A stretch of 64,000 bases of DNA from Catenaria anguillulae PL171 (lineage: Eukaryota > Blastocladiomycota > Blastocladiomycetes > Blastocladiales > Catenariaceae). Below are positions 1 through 64,000 of the stretch, piece after piece. The notes beneath the pieces are model-generated. The model worked only from the letters and a program-made list of their open reading frames with translations, was not told where the DNA came from and made no database searches. The position numbers and the translations under genes are program-made. Each line of letters opens with the position of its first letter. Within the stretch, counting starts at the first letter, position 1. The stretch lies in assembly GCA_002102555.1 (NCBI GenBank), contig MCFL01000030.1, positions 1-64,000 on the forward strand. Reading direction: 5' to 3'.

Positions 1-715
1 CAAACGACGGATCGACCGTTGAAGCGAAGGAGCGTATCGACAATGCCGAGGCATGGCGACAGGCCGCCGATCCCACGGATGGCCATGGGCTCGGGCGACG
101 GTCGAACGTGGTCGCGGAAATGGTTGGCATATTGCTTGGGAGTACATTGCGGTCACTGCCCGTGTCCAAGCGACACGTGAGCTGGTCGGGGTGAGTGCCT
201 TGAATTGTAAACGGCCAGTCGACGCTGGAGCTGATCATGCAGGTCAGAGTCAGGTGGACAGTTGGGCGCGGGCCTGACGGCGGACCACAATCACTGGCGA
301 CAGCTCGGCATTCACCTCAATTCGCTTTGGTGAAGCAGAACGAGTATCATGGGCAACAATTGGCGTATTATCTTGCAACAACACGTTCACACAGGGATCA
401 GCAGCCGAGGGCTTGCGCTGGTCAGCCGGCGGATTGCCCGATACCACTGCACAAATGTCCTGCGATCAACCAATTGGTCCTTGAGCTCGTCGTGGTTTGC
501 TGGCAGCTTGCCCGATACCATCTACAAAACTCTGTGCGTTGCAAGAATGCCAACAGGGGACGTCAGCTTTTGTCCGCATGACAATTGCGGGTGCAATGGT
601 GTTGCACGTACATTCTTCAATCGCATCATGCATGGTCTCGTCGGCGGTGGCAACCAATTGGACGTGCCAGCCAAGACTCGGTCGAATTCCGTTCCACGCT
701 GCTCCTCACCGCCAT
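1..715. other. No supportable gene; decayed sequence
   Basis: No reading frame here has recognisable domains. One frame is open from the window edge (3-194, + strand, 63 codons) and could be the 3' end of something outside the window, but its length is unremarkable for GC-rich DNA. The minus strand holds short peptides that may continue the decayed gag-like element to the right. Confidence 0.4.
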
Positions 716-1285
716 TCAAGGATGACGGATCAGGCAAGGGTGAGGTTTGACCAGCCCTGACCGGGTTCCTGTTGCCAACAGCCTCCACCAAAGCACTCTG
801 CACTGGCACCTCGTCTCCCCCCTCACAGACCCAAACAATGCGCCGGCCAACAGAGACTGCGTTCCTCTTGATCCTGGCCAATACCTCGGTATCTGAATGA
901 TCCGAGAAACCTCGCGCAAACGAGGGGACAAGTGTGCCCACGAGCAAAGGAACGCACCGGCCACCGTGGCCATTCGTACACCCGCGAAATCCTGATCGCA
1001 TGCCACAGCTTCCATGAATGCCGTGATACGGCGCATGTACTTGAGCGGCTCGGACAGCTCGGCCTTCTCAAACTTGGCCATGAGGCCATCAAGGAATGCG
1101 GCGCCGTGCCCTCGTCGATGATCTTGGCCAATGAGCCAAAGTCGTGCTCGTTTACAGCAAGGCCAAACGAGCGTGGCCAAACACTCGGCCAAACTTGTTG
1201 TAGCTGTATCTTGTTGCACTTGACAGTCGGATGGTTGGGAATTTCCGACACGTCTAGATCCGAGGCCATGGAGCAGGCCGCACAA
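716..1285 (-). pseudogene. Decayed continuation of gag-like element
   Basis: Downstream of the gag-like ORF the minus strand keeps coding character only in pieces that change frame. One piece near 1290-1150 carries a Cys/His cluster (HDCAAC) and continues to a segment ending APHSLMA. A second frame then takes over with FLDGLMAKFEKAELSEPLKY near 1110-1040 and runs to 716. I read this as one ancestral protein broken by at least two frameshifts. It resembles no family I can name with confidence. The alternative is that these are unrelated chance ORFs. Confidence 0.35.
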
Positions 1286-2794
1286 TCATGCTCGATGAAA
1301 ACGAATGCGCATTTGCTGGGCTTCGGCCTTGGTTGGCGAGCGTGGCGTTGCTGCACCACGGCCCTGCCTGCGCTTCTTGCTGGGCGGCACGGAGAATTGC
1401 TCGTCAGCGGCATCCTCGCTTGCGCGCTTGTTGCCAGCATTGGCCGACACATTGTGGCGGCGGATCCGCATTGCCAGCCTCAAGCACCAACACGTCGGCG
1501 GGGCGAGCTGAGTTTGCTGCTGCGCCTTGCTGCTGATGGCCATGATCGCCGCGCTACTTGTGTGCCCGTTCTGCGCAGTGTACTTGTTGGTGTAGCCGCA
1601 CGGTAACCACCGCGATGCCCCACCACGGTATCCGCCACCACGGGATGATGAGCCTGAATGGTTTTGCGAACCATCCTTGGCGCTCTGCGTCTGCGCACCA
1701 TCCTTGTTGTCGGTCGGCGACTTGCTCGAGCTCGTGGTGCTCGACTTGGCATTGTTTTGTACTTTGGGGTAGAACCCGATCGGTGTGCCAATGAGGTGGC
1801 GGAACATGGAAGGTTCGATGTGCGGGAATACGCGGTTGTTGAGTTCGCGGAGCACAGTGCGGATGTCCGTCGAGGTGTTGTCGGCCGCCTCAAACCAAGT
1901 GGTCTTGACCTCGGTCGGCCAGATCGAGGCAATGACGCCAATGACGATATTCTTGACAATGGGCGAGCGCCAAAGGGGGTTGTCCTCGGGATGCGTGCCT
2001 CGGGGCAAGTACACGAGCAATGCCAGTGAAACAGCGATGATGTAGTTGGCGACCGTTTTGCCCTCCACCGGCAACACATCCTGGAACGCCATCTGTTGCG
2101 CATGGCGCTTGGGCCAGTTGAGAGTGTCCAACAGGCGGCGGAACAGCTCGCCCTCATCCAAATCGTTCGGAAAACGTGAAATGTCGGCGCGGGCGCGCTC
2201 GGAGAAGTACCGAATGCTGCGCTTGAGATTGGCCACCATCGTGTCTTGGTGGTTACCCGCCCGCAAACGCAATTGTGCCACCAACTCAGCGACCGTCTCG
2301 GCTCGCTCAAAGGTCATGCGGGCGAGCGCCGAGGGAATCGATTGACCAGCTGGAATATACACCAGCGGGTTGTTGGTTGCCTCTTTGTCGGCATCCTTGT
2401 TAGGCGGCGCAGCAAAAGGGTCGCGGGTTTTGCCTTTGGCGGTGAGCTGCTCAAGGATCGGAGCAAGCTTGTCGAGGTACTTCTGGTAGCGCGAGACGCC
2501 TCGCTCCAAGGGTTTGATGCGGGCATCCACATCAATCGTGGGGTCCGCCTCGTAGTCGCGCTCAAGTTGGTCTTGCTGCTCCTCTAGTTGCGATTGCTGC
2601 CTGGCATAGTACTGCTTGGCCCGCAGCAGAACCGTTGAGTTGGGCGTCACCAGTTCGGTGTTGGTGAGTTTGATGGCTTGGCGCTCGAAGAAGCGCTCGC
2701 TGGCAGCGTCGCCCGCCGATTGCAACCATTCAAGGATGGCGTGGGGCTCGAGGGCACCGATATTGTCGATTTGCTGATCTGTCAAGTCGGCCAT
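1286..2794 (-). CDS. Gag-like protein of a retroelement (probable, damaged)
   Basis: Reading from the ATG at 2794 gives about 500 aa. The first ~360 residues look coherent: an acidic helical N-terminus, a charged coiled-coil-like stretch rich in Gln and Glu (about residues 60-110), a central helical domain (about 170-330), then a Ser/Gly/Arg-rich linker. This order resembles capsid-type Gag proteins, where a nucleic-acid-binding tail follows the capsid. The expected zinc knuckle is not intact; only a GH with no proper Cys spacing is visible near 1560. After that the frame appears shifted, because coding character moves to another frame. It lies just inside a candidate LTR (2914-3103) in the right orientation. 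No protease, integrase or reverse transcriptase is visible in the window. A host gene of unknown function is the alternative. Confidence 0.4.
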   Translation of the reverse strand: MADLTDQQIDNIGALEPHAILEWLQSAGDAASERFFERQAIKLTNTELVTPNSTVLLRAKQYYARQQSQLEEQQDQLERDYEADPTIDVDARIKPLERGVSRYQKYLDKLAPILEQLTAKGKTRDPFAAPPNKDADKEATNNPLVYIPAGQSIPSALARMTFERAETVAELVAQLRLRAGNHQDTMVANLKRSIRYFSERARADISRFPNDLDEGELFRRLLDTLNWPKRHAQQMAFQDVLPVEGKTVANYIIAVSLALLVYLPRGTHPEDNPLWRSPIVKNIVIGVIASIWPTEVKTTWFEAADNTSTDIRTVLRELNNRVFPHIEPSMFRHLIGTPIGFYPKVQNNAKSSTTSSSKSPTDNKDGAQTQSAKDGSQNHSGSSSRGGGYRGGASRWLPCGYTNKYTAQNGHTSSAAIMAISSKAQQQTQLAPPTCWCLRLAMRIRRHNVSANAGNKRASEDAADEQFSVPPSKKRRQGRGAATPRSPTKAEAQQMRIRFHRA

Positions 2795-2913
2795 TGTTGT
2801 TGAAAGTGCGACGTTGAGCGAGACGAAAGTGTGGTTGGATTTGTGGCCAATGGAATGAGTCGGCAATGAGTGGAGCTAAGCGACGATGGATGGGGCTAAG
2901 CGACGACGGCCAG

Positions 2914-3103
2914 GTTGTTGTGTGCTGGGAACTTCCGTTGGCAGAACTTGATGAAAAAATGTTGGCGTGCTTGCATAGGTAAGACTAGAAGGTCATCAAG
3001 CACGGGTAGTATATACTAAACGACCCAGAATTATCTGAAGAGCTAACCATGGGTTGGTGCCCAACTGCTGGGTCACGGATCACAAACACAAACACACAAC
3101 AAC
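2914..3103. repeat. Candidate 190-bp LTR
   Basis: The segment is bounded by a perfect 11-bp inverted repeat: GTTGTTGTGTG at 2914-2924 and CACACAACAAC at 3093-3103. An LTR trimmed to TG...CA ends would begin and end inside these arms. It sits 120 bp upstream of the gag-like start. A second copy would lie left of the window, so it cannot be confirmed here. Confidence 0.35.
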
Positions 3104-3177
3104 TCAATAACTCATCACATGCACACACGTGAACGGCATACACATACACTCTCCTACACAACCCCAACAAGCAGTGG

Positions 3178-3877
3178 GCGGGAGCTTCTCCGCCAAGCGA
3201 GCAGCAATGGCAGCCGGAACGATGCCAGCAGGGGCGTCGTACAAGTAAATAGCCGAGACCTGGGTGATCAGGGCAGCAGTCGGCGGGGTGTACATTTCGA
3301 GGATGGTGGTGACACCCTCGGATCCATGCAGCGGGCGGGCGTGTTGGACCGCGTCGTCACGGCCCTCACCAGTGTAAAACTCGATCACAATGGATTCGAG
3401 ATTCGGTTGACATACCCCCTCAGCAAAAACCTGAGGGATGCTAAAGTTACAAGCGGACTTTTTGAAAGCCCCGGTATGGTACTGGAAGCGAGCGGTGTTC
3501 AGCTTTTCGGCGCGGGACGTACCAGGCATGTCGGCCAGGAGGCAGGAAGCAAAGAAACGTTGGTTAGCGGTAGGGCGGGTCGGAGTTGGGACGTCTTCGT
3601 CCATCTTGTCGTCGTCGTTGGCCAGAGCGGCAAAGCAGAGGAGAGCAGGGCGGGGGGCGGCAGAGCGGGCGGGGGCAGTGACAATATCGGCGGTGTTGGC
3701 CTGTTGATCAGGCGGGGGGCAAGGCGGATCACCCATTGTTTGGGTGGCAGATGGGTCAGTCATGGCCGAAAATCGTCCGTTTGACTTGATATTTTGACAG
3801 GGTAGGTAAGTTGGGGCGCTGATTCGATTGCGCAGGGTTTCGTAGCGATATTGTCACTATTGCCTGTACGTAGCTCC
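3178..3877 (-). mobile_element. LINE-A 5' fragment (5' UTR plus ORF1 N-terminus)
   Basis: This is a second copy of the LINE-A 5' end. The 5' UTR (3764-3877) and the first ~190 codons of ORF1 (start codon at 3763) match the complete copy at 21215-20520 closely, including the opening residues MTDPSATQTMGDPP and the motif TSRAEKLNTARFQYHTG. Similarity stops near 3178, inside ORF1, and unrelated sequence follows. The apparent ORF continues to 3104 with no further similarity. The 5' end abuts a copy of the tRNA-Ala target site, as in the complete element. The 3' part was lost by deletion or by a later insertion of the element on the left. Confidence 0.8.
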
Positions 3878-3891
3878 AAGGGGCTTTAACT
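3878..3891 (+). repeat. tRNA-Ala target-site copy 1
   Basis: AAGGGGCTTTAACT, identical to the last flanking bases plus nucleotides 1-12 of the tRNA-Ala gene at 22652. It joins the LINE-A 5' fragment to SINE copy 1. Confidence 0.9.
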
Positions 3892-4348
3892 TTTTCAGGT
3901 AATGTATTGTAGTGACTTAACACAAGCATGAGGGGAGCCGCTGGCGTCATTTCGACCAACCCCCAACATACAGACCAGGGACAATATCCACACACACAAG
4001 CCAGAGTTGAACGCATACACACGAAATGGCAGCTGGACTTACTTGAGCTTGATAGGCTTGGCACCAGTCCAACACATGTCAACCACCTTCTCCTTGGAAC
4101 ACGCGGATCCGGCGGCTTGGGTTCGATTCTTGGACAACTCGATTGGGCGGGATCCACCCCGGACGGCTTGGACCCAATTGACCGATGGGTGGCTTGAGCA
4201 GGCAAACCAAACCGAAATCCTTGCTCAAACTGTGGCCGAGGACTATGCACGAAACAGCATGCATACCGAAAGTGCCGCCCGTGGGGTTCGAACCCAAACC
4301 TTCGCAGTGGACACCCGGCGCCTCGACCACTGGGCCACGACAGCCCTT
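3892..4348 (-). mobile_element. SINE copy 1 (tRNA-headed)
   Basis: A 457-bp element read on the minus strand. Its 5' head (about 4346-4270) is tRNA-like, with a perfect Pol III A box (TGGCCCAGTGG) and B box (GGTTCGAACCC). The overall layout resembles a class II tRNA (Ser/Leu type) although the anticodon arm is degenerate. The 3' end (left side) finishes with ACTACAATACATTACC before the target-site copy. It is nearly identical to the copy at 22193-22648, which points to recent activity. It has no ORF of its own. Confidence 0.85.
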
Positions 4349-4363
4349 AAAGGGGCTTTAACT
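4349..4363 (+). repeat. tRNA-Ala target-site copy 2
   Basis: AAAGGGGCTTTAACT between SINE copy 1 and the truncated LINE-A 3' end. Confidence 0.9.
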
Positions 4364-5054
4364 TATCGGTATTGTATTGAAATTGAAGAATTCAGACTCA
4401 CGTGCGAGAAAAAATTACAACAACAAATCAGGACCAAACACTGTATGCACCCAATGCCAATACGGAGGTTCAGATCGAGCCAAAAGTGGTGTGCTGACCA
4501 ATCGCGTGGAAGGCATGTTGTTGGGCATTGCAAGGAATGGCACCAACCCAATACACCAGAGTGCACGCGACCTTGGAATCACGCGGCCGCGTGCCTTGAG
4601 CGCAGTGTCAGCTGACGACTACGCAAAGGGAGGAGCAATACCAGACAGAAGCCACTGTGAGGCGGCATCGTCGGCAGCAAGACGGGTATGGTCGTGGTGA
4701 CCAACAGGGCAAAGGAACTTGGAAATGGCGACGCCGCGCCAGCGGTGAGGAATCGGGTGATGGGTGTCGAGGTGGTGGGAGTATGGCGTCAAACACGCCA
4801 GGCAAAAGATGGACGGAAGGGGCAGAGGAGGATTGAGAGGGGCCGGGAGCGAAGACGGCAGCGCCGCAACCATCTTGTAGGGAAGCCGCTTGGGTTGCTT
4901 TCGCAACTGGGCCGGTGGTGGGAGAGGCGGGGCCGGGGCAACAAACGGGGGCGGGTCGGCCATGGGCATGTCTGGGGGCAGACGGAACCGGGACGTGGGC
5001 GTGGGGTGGTAGACTGGCACGTATCCGTCGTACTTGGAGTGCCGCCTGCGAATT
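4364..5054 (-). mobile_element. 5'-truncated LINE-A 3' end
   Basis: This 691-bp piece matches the 3' end of LINE-A (compare 5070-5760). It holds the last ~145 codons of ORF2, open from the 5' junction to the stop at 4619, including the Cys-rich motif CLACLTPYSHHL, followed by the 3' UTR. The tail ends TTCAATACAATACC next to the target site. A flush target-site copy at both ends is what 5'-truncated target-primed reverse transcription leaves. Confidence 0.85.
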
Positions 5055-5069
5055 AAAGGGGCTTTAACT
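5055..5069 (+). repeat. tRNA-Ala target-site copy 3
   Basis: AAAGGGGCTTTAACT at the 3' boundary of the complete LINE-A. Confidence 0.9.
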
Positions 5070-5324
5070 AATTGGTATTGTATTGAAATTGAAGAATTCT
5101 GACCCACGTGCGAGAAAAAATTACAACAACAAATCAGGACCAAACACTGTATGCACCCAACGCCAATACGGAGGTTCAGATCGAGCCAAAAGTGGTGTGC
5201 TGACCAATCGCGCGGAAGGCATGTTGTTGGGCATTGCAAGGAAAGGCACCAACCCAATACACCAGAGTGCACGCGACCTTGGAATCACGCGGCCGCGTGC
5301 CTTGAGCGCAGTGTCAGCCGACGA

Positions 5325-5911
5325 CTACGCGAACGGGGGAGCAATGCCGGACAAGAGCCACCGCGAGGCAGCATCATCGGCAGCAAGACGGGTGTGGTCA
5401 TGACGACCAACAGGACAACGGAACTTGGCGATGGCGACGCCGCGCCAGCGGTGAGGGATAGGGAGGAGAGTGTCAAGGTGGTGGGAGTACGGCGTCAGAC
5501 ACGCCAAGCAAGAGATGGACGGAAGAGGGAGTGGAGGGTCGAGAGGAGCAGGTAAGGAGGAGGGAAGGGACGAGACCATCTTGTACGGCAGCCGCTTGGG
5601 TTGCTTTTGCAACTGAGCCGCCGGCGGGAGGGGCGGGGCCGGGTCGGCAAACGGTGGCGGATCGGCCATGGGCACATCCGGAGGGAGCCGGAACCGGGAA
5701 GTGGGCGTTGGGTGGTACACGGGCACATACCCATTGTACTTTGAGTGCCGCTTGGTCGGTGTTGCATCCGCCACCGTTGGTTGCGGTGGAGCCTGGGGTG
5801 GGAGCGTGGCAACATGAGCTTCCCACGCGAGCCGCAGCGCCTCCTTGTTTTCAGGCGTGTTGGGGTCGGGGTAGAAGAGGTTGATGGCCTTGGTGTGCAA
5901 CTCCCAAACAC
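5325..5911 (-). pseudogene. LINE-A ORF2, C-terminal part (separated by LINE-B)
   Basis: The frame is open across the junction with the 16-bp duplicated site and continues the RNase H block that ends at 13771-13755. The last residues before LINE-B and the first after it join in frame at ERVWEL. The segment carries a Pro-rich stretch (about 5700-5550) and then a Cys/His-rich end: CLACLTPYSHHL near 5505-5470 and CPVGRHDHTRLA near 5425-5385, with the stop at 5325-5327. The same C-terminus is present in the truncated copies at 4619-5054 and 21500-21706. So it is a conserved part of the family. The Cys/His pattern suggests metal binding, but I know no family with this exact spacing. Confidence 0.75.
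5896..5911. repeat. LINE-B target-site duplication, left copy
   Basis: TGCAACTCCCAAACAC, identical to 13755-13770. It marks where LINE-B inserted into LINE-A ORF2. Confidence 0.9.
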
Positions 5912-5926
5912 TTTTTTTTTTTTTTT
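5912..5926 (-). other. LINE-B terminal poly(A) tract
   Basis: Fifteen A residues on the minus strand (T15 on the plus strand) directly at the left target-site copy. Confidence 0.85.
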
Positions 5927-6262
5927 GTTAACCACGTTGCATGTATTTATAAAATCATATCAGACCTGAACACCCAAAGAGGATGGGAAAGGGGGATAAT
6001 TCAAACAGATACTCAGAATACACCTGCCAGTGGCAGCAACAGGCACACAACACAATGGAAGGAGCGGTTGGCAACAGTGGGGAGGGAGGGGGAAAGGGAG
6101 AGTATGTAAGCCAATGGTGGTGAGAGCAAGTAATCAAGGTGAGGACAAAGGAGGCAGCATCAAGAATGTAGGTGGGGGGGGAGGTAAAGGCACGGGCGCA
6201 AGACAATCGATGCAGGGGAGTGGGGGAAAGAAGCAGTCCATGTGGGACATCCAATCAGTTCG

Positions 6263-6288
6263 TTTTTTTTTTTTTTTTTTTTTTTTTT
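6263..6288 (-). other. Internal poly(A) tract in LINE-B 3' region
   Basis: Twenty-six A residues on the minus strand, 68 bp downstream of the ORF2 stop and 337 bp before the terminal poly(A). It could be the element's own polyadenylation end, which would make 5927-6262 a 3'-transduced flank. Confidence 0.7.
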
Positions 6289-6355
6289 CCGCGGTTTCTG
6301 TTTTCAAAAGGAAGTTTGAAGGAGGGGTGAGGTAGACGGGTTGAAGGCCATGGAG

Positions 6356-9300
6356 CTAGGTTTGTGTCAGGGAGAGGACAGGAACAAAAGTCGTGTGGGG
6401 CCCGGACAAGCTACGCACCACAACGCGGTTTGCAAAACGTTTTGCCGATGGCTGGAGTCCAAAAAGCGGTTGTGCCAGGCCCGGCATGGCACCAAGGTGA
6501 TGCCAGAACGCCCAAGGAAGCGGCCTGATGTCGTCTTGGGCAGCACCAAGGAGGGGTGGGGCACCAACAGCCAACTCGTGTGTGAAGTGGCATGCAATTT
6601 CAGCTGCAGACACAGGTGCCGTTACTTGATGTTGTTGTTGACCTTTGGTCGTGCATACTTGGCAGAGGCAATTGGTCGCGCCTTGGTTGTCTTGGCCTGG
6701 TGGAGCAATCGAGCCAACCTTCTCACACCGCGGCTTCCACACCGTGCACCAGATGAGCAACGAAACACTTGCCACAATCCGCGGGAGCTGGGATGCAAGT
6801 CCAGGGAACCTCTTGCGTAGTGCCAAGTCTACTACGCACGCCGCTGTTGCGCGCAGGCGACTTGGGTGCAACAAGTGGGCAAGCACACTTCTCGCCTGGA
6901 CGGCGAGAGTCGTGTCAGCGCCTGGCAAAAGTTGCTCAACACATTCGTGGGCCGCCACGCCAAGCTCCCACCGCTCGTCAACCAGCCTTGGACACACCAC
7001 CCAATGCTGCTGGTCATCCAAAGAGCCACACAGTGTGCAGAGCGGTGACGGGGCGCGATCCGGCCAGTACATGTGCAATTGGGCGAGCGTTGGGAGCCGC
7101 CCCGTGAGCACTTTGACGCGAAAAGTGACCAAAGAGTCGAGGGAGAATGATGCGACACGTGCGGCGGGCTTGCGGCCACTACGAATGGCCTTTGCAAATA
7201 TGAGCATGTCGGGTTCCAGGACGAGCTTGTACACATGGCTTGCGAGCTGCACCCTCGCTTCTGCTCGAGATGCCGCTTGGAGCGTCTTGCCAAGGCTAGT
7301 GTACACTGGCAAGTGCCCAAGCTGCAACAGTGCGCCAAAGTCAATCTCTGCGAGAAATTCCTTGCTAAACCTGCACGCCCGAGGCGCATATGCCCCCCGC
7401 GATGCAAGTCGATCAGCCTTGTCGTTGTTGCGGTCTCCTGAGTGGCCTTTGACCTTGACGATGGTGATGCTCAGGTTGCGGCGGCGCACAATTGCCCTCA
7501 AAACAAGGAGGAGATCGAGCAGCGTGGGTGGCGAGCGCATTTCGGCGGTGATTGTGGTGGGTTCCGAGAGTGTGGTGGTGACAAGGAGACACGCCGCTGC
7601 CGAGTCAGAGTGTACACGGGCGCGAGAACTTGGAGGCAGGTACGCAGCGAGCGCGCAGACAGCGTAAAGCTCGGCACGAGTCGAGCTGGCTGGTGCCGCG
7701 GGGAGGCGGCCAAAAAGCTCAATGCCAAGTGCAGGGCAGTGTGCGCCAAATCCCATGAGCGTTACCGAGGCACTGGTGGCAGGCTGGAGTGAGCCATCGG
7801 TCCAACAATCAAGCACCTTCCGCATCGCCCGTGTGAATGGGCCACGATTCGACGTTGGCGGGTACTCGAAAATAGCCGGCTCGCTGGCATGTAATGGGTC
7901 GTCATCGTCGCTGTCGCTTGAGCGGTCCTCGGAGCCCGACACGTCGCGGTTGGGATCGCCAAACATCGGTTCTCGCAGCAGCTGGACATATGGGCACAGG
8001 TGTGGGTGGGCAGAATCTGGAGCGTGGACCAAAAAGGCAACTGGGCCGTCCCGTCGATCTACTGATTGAAGAGCAGAGACTGGCCGGGCAAGCGAAAGCA
8101 GTACCGCAGTGGTGCAGTCTGGCCTGTTGAGGCGGTCGTGCGCAAACCTGCATTGGAGCGGGTCGTCGCAATCGAGGCAGAGGTGTAGCAGGGTGCAGCC
8201 AGGCTCGGGCGCTACTTGGTGGGCCAGTGGGCAACGACATGGCCGGAGGTGTCGCAATAAAAGGATTGTGTCGTTGGGGTCACTTCGGCGGTCGACATCG
8301 GCACAGAGGCCAAAGACTACGGCGCCGTCGCTCTCCCAGACGAAAAGCTGGCCGACGTGATAGTACGGTTGCCTGACATGGCGCGGCGCGGTGAGCGGGT
8401 GGAGCGTGCGACCGAGCGATGCGCACCGCGCGGCGACGCAATCGACTAGTCGTTGGAGCGCGTGAAAAATACGCCCGTTTCTTCGGCACCGGGGCGCAAG
8501 GAGGCGACGAGTGGATGCTACAGCGTTTGCAAACCGGGTCGTGGTGCTGTCTTGGTCATAAAAACAAATGGTAGAGATCAGGGGGGAAAGGGAAAGAACA
8601 CGGGAGCGGAGCAGGTGGGGTCTGAGAATGTGCAACACGTCAAAAGGAATAACCGACTCAAGGGGGATGTCGTCAGTGGGTGAGACAAGGAACGGATCAA
8701 CACGACCGACGAGGTGGATGGACAAAAACGACTGCGAGAAAAGGGGCAAGATGTTGATGATGGGCGACGGGACTCTTTGGGCGACGTGGGAGCGGATGCT
8801 CGTGGTGGGTATGCTAACGGGGAGGTCCACCAGCGCAGAGCGCGCTGGGCTTGAGCAACTTGGGCGCAAGCCACGTGGAAGTGTTCACTTGTCGTCGGCT
8901 GAGACAGGCAAAACCTGAGCCAAGAGGCCTTGAGGAGAGCAAGGCACGTGCGATTGATTTCAGGCCGTACGTAGACTCGTCGTAAAGCACCGGGGCTGGG
9001 GTGTTGGACGGGAGGCGGGCTACATGTCTGAGTGCATTGCGTAGTTTAGCGTCAAGACGGTCGAGAAACGAGGGTGAAGGAATGAAGCCGCTGGCACGGT
9101 AGGCCGCCGATGGAACAATGACCGCGTTGATCACGTAGGTGGCGATCTGCGCCGGAATGCGCTTTGACCGCAGCACGTTGAGGGCGCCAGTGACCGAGCT
9201 GAGCATTGCTCTTTCGGTCGCTCTCCTCGGCCCTGTACCATCAATGAAGACACCAAGGTACCGACGCACGTCTCCTTTACTCACCCGGGGCACCGCCACA

Positions 9301-11660
9301 CCTTGCGACATCACTGTGCCTTCCCCACCGTCGCGAGCATTGAATGCCAGCACGAATCCTTTGCTCCCATTTGCCTTGATGCGAGCCAATTCATTGAACT
9401 CGTCCACCAAGTTGACCACCCGCTGCAGGTCCTCTTTCGACTTGGCGAAGAAGATGGCGTCGTCAATGTAACCAATCGCGACGTACTTTCGCGTTGCCAC
9501 CACCTCCGAGTCGCCCACCCGCGACCCCACGTCGACCTTCGGCACTCGCACTTCGAGATTCACGCCCTCGCAGGCGTCCTCGACCGCGCACAACAAAATG
9601 TCGTAGAACGCGTTCCAGAGGAACGGCGACTCGACGGCACCTTGCGGTATGCCTCGGTGAAGGTTGAACTTGTCGGTCTTGCCAAAGGCTGTGATGACCG
9701 AGGCTGTACGATCTTGCAAGAAGTTGCGGCAGTAAAAATTGATGAATCGATCGGGCAAACGTAGGCGCTCAAGTGCCAGTCGCACAAGTCGGTGCGGGAC
9801 CGTGTCGAAGGCTTTTGACTTGTCCTCTGAGTACGCCCACAACGCCTCGTCCGAGTCCGCCGCTTGCGCCTGCGCCACTAAACCATGTAACACGTCCACT
9901 GGTAGCCTCGTGTCCGTACCTCGAAGCGCCGAGAACCTTGCACCTCGTAGTACCTTGTGCTTTGCGGCTGCCGATTGGATGCGGTTCCACACAATCGAAT
10001 TGAAGAGTTTGGACGCGCACTCGAGCAACGTGATTGGCCGCATGTTGTTGACGTCGCTGGTATACCCTTCGGGTTTCTTCGGCGTGAGGAATATGACACC
10101 GTGGCGCCACTCGTCGGGGGTCCAACCTTCCTGGTACATGTCGGTGAACAGTCGCGCAAGTACCTTGTGTCCCACCGTACCCAGTGCTGCATAGTGGCGG
10201 TACCCAAGTTGCGATTCTCCTGGCGCTTTGTCCAGATCCACCCGGTTCAGCGCTCCTGCGACGTCCACCGCAGAGATCTCATGCTCGACACCATCCCAAA
10301 CTGTTGCCGCTACATGTTGCAGTGGTTGGCAAGCTTGCCGAATCGGATCCGACGCATTGAGCGGGTCACCTGGTTGTTGAAAGTCGAAGTTTGCCGATAC
10401 CGCACTTGCCACGCCCTGCTTGACGGCGTTTGGCTCCAGTACCAGCTCGTCCCCATCGAAGATACAATCGACGCAACTCGCCGGTCGTTGCCGGTCCAGT
10501 ACCGAGCTCACCACGGACCCCAGATTCGTCGCAAAGCGCTCTACCCGCCTTTTGACCGCTGTATCTATGGCCTCGCGGCGTCGCCGACCCGCCTCTTGTA
10601 TTACTCGCTCCGCCAGACGGGCCCGTGCGTCCATGAGCGCAACATTACCCAGAGGGAGCACCACTCCGGGCAGCACCGCCTCGATTCGTCGTCGCTCGTC
10701 GTCGTTCAACCGTCGCTTCCGGGTCGCGCAACAATTTATCTAGTGCCATGAGCGCCACGCAAGCGTCCGACTTGTCCTGATTCGGTCGCAGGGCGTGATT
10801 GGGCCTTGGTGCCGGTCCGCGTTTGCGTCTTGGCAGTTCTGTTTCCAATGCTTGCGCGGCTACTCTGTGGAATTTCTCCCACCGGGTCTGGATCGGGATT
10901 GATGAGTCAAGAATATCGATTTCGGGCTGGGTGCTTGCTGCTTGGACCGCGTCTGCTTCCACCCATGACGGAAACGTGTCGTCGTCGGCCAGAGTCAGGC
11001 CAAGATCGCTGATTACCCGGCTGCTATACTTGGCCCAGGATTGTGGTGTCAGTTTCTCGGTGTCAAGAACGTATCGGGCTGCCGCTCGGCGGGCTTCTGC
11101 TTGTGCGCGGGCAATGCTACGGTCCAAACGGACTGCCAGCGATGACAGTAGCAGGAGGCGGGAGTGGTCAAAGCCACTGGCTGGTTGCACAAGTAGGGCG
11201 TGTACGTCGTGCAGGAATCCCGGCGATGCGTAGATGCGATCCAGCCGGCCACCGGCGACATGTGTTGGGCCGTTTGCGTCAAGGTGTAAGCCACGTCCAC
11301 CAACCGTTTCCCAGGCAGAACCTTTCAATCGGCCGGCTCGGCGCATCATCCCGCTCGTTCATATCACCTGCCACCAACAGCAAATCGCCCGTGCGATTCG
11401 AACGCTCTGTCTCCTGTTTTAGCGCCTCTAGTACCACCGCTCGGCATCGGCGTCTTGCGGCGGCGCATACACTCCAACAACACGCAATTGTACTGGTACC
11501 GCCCCTGGATGCTGAACGCAACAACGTAGCCGCCATATCGGGTCCAGTGGCAAGTGTGACGGGCAAGCGCCGGTTCAACGGCGACAAGAGCACCTGATCC
11601 TTGGGGTTTGTCTTGGTCATACGCGAGGTGCACGATCCACTCCTGGCTCAACATGCGGCA
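6356..11660 (-). pseudogene. LINE-B ORF2: endonuclease, reverse transcriptase, RNase H (frameshifted)
   Basis: Three regions in different frames make up one polyprotein. The endonuclease end (11654-10740) shows GGRLDRIY and GFDHSRL, matching the C-terminal motifs of APE-type endonucleases, but its N-terminal part is broken. The reverse transcriptase (about 10709-8820) has LDKAPGESQ, RPITLLECASKL, DKSKAFDTVPH, RGIPQGAVESP and an intact catalytic GYIDDAIFF. Frame then changes near 8830. The last block (8869-6356) contains an RNase H domain with its acidic residues in place (CWTDGS, TRAELYAV, HSDSAAACL, KGHSGD...DKADRLA), followed by a zinc-finger-like CTLCGSLDDQQHWVVC. At least two frameshifts make it non-functional. 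Confidence 0.8.
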
Positions 11661-11915
11661 ATCAGTGCTCGGGACGATTTGTGTGAGAGTTTTGTTTCTG
11701 TTGTTATTACAATACCCACTCCGCTTTCTGCTGCATGGTTAAGTGTTGCGATGAGACGGTCGTTTGCCTGTGAACCCCCTACATTTGCCACAAGAATGTT
11801 TGTCCGATAATTCTGGTTAGTATTGCCCTTGATCTTGTGGGTTGTCTTGAATGAAAATGAATCGCTCGAGCGTGGTTTTGTCCTTGGCTGGCTGTAGTCG
11901 TGGGTGTCGTTGGCA

Positions 11916-13656
11916 TCATTGTGGGTTGGGGCTGTCAGTTCCTGCGTTTTGTGTGCGACTGTCCGTGCTTGGCTCAGACTGACCGGCTGTCAGCGGGCGG
12001 TGGGCTCTTGCAGAGTCCGTTGATGGCATGGGTGTTCTTTCCCTGTCAACCTTGCTCGTCCCGGCTTGCTTGTCGTCCGTTGTGTCGATCGTCTTCTGAC
12101 GCTTGTTCCTGCCTCGATCCGTTGGTGACTGTGAAACGTCCTCGTGCGGCCGGGTTTGTGGTCGCCGCCTGGCCACCGGTTCTTGATCGACCTCCATCTC
12201 GTCTCCTCCGTCCTCTTGGCCTTGTGTAGTTGCCTCCATGTTCTTCCGAATAGCAACTGCCGCCTCCATGGCCGCGCCATTGTCGCCCTTGGCCAGCGAT
12301 TCGACCACCGACAAAAGCGATCCAATAAGCTGGTTTTGCTCTTGCATCTGCGCATCGACCCGGCGCTCGCTGCCCTTCAAACCTTCCACCGTCGCTTCCA
12401 ATCTGCCAACAGTAGACTTGAGCTGCTCGTTCTCTTTCCTGAGCGCGGCGTTCTCGGCCTCCAACTCGGCCACACGGCGATCCTCCTCCTGTCCAGCAGC
12501 ACACGACCTGTCGACCTGCCACCAGCTGCGGAAGCGTATGATTGGCCGTTGACCACCCGCGCTCTGTCAGGGCTTGCGCCCTGCTTTGTGCAGCTTGCTG
12601 TTTCTGCGCCTCTTGTCTCTCCTTCCACTCCTTCCTCGCCGCACACTGGGTTTGAATGTGGTCCGGTTCACCACATGAGAAGCAGAGCTTGATACCGGCC
12701 GGGTAAACCTGGGCTCGTGCACCGTTGATGACGAGACGTCCTCCTCTGGAGCATGGCCTCGCGGACCTCCTTGTTGCCCGCCTGCCACAAACAATCGAAA
12801 ATTCACGGAGGCGGTTGTTGTCGACTGCGATGGCACGACCGCCACCCAATCCGTCAAATTCAATGAAGGCGATCTGGTTGACCGCATCCTTGTGAACGAC
12901 CACTTGTAGCGTCAAATCCTTGTCCTTTACCTTGGCTCTAAAGTCTTCAAGCGAGGCGTAGAGCGATGTGTACTGACGGCGGAAAAACAGCGGCGCATCA
13001 TTGCCTGCCGCTTCCATGGCTGTTTTGGACGGGAATCGGACCTTTGTAAATTTAGATCCGAGGATATCAATAGAACCTTCGACCTGCAGCTCGCCCCACT
13101 GCTTTGACAAAAACTCTCTCACCTCGCCCAAACTGGCGCCCCTGCTCAGCGGCCCAGCAAATCCAACAAACTGGCGCTTCTCGCCATCCACTTCGTCCCA
13201 TCCGTGCTTCTCAATACGCATCGTGCCGAGGCCCTTGACTTCGATGGTGTCCGGCGGCGTGACGGCGAGAGAGAACATAAACTTGGCAGAGTCGCCAATC
13301 TGGCCAGGGCACTTCCTGAGGTCGCGGTATGGGATCCGCTGCATGTCCATGGCGTCGGCCAACATCTTCATGACAATCCCGGTGGCCCCATTGACGATCT
13401 TGTGCTTGGGGACTTTGACCAGGTACTTGTCGTTTTCATTGTTGCCCAAGATGACTCGCCCGTTGTCTGGGCCGGGACGGAGTGCCGGGCAGCGGATGGT
13501 GCGACGGGTGACAAGGGTGAAGCCGTCATTCGCAGCCTTGGGGGCTTTGGGCGCCGACCCACCGTTGTCTCGCATCTCGGCGTCGATCAGTTCGGGTGGG
13601 GCGCGACCTGGGGCGGCCGGGCCACCCATGGCGGGGGGCTCGGCAGGCGTGGCCAT
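11916..13656 (-). pseudogene. LINE-B ORF1 (gag-like, frameshifted)
   Basis: From the ATG at 13656 a basic protein runs to a CCHC zinc knuckle, CFSCGEPDHIQTQC, near 12690-12645, typical of nucleic-acid-binding ORF1 proteins of non-LTR elements. Past about 12620 this frame becomes low-complexity. A different frame carries a strong leucine-rich coiled coil (LEAENAALRKENEQLKSTVG, about 12467-12410) and a polar tail ending at 11916. So frameshifts separate the knuckle from the coiled coil, which would mediate multimerisation. Confidence 0.7.
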
Positions 13657-13754
13657 GTTTGTCGGAATTCGTTGGAAGGCTAGGTGTTGAGGACTTTGCT
13701 TGAGGTGCTTTACATAGATTTTGAGCTATGCCTATGCTTCCGCTATCCGTTTTT

Positions 13755-13770
13755 TGCAACTCCCAAACAC
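13755..13770. repeat. LINE-B target-site duplication, right copy
   Basis: TGCAACTCCCAAACAC, the partner of 5896-5911. Confidence 0.9.
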
Positions 13771-15285
13771 GCTCAAACAGAATGTAAGAGACGGATGAGA
13801 GGAGCAGGCCTGCGACACGCGCAACAGGGGCCTTGAGGCGTGCGCTGATCGGGCGGAGGAGCTCGATCACCTGGGCCGTGACGAGGCAACCAGCGGCAAG
13901 CTGGAGCGACGTGGTGTCGGAGAACCAGAGGCCAACGAGCTGGTGGGCAAGTGCCATGCGGCGGATCGGCTTGGTTGTCAAAGTGGACAAGAGCGTTGCA
14001 ACAGCGGTGACAGCAAGTGCTTGTGCAGCAGCACGATCCGCCTCGCCCGCCAGGCACTCGAGCCAGTGCACAGCGTCATCGGCGTACGCCACGTCGGGCA
14101 GTGGGCAGCGCGGGCACCAAGGGCCTTGGTAGTACTTGTCCGGCCAGTGGGTAAAGTTGAGGAGGCGGGTCCCAAGGCTTTTGGTGCGCACCTTGATCCG
14201 CCGTGTGAGGGCAGTGTTGGATGCGACCGAGGAGTAGAGGTTGCCCGCGGACTGGCCGTCGTGCAAGGCACATTCGGAAGCGGCAGGGTGGACGTTGGAC
14301 CAGTCAATGTGGGGGGTTGAATCACGAAGCTGGTAGTGAGCGCGGATGCGAGAGTGGAAGATAATGAAACGTCGAGGGTCGTTGCTGACGATGTGGGCAG
14401 TGAGCGAAGGGTGGGGAGGGTTTGCTGAAAGGAAATCGGGCGAAGAATCAGAGTTGGGGTGAGGAGGAGGAAGGACAAAGTGAGATGGAGTATCGGAATT
14501 TTCTTTTGAGTTAGTTCTTTTTTCTGGATTTGGGGAAGGATCTTGAGTTTGGTTTTGATTTTGATTTTGTAAATGGGAATCTTGGTTTTGTGTGCGAGAC
14601 AAAGAAGACGAAGGTGTTTGCAGGCGGGTGGAGGGAACGCGTGGTTGGAAGCGGCGCGCAGCGTGATGGCGCTGGCCGCTGACAATGACGATAGGCTCTG
14701 CTGTGGAGCGCGCGAGGATGTCGAGTGCGTTCTTGGTTGAGCCGAATGCGAGTGAAAAGGGAAGGTCGGAGGAGGTGAGGAGGTGGGGAGAGATAAAGGA
14801 AGGGGTGAGTTCGGTGGCCGCCGATTTTGCAAGCGCGTCGGCCATGTCGTTGTGGACCCGATGAGGGTTGGCTTGGTCGTCGGAGTGACCCTTGACCCAG
14901 CTGATGGTGACGGAGAGCTTGCGGTGGATGATGACGGTCCGGATGGCCGCCCACTCTTGGCTAAAGTTGGAGCGAACGCGCCAGCGCGGGAGGGGAAGAG
15001 AGTTGGATGATGGCGGAGGGGCTTGGCGGTGGAACTGGGCGACGGCAGCCTTGGAATCGGTGAGGATGTGGGCGTGCGACGACGTGGGGATAGACGCGAC
15101 TGCAAGAAGAATGGCCCAAACCTCGGCGCGCGTGGACGAGTGAGTGTCGGGCGGGAGCCGGACACGGCACGAGTAGCCAAGCTCGGGGAAGTAGGCTGCC
15201 GCGCCAGACTCGCGGTCGGAGTCGGCAAGAGGGGTATCAATGGAAAAAAGAGGGTTGGGGGCGTTTGAAGAGGGACCCGTCCGTG
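13771..15285 (-). pseudogene. LINE-A ORF2, RNase H block
   Basis: This frame overlaps the end of the endonuclease-reverse transcriptase ORF and continues it after a one-base shift near 15260. It holds the rest of the RNase H fold: STRAEVWAILLAV (catalytic Glu), HILTDSKAAVAQ (Asp) and VKGHSDDQ...HNDMADALAK (His/Asp). The first Asp (YTDGS) lies in the upstream frame. A C-X2-C-X12-H-X3-C cluster follows (CPRC...HWLEC, near 14120-14050), the common zinc-binding tail behind LINE RNase H domains. Translation continues across the LINE-B insertion to 5325. Confidence 0.8.
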
Positions 15286-18200
15286 TACACGATGTTTGGG
15301 CGTGGGCGGTCAAGAGAAAAGAGAAAATCGGGGACGAGATCAAATGGGCACGCAACAACATCACAGGCGTCAATAGTGGGAGGCGAGGAGACAAAGACGC
15401 GGGAGCAATAGGCAGAAACAACGGCAAGGTCCGGTGACTCGTCGTCAAAGCTGGGTAGACGGGGGAGGGAAAAGAGATTGGGTGACGGAAGGGTAGGCGG
15501 TTTGAGGAGGAAAGAAGGCACGAGAGAGTGGTCTATAGGCGTGTAGGGCAAAGGAAAGAATGGGGCGACAAAGGTGGAGGGCAAACGGAAAAGGGTATCA
15601 ACGACAAACGCGGCAACATCCTTCTCGACACCACTGGCAGTGTAGACGGCAAGCTTGTCGCTGATCTGCTTGTGGACCCGAGCTGGACCAAACTCGACAT
15701 CGTTGGTGGGAACACCGGCCGCGTCAAGGAGATCGTGCATGTACTTGAGATTGTTGCCGCGAAAGTACTTGAGCGCGGCTGCGTATGTGTCTGTGGGGAG
15801 AACAGAAACGAGCGGAAAAGAGATGCCACCCCAAGTGCTGATGCGCGCAGCAGGGGAGTGGTTGGGTTTGTACGGCAGAAAAAACGTGCCTGCCAAGTGC
15901 GAAACGGAAAGACGTCGAGCGTGCATGAGCGGCAGGAGGTTACCGAACCAGCACCTGCTGCGCGCGACGGTCAGTGGGAGTGGGTGAGAGAGAGGACAGA
16001 AAGGGAGGGCAAGGTTGTGTTGGAGGAGGCAGAGCGATGCCTTGATGGCAACGCTGCGCAGGTGGTCGTCGTTGAGCGCGGTGAGAATGTCGGTGAGGCG
16101 GGCAGCAAGGACAAGGTCGGGAGAGGAGAGCAGGCCGACTGTTGACTTGTGGTGCAGAGAGGCGGTGGGGTGGTTGACGGGCAAGCCAAGCTTGCGCTTG
16201 ACGAGACCCGTGGCCATGGCATTGCACAAGTTGAGCGTTGTGGGTGTCGGGACAAAACCAAGCGTCCGATACAAGGCGCTAGGGAAAACAACAACGTTAA
16301 GAAGCCACACTGCCATCTTACCCGTCACTGCCTTGCGTCTCAGCAGCGGAATGCACCGCCGAAACACATCCAACATGGACTTGCGAGCGCTGGTACCGCG
16401 GAAACGGTGGTCCACCCAAATGCCCAGATACCGAAACGAAGTCATGTCATTCACCCGCGGAATGTCTTGACCGTGAATGGTAAACGGGTCGCTCTCGTCC
16501 TTGTCCGCCCCGTGCAAAATCCAAACCGCCCCTTTCTTTGGGTTGGATCGGACATTGGTCATGTCGTTGAACTGCTCGACACGCCGCAATATTTGGTCCA
16601 TGTCGGCGCGCGTGGTGGCGAGGAAGACGGCGTCGTCAACAAACGCCATGCCGGCCAGGCGGATCCGACCGAGGAGCTTGCCCGTGTCCTTTTGCTTGAG
16701 TGGGTCGCCTACAGAGACGAGGTTGGTTTGGGCCGTGATCGTGACTCCGAGAATGGAGGGGTCAGTGTTCACCGCCGACAAGAGCACATCGTAAAAGATG
16801 GCCCACATCAGCGGCGACTCAACGGCGCCTTGCGGCACACCTCGCTCAATCGGTACAGGATCAGAAAGACGGTACGACGTAATCACTCGCGCGACCCGGC
16901 CTGCCAAGTACCCATCGCAATAGAACGACACAAACGATTCAGGCATGTTGATGCGTTGGAGAGCAAGTCGCAGTGCCTCGTGCGGAACTGAATCGAAGGC
17001 CTTGGACTTGTCCTCGAAAAAAGCGAAAAGCTGGCCCTTGCCAGTGGCATGGCCGGGAACGTAACCTTGCGCCCACTGCTGTTCAAAGGCAGCGTGCAGG
17101 ATGGAAATTGGGGTTGATGCGTCAGTCCCCGGCAAGGTGGAGTGACAGGCACCCTCCAACACTGGATATGAAAGCATGACCTTGTATATACGAGTCAACA
17201 GCACTTTCATAAGAAGTTTGCTGGCACACTCGAGCAACGTAATCGGCCGCATCCCCTCCGTTAACCCAACAAATCCCTCCTCGGACTTGGGCAACAGGTA
17301 GATCGAGCCCTCTTTCCACGCCTCCGGCACCCGTTTCTGCTCCAAGCACGCAGTGCACAAAGCGGCAAGCACCTCAAGACACTCTGGGCCCGATTCGCGG
17401 ATCATGCGCATCGTGATTTGACTCACGCCAGGTGCCTTGTCGACGCCCACCGAGCTCAGCGCCGCCCGCAATTCCTTGACCGTGACAGCGACCATGACAC
17501 CCGCCCACGCCTCGGGCGGAATCTTGTCGTGCGACTTTTTCGACCACGCTTTGGCCCAGTAGGCATCAAACCCCTCGGGATCAAACACTTCACCCTTGAA
17601 GCTGACGGACATGAGCACAGCGATCTGGGTGACGATGTCGTCCGGGTCGAACAACAGCCGGTCGCCATCACGGACCGAGTCAACGGCCGACACGGGTTGG
17701 GTACGGTCAAAGACCCGGCGAACGAGATCGGCAATTGCGTGCGGAGCAGCCTCGAAGCGGCTTTTCATGGCCACGGTGATCCTTTCCGAGAGCTGTGCTT
17801 GGTCACGAACCAGGACAATCGTGGATAGCGCCTGCCGAGCGCGCGCGTAGTACTTTGCGCACTCAGACTCGGTCAAGCCGGGCGGGTCAATGCCAAGCTC
17901 AGCGAGACGGGAAAACGTACCTTGCGGGCCCGGCAGCTTGTACCCTTGCTTTCGCCATTTGTCGAGCTTGAGGATATCGTAACCCTCGGGCGACTTGGGT
18001 GTGTTGCGGCGCGGCTCCGTGAATGGAGTCTTGCCGCCAGCCTTGCGGTGCTTGAGCTTGGCCTTCGCCGAGTCGATCAACACATTGTGCCAAGCATCCT
18101 GAGCTGCGTCCAGCGACTCCGGTGTACCTCGCGCAATAATGCCGAGCACGTCTGCCTCGGTCACTGCCCGCGCACACTCGCCCTGGTATGCTTCCCACAT

Positions 18201-19127
18201 CCTCGGCGTGCACTCGGGCAAGTCCAGGACCTGCCGCTGCGCCGCCTTTGCGCACGACTCCATCTTGCGAATCAGCTTGCGGTCGAGAAGGGTACCCAAA
18301 CTCGTGCGCGCCGAGATGATGGCATGGTCGAGACCCATGAGCGGGTTGTCGGGCACATCGGCAGGCCACGTGACAGCGTAGCCATTGAAATAGTGAGCAA
18401 GACCTTCATCGATCAGAATCCGGTCAAGTCGGTTGCGGTTGTGGGTAGGTTGCATGTCGCCAAACGCCTCAGCAACATCAACAAGGTGGTGACGAGTCTC
18501 GAGTTTCTGGACCAGGGCTGCACGGGGTGATCCGTCACTGCAGTTCCAGTCACCACCAACCACGACATGGTCGCCAGCATCACGAGCGCGAGTACACACG
18601 TCCGAGATGAAGATGGACAATGCCTTGGCCAGCGGAACCGAAGCAGGGAGGCGGGATTGGAGGTGAGTCGGAAGGTAGGACTTGGGAACATGTCGGCCGC
18701 TGTCGGGCGAGAGGTAAATGGATACAAGGTGCAATCGGCTGCCAGTCGCGAGGCGAAGAGGAAGGTGGACGGCGTAGCCTACAAGGAATTGAGGAGGATC
18801 TAGAAAACAACACAATGAGTTACGAACCGCGATGGCGGCGCCGCTGCCCATTGGGTGTAGGGTATCAACAGTAGAGAAGAAGGTAAAAGGTAGGTCAGTG
18901 TACTGGGTAGCACGCTTGAGTGAGGTTTGGGAGGCTTTGGTTTCGTTGAGGAAGGAAATATCCACATCGAGCCCGCCGCGCATCCAATCCAGGAGCGAGA
19001 ACAGTTTGCCGCGAGCGGCGGTGCTGTGCACGCCCCTGCAGTTGGCGACGGCGAGATTGATGCGGAAGGAAGGCGGTGGGTTGGGTATCGGGGGTATGGG
19101 TGGTGGCTGTTCGTTGGCTTGCATCAT
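15237..19127 (-). CDS. LINE-A ORF2: APE-type endonuclease and reverse transcriptase
   Basis: This 1296-codon frame starts at the ATG that overlaps the ORF1 stop (ATGA). The N-terminal third is an APE-like endonuclease: LAVANCRGVHS, ISFLNETKAS (metal-binding Glu), VVGGDWNCSDG, NRLDRILID and GLDHAIIS. It would supply the nick at the tRNA-Ala gene. The reverse transcriptase covers roughly residues 500-850, with VDKAPGVSQ, RPITLLECASKLL, FEDKSKAFDSVPH, RGVPQGAVESP and the catalytic AFVDDAVFL. The frame ends just after the first RNase H Asp (VYTDGSL) because of an apparent single-base slip in a C5 or T6 run near 15250-15270. The restored frame is at 13771-15285. The motifs are intact, so apart from the slip and the LINE-B insertion this copy looks young. 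Confidence 0.88.
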   Translation of the reverse strand: MMQANEQPPPIPPIPNPPPSFRINLAVANCRGVHSTAARGKLFSLLDWMRGGLDVDISFLNETKASQTSLKRATQYTDLPFTFFSTVDTLHPMGSGAAIAVRNSLCCFLDPPQFLVGYAVHLPLRLATGSRLHLVSIYLSPDSGRHVPKSYLPTHLQSRLPASVPLAKALSIFISDVCTRARDAGDHVVVGGDWNCSDGSPRAALVQKLETRHHLVDVAEAFGDMQPTHNRNRLDRILIDEGLAHYFNGYAVTWPADVPDNPLMGLDHAIISARTSLGTLLDRKLIRKMESCAKAAQRQVLDLPECTPRMWEAYQGECARAVTEADVLGIIARGTPESLDAAQDAWHNVLIDSAKAKLKHRKAGGKTPFTEPRRNTPKSPEGYDILKLDKWRKQGYKLPGPQGTFSRLAELGIDPPGLTESECAKYYARARQALSTIVLVRDQAQLSERITVAMKSRFEAAPHAIADLVRRVFDRTQPVSAVDSVRDGDRLLFDPDDIVTQIAVLMSVSFKGEVFDPEGFDAYWAKAWSKKSHDKIPPEAWAGVMVAVTVKELRAALSSVGVDKAPGVSQITMRMIRESGPECLEVLAALCTACLEQKRVPEAWKEGSIYLLPKSEEGFVGLTEGMRPITLLECASKLLMKVLLTRIYKVMLSYPVLEGACHSTLPGTDASTPISILHAAFEQQWAQGYVPGHATGKGQLFAFFEDKSKAFDSVPHEALRLALQRINMPESFVSFYCDGYLAGRVARVITSYRLSDPVPIERGVPQGAVESPLMWAIFYDVLLSAVNTDPSILGVTITAQTNLVSVGDPLKQKDTGKLLGRIRLAGMAFVDDAVFLATTRADMDQILRRVEQFNDMTNVRSNPKKGAVWILHGADKDESDPFTIHGQDIPRVNDMTSFRYLGIWVDHRFRGTSARKSMLDVFRRCIPLLRRKAVTGKMAVWLLNVVVFPSALYRTLGFVPTPTTLNLCNAMATGLVKRKLGLPVNHPTASLHHKSTVGLLSSPDLVLAARLTDILTALNDDHLRSVAIKASLCLLQHNLALPFCPLSHPLPLTVARSRCWFGNLLPLMHARRLSVSHLAGTFFLPYKPNHSPAARISTWGGISFPLVSVLPTDTYAAALKYFRGNNLKYMHDLLDAAGVPTNDVEFGPARVHKQISDKLAVYTASGVEKDVAAFVVDTLFRLPSTFVAPFFPLPYTPIDHSLVPSFLLKPPTLPSPNLFSLPRLPSFDDESPDLAVVSAYCSRVFVSSPPTIDACDVVACPFDLVPDFLFSLDRPRPNIVYTDGSLFKRPQPSFFH

Positions 19128-21109
19128 TGGACGGAAGGCTCAGAGGGGACAGAGTTGGCAACCGTCTCCACAACCGGGTGTGGGACAAAGTCCGGCAGTG
19201 CGAGCTGGAGCGGTGGGACAGTCACAGGGACGTTGAGCGCACGACTCAGGCTTGCACCAATCATCTCCATCGAGTTTTGTAGACTCGACTGCAAGCTGCT
19301 CTTTACCTGCTCAAGGAACTCGGACTGGCTTTTCCAGGTTGCCATGGTCGTGCGATGCGAGAGGATCTCCAACTGGTCGTGCGTCAGGGAGACTGAACCT
19401 GGGGACGAAGACGTGCTCGGGTTAGTCTTTGTGCGTTTGACTGCTCCACGCGTCGTCCTCTTCTCGGTGGTCTCGTCGGGTTCCGAGACAGCCAAACTCT
19501 CCACCATCTGCCGCGCACGCGCCCGCTCGTTCTGGAGCTCGGCAACGGCGAGGATGAGCCCCGTCTGTTGCTTTCTGAAAGTATCAAACTCTGTTGCGAT
19601 GATGCTGGTGACAAGCTCTTGGATGGCTGAGAGCGTGGCGGGAGCAAGAGTTGCGGCAGGTTGAGCAGCTGAGGCAGGAGGTGGGGCTGTGCGGTTCTCA
19701 AGAGCCGTCATCTGCGCGGTGAGTGCATCAAGCTTCTGGTGGACGAGGGCGATTTCGTTGGATGGAGGATTGGCGGGACGGGGAGGAAGGGGGTGATTGA
19801 TAATGGGAGCGTGGTTGATGGCGCCACTGATGGCAGGAGGACGGTTGCCATTGAGGGCGGGGAAGTCAGAGTCAGAGGCAGAGGCAGCGTCACGGAAGGA
19901 CATGCCAGGGCGGACGAGAGAGGGGGCAAGGGAGCAGATGGGGATAATTGAGGCATTGGCAGGGGCCGACGAGAGGGCATCACGGATCGTCTTACGCGAC
20001 TGTTGGGCAGCACGGGATGCGCGACTGCGAGGGCAGGTGGAAGCAGCATGGCCACTCTTTTGGCACGCAAAGCAGTGGGGAGCGTTGATTGGAGCCCAAA
20101 CAAGCGCAGTGTCGAGGTTGTGCCAAGTGTACCTAACCTTGACATGCATGGCAGCTTCGGCAGCGTCAGCCGACGGGAAGACAATCACGGCGCGGGACAA
20201 CTTTTTGCCGTCCTTGTTCAGCTCAATGCGCCAAGCAGACGCAGAGAGACCGGCGTTCTGTAGCGCTTTGCCAATCAGGATGGCAGTGGCACCGGCAGGG
20301 ATACCGTAAAGGTGGCGCGAGGTGTCGCGGTCGGTGCGACGGCAATTGCGGGCAGCGAAGAACGAGTCCGTCATCCGGAGCAAGTGGTCAGCGACAGTGA
20401 TGGTACCAAGGCGGAGCAGATTGGAAGCAATCGCGGTGTGGTCGGGTGAGACGATTTCGGCCCGCCACACGCCATAGAAGCGGTCATATACGTCAGGTGT
20501 AAACACCTTGACGCGAGCGGCAGCCGGGAGCTTCTCAGCCAAACGGGCAGCAATGGCGGCGGGGACGATGCCGACAGGTGCATCGTACAAATAAATGGCC
20601 GAAACCTTGGTGATTGGAGCAGCGGCAGGCAGGGTGTACTCTTCGAGGATGGTGGTGACACCCTTGGACCCGTGCAGTGGGCGGGCGTGTTGAACCGCAT
20701 GTTCGCGGCCTTCACTTGTGTAGAATTCGATCACGATACGTTCAAGGTCCGGTTGACGCACACCCTCAGAGAAAACTCGAGGGATAGTGAAGCTGCAGGC
20801 AGACTTTTCGAAATCACCAGTATGGTACTGGAAGCGTGCCGTGTTCAACTTTTCGGCGCGGGACGTACCGGGCATTTTGGTCAGGAGGCAGGAAGCAAAG
20901 AAACGTTGGCTAGCGGCAGGGCGGGTCAGGGTCAAGACGTCTTCGTCCATCTTGTCGTCGTCGTCGTCCGGAGCGGCAAAGCGGAGGGGAGCGGGGCGGG
21001 GGGCGGCAGAGTGGGCAGGGGCAGTGACAATATCGGCGGTGTTGGCCTGTTGATCAGGCGGGGGGCGGGGCGGATCACCCATTGTTTGGGTGGCGGACGG
21101 GTCGGTCAT
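19124..21109 (-). CDS. LINE-A ORF1 (RNA-binding, zinc knuckle)
   Basis: The protein has 661 aa. It has an acidic, Pro-rich N-terminus, a central globular region of unclear fold (about 60-330), a CCHC knuckle CFACQKSGHAASTC (about 346-359), and a long polar C-terminus with a predicted coiled coil (about 490-560). Retrotransposon ORF1 proteins of this build coat the element RNA and help target-primed reverse transcription. The stop codon overlaps the ORF2 start as ATGA, which suggests ORF2 is made by termination-reinitiation. The ORF is intact. The start is the first ATG after the 106-bp leader, and the same N-terminus is conserved in the fragment at 3763. Confidence 0.85.
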   Translation of the reverse strand: MTDPSATQTMGDPPRPPPDQQANTADIVTAPAHSAAPRPAPLRFAAPDDDDDKMDEDVLTLTRPAASQRFFASCLLTKMPGTSRAEKLNTARFQYHTGDFEKSACSFTIPRVFSEGVRQPDLERIVIEFYTSEGREHAVQHARPLHGSKGVTTILEEYTLPAAAPITKVSAIYLYDAPVGIVPAAIAARLAEKLPAAARVKVFTPDVYDRFYGVWRAEIVSPDHTAIASNLLRLGTITVADHLLRMTDSFFAARNCRRTDRDTSRHLYGIPAGATAILIGKALQNAGLSASAWRIELNKDGKKLSRAVIVFPSADAAEAAMHVKVRYTWHNLDTALVWAPINAPHCFACQKSGHAASTCPRSRASRAAQQSRKTIRDALSSAPANASIIPICSLAPSLVRPGMSFRDAASASDSDFPALNGNRPPAISGAINHAPIINHPLPPRPANPPSNEIALVHQKLDALTAQMTALENRTAPPPASAAQPAATLAPATLSAIQELVTSIIATEFDTFRKQQTGLILAVAELQNERARARQMVESLAVSEPDETTEKRTTRGAVKRTKTNPSTSSSPGSVSLTHDQLEILSHRTTMATWKSQSEFLEQVKSSLQSSLQNSMEMIGASLSRALNVPVTVPPLQLALPDFVPHPVVETVANSVPSEPSVQ

Positions 21110-21215
21110 GGCCGAAAATCGTCCGTTTGACTTGATATTTTGACAGGATAGGTAAGTTGGGGCGCTGATTCGATTGCGCAGGGTTTCGTAGCGATATTGT
21201 TACTTTTGGCCTGAC

Positions 21216-21229
21216 AAGGGGCTTTAACT
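21216..21229 (+). repeat. tRNA-Ala target-site copy 4
   Basis: AAGGGGCTTTAACT at the 5' end of LINE-A; one A shorter than most copies, like copy 1, which also abuts a LINE-A 5' end. Confidence 0.9.
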
Positions 21230-21232
21230 CGC

Positions 21233-21247
21233 AAAGGGGCTTTAACT
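21233..21247 (+). repeat. tRNA-Ala target-site copy 5
   Basis: AAAGGGGCTTTAACT, only three bases (CGC) from copy 4. Confidence 0.9.
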
Positions 21248-21706
21248 GATGATGATTGTATTGAAGTCATGATATAAGAACCAACGTTTAGGAACAAATA
21301 ACACAACAAGCCAGGACCCACAGCCTTGCGTCCAACGCCAATACAGTGGTGCAGTTCGAGCCAGAGATGGTATGCTGACCAGACACGCGGAAGGCATAGT
21401 TGTTGGACATTGCGCGGGAAGGCACCAGCTCAATACACCTGAGCACGCTTGGCCTTGGATACACGCGGCCGCGCGGCTAGAGCGCATCGTCAATGCAAAC
21501 GATCACGCAAATGAAGGAGACACGCCGCACAACAGCAACCGCGAGGCTGCGTCGTCAGCGGCGAGCCGCGTTTGGTCGTGACGACCGACGGGACAACGGA
21601 ACTTGGCAATGGCGACGTCGCGCCAGCGGAGAGGAGGATCGTGGTTGGATTCGAGGTGATGAGAGTAGGGCGTCAAACATGCCAAGCAGAAAACGGAGGG
21701 TAAAGC
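21248..21706 (-). mobile_element. Divergent 5'-truncated LINE-A-family 3' end
   Basis: A 459-bp piece related to the LINE-A 3' end but clearly diverged from 4364-5054 and 5070-5760. It keeps the terminal ~70 codons (CLACLTPYSHHL, CPVGRHDQTRLAADDAAS; stop at 21503) and a 3' UTR with recognisable blocks (GGCACC...CAATACACC...CCTTGGAT...ACGCGGCC, plus strand). It ends in TTCAATACAATC. It probably belongs to a separate subfamily sharing the same target. Confidence 0.8.
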
Positions 21707-21721
21707 AAAGGGGCTTTAACT
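21707..21721 (+). repeat. tRNA-Ala target-site copy 6
   Basis: AAAGGGGCTTTAACT between the truncated LINE and SINE copy 2. Confidence 0.9.
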
Positions 21722-22177
21722 ATTGGGTAATGTATTGTAGTGACTTAACACAAGCATGGAGGAACCTGCTAACGCCATGAGGCCAGGCCCACACACACAC
21801 AAACCAGGTCCAACAATCCTCAAACACAAGCCCGAGTTGAACACATACACACGAAATGGCAGTTGGACTAACTTGACTTGATGGGGTTGGCACCAGTCCA
21901 ATACATGGACCACCTTCACCTTGGTACAAGCGGATCCGGCGGCTTGGGTTCGATTCTTGGACAACTCGATTGGGCGGGATCCACCCCGGACGGCTTGGAC
22001 CCAATCGACCGATGGGTGGCTTGAGCAGGCAAACCAAACCGAAATCCTTAGCTCAAACTGTGGCCGAGGACTATGCACGAAACAGCATGCATACCTAAAG
22101 TGCCGCCCGCGGGGTTCGAACCCAAACCTTCGCAGTGGACACCCGGCGCCTCGACCACTGGGCCACGACAGCCCTGC
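21722..22177 (-). mobile_element. SINE copy 2 (older, diverged)
   Basis: 456 bp, the same structure as copies 1 and 3 with many substitutions in the 3' half. The tRNA-like head with A and B boxes (about 22175-22100) is well kept. Its body has CCAGGTCCAACAATCC (plus strand, near 21805), closer to the LINE-A 3' UTR than the other SINE copies are there. Confidence 0.85.
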
Positions 22178-22192
22178 AAAGGGGCTTTAACT
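22178..22192 (+). repeat. tRNA-Ala target-site copy 7
   Basis: AAAGGGGCTTTAACT between SINE copies 2 and 3. Confidence 0.9.
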
Positions 22193-22648
22193 TTTCAGGA
22201 AATGTATTGTAGTGACTTAACACAAGCATGAGGGGAGCCGCTGGCGTCATTTCGACCAACCCCCAACATACAGACCAGGGACAATATCCACACACACAAG
22301 CCAGAGTTGAACGCATACACACGAAATGGCAGCTGGACTTACTTGAGCTTGATAGGCTTGGCACCAGTCCAACACATGTCAACCACCTTCTCCTTGGAAC
22401 ACGCGGATCCGGCGGCTTGGGTTCGATTCTTGGACAACTCGATTGGGCGGGATCCACCCCGGACGGCTTGGACCCAATTGACCGATGGGTGGCTTGAGCA
22501 GGCAAACCAAACCGAAATCCTTGCTCAAACTGTGGCCGAGGACTATGCACGAAACAGCATGCATACCGAAAGTGCCGCCCGCGGGGTTCGAACCCAAACC
22601 TTCGCAGTGGACACCCGGCGCCTCGACCACTGGGCCACGACAGCCCGT
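22193..22648 (-). mobile_element. SINE copy 3 (youngest position, next to tRNA-Ala)
   Basis: 456 bp, almost identical to copy 1. Its 5' head starts three or four bases from the tRNA-Ala gene on the opposite strand, so two Pol III units face away from each other. The A box and B box are perfect. If every insertion enters the intact tRNA, this is the most recent event in the stack. Confidence 0.88.
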
Positions 22649-22663
22649 AAAGGGGCTTTAACT
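22649..22663 (+). repeat. tRNA-Ala target-site copy 8 (the live target)
   Basis: AAA plus tRNA-Ala nucleotides 1-12. This copy is part of the intact tRNA gene and completes its acceptor stem and half of the D arm and A box. Confidence 0.92.
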
Positions 22664-22723
22664 CAGTGGTAGAGTGCTCGCTTTGCATGCGAGAAGCCGC
22701 GGGTTCGAACCCCGCAAGCTCCA
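22652..22723 (+). tRNA. tRNA-Ala (anticodon TGC)
   Basis: A 72-nt gene that folds fully. The acceptor stem pairs GGGGCTT with AAGCTCC (one G-T pair), the D stem ACTC with GAGT, the anticodon stem CTCGC with GCGAG around the loop TTTGCAT (anticodon TGC), and the T stem GCGGG with CCCGC around TTCGAAC. The discriminator is A, as expected for alanine. There is no intron. Internal A and B boxes are present. Its 5' 12 nucleotides have been recreated by the last retrotransposon insertion, yet the gene is intact. Confidence 0.97.
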
Positions 22724-22730
22724 TTTTTTT
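22724..22730 (+). terminator. Pol III terminator of tRNA-Ala
   Basis: T7 directly after the tRNA 3' end. A further T-run follows at about 22738-22753. Confidence 0.9.
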
Positions 22731-22806
22731 CTGATCATTTTTTTTTTTTTTTTCGGTCCATCATCCCCGCCACACAACGACGCTTCCATCGCAACACCAC
22801 CGCAAC

Positions 22807-23234
22807 ATGGCTAAGGAAAACACCAGACCGAAGTAGTCGCAACTCACAAGACGCCCAAAACCACCCACCCCCGCAAGCAAAACTCCGGCCAAGGCACGGC
22901 TGGGGGCGAGGGCTCTACTGCCCGCTGCAAGGGCTCCAAGTCTCGCGGCCAGGGTTCCACGGCTCGCGGCAACGCATGCAAGGCCGGCATCGACTCTCAA
23001 CGTGCCCCATCGCAAACCTCGGCTGGCCACACCACGCCTGCCCCCGCTCGAGACGATGCTGGCAACGACCGCAATAGCGACGCAGATCCCAGCCATGACG
23101 ACGACGGCATCGATGTGGACCACGGCTGCGACGACGACGGCGGCGACACTCAGACGCCGCCGAAGACCCGCAAACGCGGCCGCCTTTTATTGCAATTATT
23201 GACCGTAACGAGACCAATACACATTTCCCTGCGC
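22807..23234 (+). pseudogene. Remnant ORF beside the transposase, function unknown
   Basis: A plus-strand frame is open from 22815 into the transposase region. The part up to about 23190 encodes a Lys/Ser/Gly-rich then Asp-rich disordered peptide ending in a basic cluster (KTRKRGR). An ATG at 22807 (MAKENTRPK) is in another frame that stops after nine codons, so a shift would be needed. It lies 3' to 3' with the Harbinger-like transposase. Such elements often carry a second DNA-binding protein, but no Myb/SANT motif is visible, so this stays a guess. Confidence 0.3.
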
Positions 23235-24120
23235 TCATTCATGAACGGAAAAGATGTCGCCGACTGGAATCTCCGCAAACGACGCGATGTACTCTTCCAC
23301 ACAAGGCGGCGCACAACGAAACGACTCGCTGATGATGTTGCCACCAGACATGCATGTGTGAACGTTCGTCAAGAACACAGCCACCCGATAAATCTTGCCA
23401 ACAGGACATTGCATAATCTGCATCTTGTCCTTGCAGGTAATGCGCTGCCACTTTCGACTGACACAACCATAGAACCACTCGACTGCAACACGCGCGCCGG
23501 AGTTGGACTTGTCCAGAGTATCAGCCTTCTTCTTGACCATCTCATCCAGCACGCCCGAGCACCGCTTCTCCACCTCGGTAGATGCGGGAAATCTCTGTGC
23601 GATCGATCCTAAAGAAGAAAGACAGGGCGTTTTGAGATTCAGAGTGAGCCATGTAGCGGAGGAAGACAGCGAGGGCCAGGCGGGAATCCACTCGCTTGCC
23701 GTTGTCAAGCTTGAGCGCGGAAGGGAGTCCAAAGAGGTCGGGGAGCCGGGTAAACGACACTGCGTCAAACCGGAAGTCATGCGTGAAAGTGCCGGGGAAG
23801 TGTTGAAGATAGTCGTCGATGTCGAACGATCCCTTGATGAAGCCATAAGGGGCGTGAAGGTCGGGGGTGATGGTCAGGTGGAAGGCGGTGGCAATGTTGG
23901 TAATCTGGGCCACAGCAGCGGCGATAATTTCATCGTCAGAGTCGTCGCTCATGTTTGCATCGAGTGGTTGTACTGCTTGGGACAGTGCTGGAGACGTTTG
24001 ACCGGGCTGTGTGTTGTGTACTGACGGTGGAGAGGTCGTCGCCACTTTGCTCATCATTTTTTGTGTGTGCACAGTTGTTCGCACAGACTCGCCCCGGAGA
24101 TGCATATTTTCGTTCACCAT
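23235..24120 (-). pseudogene. Harbinger/PIF-like transposase, catalytic core deleted
   Basis: From the ATG at 24120 the N-terminal region resembles HARBI1-type transposases: FRFDAVSFTRLPDLFGLP, then LALAVFLRYMAHSESQNALSF and RIDRTEISRI, the helix-turn-helix-like part. The frame changes near 23610 (into STEVEKRCSGVLDEMVKK). After ADTLDKSNS the sequence jumps to the C-terminal part, GARVAVEWFYGCVSRKW and VGKIYRVAVFLTNVHTC, which matches the end of DDE_Tnp_4 proteins. The ~100-120 residues that should carry the DDE residues are missing. So it is an internally deleted, frameshifted copy. I did not find convincing terminal inverted repeats. Confidence 0.65.
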
Positions 24121-24317
24121 TTTTCATGTCGCCCACGCGTTTCGTACAGACTCTAATAAATCCCTTGCTGAGCAAAGAAACGAACAGTTAGGCGTTAAAA
24201 ATGAACTCAAATTTCATCTTTGATCCTGAATAGAAATAGAATTGTATGGGTAGATTGCATTTGAAGAGTTAACAAGCCACAGTGTCAAACAGCATGTCCA
24301 TTTCACCTTTGTGGAGG

Positions 24318-26765
24318 TCATCGGCGTGAGCGAGAAATTGCTTGTGTGGGATGTGACCCTGTGCCTTGTTTGACGGTGAGTTCTTGCTCAATGTCTGAGT
24401 CATCTGAATCCATGTCACTTGGAGCATTGGCATGGCATTCTTCGAAGAAGGATTGGGCAAGAGAAAAGGCTGTGTGCAAAAAGAATGAAAGTCGCGCAAG
24501 TCAATGTCAAGTGCAAAAAGGGTAATAGGCAAAGGGTGAACGAAAAGGGCATACCAGCACGCTTCATGTGCTTTGGGTTCGCTTGCTCCTCTGGGGCTGC
24601 TTGTGCATGAGCTTGAGCCAGCCACTTTGCACTTGTGCGACTATAAAAGTCCTTGAGCGTTTCTTTGCGCAAAGGCATAGGCTATGATAGCAACAAAACA
24701 TGTTCAAGTGGTCAATGGGGGAATCTGAACACTGCAAAGAAGCTACATACCTGCGAGGAATCACCATCCTCGTTCTGGCCTGTAACAATGGGCGAGTCAA
24801 CATGGACTGCTTCAGGGGCAATTTGGGAAGCTTGAGCCGCTGCATCAATCACACTATCGACAGCGCAATTGCCTACGGCACCACCATTCTTTTCACTTTG
24901 GCCATCATCGTCATCACCAAAGTCAGAATCACAATCGGAATCACCATATGCACCATCGTCATCCTCGTCACTATCCCCATCGGACAAATCGTTGTCACTG
25001 TCATCATCGTCCTCGTCATCAGACAACCACTCGACCTGCCCCAAGTCAAGCAAGCATTTCCATTCGTCCAACTTGTCCAGCCGCAGCACCCACAAATCGC
25101 CCAGAGTGTGCTCGTTTGCCTCGTGGATGCAAACGCCACCATACATGTACAAAGCGTTTTTGGCTACAGCCAAGCAAGTACTGAACCGAGGACAAGGTTG
25201 GGGAACACTTGGCGCTTCATCCGAATTAGACGACAATCCGGGGGTCTTTTTCCGACGAAGGGCCATGGCGTAAAACTTCTTTTGATCCATGTTGAACATG
25301 AACAAGTCATTCTTTGCGACACTCTTGAGATCATCTTCAATCTCAATGTCCTCAACGCCACCAAAGAAAATGGAACGGTCCTTGTGCACAATGGCCGATA
25401 TCCCTGCACGGGCGCTGTGATTGTGGCAAGATAGACAGTCAATGCAAAGGATTCTCAGTTGATGATTCAATTGAATACGAAATGGGATACCTTGGTGGCA
25501 CCCCGGCCTTCTTGACTTTTGACCACACAATCTGCTTTTGGTCAAGGTCAACGTTGAGCGACAGGAACCAGCAATCAGTGTGAATGGTTCCCTTGGCCTT
25601 TTGTCCCTTCGTGAAGATCTTGCTGTATCCACCATAGAGGTAAACACCAGTTGCGGACGTGAAAAGCTGGAAACCGGAGCGAGCGCTTGGGCGCGAGGTG
25701 AGAAGATTGGGCTCAATGCGGTGCCAGCGCATGGACTTCGTGTCAAAAATCCAAGTGTCGTCGTAGTACTGAGGACAGAAGCAAGAGTGGATGCGAAGAG
25801 GAGCACAAGCTGTGAGTGCGAGTCGACTGAAAAGGTACCACAGTGATTGAGAGCTGAGCCATCACCCGAACCTTTGTCGATGCGCCGGCATCGTAAAAGC
25901 CGCCAAACAAGACAATAAAGTGCTTCCATGCTGTCATGCGGTGTCCACTCCGAGGGTTGGGAAGTTGTTTTACCTGGGCGGTAAGATCTTCCCATGACCT
26001 GTCCTTGACATTGAACCGCCAAAAGTCGCGCCAGTGCAAAAATCGAGTTTCAGAACGGTTCTGAACACAAAGTGAATGGCGAGAGGTTAGGTAAAGCAAT
26101 TGAAAGATAACGCAGTGATGAGGAAACCTTGCATGAAACGTACGGCAAATTCGCCGCCAAAGAAGTAAATGTAGCCATTGGGCATGGCCACCGCTTGATG
26201 GGATGAGCGAGGCCCAGGTGATGTCGGTGACGTGACGAGGGTCCAATCTTCCGACTCGGTATTGAAGACGTACAACTCGTTGTAAAACTAGTCAACAGGC
26301 ACGGGTAATGAATATCGGATTCACGTTGTCGTGGAAAACAAAAATGGGAATGGGCTGGCCCATGACAAACCTCGACGACTTGCCCGTTGAATGCCTCTCC
26401 ACCAAAGAAAATAAGCTCGCTTGCGTTGAGGGGATTGGTGGTAAGAGTTGCGTTGGTACGGGGAGAGGGTGGAGATGATTCTACTTGTGTGACGGCCTTC
26501 TCTTCTGCCTGCTTGGCCTTGAATTGGGCGAGAATAAGATCAATATCATCGTCGCTGTCATCTGCAAATCCACCTTGCCCACGGCGCTTTCGCTCTTGCT
26601 TTTGGGCCTTGCGGTCGAGCTATGTGTGATTTCGGAAACACCGGTTATTGACTGAAACGTGGACTGATGTGTCGTACTCGTGCTCCAGGTTATTCGACTG
26701 CGCACTTTTTCGGCCAAACGCTGCTTATGCTCAGCAGATTTCTTCTTCTTCTTGTCTTTGCCCAT
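24318..26765 (-). CDS. KEL3: Kelch-repeat protein, KLHDC4/Kel3 family
   Basis: Eight exons give a 620-aa protein in frame: 26765-26706, 26619-26371, 26287-26144, 26060-25872, 25768-25491, 25414-24751, 24681-24555, 24469-24318. All introns are GT-AG and 69-103 bp. The N-terminus is Lys-rich (MGKDKKKKKSAEHKQRL), as in KLHDC4. Kelch repeats follow: IFFGGEAFNG, YIYFFGGEF, WRDFWRFNVKDRSWE with PRSGHRMTAWKHFIVLFGG, VYLYGGYSK, IFFGGVED and LYMYGGV. A long Asp-rich acidic stretch comes next (about residues 445-500), then the family C-terminus ETLKDFYSRTSAKW. The beta-propeller is thought to be a protein-interaction scaffold; the molecular role in yeast is not established. Confidence 0.88.
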
Positions 26766-26895
26766 AGTGACTCAGTTACATGGCGGATGTCAGGTATGAC
26801 AGATGAATCATGCGCTATTCTCATCAGTCCATCTGTCTCACGCTGATACCTACCTACCAGTGTAAATACAGCCCATGTGTGCGGCACGTGATCCA

Positions 26896-27510
26896 TCACC
26901 AAGACAACGGATCGCCGCTTCGTCTTCGTGGAAGCATACCGGCGCAAATACCGGCGCAGAAAACGGCGAAAAATGGGCAGGGATACATGAATCGATTTCC
27001 ATTGAGAAGAGGAGACGTAAGCGGTAACATGCGAATATCGACAGTGTAAACAAAAGTGCCGTTGACTGTGATGGAGAGTGTTGTTTCCATCACTTGATGG
27101 ACTTGCGGGGGGAGGGCAGGCAGCCTTTCGAAAAACTCGGGCACAAATGTGACGAAAATGTCTTGAGAATACGCCGGAGGCAAGAACCCAAAGGATGGAA
27201 CGACTGACAAGCGGTGTGCTGGCCATGCCACTTCAAACCATACACCAGTGTTTTGGTCACCGTTCACACTTGTTGGAAACACATTTGTCACCGTAAGTGT
27301 TGCTTGATACTCGAGAGACAAGACCATGTTGAGTTGATGGGAACTTAGTGCAATGAGCGGTGCAGCGTCGTTTTCAATATCCATTCGATCATGATGGCCG
27401 ACGACGGCGCTGGCCCCTGTCGACGGCACCCAATGTGGCATGGCGCGCGAATCGTGGGAATCATGACCTCGTGGGTGTGATGCCAAAAGAGAGTCATGTG
27501 GTGAGAGCAT
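26896..27510 (-). CDS. MSP/ASH-like immunoglobulin-fold protein (uncertain model)
   Basis: The ORF from ATG 27510 encodes about 204 aa. Its middle reads like an MSP- or ASH-type beta-sandwich: LSLEYQATLTVTNV, VWFEVAWPAHRLSVVPSFGFL, YSQDIFVTFVPEFF and LSITVNGTFVYTVDIRM. This is the usual cadence of strands in VAP/MOSPD or ASPM-SPD2-Hydin domains. Past DIRMLPL the frame looks less coding, and a GT (GTTACC) suggests an intron and further exons toward 26800. So the 3' end is provisional. It may also be joined to the ORF upstream (27745-28278). ASH domains often mark ciliary or centrosomal proteins, MSP domains ER contact sites; I cannot choose. Confidence 0.45.
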   Translation of the reverse strand: MLSPHDSLLASHPRGHDSHDSRAMPHWVPSTGASAVVGHHDRMDIENDAAPLIALSSHQLNMVLSLEYQATLTVTNVFPTSVNGDQNTGVWFEVAWPAHRLSVVPSFGFLPPAYSQDIFVTFVPEFFERLPALPPQVHQVMETTLSITVNGTFVYTVDIRMLPLTSPLLNGNRFMYPCPFFAVFCAGICAGMLPRRRSGDPLSW

Positions 27511-27744
27511 GGGCTATTATCGACAATGTAACGAAGGAAAAGAGGCCATCAGCTTCGCAAGCGAACGACGAGATGAACAACCAGAAACGTACGCGAAGGT
27601 GCAAAGGTGCCTGGCCATCGACCAGTGATCCCAAAGGCAGAGACTTGCGGGCAAAGAAAGAGCCCGGACTCTGGGCAAGTTGAGGTTCCCTCGAAGCACC
27701 ACACAGTTGCGAATCGGCCAAATCTGATACATGAGTCGGAAAAG

Positions 27745-28278
27745 TCATGGAGGTGAATAAATAAGGAGGCGGAGCAGGACATTGGGTAAGAACGAAGTGA
27801 TCGCACTATCGATGGTAGTGAATAGATCCTCTTCATTGGAATCGTATGTGTTGAGCGACAGCGAAGTGGAAAACCGCGATTGGGTAGCCTCTACGAGCTC
27901 GCCGTCTGGGTGATGGGCAGCTTCAGGGTCGCCTTTTTCCGTACGCACAAGGCCTGTGCCCAAGACGACCGGTGGCCGGGGAGTCGCGCAGTCAGCACGA
28001 GTTGTTGGAGGTGGAGGCAATGGATGGCCGTGGCAGCTATCCGATGCGCGGGAAGGATGGATCCCTGAGCAGGACGGCGTGCGCGGCGATGCAGGGAGAG
28101 CTCGATCGATCTTATTGAGAAGTGAGGCCAAGCGAGATTCGAGGTCGTCTGGGTAAGGGTGTGGAGTTCGAGACGGGACTGCGCGGGGCGAATGGTGTGA
28201 GGTTGAATAGGGATGCCGCCGTTTGGACGTTGACGAGGGTGTGGGCGGGGACGCGGGCATACGGGAAGCGTTTGACAT
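27745..28278 (-). CDS. Hypothetical protein, possibly first exon of the 27-kb gene
   Basis: From ATG 28278 (MSNASRM) about 177 codons are open. The N-terminal half is Ser/Pro/His-rich and disordered; PDDLESRLASLLNKIDRAL (about 28165-28110) could be a short amphipathic helix. The end, TTIDSAITSFLPNVLLRLLIY, may be a membrane-associated helix or read into an intron. It starts 318 bp head-to-head from the TMF1-like gene. No family recognised. Confidence 0.4.
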   Translation of the reverse strand: MSNASRMPASPPTPSSTSKRRHPYSTSHHSPRAVPSRTPHPYPDDLESRLASLLNKIDRALPASPRTPSCSGIHPSRASDSCHGHPLPPPPTTRADCATPRPPVVLGTGLVRTEKGDPEAAHHPDGELVEATQSRFSTSLSLNTYDSNEEDLFTTIDSAITSFLPNVLLRLLIYSPP

Positions 28279-28595
28279 GGTGGGGTCGGATACAATTGCC
28301 GGATGTTGGGTGTATGATACTACATGCTCAAGTATTAATACATGGACAGACAGAGACACGTACAGACATGACACGGACGTTAACATTGATTGATTGATTG
28401 AATTGAATTGATTGATTGGACATCAGTTTCTGGTTGTGGTTGTGGTTGTGCTGATGTGTTTCGTGAGTCTCGTTTGTCTTGTGAGTGGGTCGGCCCGGCC
28501 GTGACACTTAGGTACAGGTGCAGGACGAATCACTGCTCACAGGACAGAGTCCTCCATCAGAATGTGAATGTGAATGTGAATGCAAACATACCGCC

Positions 28596-30317
28596 ATGTC
28601 CTTCTTCAGCGCAGCGGGTAAGCTCCTCGAGAAGGCTGCCGTTCAACTCGACAAGGCCGCCGTCTCGCTCGACTCGGCCTTCGACCTGCCTCCTGCCGCC
28701 GCGCACAACCCCCACACCCACCGCGCCGCTGCGACCAACACCGCCAAATCCTCCGAGGCTGCTACACATCCATCCGCACCCGCACCCGCCGCGCCCGCTC
28801 TCGTTGATTCCGACCTCGGTATTGTTTGGAACACAAACCAGCCACCCGCTACGGCACCCACGCCAACCGCACAAGCACGACCAATTGCTCATCTACAGTC
28901 CTCCCGAGCCGTCTCGCCCCCGCCCGCTCCCACAGCTACGGCTACGGCTACGGCTACCCGAGAATCGTCGTCGCGATTGGAGCGTCGCCTGGGCGGCCTC
29001 TTCCGTTCAGAATCACACATTGCAAACGGCAACGTGGAACCAGGCATCAAGACACACATCCCCGAGTCATCCGCCCCATCGACAGCGCCAGCGAGCAACG
29101 CTTCCCGCCAGCCCCCAGCATCCCCAGTTCGTCCCCAAGACATCCCATTACCTCCTTCGCCCATTGTTTTCCCTTCCGACAACCATGGCCACACTGTTGT
29201 TCCTCTGCTGTCTATTGCTCAGTCGCAGCAACCGTCGCCACCAGCTGGGTCAGAGCCAAGTGCTCAACCCGCTCAGAAGCACGACGTCGAGCCTGACACC
29301 GTTGAGGTGTTGTCACATTCATCCCGGCAGCTCATTCGGTCTCTGCTGGCCAAAGTTCAAGCTCGCGATGCGACCATTGCTCAGCTGGAACGCGATAAGG
29401 CCGCCATCACGGCCCAACGCGAGCAGGATCGTCAGGTAGAGGGCGCCGCCTTGAATGCCGAGCTCAAACGCAACCAAGCCCTTCACGCCCAGCTCGATCA
29501 AGCAAATGCCACAATCCACACGCTGTCGGCCCGTCTTTCCGACACGTGTGGCCAATGGGAAGCAAACCGCCGTGATTTTGAATCTCGAATTGCCTTGCTT
29601 CAAGCAGAGCTGGACACGGTCCGCAACGCCCAAAGTGCAAACTACATCGGGGGGTCGCCGCACAGGTTGGCATCGCCCAATTGCGCCCCAGATCCGTTGG
29701 CCGCCGACTTGCAGCAAGCCGTTGGATTTTGGGCTCAAAAGTGCGGCGAGCTCGAGCGGCAACTCGCTGCCAGCCAATCATCTGTTACATTGCTCGAGTC
29801 AAAGCTCCAAGCGGTTCTATCCAGCTCACCTACGGTTCCTTCGAAACCAGTTGTGGATTCCGCGCCCATCGTTACCAACTCGACCTCTCTATCCAACGAC
29901 AGTCTTGTCCGTTCGCTGCATCTACGAATCGAGGAACTTGAGGAGCTGCTCGACCAGAAACGCAACCTCGTGACTCGACCGCAGCCAACGGCTCAAACCG
30001 TTGCATTGAACCAACCTGTCACTCCCGACGTGACACCAGCGGCACCGTCAATGGCTGCAAGTGCGGTCCAAACCCAAATGGAAACAATGCGAGCCGTCAA
30101 GGAACAGTTGGCCACCCAGGTCATGCAACTGTCACGCGAATTGGCTCAGTTGCGGACCCAGCACGCAGAGTTGGCCGCACGGGAGGACACCCTTCTCGAG
30201 TTGCTTGGCGAACGGGAAGCCGAGGTCGAGGATCTCAAGGAGATGCTTCAGGACGCAAAAGAGGCATACAAAGCCCAGCTGGAGGGATTGATGGAAGCGG
30301 TGGGTCAGAAGCATTAG
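28596..30317 (+). CDS. TMF1/Sgm1-like golgin
   Basis: Single exon, 573 aa. I chose the ATG at 28596 (CCGCCATGT) because the upstream in-frame part is a repeat-derived Glu/Cys string. The protein starts MSFFSAAGKLLEKAAVQLDKA, followed by an Ala/Pro/Ser-rich disordered region (to ~220). Coiled coil runs from about 250 to the end. The C-terminal ~100 residues match the TMF (TATA element modulatory factor) domain: VKEQLATQVMQLSRELAQL and TLLELLGEREAEVEDLKEML...AYKAQL. In animals and yeast this domain binds Rab6/Ypt6 at the Golgi, so a role as a Golgi tether is likely. It is much shorter than animal TMF1 (about 1100 aa), nearer yeast Sgm1. Confidence 0.8.
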   Translation: MSFFSAAGKLLEKAAVQLDKAAVSLDSAFDLPPAAAHNPHTHRAAATNTAKSSEAATHPSAPAPAAPALVDSDLGIVWNTNQPPATAPTPTAQARPIAHLQSSRAVSPPPAPTATATATATRESSSRLERRLGGLFRSESHIANGNVEPGIKTHIPESSAPSTAPASNASRQPPASPVRPQDIPLPPSPIVFPSDNHGHTVVPLLSIAQSQQPSPPAGSEPSAQPAQKHDVEPDTVEVLSHSSRQLIRSLLAKVQARDATIAQLERDKAAITAQREQDRQVEGAALNAELKRNQALHAQLDQANATIHTLSARLSDTCGQWEANRRDFESRIALLQAELDTVRNAQSANYIGGSPHRLASPNCAPDPLAADLQQAVGFWAQKCGELERQLAASQSSVTLLESKLQAVLSSSPTVPSKPVVDSAPIVTNSTSLSNDSLVRSLHLRIEELEELLDQKRNLVTRPQPTAQTVALNQPVTPDVTPAAPSMAASAVQTQMETMRAVKEQLATQVMQLSRELAQLRTQHAELAAREDTLLELLGEREAEVEDLKEMLQDAKEAYKAQLEGLMEAVGQKH

Positions 30318-30544
30318 ATTAGATTTTGAATACACACGTAAATTTCACATGATTGCGTGTGTAGATGTGTGACATGGTTGATGCAATTGGAGAAAGAACG
30401 GGAGGGACGCGACAACAAAAGGGCAACGAGGGTGTGGGTAGAAAAAGACAGAAACATCACAGTCACAAGTCAGAGTAAAGATAAAACAGAAATATACAAT
30501 GATGAAGCCATAGGGCGAACAAGTTCAATGAACGTCACGTCGTC

Positions 30545-33500
30545 TCAGTCCTGGGGGAAAAGCGGGAACCACCCTTGTAAAGAAAATGGTGGTAGTTCAA
30601 TCTTGGCTTGTTCATCGTCTCCACTGTGTTTCTCGTCTCGCCACATTCCACGCACATCCTCCCGCCACTGCTTATCACGGGCATCCGCCGCAGCTGCAAC
30701 TTGAGCCCACCGTGGGTCGTCGAATATTGGCAAGGTGGTTGGGATGGCCTGGATAACGAGATTACGCATGCTGACTGCGCTACCACGCAAAGACTGAAGT
30801 GCACCTTTACTCGGCTCGTTTGTTGGCGATGGATCAGACTGCAGGCGCACGGGATCAAGCTGAGAGACCAAAAACATGACAATGATGATGAGGCCAAAGA
30901 GCTGCTGCGCTAGGACAGCCCATGGCTTTTGAAGGAATGCAACGCAGCGAGCGTGGATATGCAATCCGGTGAGCGATGAGGGACGCAGCGGCGAAGTCGT
31001 TGCTCGCGTGGATGACGTCGGTACGGCTTCGATCGGCTTGTGAAGCTTGGTTGATGTCGGCCCAAGCGAGATTGAAGCGGAGGGTTGCAGGTCGCGACGA
31101 GCTTGAGCCAAAGAGGATAAAAGCATCATTGCTCCTTGGCTCCATTTGGCAAGCACAGCGTGATCCAGGGCAGTCATGCCTGCGCGATCTCGGTTGTGCG
31201 GATTGACTTTGCCTTGCACAAGAAGCCACGCCATGAGCCTGTCCATTTTGGCCCTCGCTGCAAGTTGCAGCCAAGGCCGGTTGGCGAGGTGTGCACGAAC
31301 ACTTGCTGGGATTGGCGTGAGGCCTTCCACGAACGAGTCGTCTGCAATAGAACAACAGACAGAGAGGACCAACAGTAACCGGTCCTCCATGCTCGGGGCG
31401 GTTGAGGCGAGAGAGTTCCACAATGCGACAGGGTCAGACGCCTGGAGCGATTGTTTTTGTTCTCCAGGACTACCACCACCACAACTAGGTCCGCCTTGTG
31501 ATGTGGTGGGGTTCGACGGGAGGGTCGAGTACGTCGAAACAATTCGCGAAGCTATGGATCGAGGATTTTCCACGTTTCCGTGAAGGGAAAGGCCAATGAG
31601 TGTGAGAGCGAGCTCCATGAGGGCGCGATCCGATTCTATTCAATCATGCATGAGGTTAGCGTGTGGTTCAGCTCACAAATGAAAGTTGGAGGGAGAAATT
31701 GCGCACCATCCGTGTACATGAATGTTGCAGGTGGGGATGATGGTGCAAGTCCGAGGTCGTGCACCTGCTTAATGACGACGGGGACGATCCCTGGGGCACT
31801 CCCTGGCGGTAGAGTCACAACCAAGGTATTGGGTGACCAGTACGTCACGGATGCGGCACAATTCAGCCCGAATTGAATCGTCAACGACTCTGTGTAAAGG
31901 ACAGCAGAACAGAAGGTAAGCACGCAAAACAAAAAGAAAAAAGGATGGGGGAATGCGACAAGAAGCAACAAAGGGGGACGGGACAAAACGACTTGCCATT
32001 GAAGTTGTTTCCGAGGAGAGTTACCTCAATGCCGCCGTGCAAGGGCCCTTCAGCCGGAATAACTCGATTGATGACGGGAAGCTGCTGCTGAATGTTTGCC
32101 AATGGGCCAAGTGGACGGGGTGTGGCGAGGGGCTGTACGATTGGTGGAAATGCCGGGCTTTCCAACGCCACAGTCATTGGGAAACCGAAACCGGTTTCTT
32201 CTGAGGTCGTTGATGCTGACGAGGTGTGCAGGCTGGTCGGACCCGGCGCAGCGGCAGATGCAAGAGCCCCACTCCCGAAAAGCGACCGCATTTGGTCTGG
32301 GACGGAAGCTGCAACAGGTCCGTTCGGGAACTGGGTTGCCGGGGACTGCAACGACGAAGCAGGCGCGCGGCATGTGCACGTCGCGGACAGGAACGAAGAT
32401 CCGTTGAGGGATTGGCCGGTGCACCTTGGACAGGATTGGTCGCCAAACAGTCCCCCTTGCGGACTAGTTTGAAAGGAGGGTTGTTTTTGGTAGCTGGGAA
32501 GCTGATATCCGTTAATGGAAATGGGTGACTGCTGACTTGGGATAAAGTGGCTGGGAGGTGAGGATGGAGTGATGGACGACCGCTGCCGCTTGGACGGGGG
32601 TGGATCAGCCGCGGACGACAGGGGGGCCATACACGGTGGGAGTAGAGCAAAAGATGGCTGAGGGGCGGTATCAAATCGGTAATGTGGAGATGCACTTGAT
32701 GTTGATTGGGGGTAAGCGGACGGCGGTGGCGGGTCGTTGGGTAGCGACGAAGAGGCGATGGAGAATGACAACGCCAGTGGATTGATCGGGGCCGGTGCTG
32801 CTTGTTCAGTGCGTCGCTTGGCCTCAAGTGCTGCTTCCTGCTTCCGTTTTGCGCGGTTGACGCTTTTGTGGTCATCCGTAATCATAACGGCCGGAGATTC
32901 GGCTTGCCCCACGAGTTCGCCATTGCCATCACGGAGCTCAAACTTGACGACAAAGCCAACCTTTTCCTTGTGATGCCGGGTGTAGCAAGGAATGCGAGCA
33001 GGGACGGTTGCCTCGCCCATTGACAAATCAATGACGGGCGCAGAATGAACCAAAAGTGCCTTGCGACCACTCATGTTCAAGTCGGGCAAATTGTTGCGCG
33101 TCTCCACCGGATCCGTCGAGACAGCCTCATCCTGCGTCGTATCCATTGCATCGGGATCGGGGGGAGGAGAACTCGAAGAAGAGCCAGACGATTGCGGTTT
33201 GCGTTTGGCCCGGCGCATCTCTCGAGCAACACAGCTCGGGCACACAGATACGATGCGGGTGTGGTCGGATGCACAAACAACAGAGGCGGAGAGAAAGAGG
33301 TCGGGCAGGGATGCATTGGATTCCATCAACCAGTCCGGTAGAGACGGTTTCAATGTCCACCAGCGATCATTGGCAACGAGAATTTCGGGCAAGCGAAGTG
33401 TGCGGAAAGTCCTTGCGGCAACCATGCCGTCGCTTGTGCGAGTAATTTGAAGCCGGAACTTGATTTGTGTTTCGACCCTCGACTTGGCACCGGATTCTGG

Positions 33501-33815
33501 AACATCGAGGACGGTGACGGTGTATGGGAGGGGTTGCTGGTTCGATTGTGGTGACGTTGAAACTGGTGATGCTGCAACGGCTGCAGTGGGCGCCGGGGTT
33601 GGGGTTGGGGAAGAGGACGGGGACAGCGAAGGGGAAGGAGAAGATTGGTCTCCGCCATCGTCACTGCTGTTGCGAAATTGGTCCCGGCGTTCTTGCAAGT
33701 TGACGCCTGGCCGTGGATCCTGGCCAGAGACGGTGGCGGTGAACAAGGAATGGCGGAGGTTGGCCCCGGCAGTCTCCATGTCTGCCGTATTATTCATGGT
33801 GCGAAGCGTCTGCAT
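30545..33815 (-). CDS. Mga2/Spt23-like ER-anchored transcription regulator (IPT, ankyrin, TM)
   Basis: Three exons (33815-31997, 31889-31707, 31635-30545) give 1030 aa. The N-terminal half contains conserved blocks around TVTVLDVPESGAKSRVETQI and RTFRTLRLPEILVANDRWW, then long Ser/Pro linkers. An IPT/TIG domain follows (INRVIPAEGPLHGGIEVTLLG...), split by two introns. Ankyrin-like repeats come next (WLQLAARAKMDRLMAWLLVQG, NPHNRDRAGMTALDHAVL). One hydrophobic segment near the C-terminus (LAQQLFGLIIIVMFLV) would anchor it. In yeast, Spt23 and Mga2 have this order; the ubiquitin-proteasome system releases them from the ER to activate the OLE1 desaturase gene. The first intron begins with GC, not GT. 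The match is by architecture; DNA targets are inferred. Confidence 0.82.
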
Positions 33816-34028
33816 TGCCTTTTCATGCGATTTCTGTAATTTTTTGGGATTAAGATTTACTTTGGAAACGTATATACGTAGCTCAACCTCGGCACAGCCG
33901 TCTCTTTCACAAGCTTTGTCATGATTGTCATGATTGTCTCTTCAACGACCGACAGTGCTTGCCCTCAGCTGCGAGGCTGAGGCTGGGTGAACGTGGGTCG
34001 TGGGACGTCGATCCTCCCTCTTCAAAGA

Positions 34029-37000
34029 TGATGCTTTTGCGCATGGTTTGTCTGACAGATGTGCTGTATCCCTTCATTCATGTCCCTTTAGCACTTTCTC
34101 AAGCCACCCCTTGCGTCGCTCACCAGCTGCCTCATCAAGCTGGTCGGTGCATTGCAATTCAAGAACCCCGGGTGATGCGTGTGTGAGTCTATCCAGCTAC
34201 GTAGCTACGTGCCTGCACAGCGCCGTTCCCACCTTCCCCTTCGATGCTCCTCAAATCACCCCACCGTTTCAGGACGACATCCATTCTATGTGCACGCGGA
34301 CATCATGAGCATTGAACAGCAGTGCAAAGTCCGTCCTAGTAACTCGTCGTAGAAATTGATATACATCAGTCGCTTACGACTTCTCTCACTCTCATGTAGA
34401 CCATTAATGACATTCTGTATCATTTGGGGATCTCACCTCAGAAGTGGCAGGTCTTCACTCGCCACTTGCAAAAGGGCAACCATGCCGAGGAGATGACCTT
34501 GGTCGGCTCCTTGCCCGCTCAGTTCGAGTCGATCCTCAGCATTCCGTCAGTAACGTGCCCCATCTCGCCCGCCGTCTGTCGGGCTTATTGGCACGTTTCT
34601 GACTCCAAGGTATCCGTCAGTTCCCTTTTGTTTTGTTTCACTGGGAGCGAGCAGGGTTGTCCATCCAATTCATTCTCGCTTCATGGCTTGTACCTATATA
34701 CAGATACTGGTCAGGACTGAACTCCACCACAATACTTTCGAATTGCCAATGACGGCAACGGAGCAAGGGAATGACTGGAGCCGCTTTGGGAATATTTCCC
34801 ACGCATTCATCAAACAGATTTCGTTTGTTTTGGAGCAGAAGACTGCCTCAGTCTGAGATACTGGAGGGTGTTTTGAATCAGTACAATGATGCTTCAGACA
34901 CTGTTCTAGTTGTGCAGGGGAGCCTCAACAAATGCGACAGCTTGTCTTGTCTTGCGGCGCTGTCCGCACCCTCCAGCGTGTTCAACCACGCACGCGGTTG
35001 CTAACGTGAACAGGTGTGAATGGATGGTACAAAAATAAAAATAAAAGTCACAGGAAGGACAAATACAGCACTTATACGGAAACCAATTGTGAAAGCTTAC
35101 GCAAATGAACCACGCCATACACACGAGTTACCAGTATGGGCGCCCTCTCAATCATTGAAATCTTCAGCAACTTTGCCCAATACGTGGGCATCCTCAGTTC
35201 CATCTCAATTACATGGCCACCGGGGTTTGAATTTATAGGATCCTACGTATGAGAACGATAGCCGTTCCAAGCTTTGTCCATGGCTGACTAATCATTTGGA
35301 TTTCACCCGCGCTTGTCAAATTGCCAGTTGCGTTACCTGCGCCTGGACCTGACATACCCGCTTCCCAACGTCAACATCCCGCTCTCGATTTTCGGTCTCA
35401 ACTGATTCTTCTCACCAATGGAGTCCCGCTGGCTTCTTCCATCATCTTGCTCATCTTTTTCAAGTCCATTCCGGAAGTGTTGCTGCACTGCGTAACGATT
35501 GGTGGGGTTGGACTCATCTTTACCGGTACAAGATCTCTGTCAAGCAATTCCATGAGGACCATGTAGTAACAATGACATTCTCTCGCTTTCAAGGGGCTGT
35601 TCTGCTCTTTCTGCCCCAGACGCAGTTTTCCATTCAAACATCGATCGCACAGTATCTCCTCATTGGTGGCATCTGTTTGGAAGTATTGATAGCTTCGTAC
35701 CATGGCTATCGGTGGTACCGACGCCGGCGCAAGGCCAAGAAGGCCAACCGCATTCAACCAGACGAAGATATTCCGCAAGGCGAGGATGATGTGAACGAAG
35801 AACACGAAATGACAGTGGACATGGGCAAGAGCGCCAAACAACAACAGCCGACTTCGGCTGTTGTAAAAGCAACCGCCAACTTTGAGGATGACGACGAGGA
35901 TGATGGCAACAGCGCCCACGTGAATCTAGACGCCATTAGGAAAAAGGATCGTGCCGCCAAGAAACCATTCCTCATTCAAATGAGGAACTTTTTGATTGCA
36001 TTCATTGGGATCGGATCTGGGATACTCATCAATGGCTCGTTTCTCCCTGACCTCTGCTTCTTAGCGGCGCCAAACCCGTCAGAAACTGACACCGACCTCA
36101 TGCCGTCATTTAGGTCTGGTCAGTACGACGTACTTGTCGACACAGTCGGCTATTTTTGCCACAGTTGATGTATGATTGAAGTCCTACCAGAGACACCAAT
36201 CGGAAAGAGTTGCTGACTTGGGTTGCTGCACTCGTGCTTCTCAGACTTGGCTAAAAAGTCTCGGGGGCATTGCCGGTTGGACGCTTTTTGGTATTGGGCT
36301 TGCTTTCTTTTACATGTGGCTCACTGGACTCTTTCGCAAAGTACTCTGTCTTCTTGATCATCTTTTCGCATACCGTGACAGCTCCCTAACTTCAACAATG
36401 TGCCTGTACTGCCAGCTCCGCAGCTTCAACAATCGCGTCAAGTATCTCGCAAACAAGAACTGCATCAAACTCGTCCTTTTTGCGCTGGGCCTCATGTACA
36501 TTCCCATGTCGTCACAGATTTTGAGCACATTCATGTGCCACTGGGTAACGGCGCCCGTAGGGTCCGAGTTTGTGCACCGCAATACGGCCTTGAGTACGTA
36601 GCTGTCTAAGCACAGTTTGTCCATATGTCGAGACCTTATACATGACCCGCAAACATGTACAGCAATGGACTCGATACTCTCCGACTTTTCCAAGACGACA
36701 TTCAATGGCACAGCGGTCACCTCGTGTGGATTTCGATCGGATCAGTGCAGCATTATTGCTGACTTGTGCCCTGAGACGACCGACCTCAGGCTGGTAAGCT
36801 ATTCCCATGCTTTGCAAGCGTGCGGAAAGAAAACTGACGGTTGATGTACTTAACAACAGGCTGCAGACCAATCTTTGTCGTGCCTTGCCGAAATCTATCC
36901 GTTCTACCTTCCAGGCGCCATCATTTCCCTCGCAACCATCATCATTGGCATTCCATGTACGCCAAGACCGTAATGCAAGACCGTAATGATGGTCGCCTCG

Positions 37001-38385
37001 AGCCTTTTTTTTGCGATAAAACGCTAAACCAAACGATGGGAACTATTAGGGCTGTATTACAAGCTCATCCGCGTCTCGCACAAGTTTGTGGCTGCCCTTC
37101 CGGTCGGCCAAGACTTGCCTCCGCAAGAGCGGTGGAACTTGCAATGCAGATTGACAACGAGTAGCTGCAAGTCGCTCTTTGTCATGTTTGAAATGAAGTG
37201 GCGATACTACAAGCTTGCCACCCTGGTCCACAAGCTCTTGATTGTTGCAGTCCTGATCTTTGGAAGCTCTGCGAGTTTTGCAGTTATTTGTGCTCTGACG
37301 GCAACTCATTCACTTTTTGCCGTCACCTCCATTTCGTCGCGACCATATGTGCGCAAAGTCGAAGTACGTTTGCTTCGGTCCTACCAAAAACTTGTGAAGG
37401 CGTCAAACTCACTGCTGTAGAAACCACTTCAATAGGATCTCTTGGCCATAGTTTGTCTCTTGGTCAACGTGGGAAACGCCGTGGTCACGCTCTTGATTGC
37501 GCTTTCGTTTAGTATTCCGTCCTGGGGTGCGACCCTCGTTGCCGGCCTCAACATTGCATGCCCAGTACTGGCACTCATTATCGGATTCCGTGCCGAAATG
37601 AAAGAAACTCGCCAGAGGAAGGAAAAGGAGGAGCTCGAACGCCAGGGTCGGCAGGCTGCCGGGGAAGACGACGACAGCTTGCGCGAGCTGACCAGCGGCG
37701 ATGAAGACGATTCGCAGCAGCAAAAAGAGGCCGAGGAGGAAGGTGAGGAGGAGCAATACTATGAGGATTCCCGAGATGAGAGGGAGGGTAACCTTGAGCT
37801 GGGCCGCCCAACCACTGCCGACATTCAAATGGTTGATGCCATGGACCAGGAGCTTGATACCCGTTTGCTTCGTATTCTCGTCAACTCGTTTTTGGTTCTG
37901 GGTTTCGGTGCCTTTGTCGGAGCAGCGGTCGCCGTAATTGGCTTGCTGTACTCGGCGGCATCGAACAGCTCTGTTCCTTCGACCTACTCATATCAATCCA
38001 CGTCGACAGCATCGGCCTCCAGTCTCACGATCCTCGACCTGGAATTTGCAGGCTACGAGTCTTGGTCGCAGTTTACATCCAACTGTTGCTGCCAGTCCAA
38101 GCTTGCGATCAACCCGAACGGAAGCTGACCAACAACACAATCACGTCGGTAACCGAGGAGTGGAAGTGCAAGGCAAAGTCGGGCACAAAGAAGCACGTGT
38201 ACAAGCTGCGGACGCGCCGCGCAAACGGCGAGGACGGGCTGACGATGCGGCCGTACTGTTCAACGCAATTCAACTCGGCGGTGATTGCGGGAACGCCGGC
38301 GTTGAATACGGCCACGGGAAAGGTCCAAGTTCGCGCGGCAACGGGTGTAGCTTTGACAAATACCCAGCTCACCTATTTGTGGTAG
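34029..38385 (+). CDS. Large polytopic membrane protein, multi-exon, function unknown
   Basis: Exon limits are only partly resolved. ATG 34029 begins a hydrophobic leader (MMLLRMVCLTDVLYPF...) that may be a signal peptide. Clear coding blocks follow: 34391-34545 (NDILYHLGISPQKWQVF), 35413-35525, 35630-36110, 36240-36360, 36410-36600, 36650-36800, 37050-37360, 37435-38090 and 38100-38385. Together they hold at least eight likely membrane segments, for example IAQYLLIGGICLEVLIASY, FLIAFIGIGSGILINGSF, IAGWTLFGIGLAFFYMWLTG, LVHKLLIVAVLIFGSSA and LLRILVNSFLVLGFGAFVG. Acidic cytoplasmic loops lie between them (RIQPDEDIPQGEDD; EDDDSLRELTSGDEDD). Extracytosolic Cys-rich pieces lie near 36650 and after the last TM. 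The layout suggests a TRP-like or transporter-like protein, but I recognise no family signature. Confidence 0.55.
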
Positions 38386-38701
38386 TTTCGACTCGCTGTG
38401 CAAGACGTTGAAGTGCTACTCGATTTGTTTGCAAAACCATCTGTTTTGTTTCCGTGCTGCACTTTGTTGCTTGAATAGACAATTCTCCAGTTTCAACATC
38501 CAGTGTTCTTGATGATTCAATGATGTATACACAATTAAGCTATCGAGTGAATGTATGGATGGGCATGAAGGCAAAATCCATAGATATGAGTGTTTGACAA
38601 CAAAGGGAAAGGGATATGATAAAAAATACAACCGCAAAACAGAAACAGAAATGCAAAGTGGATAATGACTTTTGTGTGTTTGCGTGTGCGAGCATCGGAA
38701 C
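38386..38701. other. Intergenic, tail-to-tail
   Basis: AT-richer sequence between the 3' ends of the membrane protein gene and LCB1. No gene seen. Confidence 0.7.
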
Positions 38702-40450
38702 TTACTTGCGAGCCTTGGCCCATGCCTGAATGACCTTGGTGGCCGCGGCTTTGACAACCTTTGCCGCCTGCTCGGCCTCCTTGCGGGTCAAATCCGACGG
38801 AACAACAATCTTGAGCGACGGACGCGGGCACGCATGTTCTTGCTCGGCATTGTACTTTGCACGCGTCACGAGCACGCCATTCTCGAGCGACTCCTTGACA
38901 ATGTCTTGCAAAAAGCGCGACTCTTGCTCGAGGCGAATCGATTCGACATCCTCAGCCCTGCGCGGCCCGCCGGTAAGCGCAACAGGGCGGTTGTTGTTGG
39001 CGTTGCGAGAGTTGGCGCGGGAGCCGCCAAGCAGAGATAGCACACCCGTGCGTGGCGACATGGTCGAGTTGGTCGTGTTGAACGATGATTCACTGTCCAA
39101 GAGGCCGTCAACGGGGTCAAACGTAAACGGGAGCGTTTCACGGGCGACGCGCACGTGCTGGAGGGGAGACTCGGGCGAAGAAAGGAGTTCAAAGCAGGGC
39201 ACTTGGGCAAGGATATCGCGAATGACACGAATGTTGGCCTGCATGGCGGGCATGATGCGCGGGGCTTCCTTTTCAATGTAAGCGAGCCCCTCAGAGGCGG
39301 CCACGGCGAGCATGGGCGGCAGGGCGGCGGAGAAACAGTAAGAGCTGGCCGACAAGCGTTGGTGGTCAATGATGGGGAGCGAACCGGCGCAGAAGCCACC
39401 GGATGCGCCGACCGAGGTGGCGAGCGAGCCGACAAGCATGTCAACTTTTGTGGCAGGGATGCCGAAATGCTCCGTGATACCGCGGCCATTGGCGCCCAAG
39501 ACTCCAAACGAGCACGATTCCTCGACGATGAGGCGGTACTTGAAGCGTTCCTTGAGTTCGACGAGCTTGGGCAACGGAGCAATGTCGCCCGAGTTGGTGT
39601 AGATGCCCTCGACAAGGATAAACTTGCGGTACAGCGGGCGCTTGAGGCGCTTGTCTTCGGCAGCAATGGTGGCCAGCTTGTGTTCGAGGTCGTTCATGTC
39701 ATTGTGCTTGAAAAAGACAATTTTGGAGCGAGAGATTTGGAAACCCTTTTGCAGGGCAAAGGCGACACCCTCGTCGACAACGACAAGGTCACCGCGCTTG
39801 GAAAAGGCTGGGACAACAGAGGAGATGGCCGAGAATCCTTGGGCATACAGGATGGCATGATCTGCGCCAATGAACCGGGCAATGTCACGCTCGAGCTGCA
39901 TGTGGACGTCCATGGTGCCGTAAAAGCCAGGCGGGTTGCAAGCACCGACGCCATACTTGCGCAGGGCAACGATGGCCTTGTCCTTGATGCGTTCCGAGTT
40001 GGCCAGTCCGAAAACGTCGAAGGAGGCAAGATTCAAGACGACCCGGTTGGAGCCCTCGACCTTGACCTTGGCGCCGCCGCCCGAGGTGAGGACGGGGATG
40101 GAGGCGACCTCGTCGAGGTTGCGGCGATCGGCGACGGGGTCAGTTTCTCCCGGGACGAGGGGTTCGGGGACCCAGTCGTCGACGAGCTCGTCAATCTCGC
40201 GTTCCGAGAGCTTGATGGTGTCCTTGCGGGGCGAGTAGCGGTTGGAGAGGAGGTACTTGATGGCGAAGAAGAAGAGGAGGAGCTCGAGGACGACGCGGGC
40301 AGGGTCGTTTTGGTACGAGTTGCGGATGTAGAGCGAGACGACGTGCGAGCCGGGGACCTTTGCCCACAGCTCGGCGGCACGGGCCGAGGCGTGGATCAGG
40401 TGCGGGTAGAGGTCGGTGAGCGTATTCATTGTGCTTGTGCTGTTGCTCAT
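38702..40450 (-). CDS. LCB1: Serine palmitoyltransferase subunit 1
   Basis: Single exon, 582 aa. With its LCB2 partner it condenses serine and palmitoyl-CoA to 3-ketosphinganine, the first step of sphingolipid synthesis, at the ER. The N-terminus carries one membrane segment (VVLELLLFFFAIKYLLSN, about 53-70). The fold-type I aminotransferase-like domain follows, with YGVGACNPPGFYGTMDVHMQLE, ILYAQGFSAISSV, LVEGIYTNSGDIAPL and RLIVEESCSFGVLG. At the place where LCB2 has its PLP-binding Lys, this protein reads GSLATSVGASGGFCAG with no Lys, as expected for the non-catalytic LCB1. The C-terminal half has an insert with Asn/Ser-rich sequence (about 455-495). Confidence 0.95.
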   Translation of the reverse strand: MSNSTSTMNTLTDLYPHLIHASARAAELWAKVPGSHVVSLYIRNSYQNDPARVVLELLLFFFAIKYLLSNRYSPRKDTIKLSEREIDELVDDWVPEPLVPGETDPVADRRNLDEVASIPVLTSGGGAKVKVEGSNRVVLNLASFDVFGLANSERIKDKAIVALRKYGVGACNPPGFYGTMDVHMQLERDIARFIGADHAILYAQGFSAISSVVPAFSKRGDLVVVDEGVAFALQKGFQISRSKIVFFKHNDMNDLEHKLATIAAEDKRLKRPLYRKFILVEGIYTNSGDIAPLPKLVELKERFKYRLIVEESCSFGVLGANGRGITEHFGIPATKVDMLVGSLATSVGASGGFCAGSLPIIDHQRLSASSYCFSAALPPMLAVAASEGLAYIEKEAPRIMPAMQANIRVIRDILAQVPCFELLSSPESPLQHVRVARETLPFTFDPVDGLLDSESSFNTTNSTMSPRTGVLSLLGGSRANSRNANNNRPVALTGGPRRAEDVESIRLEQESRFLQDIVKESLENGVLVTRAKYNAEQEHACPRPSLKIVVPSDLTRKEAEQAAKVVKAAATKVIQAWAKARK

Positions 40451-40899
40451 GGTGGATCGATTGATTTTTGTTGATTGATCTATTCCCTGTATTTCCTTTG
40501 TTAGACGGGGATGGTCGGGTCAGGTGTCAGGCAGGAGTTCGCTGGTGTGGTTGTGGGCCGGAAAAGGAAGACTCTTGGCATTCCAATTCCGGATCGGGGA
40601 TCGGAATCATCGGATCGAAAGCCCAAAGCGAAAACGAAAACGTGAGCCAGTGTGTCATCACAATCACCGTGATGCAATGGCTGCCCATGCCACCGATTCA
40701 ATCTGCATGTAAATATTTACATTTGTATACGGCTCATGTTGAAGATGGTTTCTGCTATGCACTCGACGCATCCGTTTTTGGTCACGCTGCACTCTATTGG
40801 TTGAGACGCTCCGCCATTCGATTCCATTCGCTTTCTTTCGTTCAACACAACACTTGCCCAAACCAGGCAAACACTTCGGGAAGAGAATCGACTGTCACT

Positions 40900-41860
40900 A
40901 TGCAACAAGATCCGTTCGACGTGGTCAAGGCCTCAGTCTCGCACAACCTCGTGTCGGCCAAGGCCTCCCTCGACAACTGGGCTGCACAGGGGCACCCGCT
41001 CCACGTTGCTCACAATGCGCGAAGTTCCCTCAATGCCATTGCCGCCGATATCAATGACCTGGCCGAAACCATCCTCGTCGTTCAACGCGAACCTGCGAGG
41101 TTTCGCTTAACCGCCGCCGACATTCAGGCGCGCCGCTCCTTTGTTGCTACTGCCAAGGAAAGCCTAAAGGAGCTACAGTCCACTTTGGAGTCTGGCATGG
41201 TCGCTGCGGAAAAGCAACAACGGGCGGTACGGATGATGAATGGCACCATCTGCTTTGTCCAAACCATCCTCCCCTGTTGATGTGAGGCACCGCGTCCACT
41301 CGCTGCCACGATTCCCACTCATCAATTGAGCTTGGTGCATGGTTTTTTTTTTTTTTGTACCCAGGCACTCTTCAACACCTCGGGACATTCACCACCGTTT
41401 TCAGCTTCTAAACCACCACTCGCATCGGGCGCCGGGTCCAACGATCCCAACCAAAACTTGATTGACAACCAGCTCGGCCAACAGCAAGTGCTGATGCGAA
41501 ACCAAGACCAGCAGCTGGATCAGGTCATGAACACCGTCAGCACCCTCAAGCAGGTGGCAATCACTATGGGTGACGAGATTGAGGATCAGATCGGGTTCGT
41601 TACACCTTCCTCCCTCCCCTGTTTCTTTGAATTTACGTTCCCGGTTTATCTGACTGATTTTGAAGTCTTTTGTTCTTTCTTTGGTGCAAAGGTTGATGAA
41701 CGACATGGATCACGATGTCGACAACACTCAAGACAAGCTACGAGGAGCCATGCGGCGGATGGACCATTTGATGAAGGCAAGCAACGACACAAAGGCCACC
41801 TGGCTCATTATTGTCCTGACAATCACCCTCATCCTGCTCATTGTGTTCGTCCTGGTGTGA
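40900..41860 (+). CDS. TLG1: Qc-SNARE, syntaxin-6/Tlg1 family
   Basis: Three exons (40900-41226, 41365-41594, 41692-41860) give 241 aa, near the usual 225-255. The N-terminal domain starts DPFDVVKASVSHNLVSAKASLDNW, the syntaxin-6 three-helix bundle. A Ser/Pro/Asn linker follows, then the SNARE motif (about 150-205) with LDQVMNTVSTLKQVAITMGDEI and the zero-layer Gln in EDQIGLMNDM. A single C-terminal anchor (TWLIIVLTITLILLIVFVLV) ends at the stop. It would act in fusion at the trans-Golgi/endosome. The second exon is preceded by a T14 run, a strong polypyrimidine tract. It is head-to-head with LCB1, 449 bp apart. Confidence 0.9.
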
Positions 41861-42404
41861 AGCAAGCCGCCCTCTCATTCATTCCCACTCGCCCCACCCC
41901 AATAGGCTCCCTACATATCCCGTTCTTTCGTACATACTCTTCTCTGGAAACTCTTTCTGCTTGCTTTCTGTAAATACATGTATCATCCACTCTCGCGATT
42001 GCAATGCTCCCATGACAAATGGCTTTGTACCTATCTATGAATTATCTCAGAGTGACAAATAGCGTCATGGATTGGACGATGGACTCACGCAATCACGAGC
42101 TCGGAGCAGCTGACCAGGGCCGCTCTCACATCACGGCAGGCTTGACGCTCAACCGTGTTGCCCAGACATGTATAGTTACTGCCCTAGGCCTGTACATAAC
42201 AGCATTTGTCCCCCATACTGATTTCATCATTGGATGCGCAATAGCCAGAGCAACATCCCGACTCACACCTCCCCCATGTATTCGTCTTGAGAAATATCAA
42301 CGCACGCAGCAGGCCTCAGTCCGTTTCCACCACCACCGCACCTCCCCAACCATTCATTCCATTCTGTTTGTCTGCATCCAACTGCCAATCCAGTTCCATC
42401 CGGC
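41861..42404. other. Intergenic, no gene seen
   Basis: Region between the SNARE stop and the presumed start of the Atos-like gene. The ORFs here have no domain or codon character. Confidence 0.6.
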
Positions 42405-44471
42405 ATGCCCGTCATTCAGCCCTTTTCCGATGCCTTCTCGCGGGAGGTAACGAGTCGGACCCCATCTCCTTTGCTGCAATCGAACTTGGTCGGCGCGGAC
42501 ACGATCGTTTCGTCGCCGCCTGCAACACCGCCCGTCCTGGTTCGCCTCAGCCGAGCCCGAGCCCGAGCCCGAGAAGCAGCCCGTCTCCAAGCCCAAGATC
42601 CAGTCCTCCTTTTCTCCAATCACTGCACCTTGCCCGCCCGCTGCATCGACCATCACTTCTCCGACTCTCGTCGCTTCAGCGCCTTCTTCGCTTTCGCCGT
42701 CAAAACCGATCCCAATTTCTTCCGCCGCTCCTCCCACTGCGCTTGGTCCACCCAGCGCTGGCTCTCCCGGAAGTGCCACACGACCAAAGCCTGCACGAGG
42801 GCCATTCTGTGAAGCAGCGCCCATATTGTGCTCCCCGGAATCCGCAGACCCGTTGCGGTATTGCATGCTCCTCGAGGATCGCCAGCGCCATCACCGCTTC
42901 ATCCCCTCACCCCCTCTTGCTGCAGTGCCAGTTCGTTCGTCCTCGCCAGCCTCAATAGTCGTGCCCATTACCGCTGGTCCCGTCGCAGAACTCCAACCAG
43001 CAGAGAGTGTGCTCCCTCCCACATCATTCCAGTATCTGTCGGATGAGCGGGTGCTGCCTGTACCCTTGCCACCGTCCCCTCGAACCTTGTCCACTTCGCC
43101 GAGCCGTGGTTCCTTGTCGTTACCTCGACTGGACATTGCTCGCTCCGCCATTCGAGAAAATGAAACGCCCATTTGCCTTCACCCATCTTGCCATTCACCA
43201 CCCGAAACGCGGATTCCCCGCGGCGTCGGTCCTCGCTCTTGCGTATTGCACACGTTGTCCGCTCAGAGTCGCGCTCTCCGACCTTGTCTCCATCCACTTC
43301 CGAGACAGACTTGTCGCGCCCCGAGTCGCCTACTTCTAGCCTATCCGAGGCCGTTTCGGCTGCTCGCATCGGCCTGGATGCTGTGCGCAATCGGTTTCCC
43401 GTCATGACAACGTCTTCACCATCCAAGTTTGTCGGTTCTTATGAAGAGTCCCTCCTTTCTCGCCGTCTTTCTGCTCGTCGCTCAAAACCCATCTCGTTCA
43501 ACGCGACCATCGGCGTCATTGGTCATGGCAAATGTAAGCCCGCTCTCAAGTGCCCACCGCACATGGCCGTGTCATTTGCAGCTCATTACTACAACTTTGA
43601 AGACGACGATTTTCTCGGTGGCGGGTCGCCTGTTCCATCCGCGTCGTTCAACCCGAGCCCTCCGTCGCCAACCCATGCGCCGCACCCTTCCATTCCATCC
43701 GGCTTGCGTCCTGCACTCGGTTGGTTTGCCGCGCCTAGCACAGCCTCCACGGTTGCACCCTCGCATTCGCCAACGCTCCCTGCTTCGGCACCCACCTGGA
43801 CCCCGTATGTCGGTGTGATTGACCTGTCACTTCTCAAAACTTCCTCCGTTTCCACCGAATCACTTCCCGAACCCGCCACTGATCCGAGTATGGACCCACC
43901 CAAGCCCAACAAGGAAGGCGTCGTGGGCGGCTACCGCATCCCACCTCGCGGCCAATTGCAAATTGTCATCAAGAATCCACACCAATCCGCCCTCAAAGTA
44001 TTTCTTGTACCTTACGACTTGTCCAAAATGCCCAAGGGCACAAAGACGGCCATGCGCCACAAGCAATACGCACGCCCAGTGGATGACCAGCCTCAACCCG
44101 CAGACTCTGGAGCACCACCCACGCCACGCAAGCGGTCGCTTAGTCATCGGTCTTTGCGCTATGCGCTACACATTCCAATTGTATGCACGGCGCGCGGTAG
44201 GCATTACTTGGCGGGCAGCGGAGGCATGCGGGTTGTGTTTTCGGGCAAGAGCCCAGAGTCGCACGAGCGACTGGATGCCGTGACCGAGTTGGCTGGCGGG
44301 TTTACACCGTGGGTCCCGGCAGTGACGGGCGGCAAAAGCGCCAAGGCCAAGGATACTATCCAAGCCCCGAATGTTGATCAGGCCGCTGCGGTGTCTGAAG
44401 AGTCTCCTACATCTCCTCTATTCGTCCCTGAGTCTCATGTCCATAATTCTTCTCCTCCATTTATCCGTTGA
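42405..44471 (+). CDS. Atos/FAM214-like protein (DUF4210 and C-terminal domain)
   Basis: The C-terminal exon, about 43260-44471, is unambiguous. It carries FVGSYEESLLSRRLSARRSKP then FNATIGVIGHGKCKPALKCP, matching the DUF4210 region of Atos/FAM214 proteins. Farther on are YVGVIDLSL and GGYRIPPRGQLQIVIKNPHQ with FLVPYDLSKMPKGTKT, and RYALHIPIVCTARGRHYL with GGMRVVF, the second conserved domain. Upstream the protein is Ser/Pro-rich; two frames carry it (42405 start MPVIQPFSD; then 42560-43160), so at least one intron near the start and a frame change near 43100-43260 are needed. I could not fix these splice sites. Drosophila Atos acts in transcription in macrophages; the fungal role is unknown. 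Confidence 0.75.
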
Positions 44472-44745
44472 TTCCCTACTAACTTCCAGCTACATTTTTG
44501 TTTGTTGTTGCTCTTCATTATTTCCCCCACTCAAACTGATCCACGTTGCTACACTCATTGTCCCTTGTCTGTGCCCCTGTTCATAGTAGCCCCTGTTTCG
44601 TTTCCTCCCCACTACCTAAATCTTCTCTTTCCCCACTTCTACATACCACTTCTTTCCTGTTTCCTTCCGTTAATCGCCGTTGCGGGTCCACCAGTCACAC
44701 AATCGCGCCAAGTGGCCATTGAATGAATATATATCTTGCGAGATA

Positions 44746-45797
44746 TCAAGTAAGTGACCGAGTTTTCGCGATGGACCTGGCCGTTGCGCGAATGAGCTTC
44801 ATGGCATGCACCACCCTCTCCTCCTCACTCCCATCCTGTCCCGTCACCAGCTGTTGGCGAATCGAGGCAATGTTCTTGTGAATTTGTTCCCTGCGCTCGC
44901 GGCGCTCGCGACGTTGCAGCTGAAAGGGTGTAAATGAAGCAGGAGTGAGGGAGCATGTCGTTCCAAAAGAAAGAGATGAAAATGAACGATACGAACCTCC
45001 AATTGTGCCTTCCTCGCCACCTCCTCCTCCACCCTCATCCTTTCCATCTCCTCCTCCAACATCTTGATCTGATCCTGAATGAAATACTCTTTGGCCTGTT
45101 GCCTCTTCCGCCTCACCTCCTCCTCCTCCCTCTCCTTGGCCTTGACCATCTTTCTTAACTCGCGTTCGGCCTCGTTCTGCTTGCGTACGGACTCTTGCAA
45201 AACGGCGTCGAGCGCTTGCTCGTCGCGCCACCGTTGCCGCAGCTCAAAGCCGTCCATGTGCTCATTCATGTCCTGGTGCCATTTGCGCAAGCGGACGAGT
45301 TGGCGCTGCCTTTCACGGATTTGCGCTTTGGCGGCGTGTAAGGAATGGTGGTGGGCAATGGTCTCGGAGGCGTGGGTTTTCGTTGGTGGCGAAGAAACGG
45401 GAGCCGATGATGGGCGGCGGGAAAGCGCGGGTTTTGAGTGCTGCTGCTGTTGTTTCTGGGCAGTTGCGGATTGTGAACGACGCACCTGGACGCAATGTCC
45501 ACAACCCCCATAGTTGCGTGTGTCAGTGCCGGTGCCTTTCAGGTGGTTCAAGTGATGATGAGCCGAGAAACGTACAGCATCTGACGTTCGCTTCCGTGCA
45601 TGATCCAGCTCAATCTTGTGGAACCTGCGGACGGCAGCGCTCCATTGTACGTGGTTGGGCGGTAATGCAAGTGCGGATGCCGCAGCTTCAGCATGATCGG
45701 CATTGCTGGCTGCTGGTGGGAGCGCGCGGCGCAAAGGACCATGGCCGGGTGTGGGCCGCCCAGGAGCGGATGGCGGACGGTTGCGGGAGGTGTTCAT
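44746..45797 (-). CDS. Coiled-coil protein, unknown function
   Basis: Two exons (45797-44997, 44919-44746; GT-AG intron of 77 bp) give 324 aa. The N-terminus is Pro/Arg-rich. A conserved-looking helix (WSAAVRRFHKIELDHARKR, about 53-71) precedes a Ser/Gln linker. From about 165 to the end it is a charged coiled coil (HAAKAQIRERQRQLVRLRKW, RKMVKAKEREEEEVRRKRQQ, LQRRERRERREQIHKNIASI). It resembles ciliary/centrosomal CCDC proteins in style, but low complexity makes a specific call unsafe. It starts 406 bp head-to-head from MOB1. Confidence 0.6.
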
Positions 45798-46203
45798 TGT
45801 GGATTGTGCACTGTTAGCACGTCGTAAATATCATGTATTGTCAGGATGGTCATGAAGAATCATCAGGCATTATTTATGTTGACTTGCGCGTTGCTGCGAA
45901 CGTTTGGGAGGACACAAGGAGCACAGAATCGATCCTAAGTATGCAATTGCACGAAAGACAACCGAATCATCGCAAAGCGGTGTCATGATCCAGCTCGCAC
46001 TACACTCTATGCATAATACTACCAAAGTGGTGTATTCCGCCTAAACTGCTTCATCCTCGCAGTCGCCGGCTCTCCAGGCTCGACCAACATCCCCTGGCAA
46101 CCCCTTCCGACTGGTCCACAGTCGCGTTTCCTGGTTCCTTCTCACATCAATCCACCTGGTCTCACACGTGCAACGACATCTCTAAAGCGGTGACTCTGCC
46201 AAT
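45798..46203. promoter_or_regulatory. Divergent intergenic region (coiled-coil gene / MOB1)
   Basis: 406 bp between two start codons pointing away from each other. It must hold both promoters; no specific motif can be supported by eye. Confidence 0.5.
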
Positions 46204-47135
46204 ATGAATTTCCTGGGCCTCAACAAGAACAAAACGTTCAAGCCCAAGAAGAACATTCCAGAAAACACAAAGCAGCATCAGCTGAAAAAGTATGCCGAAG
46301 CAACGCTTGGGAGTGGGAACTTGAGGCTCGCCGTTAAGCTGCCCGAGGGAGAAAGTGAGGATGAATGGTTGGCCGTGAACAGTGCGTACGCTTTCCCCGA
46401 GCAGAACACTCGAGTGGATCGGTTCATTCATTCATCGTGGGTTCTTTCTCAGCGGTCGACTTCTTCAACCAAATCAACATGCTCTATGGCACCATCACCG
46501 AGTTTTGCACCCCTCACGATTGTCCTGTGATGACGGCTGGCCCAAAGTACGTCCGGACCACAAGTTCACACAGTCTTCCTCGAGCATCGTCCAGCTCACG
46601 GTTTACTATCTTTCTTGCAGATACGAGTACCACTGGTGCGACGGGGTTCAATTCAAGAAGCCAATCAAGTTGGATGCTCCGCAATACATTGGTGTGTGTC
46701 CATCTTTGCCGCCATGCACCCGCCGCAACCCATTGACAAAGCTGCTATGAAACCACATAGACTATCTCATGACATGGGTGCAAAACCAGTTTGACGACGA
46801 AAATGTATTTCCCAGCCAAATGGGTTCGTTTCCCACCGTTGGGACCACACACATGGATCGTTCATTTACATGGTCTTATCCTTTCTTCATCCACAGGCCA
46901 ACCTTTCCCCAAAAACTTCAAGTCGGTTGTCAGCAAAATCTTCACTCGACTCTTTCGTGTCTATGGTCACCTGTATCACTCGCACATCCAGCGCGTGGTT
47001 GCACTTGGCGAGGAAGCACATCTCAATACCAGCCTCAAGCACTTCATATTCTTTGCACAAGAGTTCCATTTGATTGACAAGAAGGAGCTTGAGCCACTCA
47101 AGGATTTGATTGCTACGCTCACGGAATCAAAGTGA
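46204..47135 (+). CDS. MOB1: MOB1 kinase activator
   Basis: Five exons (46204-46381, 46453-46546, 46621-46691, 46761-46823, 46897-47135) give 214 aa, the standard length. MOB1 binds and activates NDR/LATS-type kinases (Dbf2 in yeast) for mitotic exit and cytokinesis. Family motifs run the whole length: [60 protein letters not shown] (zinc ligands Cys), [43 protein letters not shown] (zinc ligands His) and [15 protein letters not shown]. All four zinc ligands are present. The ADG typical of animal MOB1 reads CDG here. Confidence 0.95.
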
Positions 47136-47463
47136 GGTCGGAATGGTGGGATGTGGTAGTTCATGTGAACCTTTGAATGCTTGTCGTATCTTTCAAAGTT
47201 TCAAAGGGGTTGCTTGCGTTAATACACTTGATTGTGCGGCTGCACTACGCGACTGGTTCTTTCTTCACGTGGACAACACGAGCGTTTCGTTCGCTTGTGT
47301 TCCACGTCCTTCAATGATTAGACTGGCCGACCTCGACCTCAATCATTCTCTTTCGAATGCGCTCAAATACCACCCATGTACCCTCATGCCCTCAGCAGCC
47401 GGCAAAGATATCATACGTGCAGCACATATCCCACCACCGAAAGTCATCCGACAACTCCGCGCC

Positions 47464-48913
47464 ATGTCAACGTCACGTTCGCCAAGCTCCCATCGCCAGT
47501 ACTGGTGCCATGAATGCAACACCAGTGTCCAATCCGTTGAGGGCCTCGATGACCCGATGTGCTCCCGCTGCCACGGGTCTTTCCTTGAAGAGGTCCGCTC
47601 TTCTTTCATGGCGCCTCTTCACACCCATTGTTTCACCCCGTTGCTTGTCGCGCCGTCTTGGTCGCCTGCATCGACCACCACCACCTCAACCACCACAGGA
47701 GGAGCTGCTTCAATGACTGAACGCCATGCTCCATCCCATTGTGTTCTTGTTTATCCTATCGTGGTGCCTCAATCGCTGGACCGTATCCATTCCCAACAGC
47801 TCCAAGAAGATCAACACATGCCACAAGATCTTGTTGAGGATATTCAACCACTCCCTCCGCTGTTGTCCAACCTCTTCGCGTCGCTCAGCGGCGGACTCCC
47901 TCCGCGCTCACCAACCTCGCCGACATCTTCTTCGCCTGCTGGTTCGGCTGGCTCAAGTACGAGTAGAGCTGGACGCCAGCAACCCGACGGACCGGACATT
48001 CTCCTTGCACGCTTGATGCATATGGCGCTCCATCCTCCGCAAGGCGCGCAGCCAACTGCCTCCAGCTCAGGCCCATCATCGCAACCGCCGCAAGGACAGC
48101 GCACCACGACACTTTTGCCAGGTGGCTTTCAAGGCAGTTTCCAAACCTTTTTTGCTGCGTATCCGCCTCCTCCATCACCATTTGGCTCTGCTCCTGGCGC
48201 AAATTCCAGTTCAACGGGACCCGCTCCGGCAAGCATGAGCACGCCTCCATTCCCGCCGTTCCTTGCGACGCTGTTTTCAGGTCTCGGGTTGCCGATGAAT
48301 GCACAAGGCGGATTCAACTTTGGCGATTTTGTGTTTTCACAAGAGCATTTGGATCGGATTGCGGAGCAATTGGGTCAGCAAGGGTACGTAACATGTTGCG
48401 CGTCTTGGTGGCTGTTTCTTTTTTCCTCGTTCTCATTGCCTCTGTGTACCTACCTTTTTGTTCACCTCACCAAGTAGACCGCAGCCCCAGCAAGAAGGCA
48501 TGCCCGACGAGTTTTTCGCCAAAGGCCTGCCTGATGTGGACAATATCGAGGCTCAAGTCGCCAAAGGCCTTGAATGCGTCATTTGCCAAGACAAGTTTTC
48601 CGTTGGCGAATCTGGGATTTGCAAGTTGGGCAGCTGCGACCACATGTTTCACCGCGAATGCGTCGAGCCCTGGCTCAAGAAGAACCACACGTGCCCAACG
48701 TGCCGATGGGATTTGCTTGCCGAGTGGAAGGCCAACAAGGAGGGCAGGGATCGAGTGCCATGGGCAGAACCAACGGCAAGCAGTGCCAGTCCGGCTGGTG
48801 GAGCGAGTGGAGCGAGTAGGTCAGAGGCTGCGAGTGCGGCAACCGGCCCCGATGAGGAACAGGCGGAAAAGGCACCTGGGTCGTGGGAACCCGAGATTGA
48901 GCCGCTGGACTGA
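47464..48913 (+). CDS. RING E3 ubiquitin ligase, RNF115/RNF126 type
   Basis: Two exons (47464-48383, 48478-48913) give 451 aa. The N-terminal zinc finger is YWCHECNTSVQS...DPMCSRCHGSFLEEV, as in RNF126/RNF115, where it binds ubiquitin or BAG6. A long Pro/Ser/Gly linker leads to EHLDRIAEQLGQQG and a C-terminal RING-H2: CVICQDKF...CKLGSCDHMFHRECVEPWL...HTCPTCR, with all eight ligands. The Ser/Thr-rich piece at 47600-47820 is less typical and may contain an unrecognised intron. A role in quality control of mislocalised proteins is inferred from the animal family. Confidence 0.85.
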
Positions 48914-49917
48914 AGGTAAGGGCGCTTCCGCAGTTGATGAGGTCATGATTGATTCTTGTATTGTTCACAAGCACCCTCGTTGTATTCAACTTGTACATTT
49001 TTCTTTCTTCACGTCTTTTTTTTGTGCCTTGAGAATCATCCATCCGCAAATCAGCAGCCAGCCAACCAGGCGAGCAAGCCAAGTCATGAACGATCGAAGG
49101 TTCCAGTTACTCGTTCGCGAACGTGATTGGCCTCTTCTGGAAGCCGATGAAGCCCTCTTGTCTCCTGTGGCCGCTGGGCTGGTGCGCGCAGACTGACGTT
49201 GAATCTGGCCATGTTTTTTTTGACTTCATCCCTCAGCGCTTCGCCATAACTGGCAGCAGATGCGTGTGCCACAAGGCAGTTCCGTACGCATCCCATGTAC
49301 CCATGTTGTGCAATAAATGCAAATCGAGCTCAAGTCCTCCCACTCGATGCAATCATCGGACGCCTGCTGAATCGCGCCAAATCCGATTGTGTCCACGCAG
49401 CTTGAGCAAGTCAAGGTTTTCCCACCTGTTGCCACCCGCTGTTCAGTCACCCTGTTTTTTATAAAGCGGACACGGACCTCTGCTCTGCTCTGCTCTGCTC
49501 TGCTCTGCTCTGCTCTGCTCTGCCCTGGCCGACCTTCCCTTTGTATACACTAGCTCCAGTATTTATTGTACGTCCACCCAACCTCAACGCCTCACTACAC
49601 GCGCCAGCAACGGCCGACGGCCAACAGAGTGATGGCAGATGGCTCGCGCAACTCTACACGATTCAAAGTTGGCTTTCGGATCGCCGACACTGACCGCTGT
49701 GATTCCCATCCACTGAATCCACAGACTCAAATCCCGAAAAAAAGAACGAGTCACACTCGGTCATCGCCCCTGTTCCTTTCATACTCTAAGCCTCAAGGCA
49801 TTGAAAACCCATACTTGACCCCCAGTATCGACGCTTGTGTCTTGCCTTCTTCGTCCTCGGGCCGTGGCATTTCGATCCTTGATTCATTCATCCATTCAGC
49901 GAATCATCAACAACACA
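48914..49917. other. Intergenic with a pentanucleotide microsatellite
   Basis: About 1 kb. It holds nine perfect CTCTG repeats at 49478-49522. A minus-strand ORF at 49084-49296 (about 70 codons, MGCVRNCLVAHASAASYGEA) might be a small gene, but support is weak. Nothing else is convincing. Confidence 0.5.
49478..49522 (+). repeat. (CTCTG)9 microsatellite
   Basis: Nine perfect tandem copies of CTCTG, 45 bp. Confidence 0.97.
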
Positions 49918-50925
49918 ATGGACTCCCTCGCCGTCTCAACCTCAACTTTGAGCTCCACGCGGCCATCTCTCCCATGTCTGCTTCACCCAGTTTCGTCGGC
50001 AGACACCCTCTCTGGCATTGCCCTCAAGTATGGGGCACACGTATCTGCCTTGCGACGCCTCAACCGCCTCTACTCGGACGACGCCATCTTTGCCCGCCCG
50101 TTTCTCGTCATTCCACTCAACCCGTCGATGACATGCCAGTGTCATGGCCAGGTCCAGCCTTTTCGCCCAGAGGATAGCGAGCACCAGCAAATCGATTCTG
50201 CGATTGAAGTGGATCTCACGCTCGCCCATTCCCACCGTTGGTCCGTCGCTCGTAGCGCGTTCCCATCGCCCCCTCCCACTCCAGAACCAACGAGCTTATC
50301 ATGCTCGCCGACTCGCCAACCACGCCGCGGCCCCTCGTGTCCTCCGCCGAAAACACGCCGCGAAGCGAGTTTGACGTCAATGGCAACAAACGATCTGGCT
50401 TTGCTTATGGCACCTCACCGCTGCCCGACGTGCAACGCATTCGCGCCAACGTTCCTTTTGGCAAACTACGCAGTCCCAACATCGCTTCAATCGTCAATAC
50501 CGCTTCCTGAGGCACCCATTTCCCAGGTGTCTGCCCGCTTTGACGACCGCATCACGCAAATCGACGATGAAATCGCATCCGCCCTTTCAGCTTGGAACCA
50601 AGTCACCTCTGTCGAGCCGCCGTTCGTCGCCCCGCTCGAAGACCCGTCACAACCGTTCCGACCGCTCACTCAGCAAGATAGCCGGTCACAGCATCACCGC
50701 CATCATCTCCTTTCTGCTCATGCTGCTGTCCACTGGGTCTTGTCACTCCTCGACGTACCCAACAAGGCGTCGGTCGTTCCCATCGGCAAGGCCAGTCGCG
50801 TGCGGATTCCGAGCAGCAGCGTGGCGAGCACCAAAGGCTCAGAGCACGAGGAGGATCGCGAGTATGAGTTGCATTACATGCGGCGCCGCCATGTACGGGA
50901 TTCAGTCACCTCGGTCGAGACGTGA
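49918..50925 (+). CDS. LysM-domain protein (LYSMD-like)
   Basis: 335 aa, single exon from ATG 49918. The LysM motif lies at about 24-70: HPVSSADTLSGIALKYGAHV, LRRLNRLYSDDAIFARPFLV and IPL. There is no signal peptide, so this is the intracellular type (as LYSMD1-3) and not a secreted chitin-binding effector. The rest is Ser/Pro-rich with a possible zinc-binding pair (HRCPTCNAFAP, about 185-195) and a C-terminal helical part HLLSAHAAVHWVLSLLDVP. The function of such proteins is unknown. Confidence 0.75.
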   Translation: MDSLAVSTSTLSSTRPSLPCLLHPVSSADTLSGIALKYGAHVSALRRLNRLYSDDAIFARPFLVIPLNPSMTCQCHGQVQPFRPEDSEHQQIDSAIEVDLTLAHSHRWSVARSAFPSPPPTPEPTSLSCSPTRQPRRGPSCPPPKTRREASLTSMATNDLALLMAPHRCPTCNAFAPTFLLANYAVPTSLQSSIPLPEAPISQVSARFDDRITQIDDEIASALSAWNQVTSVEPPFVAPLEDPSQPFRPLTQQDSRSQHHRHHLLSAHAAVHWVLSLLDVPNKASVVPIGKASRVRIPSSSVASTKGSEHEEDREYELHYMRRRHVRDSVTSVET

Positions 50926-51813
50926 AGTGCTGCATATTGCGTGTCTGTTTGTACCTCTACCCTTGCGGTTTCTTCCGCGCTTATCTTTCCCAGGATCTCT
51001 TTGAGTGTTTTTGTCCATATCTTCTTGCTTTCTGTTCAGTCACCGCCTTCGGGCTCCGTATCCACTCGCAGTTGATTTGTGGCCAACTTGTGCCCGAGCC
51101 CCATTCACGCTTGGGATGTGGGTGTCCTTGTGTTCGTCTGCCTCCTTCTTGCTCTCTACCCACCATCTCTTTGGGCCCACGTTTCTTTTCCCCACCTTGT
51201 TCTTTGTTGCACGCTTGCTTGCACCTCACCATGTGTTGAATATACACGCTGTCCTGTATATATCCATGGTTCCATGATCTGCACATCACTTCAGCACGTT
51301 GGCACTTTCCTTTCCTGCCGCAGCGACTGCTTTCGCGGGAGCGTCAAGGTGTGGCAAGATGTTTGTGAAGGGATGCAGGAAGCGTTGGGGCTGTGTGAGT
51401 GGGATGTGCGCTCGTTTATTGACGGTTCATGTGCAGAGTTGTTATTTGATGGACAGATCTCGGACATACTACAGACAGGACACTTCAGCGACACATTACG
51501 GATAAGCCATAGGTGCATGTCATAAAATGCTGACAAATGATGCTCATCGTATCGCATGAAGTATCTCCATGTACAGTCAGCGGCGTTTGCAAGTACATGT
51601 GAGGCGAAGGACTAAATTCTTGTTTCCAGCCTCTCGTGCCTGTATCACTTCCGCAATCATGTCCATTGGCATCAGTGACTCACATCCATGGCACTTCCTC
51701 TGGAACCAAAGCAAACGAATGCCAATCCATCAGCTCAAATATACATCAATCCCCTTTGTGCAATCCGCCTTTGTAGCTATTGCCAACGACCCATCGACTG
51801 CTTCACGCACATC
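50926..51813. other. Intergenic, no gene seen
   Basis: About 890 bp of pyrimidine-rich sequence between two plus-strand genes. A 148-codon ORF (51079-51525) is Cys- and hydrophobic-rich without recognisable pattern and is taken as chance. Confidence 0.55.
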
Positions 51814-52713
51814 ATGACCCAACAAGACCTCCCCATCGCTCTACCCGTGACCGTCTCCCGTCCACTGTTTCTCGACCTGCTTGCCCTCGTCGAGGCCAAA
51901 ATGGGCAACAATGATGGTTCACACGACGTCCAGCATGTGCTTCGCGTGACCAAGCTCGCCCTGCACATTGCCCAGGCCGAGGCTGCGCTTGGCCGTCCTT
52001 CGGACTTGCAGATGGTCGCTGTGGTGGCCATGCTGCACGATGTGACGGATACCAAGTACTGCGATGAGTACGTTGCCAAAGCCAGCTGTTCCTCATGTGG
52101 GTCCCGCAACACACCACAGCTGACCAAAGTAACATGCCATCAGCCCGACCGAAGCCAATGCCTCTATTGTGACCCTTCTCCAATCCCACGGCCTGACGCT
52201 CTCTGCCTGCCGCACAGTCCTCGAAACAATTGAAGGCATCTCGTTCCGCAAAGAACAAGCCCGCATTGCCGCGGCCAAAGCCGCCGGCCGCCCGATTCCC
52301 GAGCCGTCACCCGAACTGTGTGCCGTGCAAGACGCCGACCGGCTCGACGCCATTGGCGCCATTGGGATTGCCCGGTGCTTTACGTTTGGCGGCACACGCG
52401 CGCGTGCCCTGTATGCGGCGGACGAGGCGGGCAAGCAGGCGATTGAGGCCAGGATGGCGAGGACGGGTGAGGCCGGCGTCGAAAGTGTGCCGCATTTCTA
52501 TGGTATGTTTTCATTTGGCGGCTGGATGTGCTCAGTACATGATGGGAGACTGAGGAAATGATGCCAATACGTATGCCTTCTTCAGACAAGTTGCTCAAAC
52601 TCAAGGACTTGCTCAAGACCGAGACGGCCCGCAAGATGGCGGTGCGCAGGCAGGCCATTATGGAGCAGTTTTTGGATGCGTTTTGGGACGAGGTGGATCT
52701 CAAGCACGACTGA
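51814..52713 (+). CDS. HD-domain metal-dependent phosphohydrolase (YedJ/YpgQ-like)
   Basis: Three exons (51814-52067, 52144-52502, 52586-52713) give 246 aa. The HD superfamily residues are visible: [19 protein letters not shown] (first His-Asp and His), [10 protein letters not shown] (HD) and [19 protein letters not shown] (late Asp). The spacing is that of bacterial YedJ/YpgQ-type hydrolases, common in fungi. These proteins hydrolyse small phosphorylated molecules, possibly nucleotides; the substrate here is not known. The introns are 76 and 83 bp with GTACGT and GTATGT donors. Confidence 0.85.
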
Positions 52714-52959
52714 TTGCACCCTGTTTGACTTGCCACTCGGCACTTGACTTTGGGAGTGGGAGTGGGAGTGGACGTGTCGATTGTGATTCCCGCCATGTAT
52801 TTGTAAGAAGATGAAAATGTATGACTGGATTGGGAACGGAACAAGTTAATGCCAACACAATTGAAGAAGAAGAAGAAGAAGGTGCGAGTAGTGGTATATC
52901 AATCTCAATCAATCGCCGAATCCTTGGTCTTTGGGGTTCTGCTCAGACGCAAAATCGGC

Positions 52960-53860
52960 TCACCGACTGGTCCCGTAAACACCGCCTGCTTCTGCTTGCC
53001 CTGGTGCCATCAATTGCTCTCTTGAATCCGAGGTCAAAATGGGCGGTGGCATTTCGCTTGGAAACTTGCCGCTGGCCTCAAGGTCGGCAACAAATAGTGC
53101 CGCGCCAACGGCATTGGACCAGCAAAACAGCCAGTTGAAGAGCGGGATCATTTCGAGCGCTTGTGCAAGCATGCCGGCCTGCCAGTACTGTGACCAGTTG
53201 GTTTTGATGTATGCTTTCTGTTTGATGTATCCCACGTTGTAGAGGTCAAACCTAGTGACGGTGCGGGGAAATGGATGAGCTTGTGGAAAAACAAAAGAAA
53301 GGGAAGGTAGGAAAGCATGATAAGTACCAAGACTGATGGTATTCCCACATCATGCACGCGCCATTGAGGTAAATCCAGGCAAATGTCCCCAAAACCGGAA
53401 CGGCATGGATCGGGAATGTCAAAATGGCAATGGCAATGCGAATAAAGATGGACACCTTGATACAAGCTCCACAATTTTGCGCACACGACGCGCCAACCTT
53501 GTCGTCGCCATTGGCCTGCCTTCTCAGCAGGTCGGCCGCGGGGCCACCGCGCAACAAGAGCGTCTTGCGGAATACCACGTCGAGGTACGCGGGCGGGAGT
53601 GCGGCAAACAGGATGAGCGACACGAGTGCCGAGAGGACGAGGGCGACAAAGAAGCCGAGGGTCCAGGCCCAGCCGGGTGCCCATTGCGCTTGCTTGACGA
53701 GCAGGATGGAGAAGCCCGGGTAGAGGACAATGAAGACGGCAAGGGTGGAGGCGATGGAGCATACAATGACGAGGAGGAAGGGGCACAGGGCGGCGAGCCA
53801 CAGGGACGGGTGGGCGAGGAAGAAGAGGAAACCTTGGATGGCGTAGGTTGTTGAGAGCAT
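52960..53860 (-). CDS. EI24-family multi-pass membrane protein
   Basis: Two exons (53860-53328, 53251-52960) give 274 aa from ATG 53860 (MLSTTYAIQGFLFFLAHPSLW). At least four hydrophobic segments are visible: LWLAALCPFLLVIVCSIAST, VFIVLYPGFSILLV, TLGFFVALVLSALVSLILF and the paired IAIAILTFPIHAVPVLGTFAW. The family hallmarks are LDVVFRKTLLLRG and VPVLGTFAWIYLNG...YHQSWYFDLYNVGY. In fungi this group includes Rrt8/Lds-type lipid-droplet and spore-wall proteins, in animals the ER protein EI24. The exact role is open. Confidence 0.75.
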
Positions 53861-54292
53861 GATTGGTCTACCACTGGCAATGGGTGGGTGTGCAGTGTTC
53901 AAGTCGAGGTCCGAGTATCATGGGTCGAGTGGACTGCAATTGCATTGAGATTTTCATGTCATAGTCGAATGGAAGCAGCAGGCATATGTAGATTGGATTT
54001 GGGCGTTAAATAAATATGAAAACAAAAAACGAACGACATACGGATCGCCGCCGCGCAAAAGCAAACCTGCTGGTTGGACCACCTGTATACATGTTAATAC
54101 TACGGTATGAGAGTATGAGAGCCAAGGTTGGCCAACCAACACAATCTTAATTAAGTATGATATGTCCCCACAGATCATTACGGAATACGTATGGGATACT
54201 TGATGAGTAAATACTCGATGCACTCTGCGCCCTGCTCAATGTTTTCAAGTTGACGCTCCTCCCATCTTCCCTCACATTTCGCCTTTTTCGCC

Positions 54293-55519
54293 ATGATTCA
54301 ACACCAACGCCAACGCCAACACCAACCACGAGATCGGTCTTCGTTGCTCCGACTTCTCTCGCTGGCGGCCGCCACCCTCCTCGCAGCTGCCACCTTCCTC
54401 TCCCACCCAGCCTCGGCCCAACCTTCGTCCAACACCGCCAAGATCTTGCACGACGCCCTCTCCAAGCCCACCATCTCCAAATCCTTCTCCGTCCAGCACG
54501 CCCTCATCCCCAACGCTGCCCTCGTTGCCAACTGGGGAAAGCTGCCCGCATCCACATCCTGGTCCCCAAAGACGGCGCTCATTCTCGACGCCCACGACCC
54601 ACCCGCTCCAGCAAAAGGCGGCGCGGCACCCTCACGCCCCAGCCAAGCGGGTCGCGTGTGGGTGGCAAAGGTGGACGTTACCCGTGCGCAGGCACAGGCA
54701 CACGCGGCGGCGGGAGGCGGGCTGACAGTGACCAGGCCCGCGGATGCCATGTATGCTGTGCGGATTGTGGGTGATGAGGTCAAGAACCAGGACACCATGG
54801 TGAGGCTGTATCCTGCTGTACGTTATCAGTGTTCACGCACGTTGTGACATGTGCGACATTATTCTGACATTATTGCACAGTGTTGGGTATCGTCGAGCGA
54901 CTCGATCCGCATGCACATTGACGAATCGGGCTCGCTTTTTGCGTTCGACTGGGTCCCCGGGTCGCAAGTGTGTTCGGAATCGGACAAGGTCATTGTGGAC
55001 ATGCGCACCGAGGCGCAAGTTGCTGTGCCCAAGTTGCTTCCCCGGTACATACTCTCTACCGCCTGTTTATTTTATTTTATTTTATTTTTTTTTCGCCTCT
55101 TGCTCCGAGATTTGCTTACCAACATCTGTATTCATGTTTGCAGCCCGCTCAAACCCGTCCCACCATCTGCCAAACTCGCCACCCCTCGCCCGCGCCTGAA
55201 AACCGGCTACAAACCGCCCGCCAAGCCCACGGGCACTGTCACCACCGACGGCAACGGCGGCACCGACTCGGAATCCGTTCCACCCGAAGCCCAAGAGGCA
55301 GAGCCCGCCGCTGGGCGCGAAATGGACGACGAGCCCGAACTTGGCGATGTGGATGTGGAAGACAAGCCCGACGACCGCCGGTCATTCCTGTCAAAGTACT
55401 GGATGTACATTGTGCCTGTGATCTTGCTCGTGATCATGGGCGGGCCCGCAGAGGAGCCAAAGAAGGCGGGGGCCGGTGGCGGTGCAGGCGGAGGCGGTGC
55501 GCGTGCGGCAAAGCAGTGA
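54293..55519 (+). CDS. EMC10: ER membrane complex subunit 10
   Basis: Three exons (54293-54817, 54881-55044, 55144-55519) give 354 aa. A signal peptide (LLRLLSLAAATLLAAATFLSHPASA) is followed by the lumenal domain, with LYPACWVSSSDSIRMHIDES and FAFDWVP near residues 170-205 resembling EMC10. The C-terminus has one membrane segment (WMYIVPVILLVIMGG) and a Gly/Ala tail with GGPAEE, a motif seen at the end of EMC10 proteins. It would be part of the insertase for tail-anchored and multi-pass proteins. The lumenal loop inserts are longer than usual. Confidence 0.8.
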
Positions 55520-55617
55520 ATGAATGAATCAATGTGGCAGGGTGGAACAGAGCATGAGCGGTGGAACCTAAGTATATATAAGTACTGAAACATGATTCAA
55601 ATCAACCGATAGATCCA

Positions 55618-55875
55618 ATGATTCAAGCGCCAAGCGACTTGCGCAATCCGACCGGCCACTCCCTTGCATGCTCGACCCGTGAAAACTTTGGCACCTTGTG
55701 GACCGCCTTTTTGAGCCCAGGGTCGTTGCGTGCAAACACCCAGTACTTGTTTGCCGGGTTCATTTGTGCTTCGGTCGGTACGGCAAGCGCTTGGTTCTAC
55801 ACGATTGACCCAAATGTCGTCATGGTCAGCGAGAGAGAGGCAACGTTACAGGATGACAAAAGCCGGGGGCATTAG
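55618..55875 (+). CDS. Small single-pass membrane protein (hypothetical)
   Basis: 85 codons with one likely TM (TQYLFAGFICASVGTASAWF) preceded by a polar N-terminus. It is not recognised. Its 3' end overlaps the 3' end of the mL60 gene by 50 bp on the other strand. The clean TM and the length are compatible with a small mitochondrial inner-membrane protein, but this is a guess. Confidence 0.45.
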   Translation: MIQAPSDLRNPTGHSLACSTRENFGTLWTAFLSPGSLRANTQYLFAGFICASVGTASAWFYTIDPNVVMVSEREATLQDDKSRGH

Positions 55876-56168
55876 GCTGGCGTACAAGAGCGCGGAACTG
55901 GACGCCCGACGAGGCAAGCGTGTTGACCACGTCGTCCACGGCACGCAGGCGTTTGCGCTGGTTTGCTTTGCGGGTTGCAGACATGCGCCATGGAATTTTG
56001 CTGTGCAAGGAGAATGGCAGCGTTGGGTAAGTCAAAGTCGGGGATCAGTGACTGTTGGAGCGGCGGTGGCCAGGTGGATGGGGAAATCCAGACGGCAGAA
56101 GGGGAATCATACTTGAGACGGCCGCCGAGCTGGACGGCGGTTGCACGGAAAGCGCCAAAGCCAAACAT
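55826..56168 (-). CDS. MRPL31: Mitochondrial ribosomal protein mL60 (MRPL31)
   Basis: Two exons (56168-56113, 56000-55826) join in frame to 76 aa. The first exon gives MFGFGAFRATAVQLGGRL, the second begins KIPWRMSATRKANQRKRLRA then VDDVVNTL. Fungal mL60 proteins share MFG...GGLLWKIPWRMS...RLRxVD at the same positions, so the call is good although the gene is tiny. The intron (112 bp, GTATGA...CAG) is what hides it. It would be a component of the large mitochondrial ribosomal subunit. Confidence 0.85.
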
Positions 56169-56526
56169 GATGAGACAAAAGATGCTATGGATATGGATTC
56201 GAAGTTGGGTTGGATGTGGGGATGGTCAGATTCGGTAGGGTGACAGGGCAGCCAAGGTCGGTTGTGTCGTGGAGCGGCACGGACGGTGCCAGCTTGGATT
56301 GCTTGGAGATTCAATGACATACATGGAGCAGTGAAGTGGACACTACATAGAATGTTTCGGTGTGGAACAATTGTCAATATGAATATGGACATGAGTTGAT
56401 CGGCAACTGATCGACAACAGCGGCGGGTCGTCGATCCATCGAGTACCCTTCAAGTCTTCAAACTGTGGCGTGATATCATATGTGAGGCAGGTCCAGACTT
56501 CAGGGCCCAGAAATGAACCATCCAAT
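56169..56526. other. Intergenic, no gene seen
   Basis: About 360 bp upstream of mL60; probably its promoter and the 3' flank of the next ORF. Confidence 0.6.
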
Positions 56527-57462
56527 TCATGCTTGCTTCCGAACTACTCGACGCATTCCCTCCTCATCTAGCGCTGAGCCGCTTCTCACGCGCCGAGACA
56601 TATTGGCTCTGGCTGTCCCGACCGTCGAGGCGACTTGCCATTGTCGTTTGTCTTGCCAAATGCCGTCGAGGTGCAGCCTGCGAGACAAAATGCAGCAGCG
56701 GCAGCAAACTTGAATTTCTTCTCGATCGAGCCCGCCTTCGTTGGCCGGCCGGCCCAACACACTATGCCAAATTCGGAACAACTCCTGACGACTGCCCCAG
56801 GTGCCTCTCCATAGTTTCGCTCTTTCTTGCACGAGACCTTTCGAGACCCCATTCACGTACACGTACGGCGCGCAGGTAGACAGTGACTGAGCCGGATCTT
56901 GAGTTGGCCCGGTTGACAGCCGCAGCCGATCCGCCGTCTCCCGTCCCTGCTGACAATAGCGTGAATGGCGAGGGGCTGACGCCGTAGCTAAGATATCCAG
57001 GGCGACATTCAGCAGCCGTAGGTGCACTTCCTGCTTTGTGGACCGAATGTCGATGGCGCCAAAGTCTTCAAACGCAGTTGATGACAGGTTGATAAAGGCG
57101 AGCGCCGTTGCCGTCACAGTCACAGTCACGACCACAGGCTCTTGAATGCGTAAGTAAGGGAGCGGGCAACGAGTTGGCCATACTGTGACAAAATGGTGCG
57201 GCAAGATCAGGGGCGGTGTTTCCAATGTGGTCTCCGTGGCCGAAGTGCAATTGGCGGAATCGGCGACCGGCCGCGGCGCGAATTCAAAGACAAAGGCTGG
57301 TACTGTAGCGGCGTTACGAGCAGTCGTTTGTGCATCATGCTTGCGCCGACAGTGAGGATTGAGGTACTTATCATGGTGTCTGCGGTTTGAGATGTCGCTG
57401 ATGCGCTGGCCAGCCTGGCCATGAAGGATTGGCAACGAGAGGAATGAGAGGCGGACCAACAT
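56527..57462 (-). CDS. Hypothetical protein
   Basis: The ORF from ATG 57462 runs 311 codons (the frame is open upstream to 57606). It reads MLVRLSFLSLPILHGQAGQR at the start, later CPLPYLRIQEPVVVTVTVTA and INLSSTAFEDFGAIDI, which could be beta strands. I recognise no family. Codon character is uneven, and an intron-containing model in another frame is possible. The upstream gene, IPI1, is on the same strand and ends only 155 bp before this ATG. Confidence 0.35.
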   Translation of the reverse strand: MLVRLSFLSLPILHGQAGQRISDISNRRHHDKYLNPHCRRKHDAQTTARNAATVPAFVFEFAPRPVADSANCTSATETTLETPPLILPHHFVTVWPTRCPLPYLRIQEPVVVTVTVTATALAFINLSSTAFEDFGAIDIRSTKQEVHLRLLNVALDILATASAPRHSRYCQQGRETADRLRLSTGPTQDPAQSLSTCAPYVYVNGVSKGLVQERAKLWRGTWGSRQELFRIWHSVLGRPANEGGLDREEIQVCCRCCILSRRLHLDGIWQDKRQWQVASTVGTARANMSRRVRSGSALDEEGMRRVVRKQA

Positions 57463-57616
57463 CTCCGCCACAGTTACAAATGTACAGTGTTGAATCAAGA
57501 ATTGGGAGACTGCTCGGTTGAGCCACCCAATAGTACCTACTTGCCAGCGAAGAAGAGGAATCAATCGCCTCGATTCATAATCCAGATTCACAGATACAAT
57601 ACACACGAACCACTCC

Positions 57617-60345
57617 CTACTTGCTCCTTGCCGTGACCAAAGCCGCCTCCCACTCGTCCGCCTGATACACCTCCCTCGCCCTTCTCACCACCCGACCCAT
57701 CCAGACCACCAGCGCATGCCGCGCAGGTGCATCGCTCGCAGCCACCACCCTTTCCACTTGTACCACAACATTTGCCACACGCACCATGGCGCCCGCCTGC
57801 ATCTCACACCTGCTCAGCACCCACTGCGCGGCCGCAACCGAAACAAGCGTCGGCACTTGCGCCCCGTTGTCGAGCACGTGTGCCGCCTCGGCATACGCCA
57901 ACGTGGGATCTTCAACCGCGAATCGCTTGTCAATAGCCTGCGTCAACGCAAATTGCACATCCACCATATCCTGAACCGGATCCTCCTGCTCTTGCTCCTC
58001 GTCACCGCGACCGTTCATGTCTTCGCCACTCGACGACGATTTGCGTTTCTTGGACACGCGCTCCTTGCTGCCAACGGCCTTGACACGCGCCTTGTGCCAG
58101 GCGTGCACGTCAATGGCGCTTACACGCAATGCATCCGTCGGGATTGCGCCAGTGTACACGGCAAACACGGTGGATAGAAACTTGGCGGGTGACGAGCGGA
58201 GACGGACGAGGTCGAGGGCGTGCAAGGTCACGTCGAGGTCCGTCATGGGAGCTACAGGAGAGCGTCAAAGCGTCATGGATGGTGAGTCAAGGTAAATTGT
58301 GAGACGCAACAAGATACCAAGCGCGTATGACGTACCACAAAGACACTTTGTCACTGCACCAACCAACCTCGCATTCCACTCGCCGCCCGGCAAATAATAC
58401 GCAGTATCCAAAACCAGTCTCTGCAACGTGGGTGACACGCTGATCCATGGGCCAAACGCTCCGGTACCCACCGTTTTGCCGGGCAAGAAAAAGTACACGC
58501 CGAGCCCGTTGGCGAGCTGTGTGCCAAGGTCGGCCAGAGTGCCCGAAGCAAGAGACGCACGCAAGAACTTGAATGCGGCAAGCGACGTGTCAGGCGACGA
58601 GACACGAAGTTCGTAGACGTAGCGGATGAGGGAGGTGAGGAAGGGGCGGGTGGTGGTGGAGGCGTCGAGAGTAGTTGACAGGGTCTGGTCGATTAAATGG
58701 AACATGAGTAAGGCGAAATGGGCAAGGTGTGCGAGACCGACAAAATAAAAAAGAAAGATGCGAACCAAGAGTTTATCGCAAAAGTACCGGGTTGCCGCCA
58801 TCCTTGTGCTGTGAGCAGCAGGTAGTGCTTGGATCCAGGTGAGCACCGCGGGCGCAAGTGCATTTGGTGCCAGATCCAGCAGCGCATCAATGGACGGAAC
58901 TAAATCCGCCGAAAACTGCTCGGGCGTGACTGTGGCCAAAGGCGACGTAGGCGTCGCAGCCTTTGCATTGGTGGCTGCCTTGACTTGCTTTGCGGGCGGC
59001 GCAAACACCTTAGCCACGGCATCCACAACCTTTTGTGCATGCGACGGCTCCTGCGCCTGGTCTTGTTGTCTGTCGTCGCCATCCATGTCCACGTCCATCA
59101 TCTCATCATCCTCAGCCTCTCCGTGATCCTCAAACCCGACCCTGGCCACAATCTCTGCCAGCTGCACATTCATGACCGCCACTTTGACCTTTGCGGCTCC
59201 ATCCGTCAGCTGCTTTCCCTTTGCAAACGGGAACCATTGTATCAAGTACTTGCCAATGCCCTGCTCAAACTTGCGTGCCCACGGGCGAGGCACGTGCTCG
59301 TTGCGGTAAAACCGGAGCACAATGGCCATGACGCGCACGGTTTCTGCGCACAGGTCGAGCGAGTCGGACGACGGGATGGTGGGTTTGCCGAACGTGGCGC
59401 CTGCAGCGTCCATCCAAAAGGCGAGCAGGGACGGCGTGATGGCGTCGAGAAAGTCCAAGACGGAGGGGTTGGAGTGCATGGAAAAGTCGTGCTTGGCTGC
59501 TGCGGCACTTGTGGACGACGCGGACGTTGAGGCGGGCGCGCCAAAGAGTGGGAACGGCGCGAGCGGTGTGGCGGGTGCCCAAATGGTTGGCATTGGAGCT
59601 GATACGCTGCTCGACACAGGTGTTGGATGCGCCGAACTGCTGCGATGCTCAAGCAACACGTGCAAATACTTTGCCAGCGCGTAAAACACCTTTGTCTGGA
59701 CCTTTGGCGACGCTAGCCTCGTGCCTGCGTTTCCCTGTGACACGAGCGTCGCTGCATCCAGCATTCCAGCGAAATCCGCGAGAATCTCTGCAGCGTGTGG
59801 GCACAGAAGCTTTGGGAACCGGTCGAGCCACGGCGTCAGGAATTGCAGCGCGTCAATGCGAATGTCATTGTTGATGTGGTTCATGGCCGAGGACAGGTAC
59901 ACGACAAAGGACGGGGTGAGTGGGGACGCATGGTGGGTGTCAAGCATGCCTGTGAGGTGCGTGACGGCCGCGAGCAGCGTGGATCGGACGTGGTGGTCGT
60001 CGTCGAGCATGGTTTGAATGAGGGCTTGCATAATGGACCCAAGGTGCAGCAGCAACACGGTTGGGTGGGCATCGACGAGTTCCTGGATGCCGAGAATGGC
60101 ATCCTTGCGGACGTGGGCATTGTGGTGCTTGAGGTGCGCAAGCAGTTCCTTTAGGGTCAGGTTGCGCTTCGTTTTCAGGGCGTCAGCCTTGTCGGTGGCG
60201 GCAAGCGACTGGCCGGCACAATGAGCGTGCGGGATTGGATGTCAATCGCGGTGGCATTGGAGGGCCCGATCTTGCCCTTGCCGACCTTGAGCTTGACCTT
60301 GGCAAAGTCGGCGTTCTTCTTTTGCTTCTTCTTGGATTGGACCAT
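57617..60345 (-). CDS. IPI1: Pre-rRNA processing protein IPI1/TEX10 (Rix1 complex), apparent frameshift
   Basis: Three exons (60345-58766, 58684-58336, 58251-57617) encode about 854 aa if one base is restored near 60220. The N-terminus is typical: MVQSKKKQKKNADFAKVKLK then VGKGKIGPSNATAIDIQSRT. The conserved core follows in the next frame: NLTLKELLAHLKHHNAHVRK, AILGIQELVDAHP, MLDDDHHVRSTLLAAVTHLT and YLSSAMNHINNDIRIDALQF, the HEAT-like repeats of IPI1. The rest is helical with an acidic insert. Human TEX10 is similar in size, yeast Ipi1 much shorter. It works with Rix1 and Ipi3 in 60S subunit maturation. The break between IVPAS and SLAATDKAD is a single missing base, either real or an assembly error. 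Confidence 0.8.
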
Positions 60346-61149
60346 GGTGGATTAATTGATAGCATGTGTCATGGCTTGTAATTACTTCTCGCAAAGCAAA
60401 CCATCGTATCGTATCGTTCGTGCAGGAGTAAGTGCGGACGTGGACGTGTCTCTCAAGCAAAGCAAATGACTATGTCCAGAACGACATTGCATGTATTGTC
60501 GATCAGCCGGAGTCACGTGCTCCATCGACACGCCACGGTCGGTTCTGGTTGCACCTTCAAACCAGCCAATCGCGAGTCTTGCGTTGGACATGTGAGTTGG
60601 GACTGGCACGCCGCGAGCGAGGCGCGTTGCGAGGCGGGCGCTCCCGGTGGCTGAGTTTGCGCCACTACACTATTTGGCCGCGAGTCTAAAGTGACCTTCC
60701 TTGCACTTGTCAACAGCACGAACACCACGACGTTAACACATGGACATTGCCGCTCACCACAAACACACAGGACACCTCATTTTCGCTCTGGCAACGTCAA
60801 GCCCTCACCTCATTTTCCGTCCCTTTGCATTTGCACTGGGAGCTCATTCGACTCGACATCGACATCAACTCAACTTCACGAGACGCTCGACCGTTGCGAC
60901 TATTGCGAAACTCGTTGATTCTTGACCCAGGCAAGTCTCCCCGTCGTCGTTTTCTCCGCAACCACCCTTCAGCAAACAACATACATACTCATACACCATA
61001 CCCGAACCATTTGCTCTTGCACAGCTCTCTGAAGACCATCCAGTTCTGTCTCGCATCTCGCACTTCGTCAACTCCATCATTTCTTCCGACGACGTTCGCA
61101 CAGCACTTCAACAAACCGCATTTCCTACACTCCAGTACAGCAGCCAACC
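60346..61149. promoter_or_regulatory. Divergent intergenic region (IPI1 / RasGEF)
   Basis: About 800 bp between divergent starts. The half next to the RasGEF start is CT- and CA-rich and probably its promoter and 5' UTR. No gene seen. Confidence 0.55.
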
Positions 61150-64000
61150 ATGGTGCTCGTTGTCCGCGCCCTGTACAGCTACGAGGGCGACCACGACTCG
61201 AGCCTGACCTTCCAAGCCGACGACCTCATCCAAGTCTTCACCCAGCTCGAGTCGGGCTGGTGGGATGGCCTGCTGCGCGAAGACCGCGGCTGGTTCCCCT
61301 CAAACTATGTCTCGCCCCCGCTTATCATGCGCTCGCGCGCCGAGGAAAAGGCCTGGACCAGGCGCACCGCCGCCGACGGCCAGCCCTTTTGGTACAATGA
61401 GGCCACGGGCGAGTCGGCGTGGGACCGCAAGGACAATGTCATTTTGCTGCCCGAAGGGTGGACCATTCAGGACACTGAAGATGGCCAGGGGCAGTTCTTT
61501 TTCCACGAAGAGACGGACGAGGTGTCGTGGACACTCCCGCCCAAGATGTGGGAAGCCGGCTACGCCCGCGCAGCCATGGTGGCGCCCCCGCCACTCAGCT
61601 CTGGTGACGCGCCCGCTGCCGGGGCTGCCGCCGCCGCGGATGGGGAAGCCAACGGAACTGCCACCGCGTCATCGTCAACGACTGCTTCTGCGCCCGCGGT
61701 AACAACGACTGTCGAGCAGTCCAAGACCAACTCACTCGACGCCACTTCTGCCCTCCGCCGCGGGTCTGGTGCTCGCACACCAACGCCTGCCATGGGCGAG
61801 AATGCGCGCTCATCCGCGCACACCAACGGCTCCTCAACCGATGCCCGCCCGTCATCCTCATCCACCGCCCCGGGCACACCACCCACGACCACCTCATCCT
61901 TCGCGAACGGCACCGACTCGTCCACTCCGGCACCCGCCCCGGGCAACCCGTTGGGCTCCCCGACACCATCCATGGGTGCCGCGTCCATTGCCTCGGCGTC
62001 CGCGGGTCCTGCCGAGCGGCAAATGCAGGCGTGGTCCCTTCTCACGCAGCAAATCTTTGCCGCCATTCAACGGTTGCTCAAGAGTGCAAAGACGGGCAAC
62101 AAGCAAGCGTTTATCCCAAACTCGTCGCAGATTGTTGACGCTATCCGGGCAATGCTGCAAGCAAGTGGCGCCGTCGATAAGGAGAGTGCTGCTGGTACGC
62201 TGCTCTCGTTTTCCACTTCATTTCTCTGTTCTCGTCGCCAAATCTCTGACTGACTTCTTTGCCCATTTCTGTCTCGTTCCATAGTCAAATCCAACCCGCC
62301 AGTCAAGCAACAACACCGCGCGCTTCTCGGCGCCCTGTCCAAGTTGGTGCTCTCTGCCAAGCTTGCTTCCGGCGTGTGGCCGCCTCCCGATGCAGTGCAA
62401 AAGATGATTGGTGACTCGTCCGAGCTGCTCTCATCGGTCCGTGGGTTTGTCGAGGTTGCTCGCCAGTGCAATGTCGAAGTCAAAACCGACATCATCGAGT
62501 ACGTTCTCTCTTAACTTATGTTTATCGCCAACATCGCGTTCGCTGACATATCTTAAACTCATCAATCAGGCAAAAGGCAAAGGAAGAAAATGAGCGCGCG
62601 GCTGAGCAATCCGCCGCGGCCGCCTCACAAGCTGCACCTGCAGCCGAACCTTCCTCAACACCCTCGGTCACCTCACCCACGTCCAACGGGCCCAATCGCG
62701 CGCTCAGTATTTCGCTCGACTCCAACACCATCAACCAGCTCGACACGCTCTCCAGCAGTGTTCTTGAAACGCTTTCCCGGCTGTACGCCACGACGCAAGA
62801 GCACATCACCGTTGTAACGCTCGTGACGCTGACGCGGTCGGCCGTGACCGAAGTGGGCCAGTTCTTGTCGTTCATCGAAGACATTCACCTCGAGGAAGGC
62901 CCCGACTCGCCTCTACTGCACGAGTTCAAGATCCACAAGCAATCGCTCTACAACAACATTGCCGGTCTCGTCATGGCCACGTCTACGGCCACGGAAAATT
63001 TGGCGCCACCCAACGCCATGGACCAAGTGGTCTTGTCCATCACGGTTGTGGAGCGGTCCGTCAAGGACCTTCTGGCGTCGACCCAGCAGCTGCTCGAAGC
63101 CAAATACCGCCGCGAGTTCCGGCGGTCGTCCATGGCGGCACCCGCCATTCCGCTCTCGCCCGTCTCCCCGTTCCCGCAACAAAAGCCCATTGCCGCCGAC
63201 CGGTTGCAGCTCAACACCGAGCTGGCCAACTCGGCCGCACAGCGCCGCGCGCAATCCGGGCCCATGTCTGCGTACACTCAGGGTGGTGGGCTCATGTCGC
63301 CTCCGCACACAACCGCGTCGTTTGCCTCTGCACCTGCCGGTGCCGGCGGCCGGATCGGGTCCTTGGGCTCGAGCCCGCCGCAGACGCCCTACTCGGCAAA
63401 GTTGCGCAAGTTCTTTGGTGACGATGTGGACCCTTCGACGTTGCCGCCAATCCCACAAGGCCCAAGGGGTATGTCGGGCGAAATGGACCCAGATGCGAAC
63501 GCGTGGTTCCTTGGGTACGACTATGCGCCCAACGAAATCATGTTCAACATGGAGTCCCAGGTCAAGGGCGGTACGTTGCGCGCGCTGATTGAGCGCTTGA
63601 CGTTGCACGACCAGTTTGATGCCGAGTACATGACGGCCTTCCTCTTCTCGTACCGCACATTTATCCCGTCGACGGCCCTGGTTGACTCGCTCATGGCGCG
63701 CTTCTCGATTGCTCCTCCGGAAGGCTTGACGGATTCCGAGCTCGAGACGTGGATCGAAAAGAAGATGACACCCGTGCGGCTGCGTGTGTTCAACGTGATG
63801 AAGATGTGGGTCGAGCACTACTGCTTGCCGTACATTCCCGACGACCTGCTTGCCCTCGAGCAAATGGCTGCCTGGGCACGCAGCGTGATGCGGCCCGTCA
63901 TGGCGCCCGCCTCGGTGCAGCTCACCAAGCTCATTGAAAAGCGCCAGACGTATGACAAGCCACACTTGCCGCTGCGCAACGTGCCGCCCATCAACGGCAT
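61150..64000 (+). CDS. Ras guanine-nucleotide exchange factor with SH3 and WW domains, 5' part
   Basis: Exons 61150-62194, 62285-62498 and 62570 to beyond the window. An SH3 domain opens the protein (VRALYSYEGDHDSSLTFQAD, GWWDGLLREDRGWFPSNYV, residues 4-55). Two WW-like modules follow: WTRRTAADGQPFWYNEATGE with SAWDRK, and LPEGWTIQDTEDGQGQFFFH with SWTLPP. A Ser/Thr/Pro linker leads to a helical region and the RasGEF N-terminal (REM) domain near 63500-63850 (NMESQVKGGTLRALIERLTL, FDAEYMTAFLFSYRTFIP). The catalytic Cdc25 domain must lie past the window end. SH3 plus REM/Cdc25 is the layout of fungal Cdc25/Ste6-type activators of Ras; WW domains occur in some basal and filamentous fungal versions. 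Confidence 0.88.

What the first reader, a model, noticed from the sequence alone, without database searches (positions are those of the whole stretch)
3878..22723. A retrotransposon system that inserts inside a tRNA-Ala gene and rebuilds it each time
Eight copies of AAAGGGGCTTTAACT (3878, 4349, 5055, 21216, 21233, 21707, 22178, 22649) sit exactly at the boundaries of elements. The last copy is the start of an intact tRNA-Ala(TGC): three flanking bases plus tRNA nucleotides 1-12. All elements point the same way (minus). This fits target-primed reverse transcription with a sense-strand nick between tRNA nucleotides 12 and 13, in the middle of the A box, and a second nick 15 bp upstream. The 15-bp duplication restores the whole tRNA 5' end, so the tRNA stays functional and the target is renewed. 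Known tRNA-seeking LINEs such as Dictyostelium TREs insert at a distance from tRNA genes. A self-renewing, in-gene target with this stacking is, as far as I know, not well described in fungi.
Basis: partly seen in the sequence, partly recalled or inferred. Interest (0 to 1): 0.92.

Follow-up and report, generated by a model that had tools for sequence, protein, structure and literature searches.

The report
Retrotransposons cutting inside tRNA gene promoters
In a probable early-diverging fungus, a family of jumping genes and its small hitchhikers insert at one exact point in the promoter inside tRNA genes, and each insertion usually copies the first part of the tRNA gene so that the gene stays whole and can be hit again.

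Summary
Two LINE tail types and a tRNA-headed SINE sit antisense, directly 5' of tRNA genes. Three genome searches returned 56 element 3' ends (a lower bound for the 41-Mb genome); 49 join the host exactly between tRNA nucleotides 12 and 13, in the A box, in six tRNA species (Ala-TGC, Ala-CGC, Cys-GCA, Thr-TGT, Thr-CGT, Lys-TTT). Three empty/filled locus pairs show the event. Of 30 copies read on both sides, 21 have 16-18-bp duplications; 6 match less well and 3 do not match. Copies are 5'-truncated, one to 33 bp. The LINE encodes AP-endonuclease, RT and RNase H, so target-primed reverse transcription is the best explanation. Two of the seven other ends lie in anticodon loops of tRNA-Gln and tRNA-Met, which lack CTC in the A box; this hints at tethering to tRNA genes plus a CT^C preference. 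In-gene tRNA insertion is known for restriction-like-endonuclease LINEs and Dada transposons; an AP-endonuclease LINE that rebuilds the A box of several tRNAs looks like a new variant.

The parts
22652..22723 (+). intact tRNA-Ala(TGC), the target; cut inferred between 22663 and 22664 (nt 12/13)
   Evidence: ARAGORN; Rfam RF00005 70.6 bits, same score as the other nine Ala-TGC genes
22649..22663 (+). 15-mer copy 8: rebuilt tRNA 5' end (nt 1-12 plus AAA)
22193..22648 (-). SINE copy a: tRNA-like head with A and B boxes by eye, LINE-like 3' tail
   Evidence: flanks share 15 bp
22178..22192 (+). 15-mer copy 7
21722..22177 (-). SINE copy b, 90% identical to copy a
   Evidence: flanks share 17 bp
21707..21721 (+). 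15-mer copy 6
21248..21706 (-). 5'-truncated LINE of tail type 2
   Evidence: flanks share 17 bp
21233..21247 (+). 15-mer copy 5, taken as the real 5'-side target duplication of LINE A
   Evidence: 15 bp shared with the copy at 5055
21215..21232 (-). CAAGGGGCTTTAACT+CGC at the 5' end of LINE A; probably a carried-over piece of a donor tRNA-Ala site
   Evidence: comparable pieces in LINEs at C13, C128 and C167
13771..21214 (-). LINE A, 5' and middle part: ORF1 (zinc knuckle by eye) and ORF2 (endonuclease, RT); frame broken at RNase H in this copy
5912..13754 (-). LINE B, a poly(A) LINE nested in LINE A; 16-bp duplication TGCAACTCCCAAACAC at 5896-5911 and 13755-13770
   Evidence: Pfam RT and RNase H
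5070..5911 (-). LINE A, 3' part with tail type 1
5055..5069 (+). 15-mer copy 3 (3'-side duplication of LINE A)
4364..5054 (-). 5'-truncated LINE of tail type 1
   Evidence: flanks share 17 bp
4349..4363 (+). 15-mer copy 2
3892..4348 (-). SINE copy c, listed as 100% identical to copy a over 454 bp
   Evidence: flanks share 14 bp
3877..3891 (+). 15-mer copy 1 (CAAGGGG variant)
3170..3876 (-). 5' end of a further LINE of the same family; matching sequence stops at 3170

Best explanation
This is a family of non-LTR retrotransposons (at least two 3'-tail types) with a dependent SINE. They insert by target-primed reverse transcription into the A box of tRNA genes, antisense to the tRNA. The element's AP-type endonuclease nicks the tRNA-sense strand between nt 12 and 13 (RRCT^CAG); the 3' OH primes first-strand synthesis from the RNA's 3' tail; the other strand is cut about 17 bp upstream; repair leaves a duplication, usually 16-18 bp, that is the tRNA 5' end (nt 1-12) plus 4-6 bp of flank. 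The tRNA therefore stays whole and remains a target, so elements pile up upstream with the newest next to the tRNA. Shown by sequence: junction positions, duplications, empty and filled loci, 5' truncation, encoded domains, intact tRNA. Inferred: order of nicks, which endonuclease cuts, use of the LINE machinery by the SINE, order of stacking, tethering to tRNA genes, and continued tRNA expression.
For: Three empty/filled pairs: C187/C379, C69/C413, C13/C418. Junction tally: 49 of the 56 3' ends returned are at nt 12/13 (within 1 mismatch over 12 nt, 47 exact) in six tRNA species; 17 of 18 SINE, 25 of 29 tail-1, 7 of 9 tail-2. Duplications of 16-18 bp in 21 of 30 copies read on both sides (10 of 10, 3 of 6 in the window, 8 of 14 SINEs). 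5' truncation down to 33 bp at C15. ORF2 of the C431 copy is open for 2016 codons with endonuclease, RT and RNase H. Related SINEs with oligo(A) tails are not at A boxes in 10 of 10 fetched loci, out of 21 such hits. Two of the seven off-A-box ends lie in anticodon loops, T33^C34, of tRNA-Gln(CTG) and tRNA-Met(CAT), at the first CTC of each gene; intact copies were called as tRNAs by ARAGORN. C224 and C357 share the distal part of a stack and differ in the proximal part.
Against: Seven of 56 ends are not at nt 12/13, and five of these are not in a recognised tRNA gene. Of 30 copies read on both sides, six share only 14-15 bp or are interrupted by one difference, and three do not match: SINEs at C199:12609 and C252:9675 have the ends of two different tRNAs (Ala or Cys against Thr-CGT), which needs exchange between stacks, and SINE C404:10558 has a non-tRNA flank on one side. 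Many A-box tRNAs carry no detected element: at least 6 of 48 exact A-box hits do, and no hit or 21-23 falls in the tRNA clusters on C178, C341 and C436:652-656 kb. The SINE/LINE tail similarity is short: 15 of 24 positions at best (8 of 2000 shuffles reach it), 14 of 24 in the other four SINE comparisons (35-69 of 2000). SINE c, distal in the stack, is as similar to SINE a as any copy, so divergence does not date the stack. In C431 the tRNA-side copy has one C fewer, so rebuilding is not always perfect. Several junctions are not independent (tandem copies in C357, near-identical contigs).
Confidence: 0.88

Rival explanations
1. The endonuclease alone reads the A-box sequence (RRCT^CAGT), with no help from the Pol III machinery.
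For: Cut position is exact to the base; AP-endonuclease LINEs of the R1 and Tx1 clades are known to be sequence-specific (PMC4640811, passages); the six species share CT^CAG.
Against: Two off-A-box ends are inside other tRNA genes at sites sharing little more than CT^C; with 300-1000 tRNA genes assumed, the chance of 2 or more of 7 is 6e-6 to 7e-5. Many tRNAs with AGCTCAGT carry no detected element.
Confidence: 0.35
2. The 15-mer is an internal part of a tandemly amplified repeat, and the stack grew by unequal exchange.
For: Some local tandem copies exist: 273-bp units in C357:188136-189214. Two SINEs flanked by ends of different tRNAs suggest that exchange between stacks does happen.
Against: Different elements lie between the copies; the word changes with the tRNA; three empty loci show the host sequence before insertion.
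Confidence: 0.03
3. Elements insert a fixed few bp upstream of tRNA genes through the Pol III complex, as reported for NLTR-A of Dictyostelium purpureum, and the nt 12/13 position is incidental.
For: The element's 5' end does lie a few bp upstream of the tRNA; PMC5006619 (section 9) and the review PMC5911963 (passages) report NLTR-A at 2-6 bp upstream.
Against: The 3' junction is exact to the base at nt 12/13 in 49 of 56, whereas the upstream distance varies; anticodon-loop insertions are not upstream at all.
Confidence: 0.08

Closest known systems
NLTR-A, Dictyostelium purpureum (PMC5006619, section 9 read)
   Same: Non-LTR element with RNase H downstream of RT, found 2-6 bp upstream of the first tRNA nucleotide, the same final geometry as here
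   Different: Described as an upstream position; 'target site duplication', 'TSD' and 'direct repeat' do not occur in the main text. Sequence relation to the present LINE not tested
NeSL-1_TV, LIN15_SM, LIN25_SM (PMC4640811, passages)
   Same: LINEs specific for tRNA genes (Pro, Arg, Glu)
   Different: Placed among NeSL-related elements, a clade with a restriction-like endonuclease; one tRNA species each; the exact site was not visible to me
Dada DNA transposons (PMC3706591, passages)
   Same: Insert inside tRNA genes; three Perkinsus families have putative duplications TAGCTC in the A box, the same words cut here
   Different: DDE transposase, 6-7-bp duplications, each Perkinsus family keeps to its own tRNA
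TRE5/TRE3, Dictyostelium discoideum (PMC5911963, passages)
   Same: AP-endonuclease LINEs that depend on tRNA genes and spare them
   Different: Insert 40-54 bp upstream or 40-150 bp downstream, oligo(A) tail, no entry into the gene
R1 and Tx1 clade LINEs (PMC4640811, passages; Keno and Mutsu targets from PMC3706591, passages; their clade is recalled)
   Same: AP-type endonuclease with an exact site in a small or ribosomal RNA gene
   Different: Other target genes; clade of the present LINE not established

Membership tests
Non-LTR retrotransposon (LINE) | RT with AP- or restriction-like endonuclease in one ORF | tested here: met
   C431 copy: Exo_endo_phos, RVT_1, RNase_H above curated cut-offs in one open frame of 2016 codons; window copy
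Non-LTR retrotransposon (LINE) | 5' truncation and target duplication of variable length | tested here: met
   Truncated copies at 4364-5054, 21248-21706, C418 and the 33-bp copy at C15; duplications 16-18 bp in 21 of 30 copies
Site-specific LINE | most copies at one position of one gene type | tested here: met
   49 of 56 3' ends at tRNA nt 12/13
tRNA-gene-targeting TRE elements | insertion at a distance outside the tRNA gene | tested here: not met
   junctions at nt 12/13 inside the gene
R1, Tx1, Tad or I clade | placement in an RT tree with named references | not tested
   no named reference RT set was at hand; the only organism named among the 16 homologues is Blastocladiella emersonii (hypothetical proteins)
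tRNA-derived SINE | tRNA-like head with A and B boxes, LINE-like tail | tested here: inconclusive
   head called as tRNA-Gly(TCC) by ARAGORN in related oligo(A) copies, not in the A-box copies; tail similarity short
Dada DNA transposon | DDE transposase and 6-7-bp duplication | tested here: not met
   RT and endonuclease found; duplications mostly 16-18 bp

The most novel reading that the evidence does not exclude
The first AP-endonuclease LINE/SINE system that is drawn to tRNA genes in general and then cuts at the first CT^C inside the gene, normally within the Pol III promoter's A box. Because the duplication rebuilds exactly the promoter half it split, any of several tRNA species is an inexhaustible target, and LINE RNAs that start in the rebuilt tRNA piece carry a tag of the donor tRNA to the next site. 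The NLTR-A geometry in Dictyostelium may be the same mechanism seen from the other end.
Probability: 0.45. Interest if true: 0.75.

Novelty: new variant of a known kind. Interest (0 to 1): 0.64.

Why it matters
It shows a way to live inside an essential gene family without breaking it: the cut is placed so that the staggered repair rebuilds the internal promoter. It gives a natural test of tether versus endonuclease specificity (A box against anticodon loop, filled against empty loci, A-box against oligo(A) SINEs), and it suggests re-reading reported upstream insertions at tRNA genes, such as NLTR-A, as in-gene cuts. An AP-type endonuclease that accepts several tRNA A boxes would also interest people who build targeted retrotransposon insertion tools.

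Tried and rejected
Tandem amplification as the source of the 15-mers: rejected by the empty/filled pairs and by the change of word with tRNA. A single giant 16-kb element: rejected, it is LINE A with LINE B nested in it. The C268 target as a seventh tRNA species: GACCGATTGGCTCAG has 0 matches in the genome, so it is counted as off-target. Clade placement through protein searches: searches gave relatives but no named clade. SINE divergence as a clock for the stack: not informative. The oligo(A) SINEs as a clean tail swap: not claimed; the local match covers about the first 208 nt, and by eye a short word nearer the 3' end is shared too. A first version of the duplication count (10 of 10 at 16-18 bp) left out the window's own copies and the other SINEs; add them and it falls to 21 of 30. 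The right-hand flanks's SINE list were cut wrongly by my script and are replaced. Mismatch counts printed are not minimal and are replaced. Papers: PMC4640811, PMC3706591 and PMC5911963 seen as passages; PMC5006619 as abstract, outline, section 9 and passages; all others as search listings only. That this AP-endonuclease variant is not in print rests on searches in an open-access library that lacks most subscription papers; Kojima and Fujiwara 2004 was not read.
Full report
Observation. The 15-mer is present eight times in the window, six exact and two with one mismatch, against a shuffle mean of 0.04 at up to 2 mismatches. The last copy runs into an intact tRNA-Ala(TGC). The genome (41.07 Mb, 457 contigs, unnamed) holds 10 exact copies and 10 tRNA-Ala(TGC) genes, identical over the first 30 nt and with the same Rfam score.

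Anatomy. On the minus strand, from the tRNA outward: SINE a, SINE b, a 5'-truncated LINE of tail type 2, LINE A, a 5'-truncated LINE of tail type 1, SINE c, and the 5' end of another LINE that stops matching at 3170. LINE A is interrupted by LINE B, a poly(A) element with its own 16-bp duplication. In this copy the frame of LINE A breaks at the RNase H region. Another copy, at C431, has an open frame of 2016 codons with endonuclease, RT and RNase H. The zinc-knuckle motif in ORF1 is read by eye; Pfam finds no match above its curated cut-offs there.

Genome-wide junctions. Three DNA searches (SINE, tail 1, tail 2), whose counts are lower bounds, gave 56 copies that keep their 3' end: 18, 29 and 9 (the ninth tail-2 end is a 33-bp copy seen in L081). 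Hits without the 3' end were left out. I read the host flank of all 56. In 49 the last 12 host bases are nt 1-12 of a tRNA (47 exact, 2 with one mismatch): Ala-TGC 25, Thr-TGT 10, Cys-GCA 4, Lys-TTT 4, Ala-CGC 3, Thr-CGT 3 (Thr-CGT identified). The other seven are C13 (tRNA-Gln anticodon loop), C35 (tRNA-Met anticodon loop), C223, C112:268151, C268, C414 and SINE C404:10558. Not all are independent: C357 has a tandem array, and some contigs are near copies of each other.

Empty and filled loci. C187 reads straight through the tRNA; C379 has the same flanks (95.5% over 1543 aligned bp) with a full-length LINE between T12 and C13 and a 17-bp duplication. C69 and C413 do the same (97.1% over 1538 bp). 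C13 and C418 form a third pair (89-92% in the two pieces that meet at the tRNA) with a 5'-truncated LINE. Whether these are alleles or paralogues is open. Six of the 10 tRNA-Ala(TGC) genes have an element directly 5' of them (C224, C379, C413, C404, C418, C443).

Duplications and cut. Thirty copies were read on both sides. Ten, mostly LINEs, share 16-18 bp. In the window the shared lengths are 14, 17, 15, 17, 17 and 15. Of 14 SINEs elsewhere, 8 share 16-18 bp, 3 share 14 bp or are interrupted by one difference, and 3 do not match; two of these three carry the ends of two different tRNAs, which I read as exchange between stacks. So 21 of 30 fit a second cut about 17 bp from the first, which at an A box is 4-6 bp before the tRNA. 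Where the downstream base is known the cut is CT^C: the six A-box tRNAs, Gln, Met and C223. Gln and Met have no CTC in the A box, and the element sits at the first CTC, between T33 and C34; that the Met is the initiator is only by resemblance. For C35 only the 3' side was read. These insertions split the tRNA: 20 exact Gln and 21 exact Met pattern matches show intact copies elsewhere.

SINE. A-box SINEs share the tRNA-like head with another SINE group that ends in oligo(A). In the 10 fetched copies of that group (of 21 hits) the element is not at an A box, and most show unrelated flanking repeats by eye. The A-box SINEs end in ACAATACATTACC or close variants and tail-1 LINEs in CAATACAATACC; the similarity is short but fits use of the LINE machinery.

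5' ends. The LINE 5' ends carry extra bases that differ between copies. In several copies these match the tRNA end of another site: tRNA-Ala pieces in LINEs sitting in tRNA-Gln (C13) and tRNA-Cys (C128, C167), and a C414-like piece in the C15 copy. I read them as donor flank carried along by RNAs that start in the antisense tRNA end; template switching is not excluded. This also explains the odd copy at 21215.

Stack growth. If each insertion enters next to the tRNA, distal parts are older. C357 and C224 share the distal part (2395-4348, including the break at 3170) and differ just after SINE c. This fits, but recombination is not excluded.

Host.

Comparison. LINEs specific for tRNA-Pro, -Arg and -Glu genes are reported among NeSL-related elements (PMC4640811, passages). 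Dada transposons use TAGCTC in the A box (PMC3706591, passages). Dictyostelid LINEs insert outside the gene, the nearest being NLTR-A at 2-6 bp upstream (PMC5006619, section 9). I found no report of an AP-endonuclease LINE cutting in the A box of several tRNAs. Hence a new variant of a known kind.

Noticed in passing
window 5896-13770: LINE B, a poly(A) LINE with RT and RNase H, nested in LINE A with a 16-bp duplication.
   Followed up: partly
window 1286-2875: Minus-strand ORF of 529 aa that by eye looks like a gag-type protein of another retroelement, left of the stack.
   Followed up: no
G000 C178, C341, C436:652-656 kb: Clusters with tRNA genes of many kinds, repeated at about 5.7-kb spacing in C178 and C341, in which no hit of the element searches falls although A boxes with AGCTCAGT are present.
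   Followed up: partly
L081, C15:34060-34130: A 33-bp insertion consisting only of the LINE 3' end between two copies of the tRNA-Lys 5' end.
   Followed up: yes
L024, C431:11913: The tRNA-Lys next to the SINE has one C fewer than the other duplication copy and a lower tRNA score (58.2 bits), perhaps a repair error.
   Followed up: partly
L036 (C199:12609) and L037 (C252:9675): SINEs flanked on one side by a tRNA-Ala or tRNA-Cys end and on the other by a tRNA-Thr(CGT) end, as if stacks had exchanged parts.
   Followed up: partly
L041-L050: Oligo(A)-tailed SINEs sharing the tRNA-like head, dispersed; their partner LINE is not identified.
   Followed up: partly
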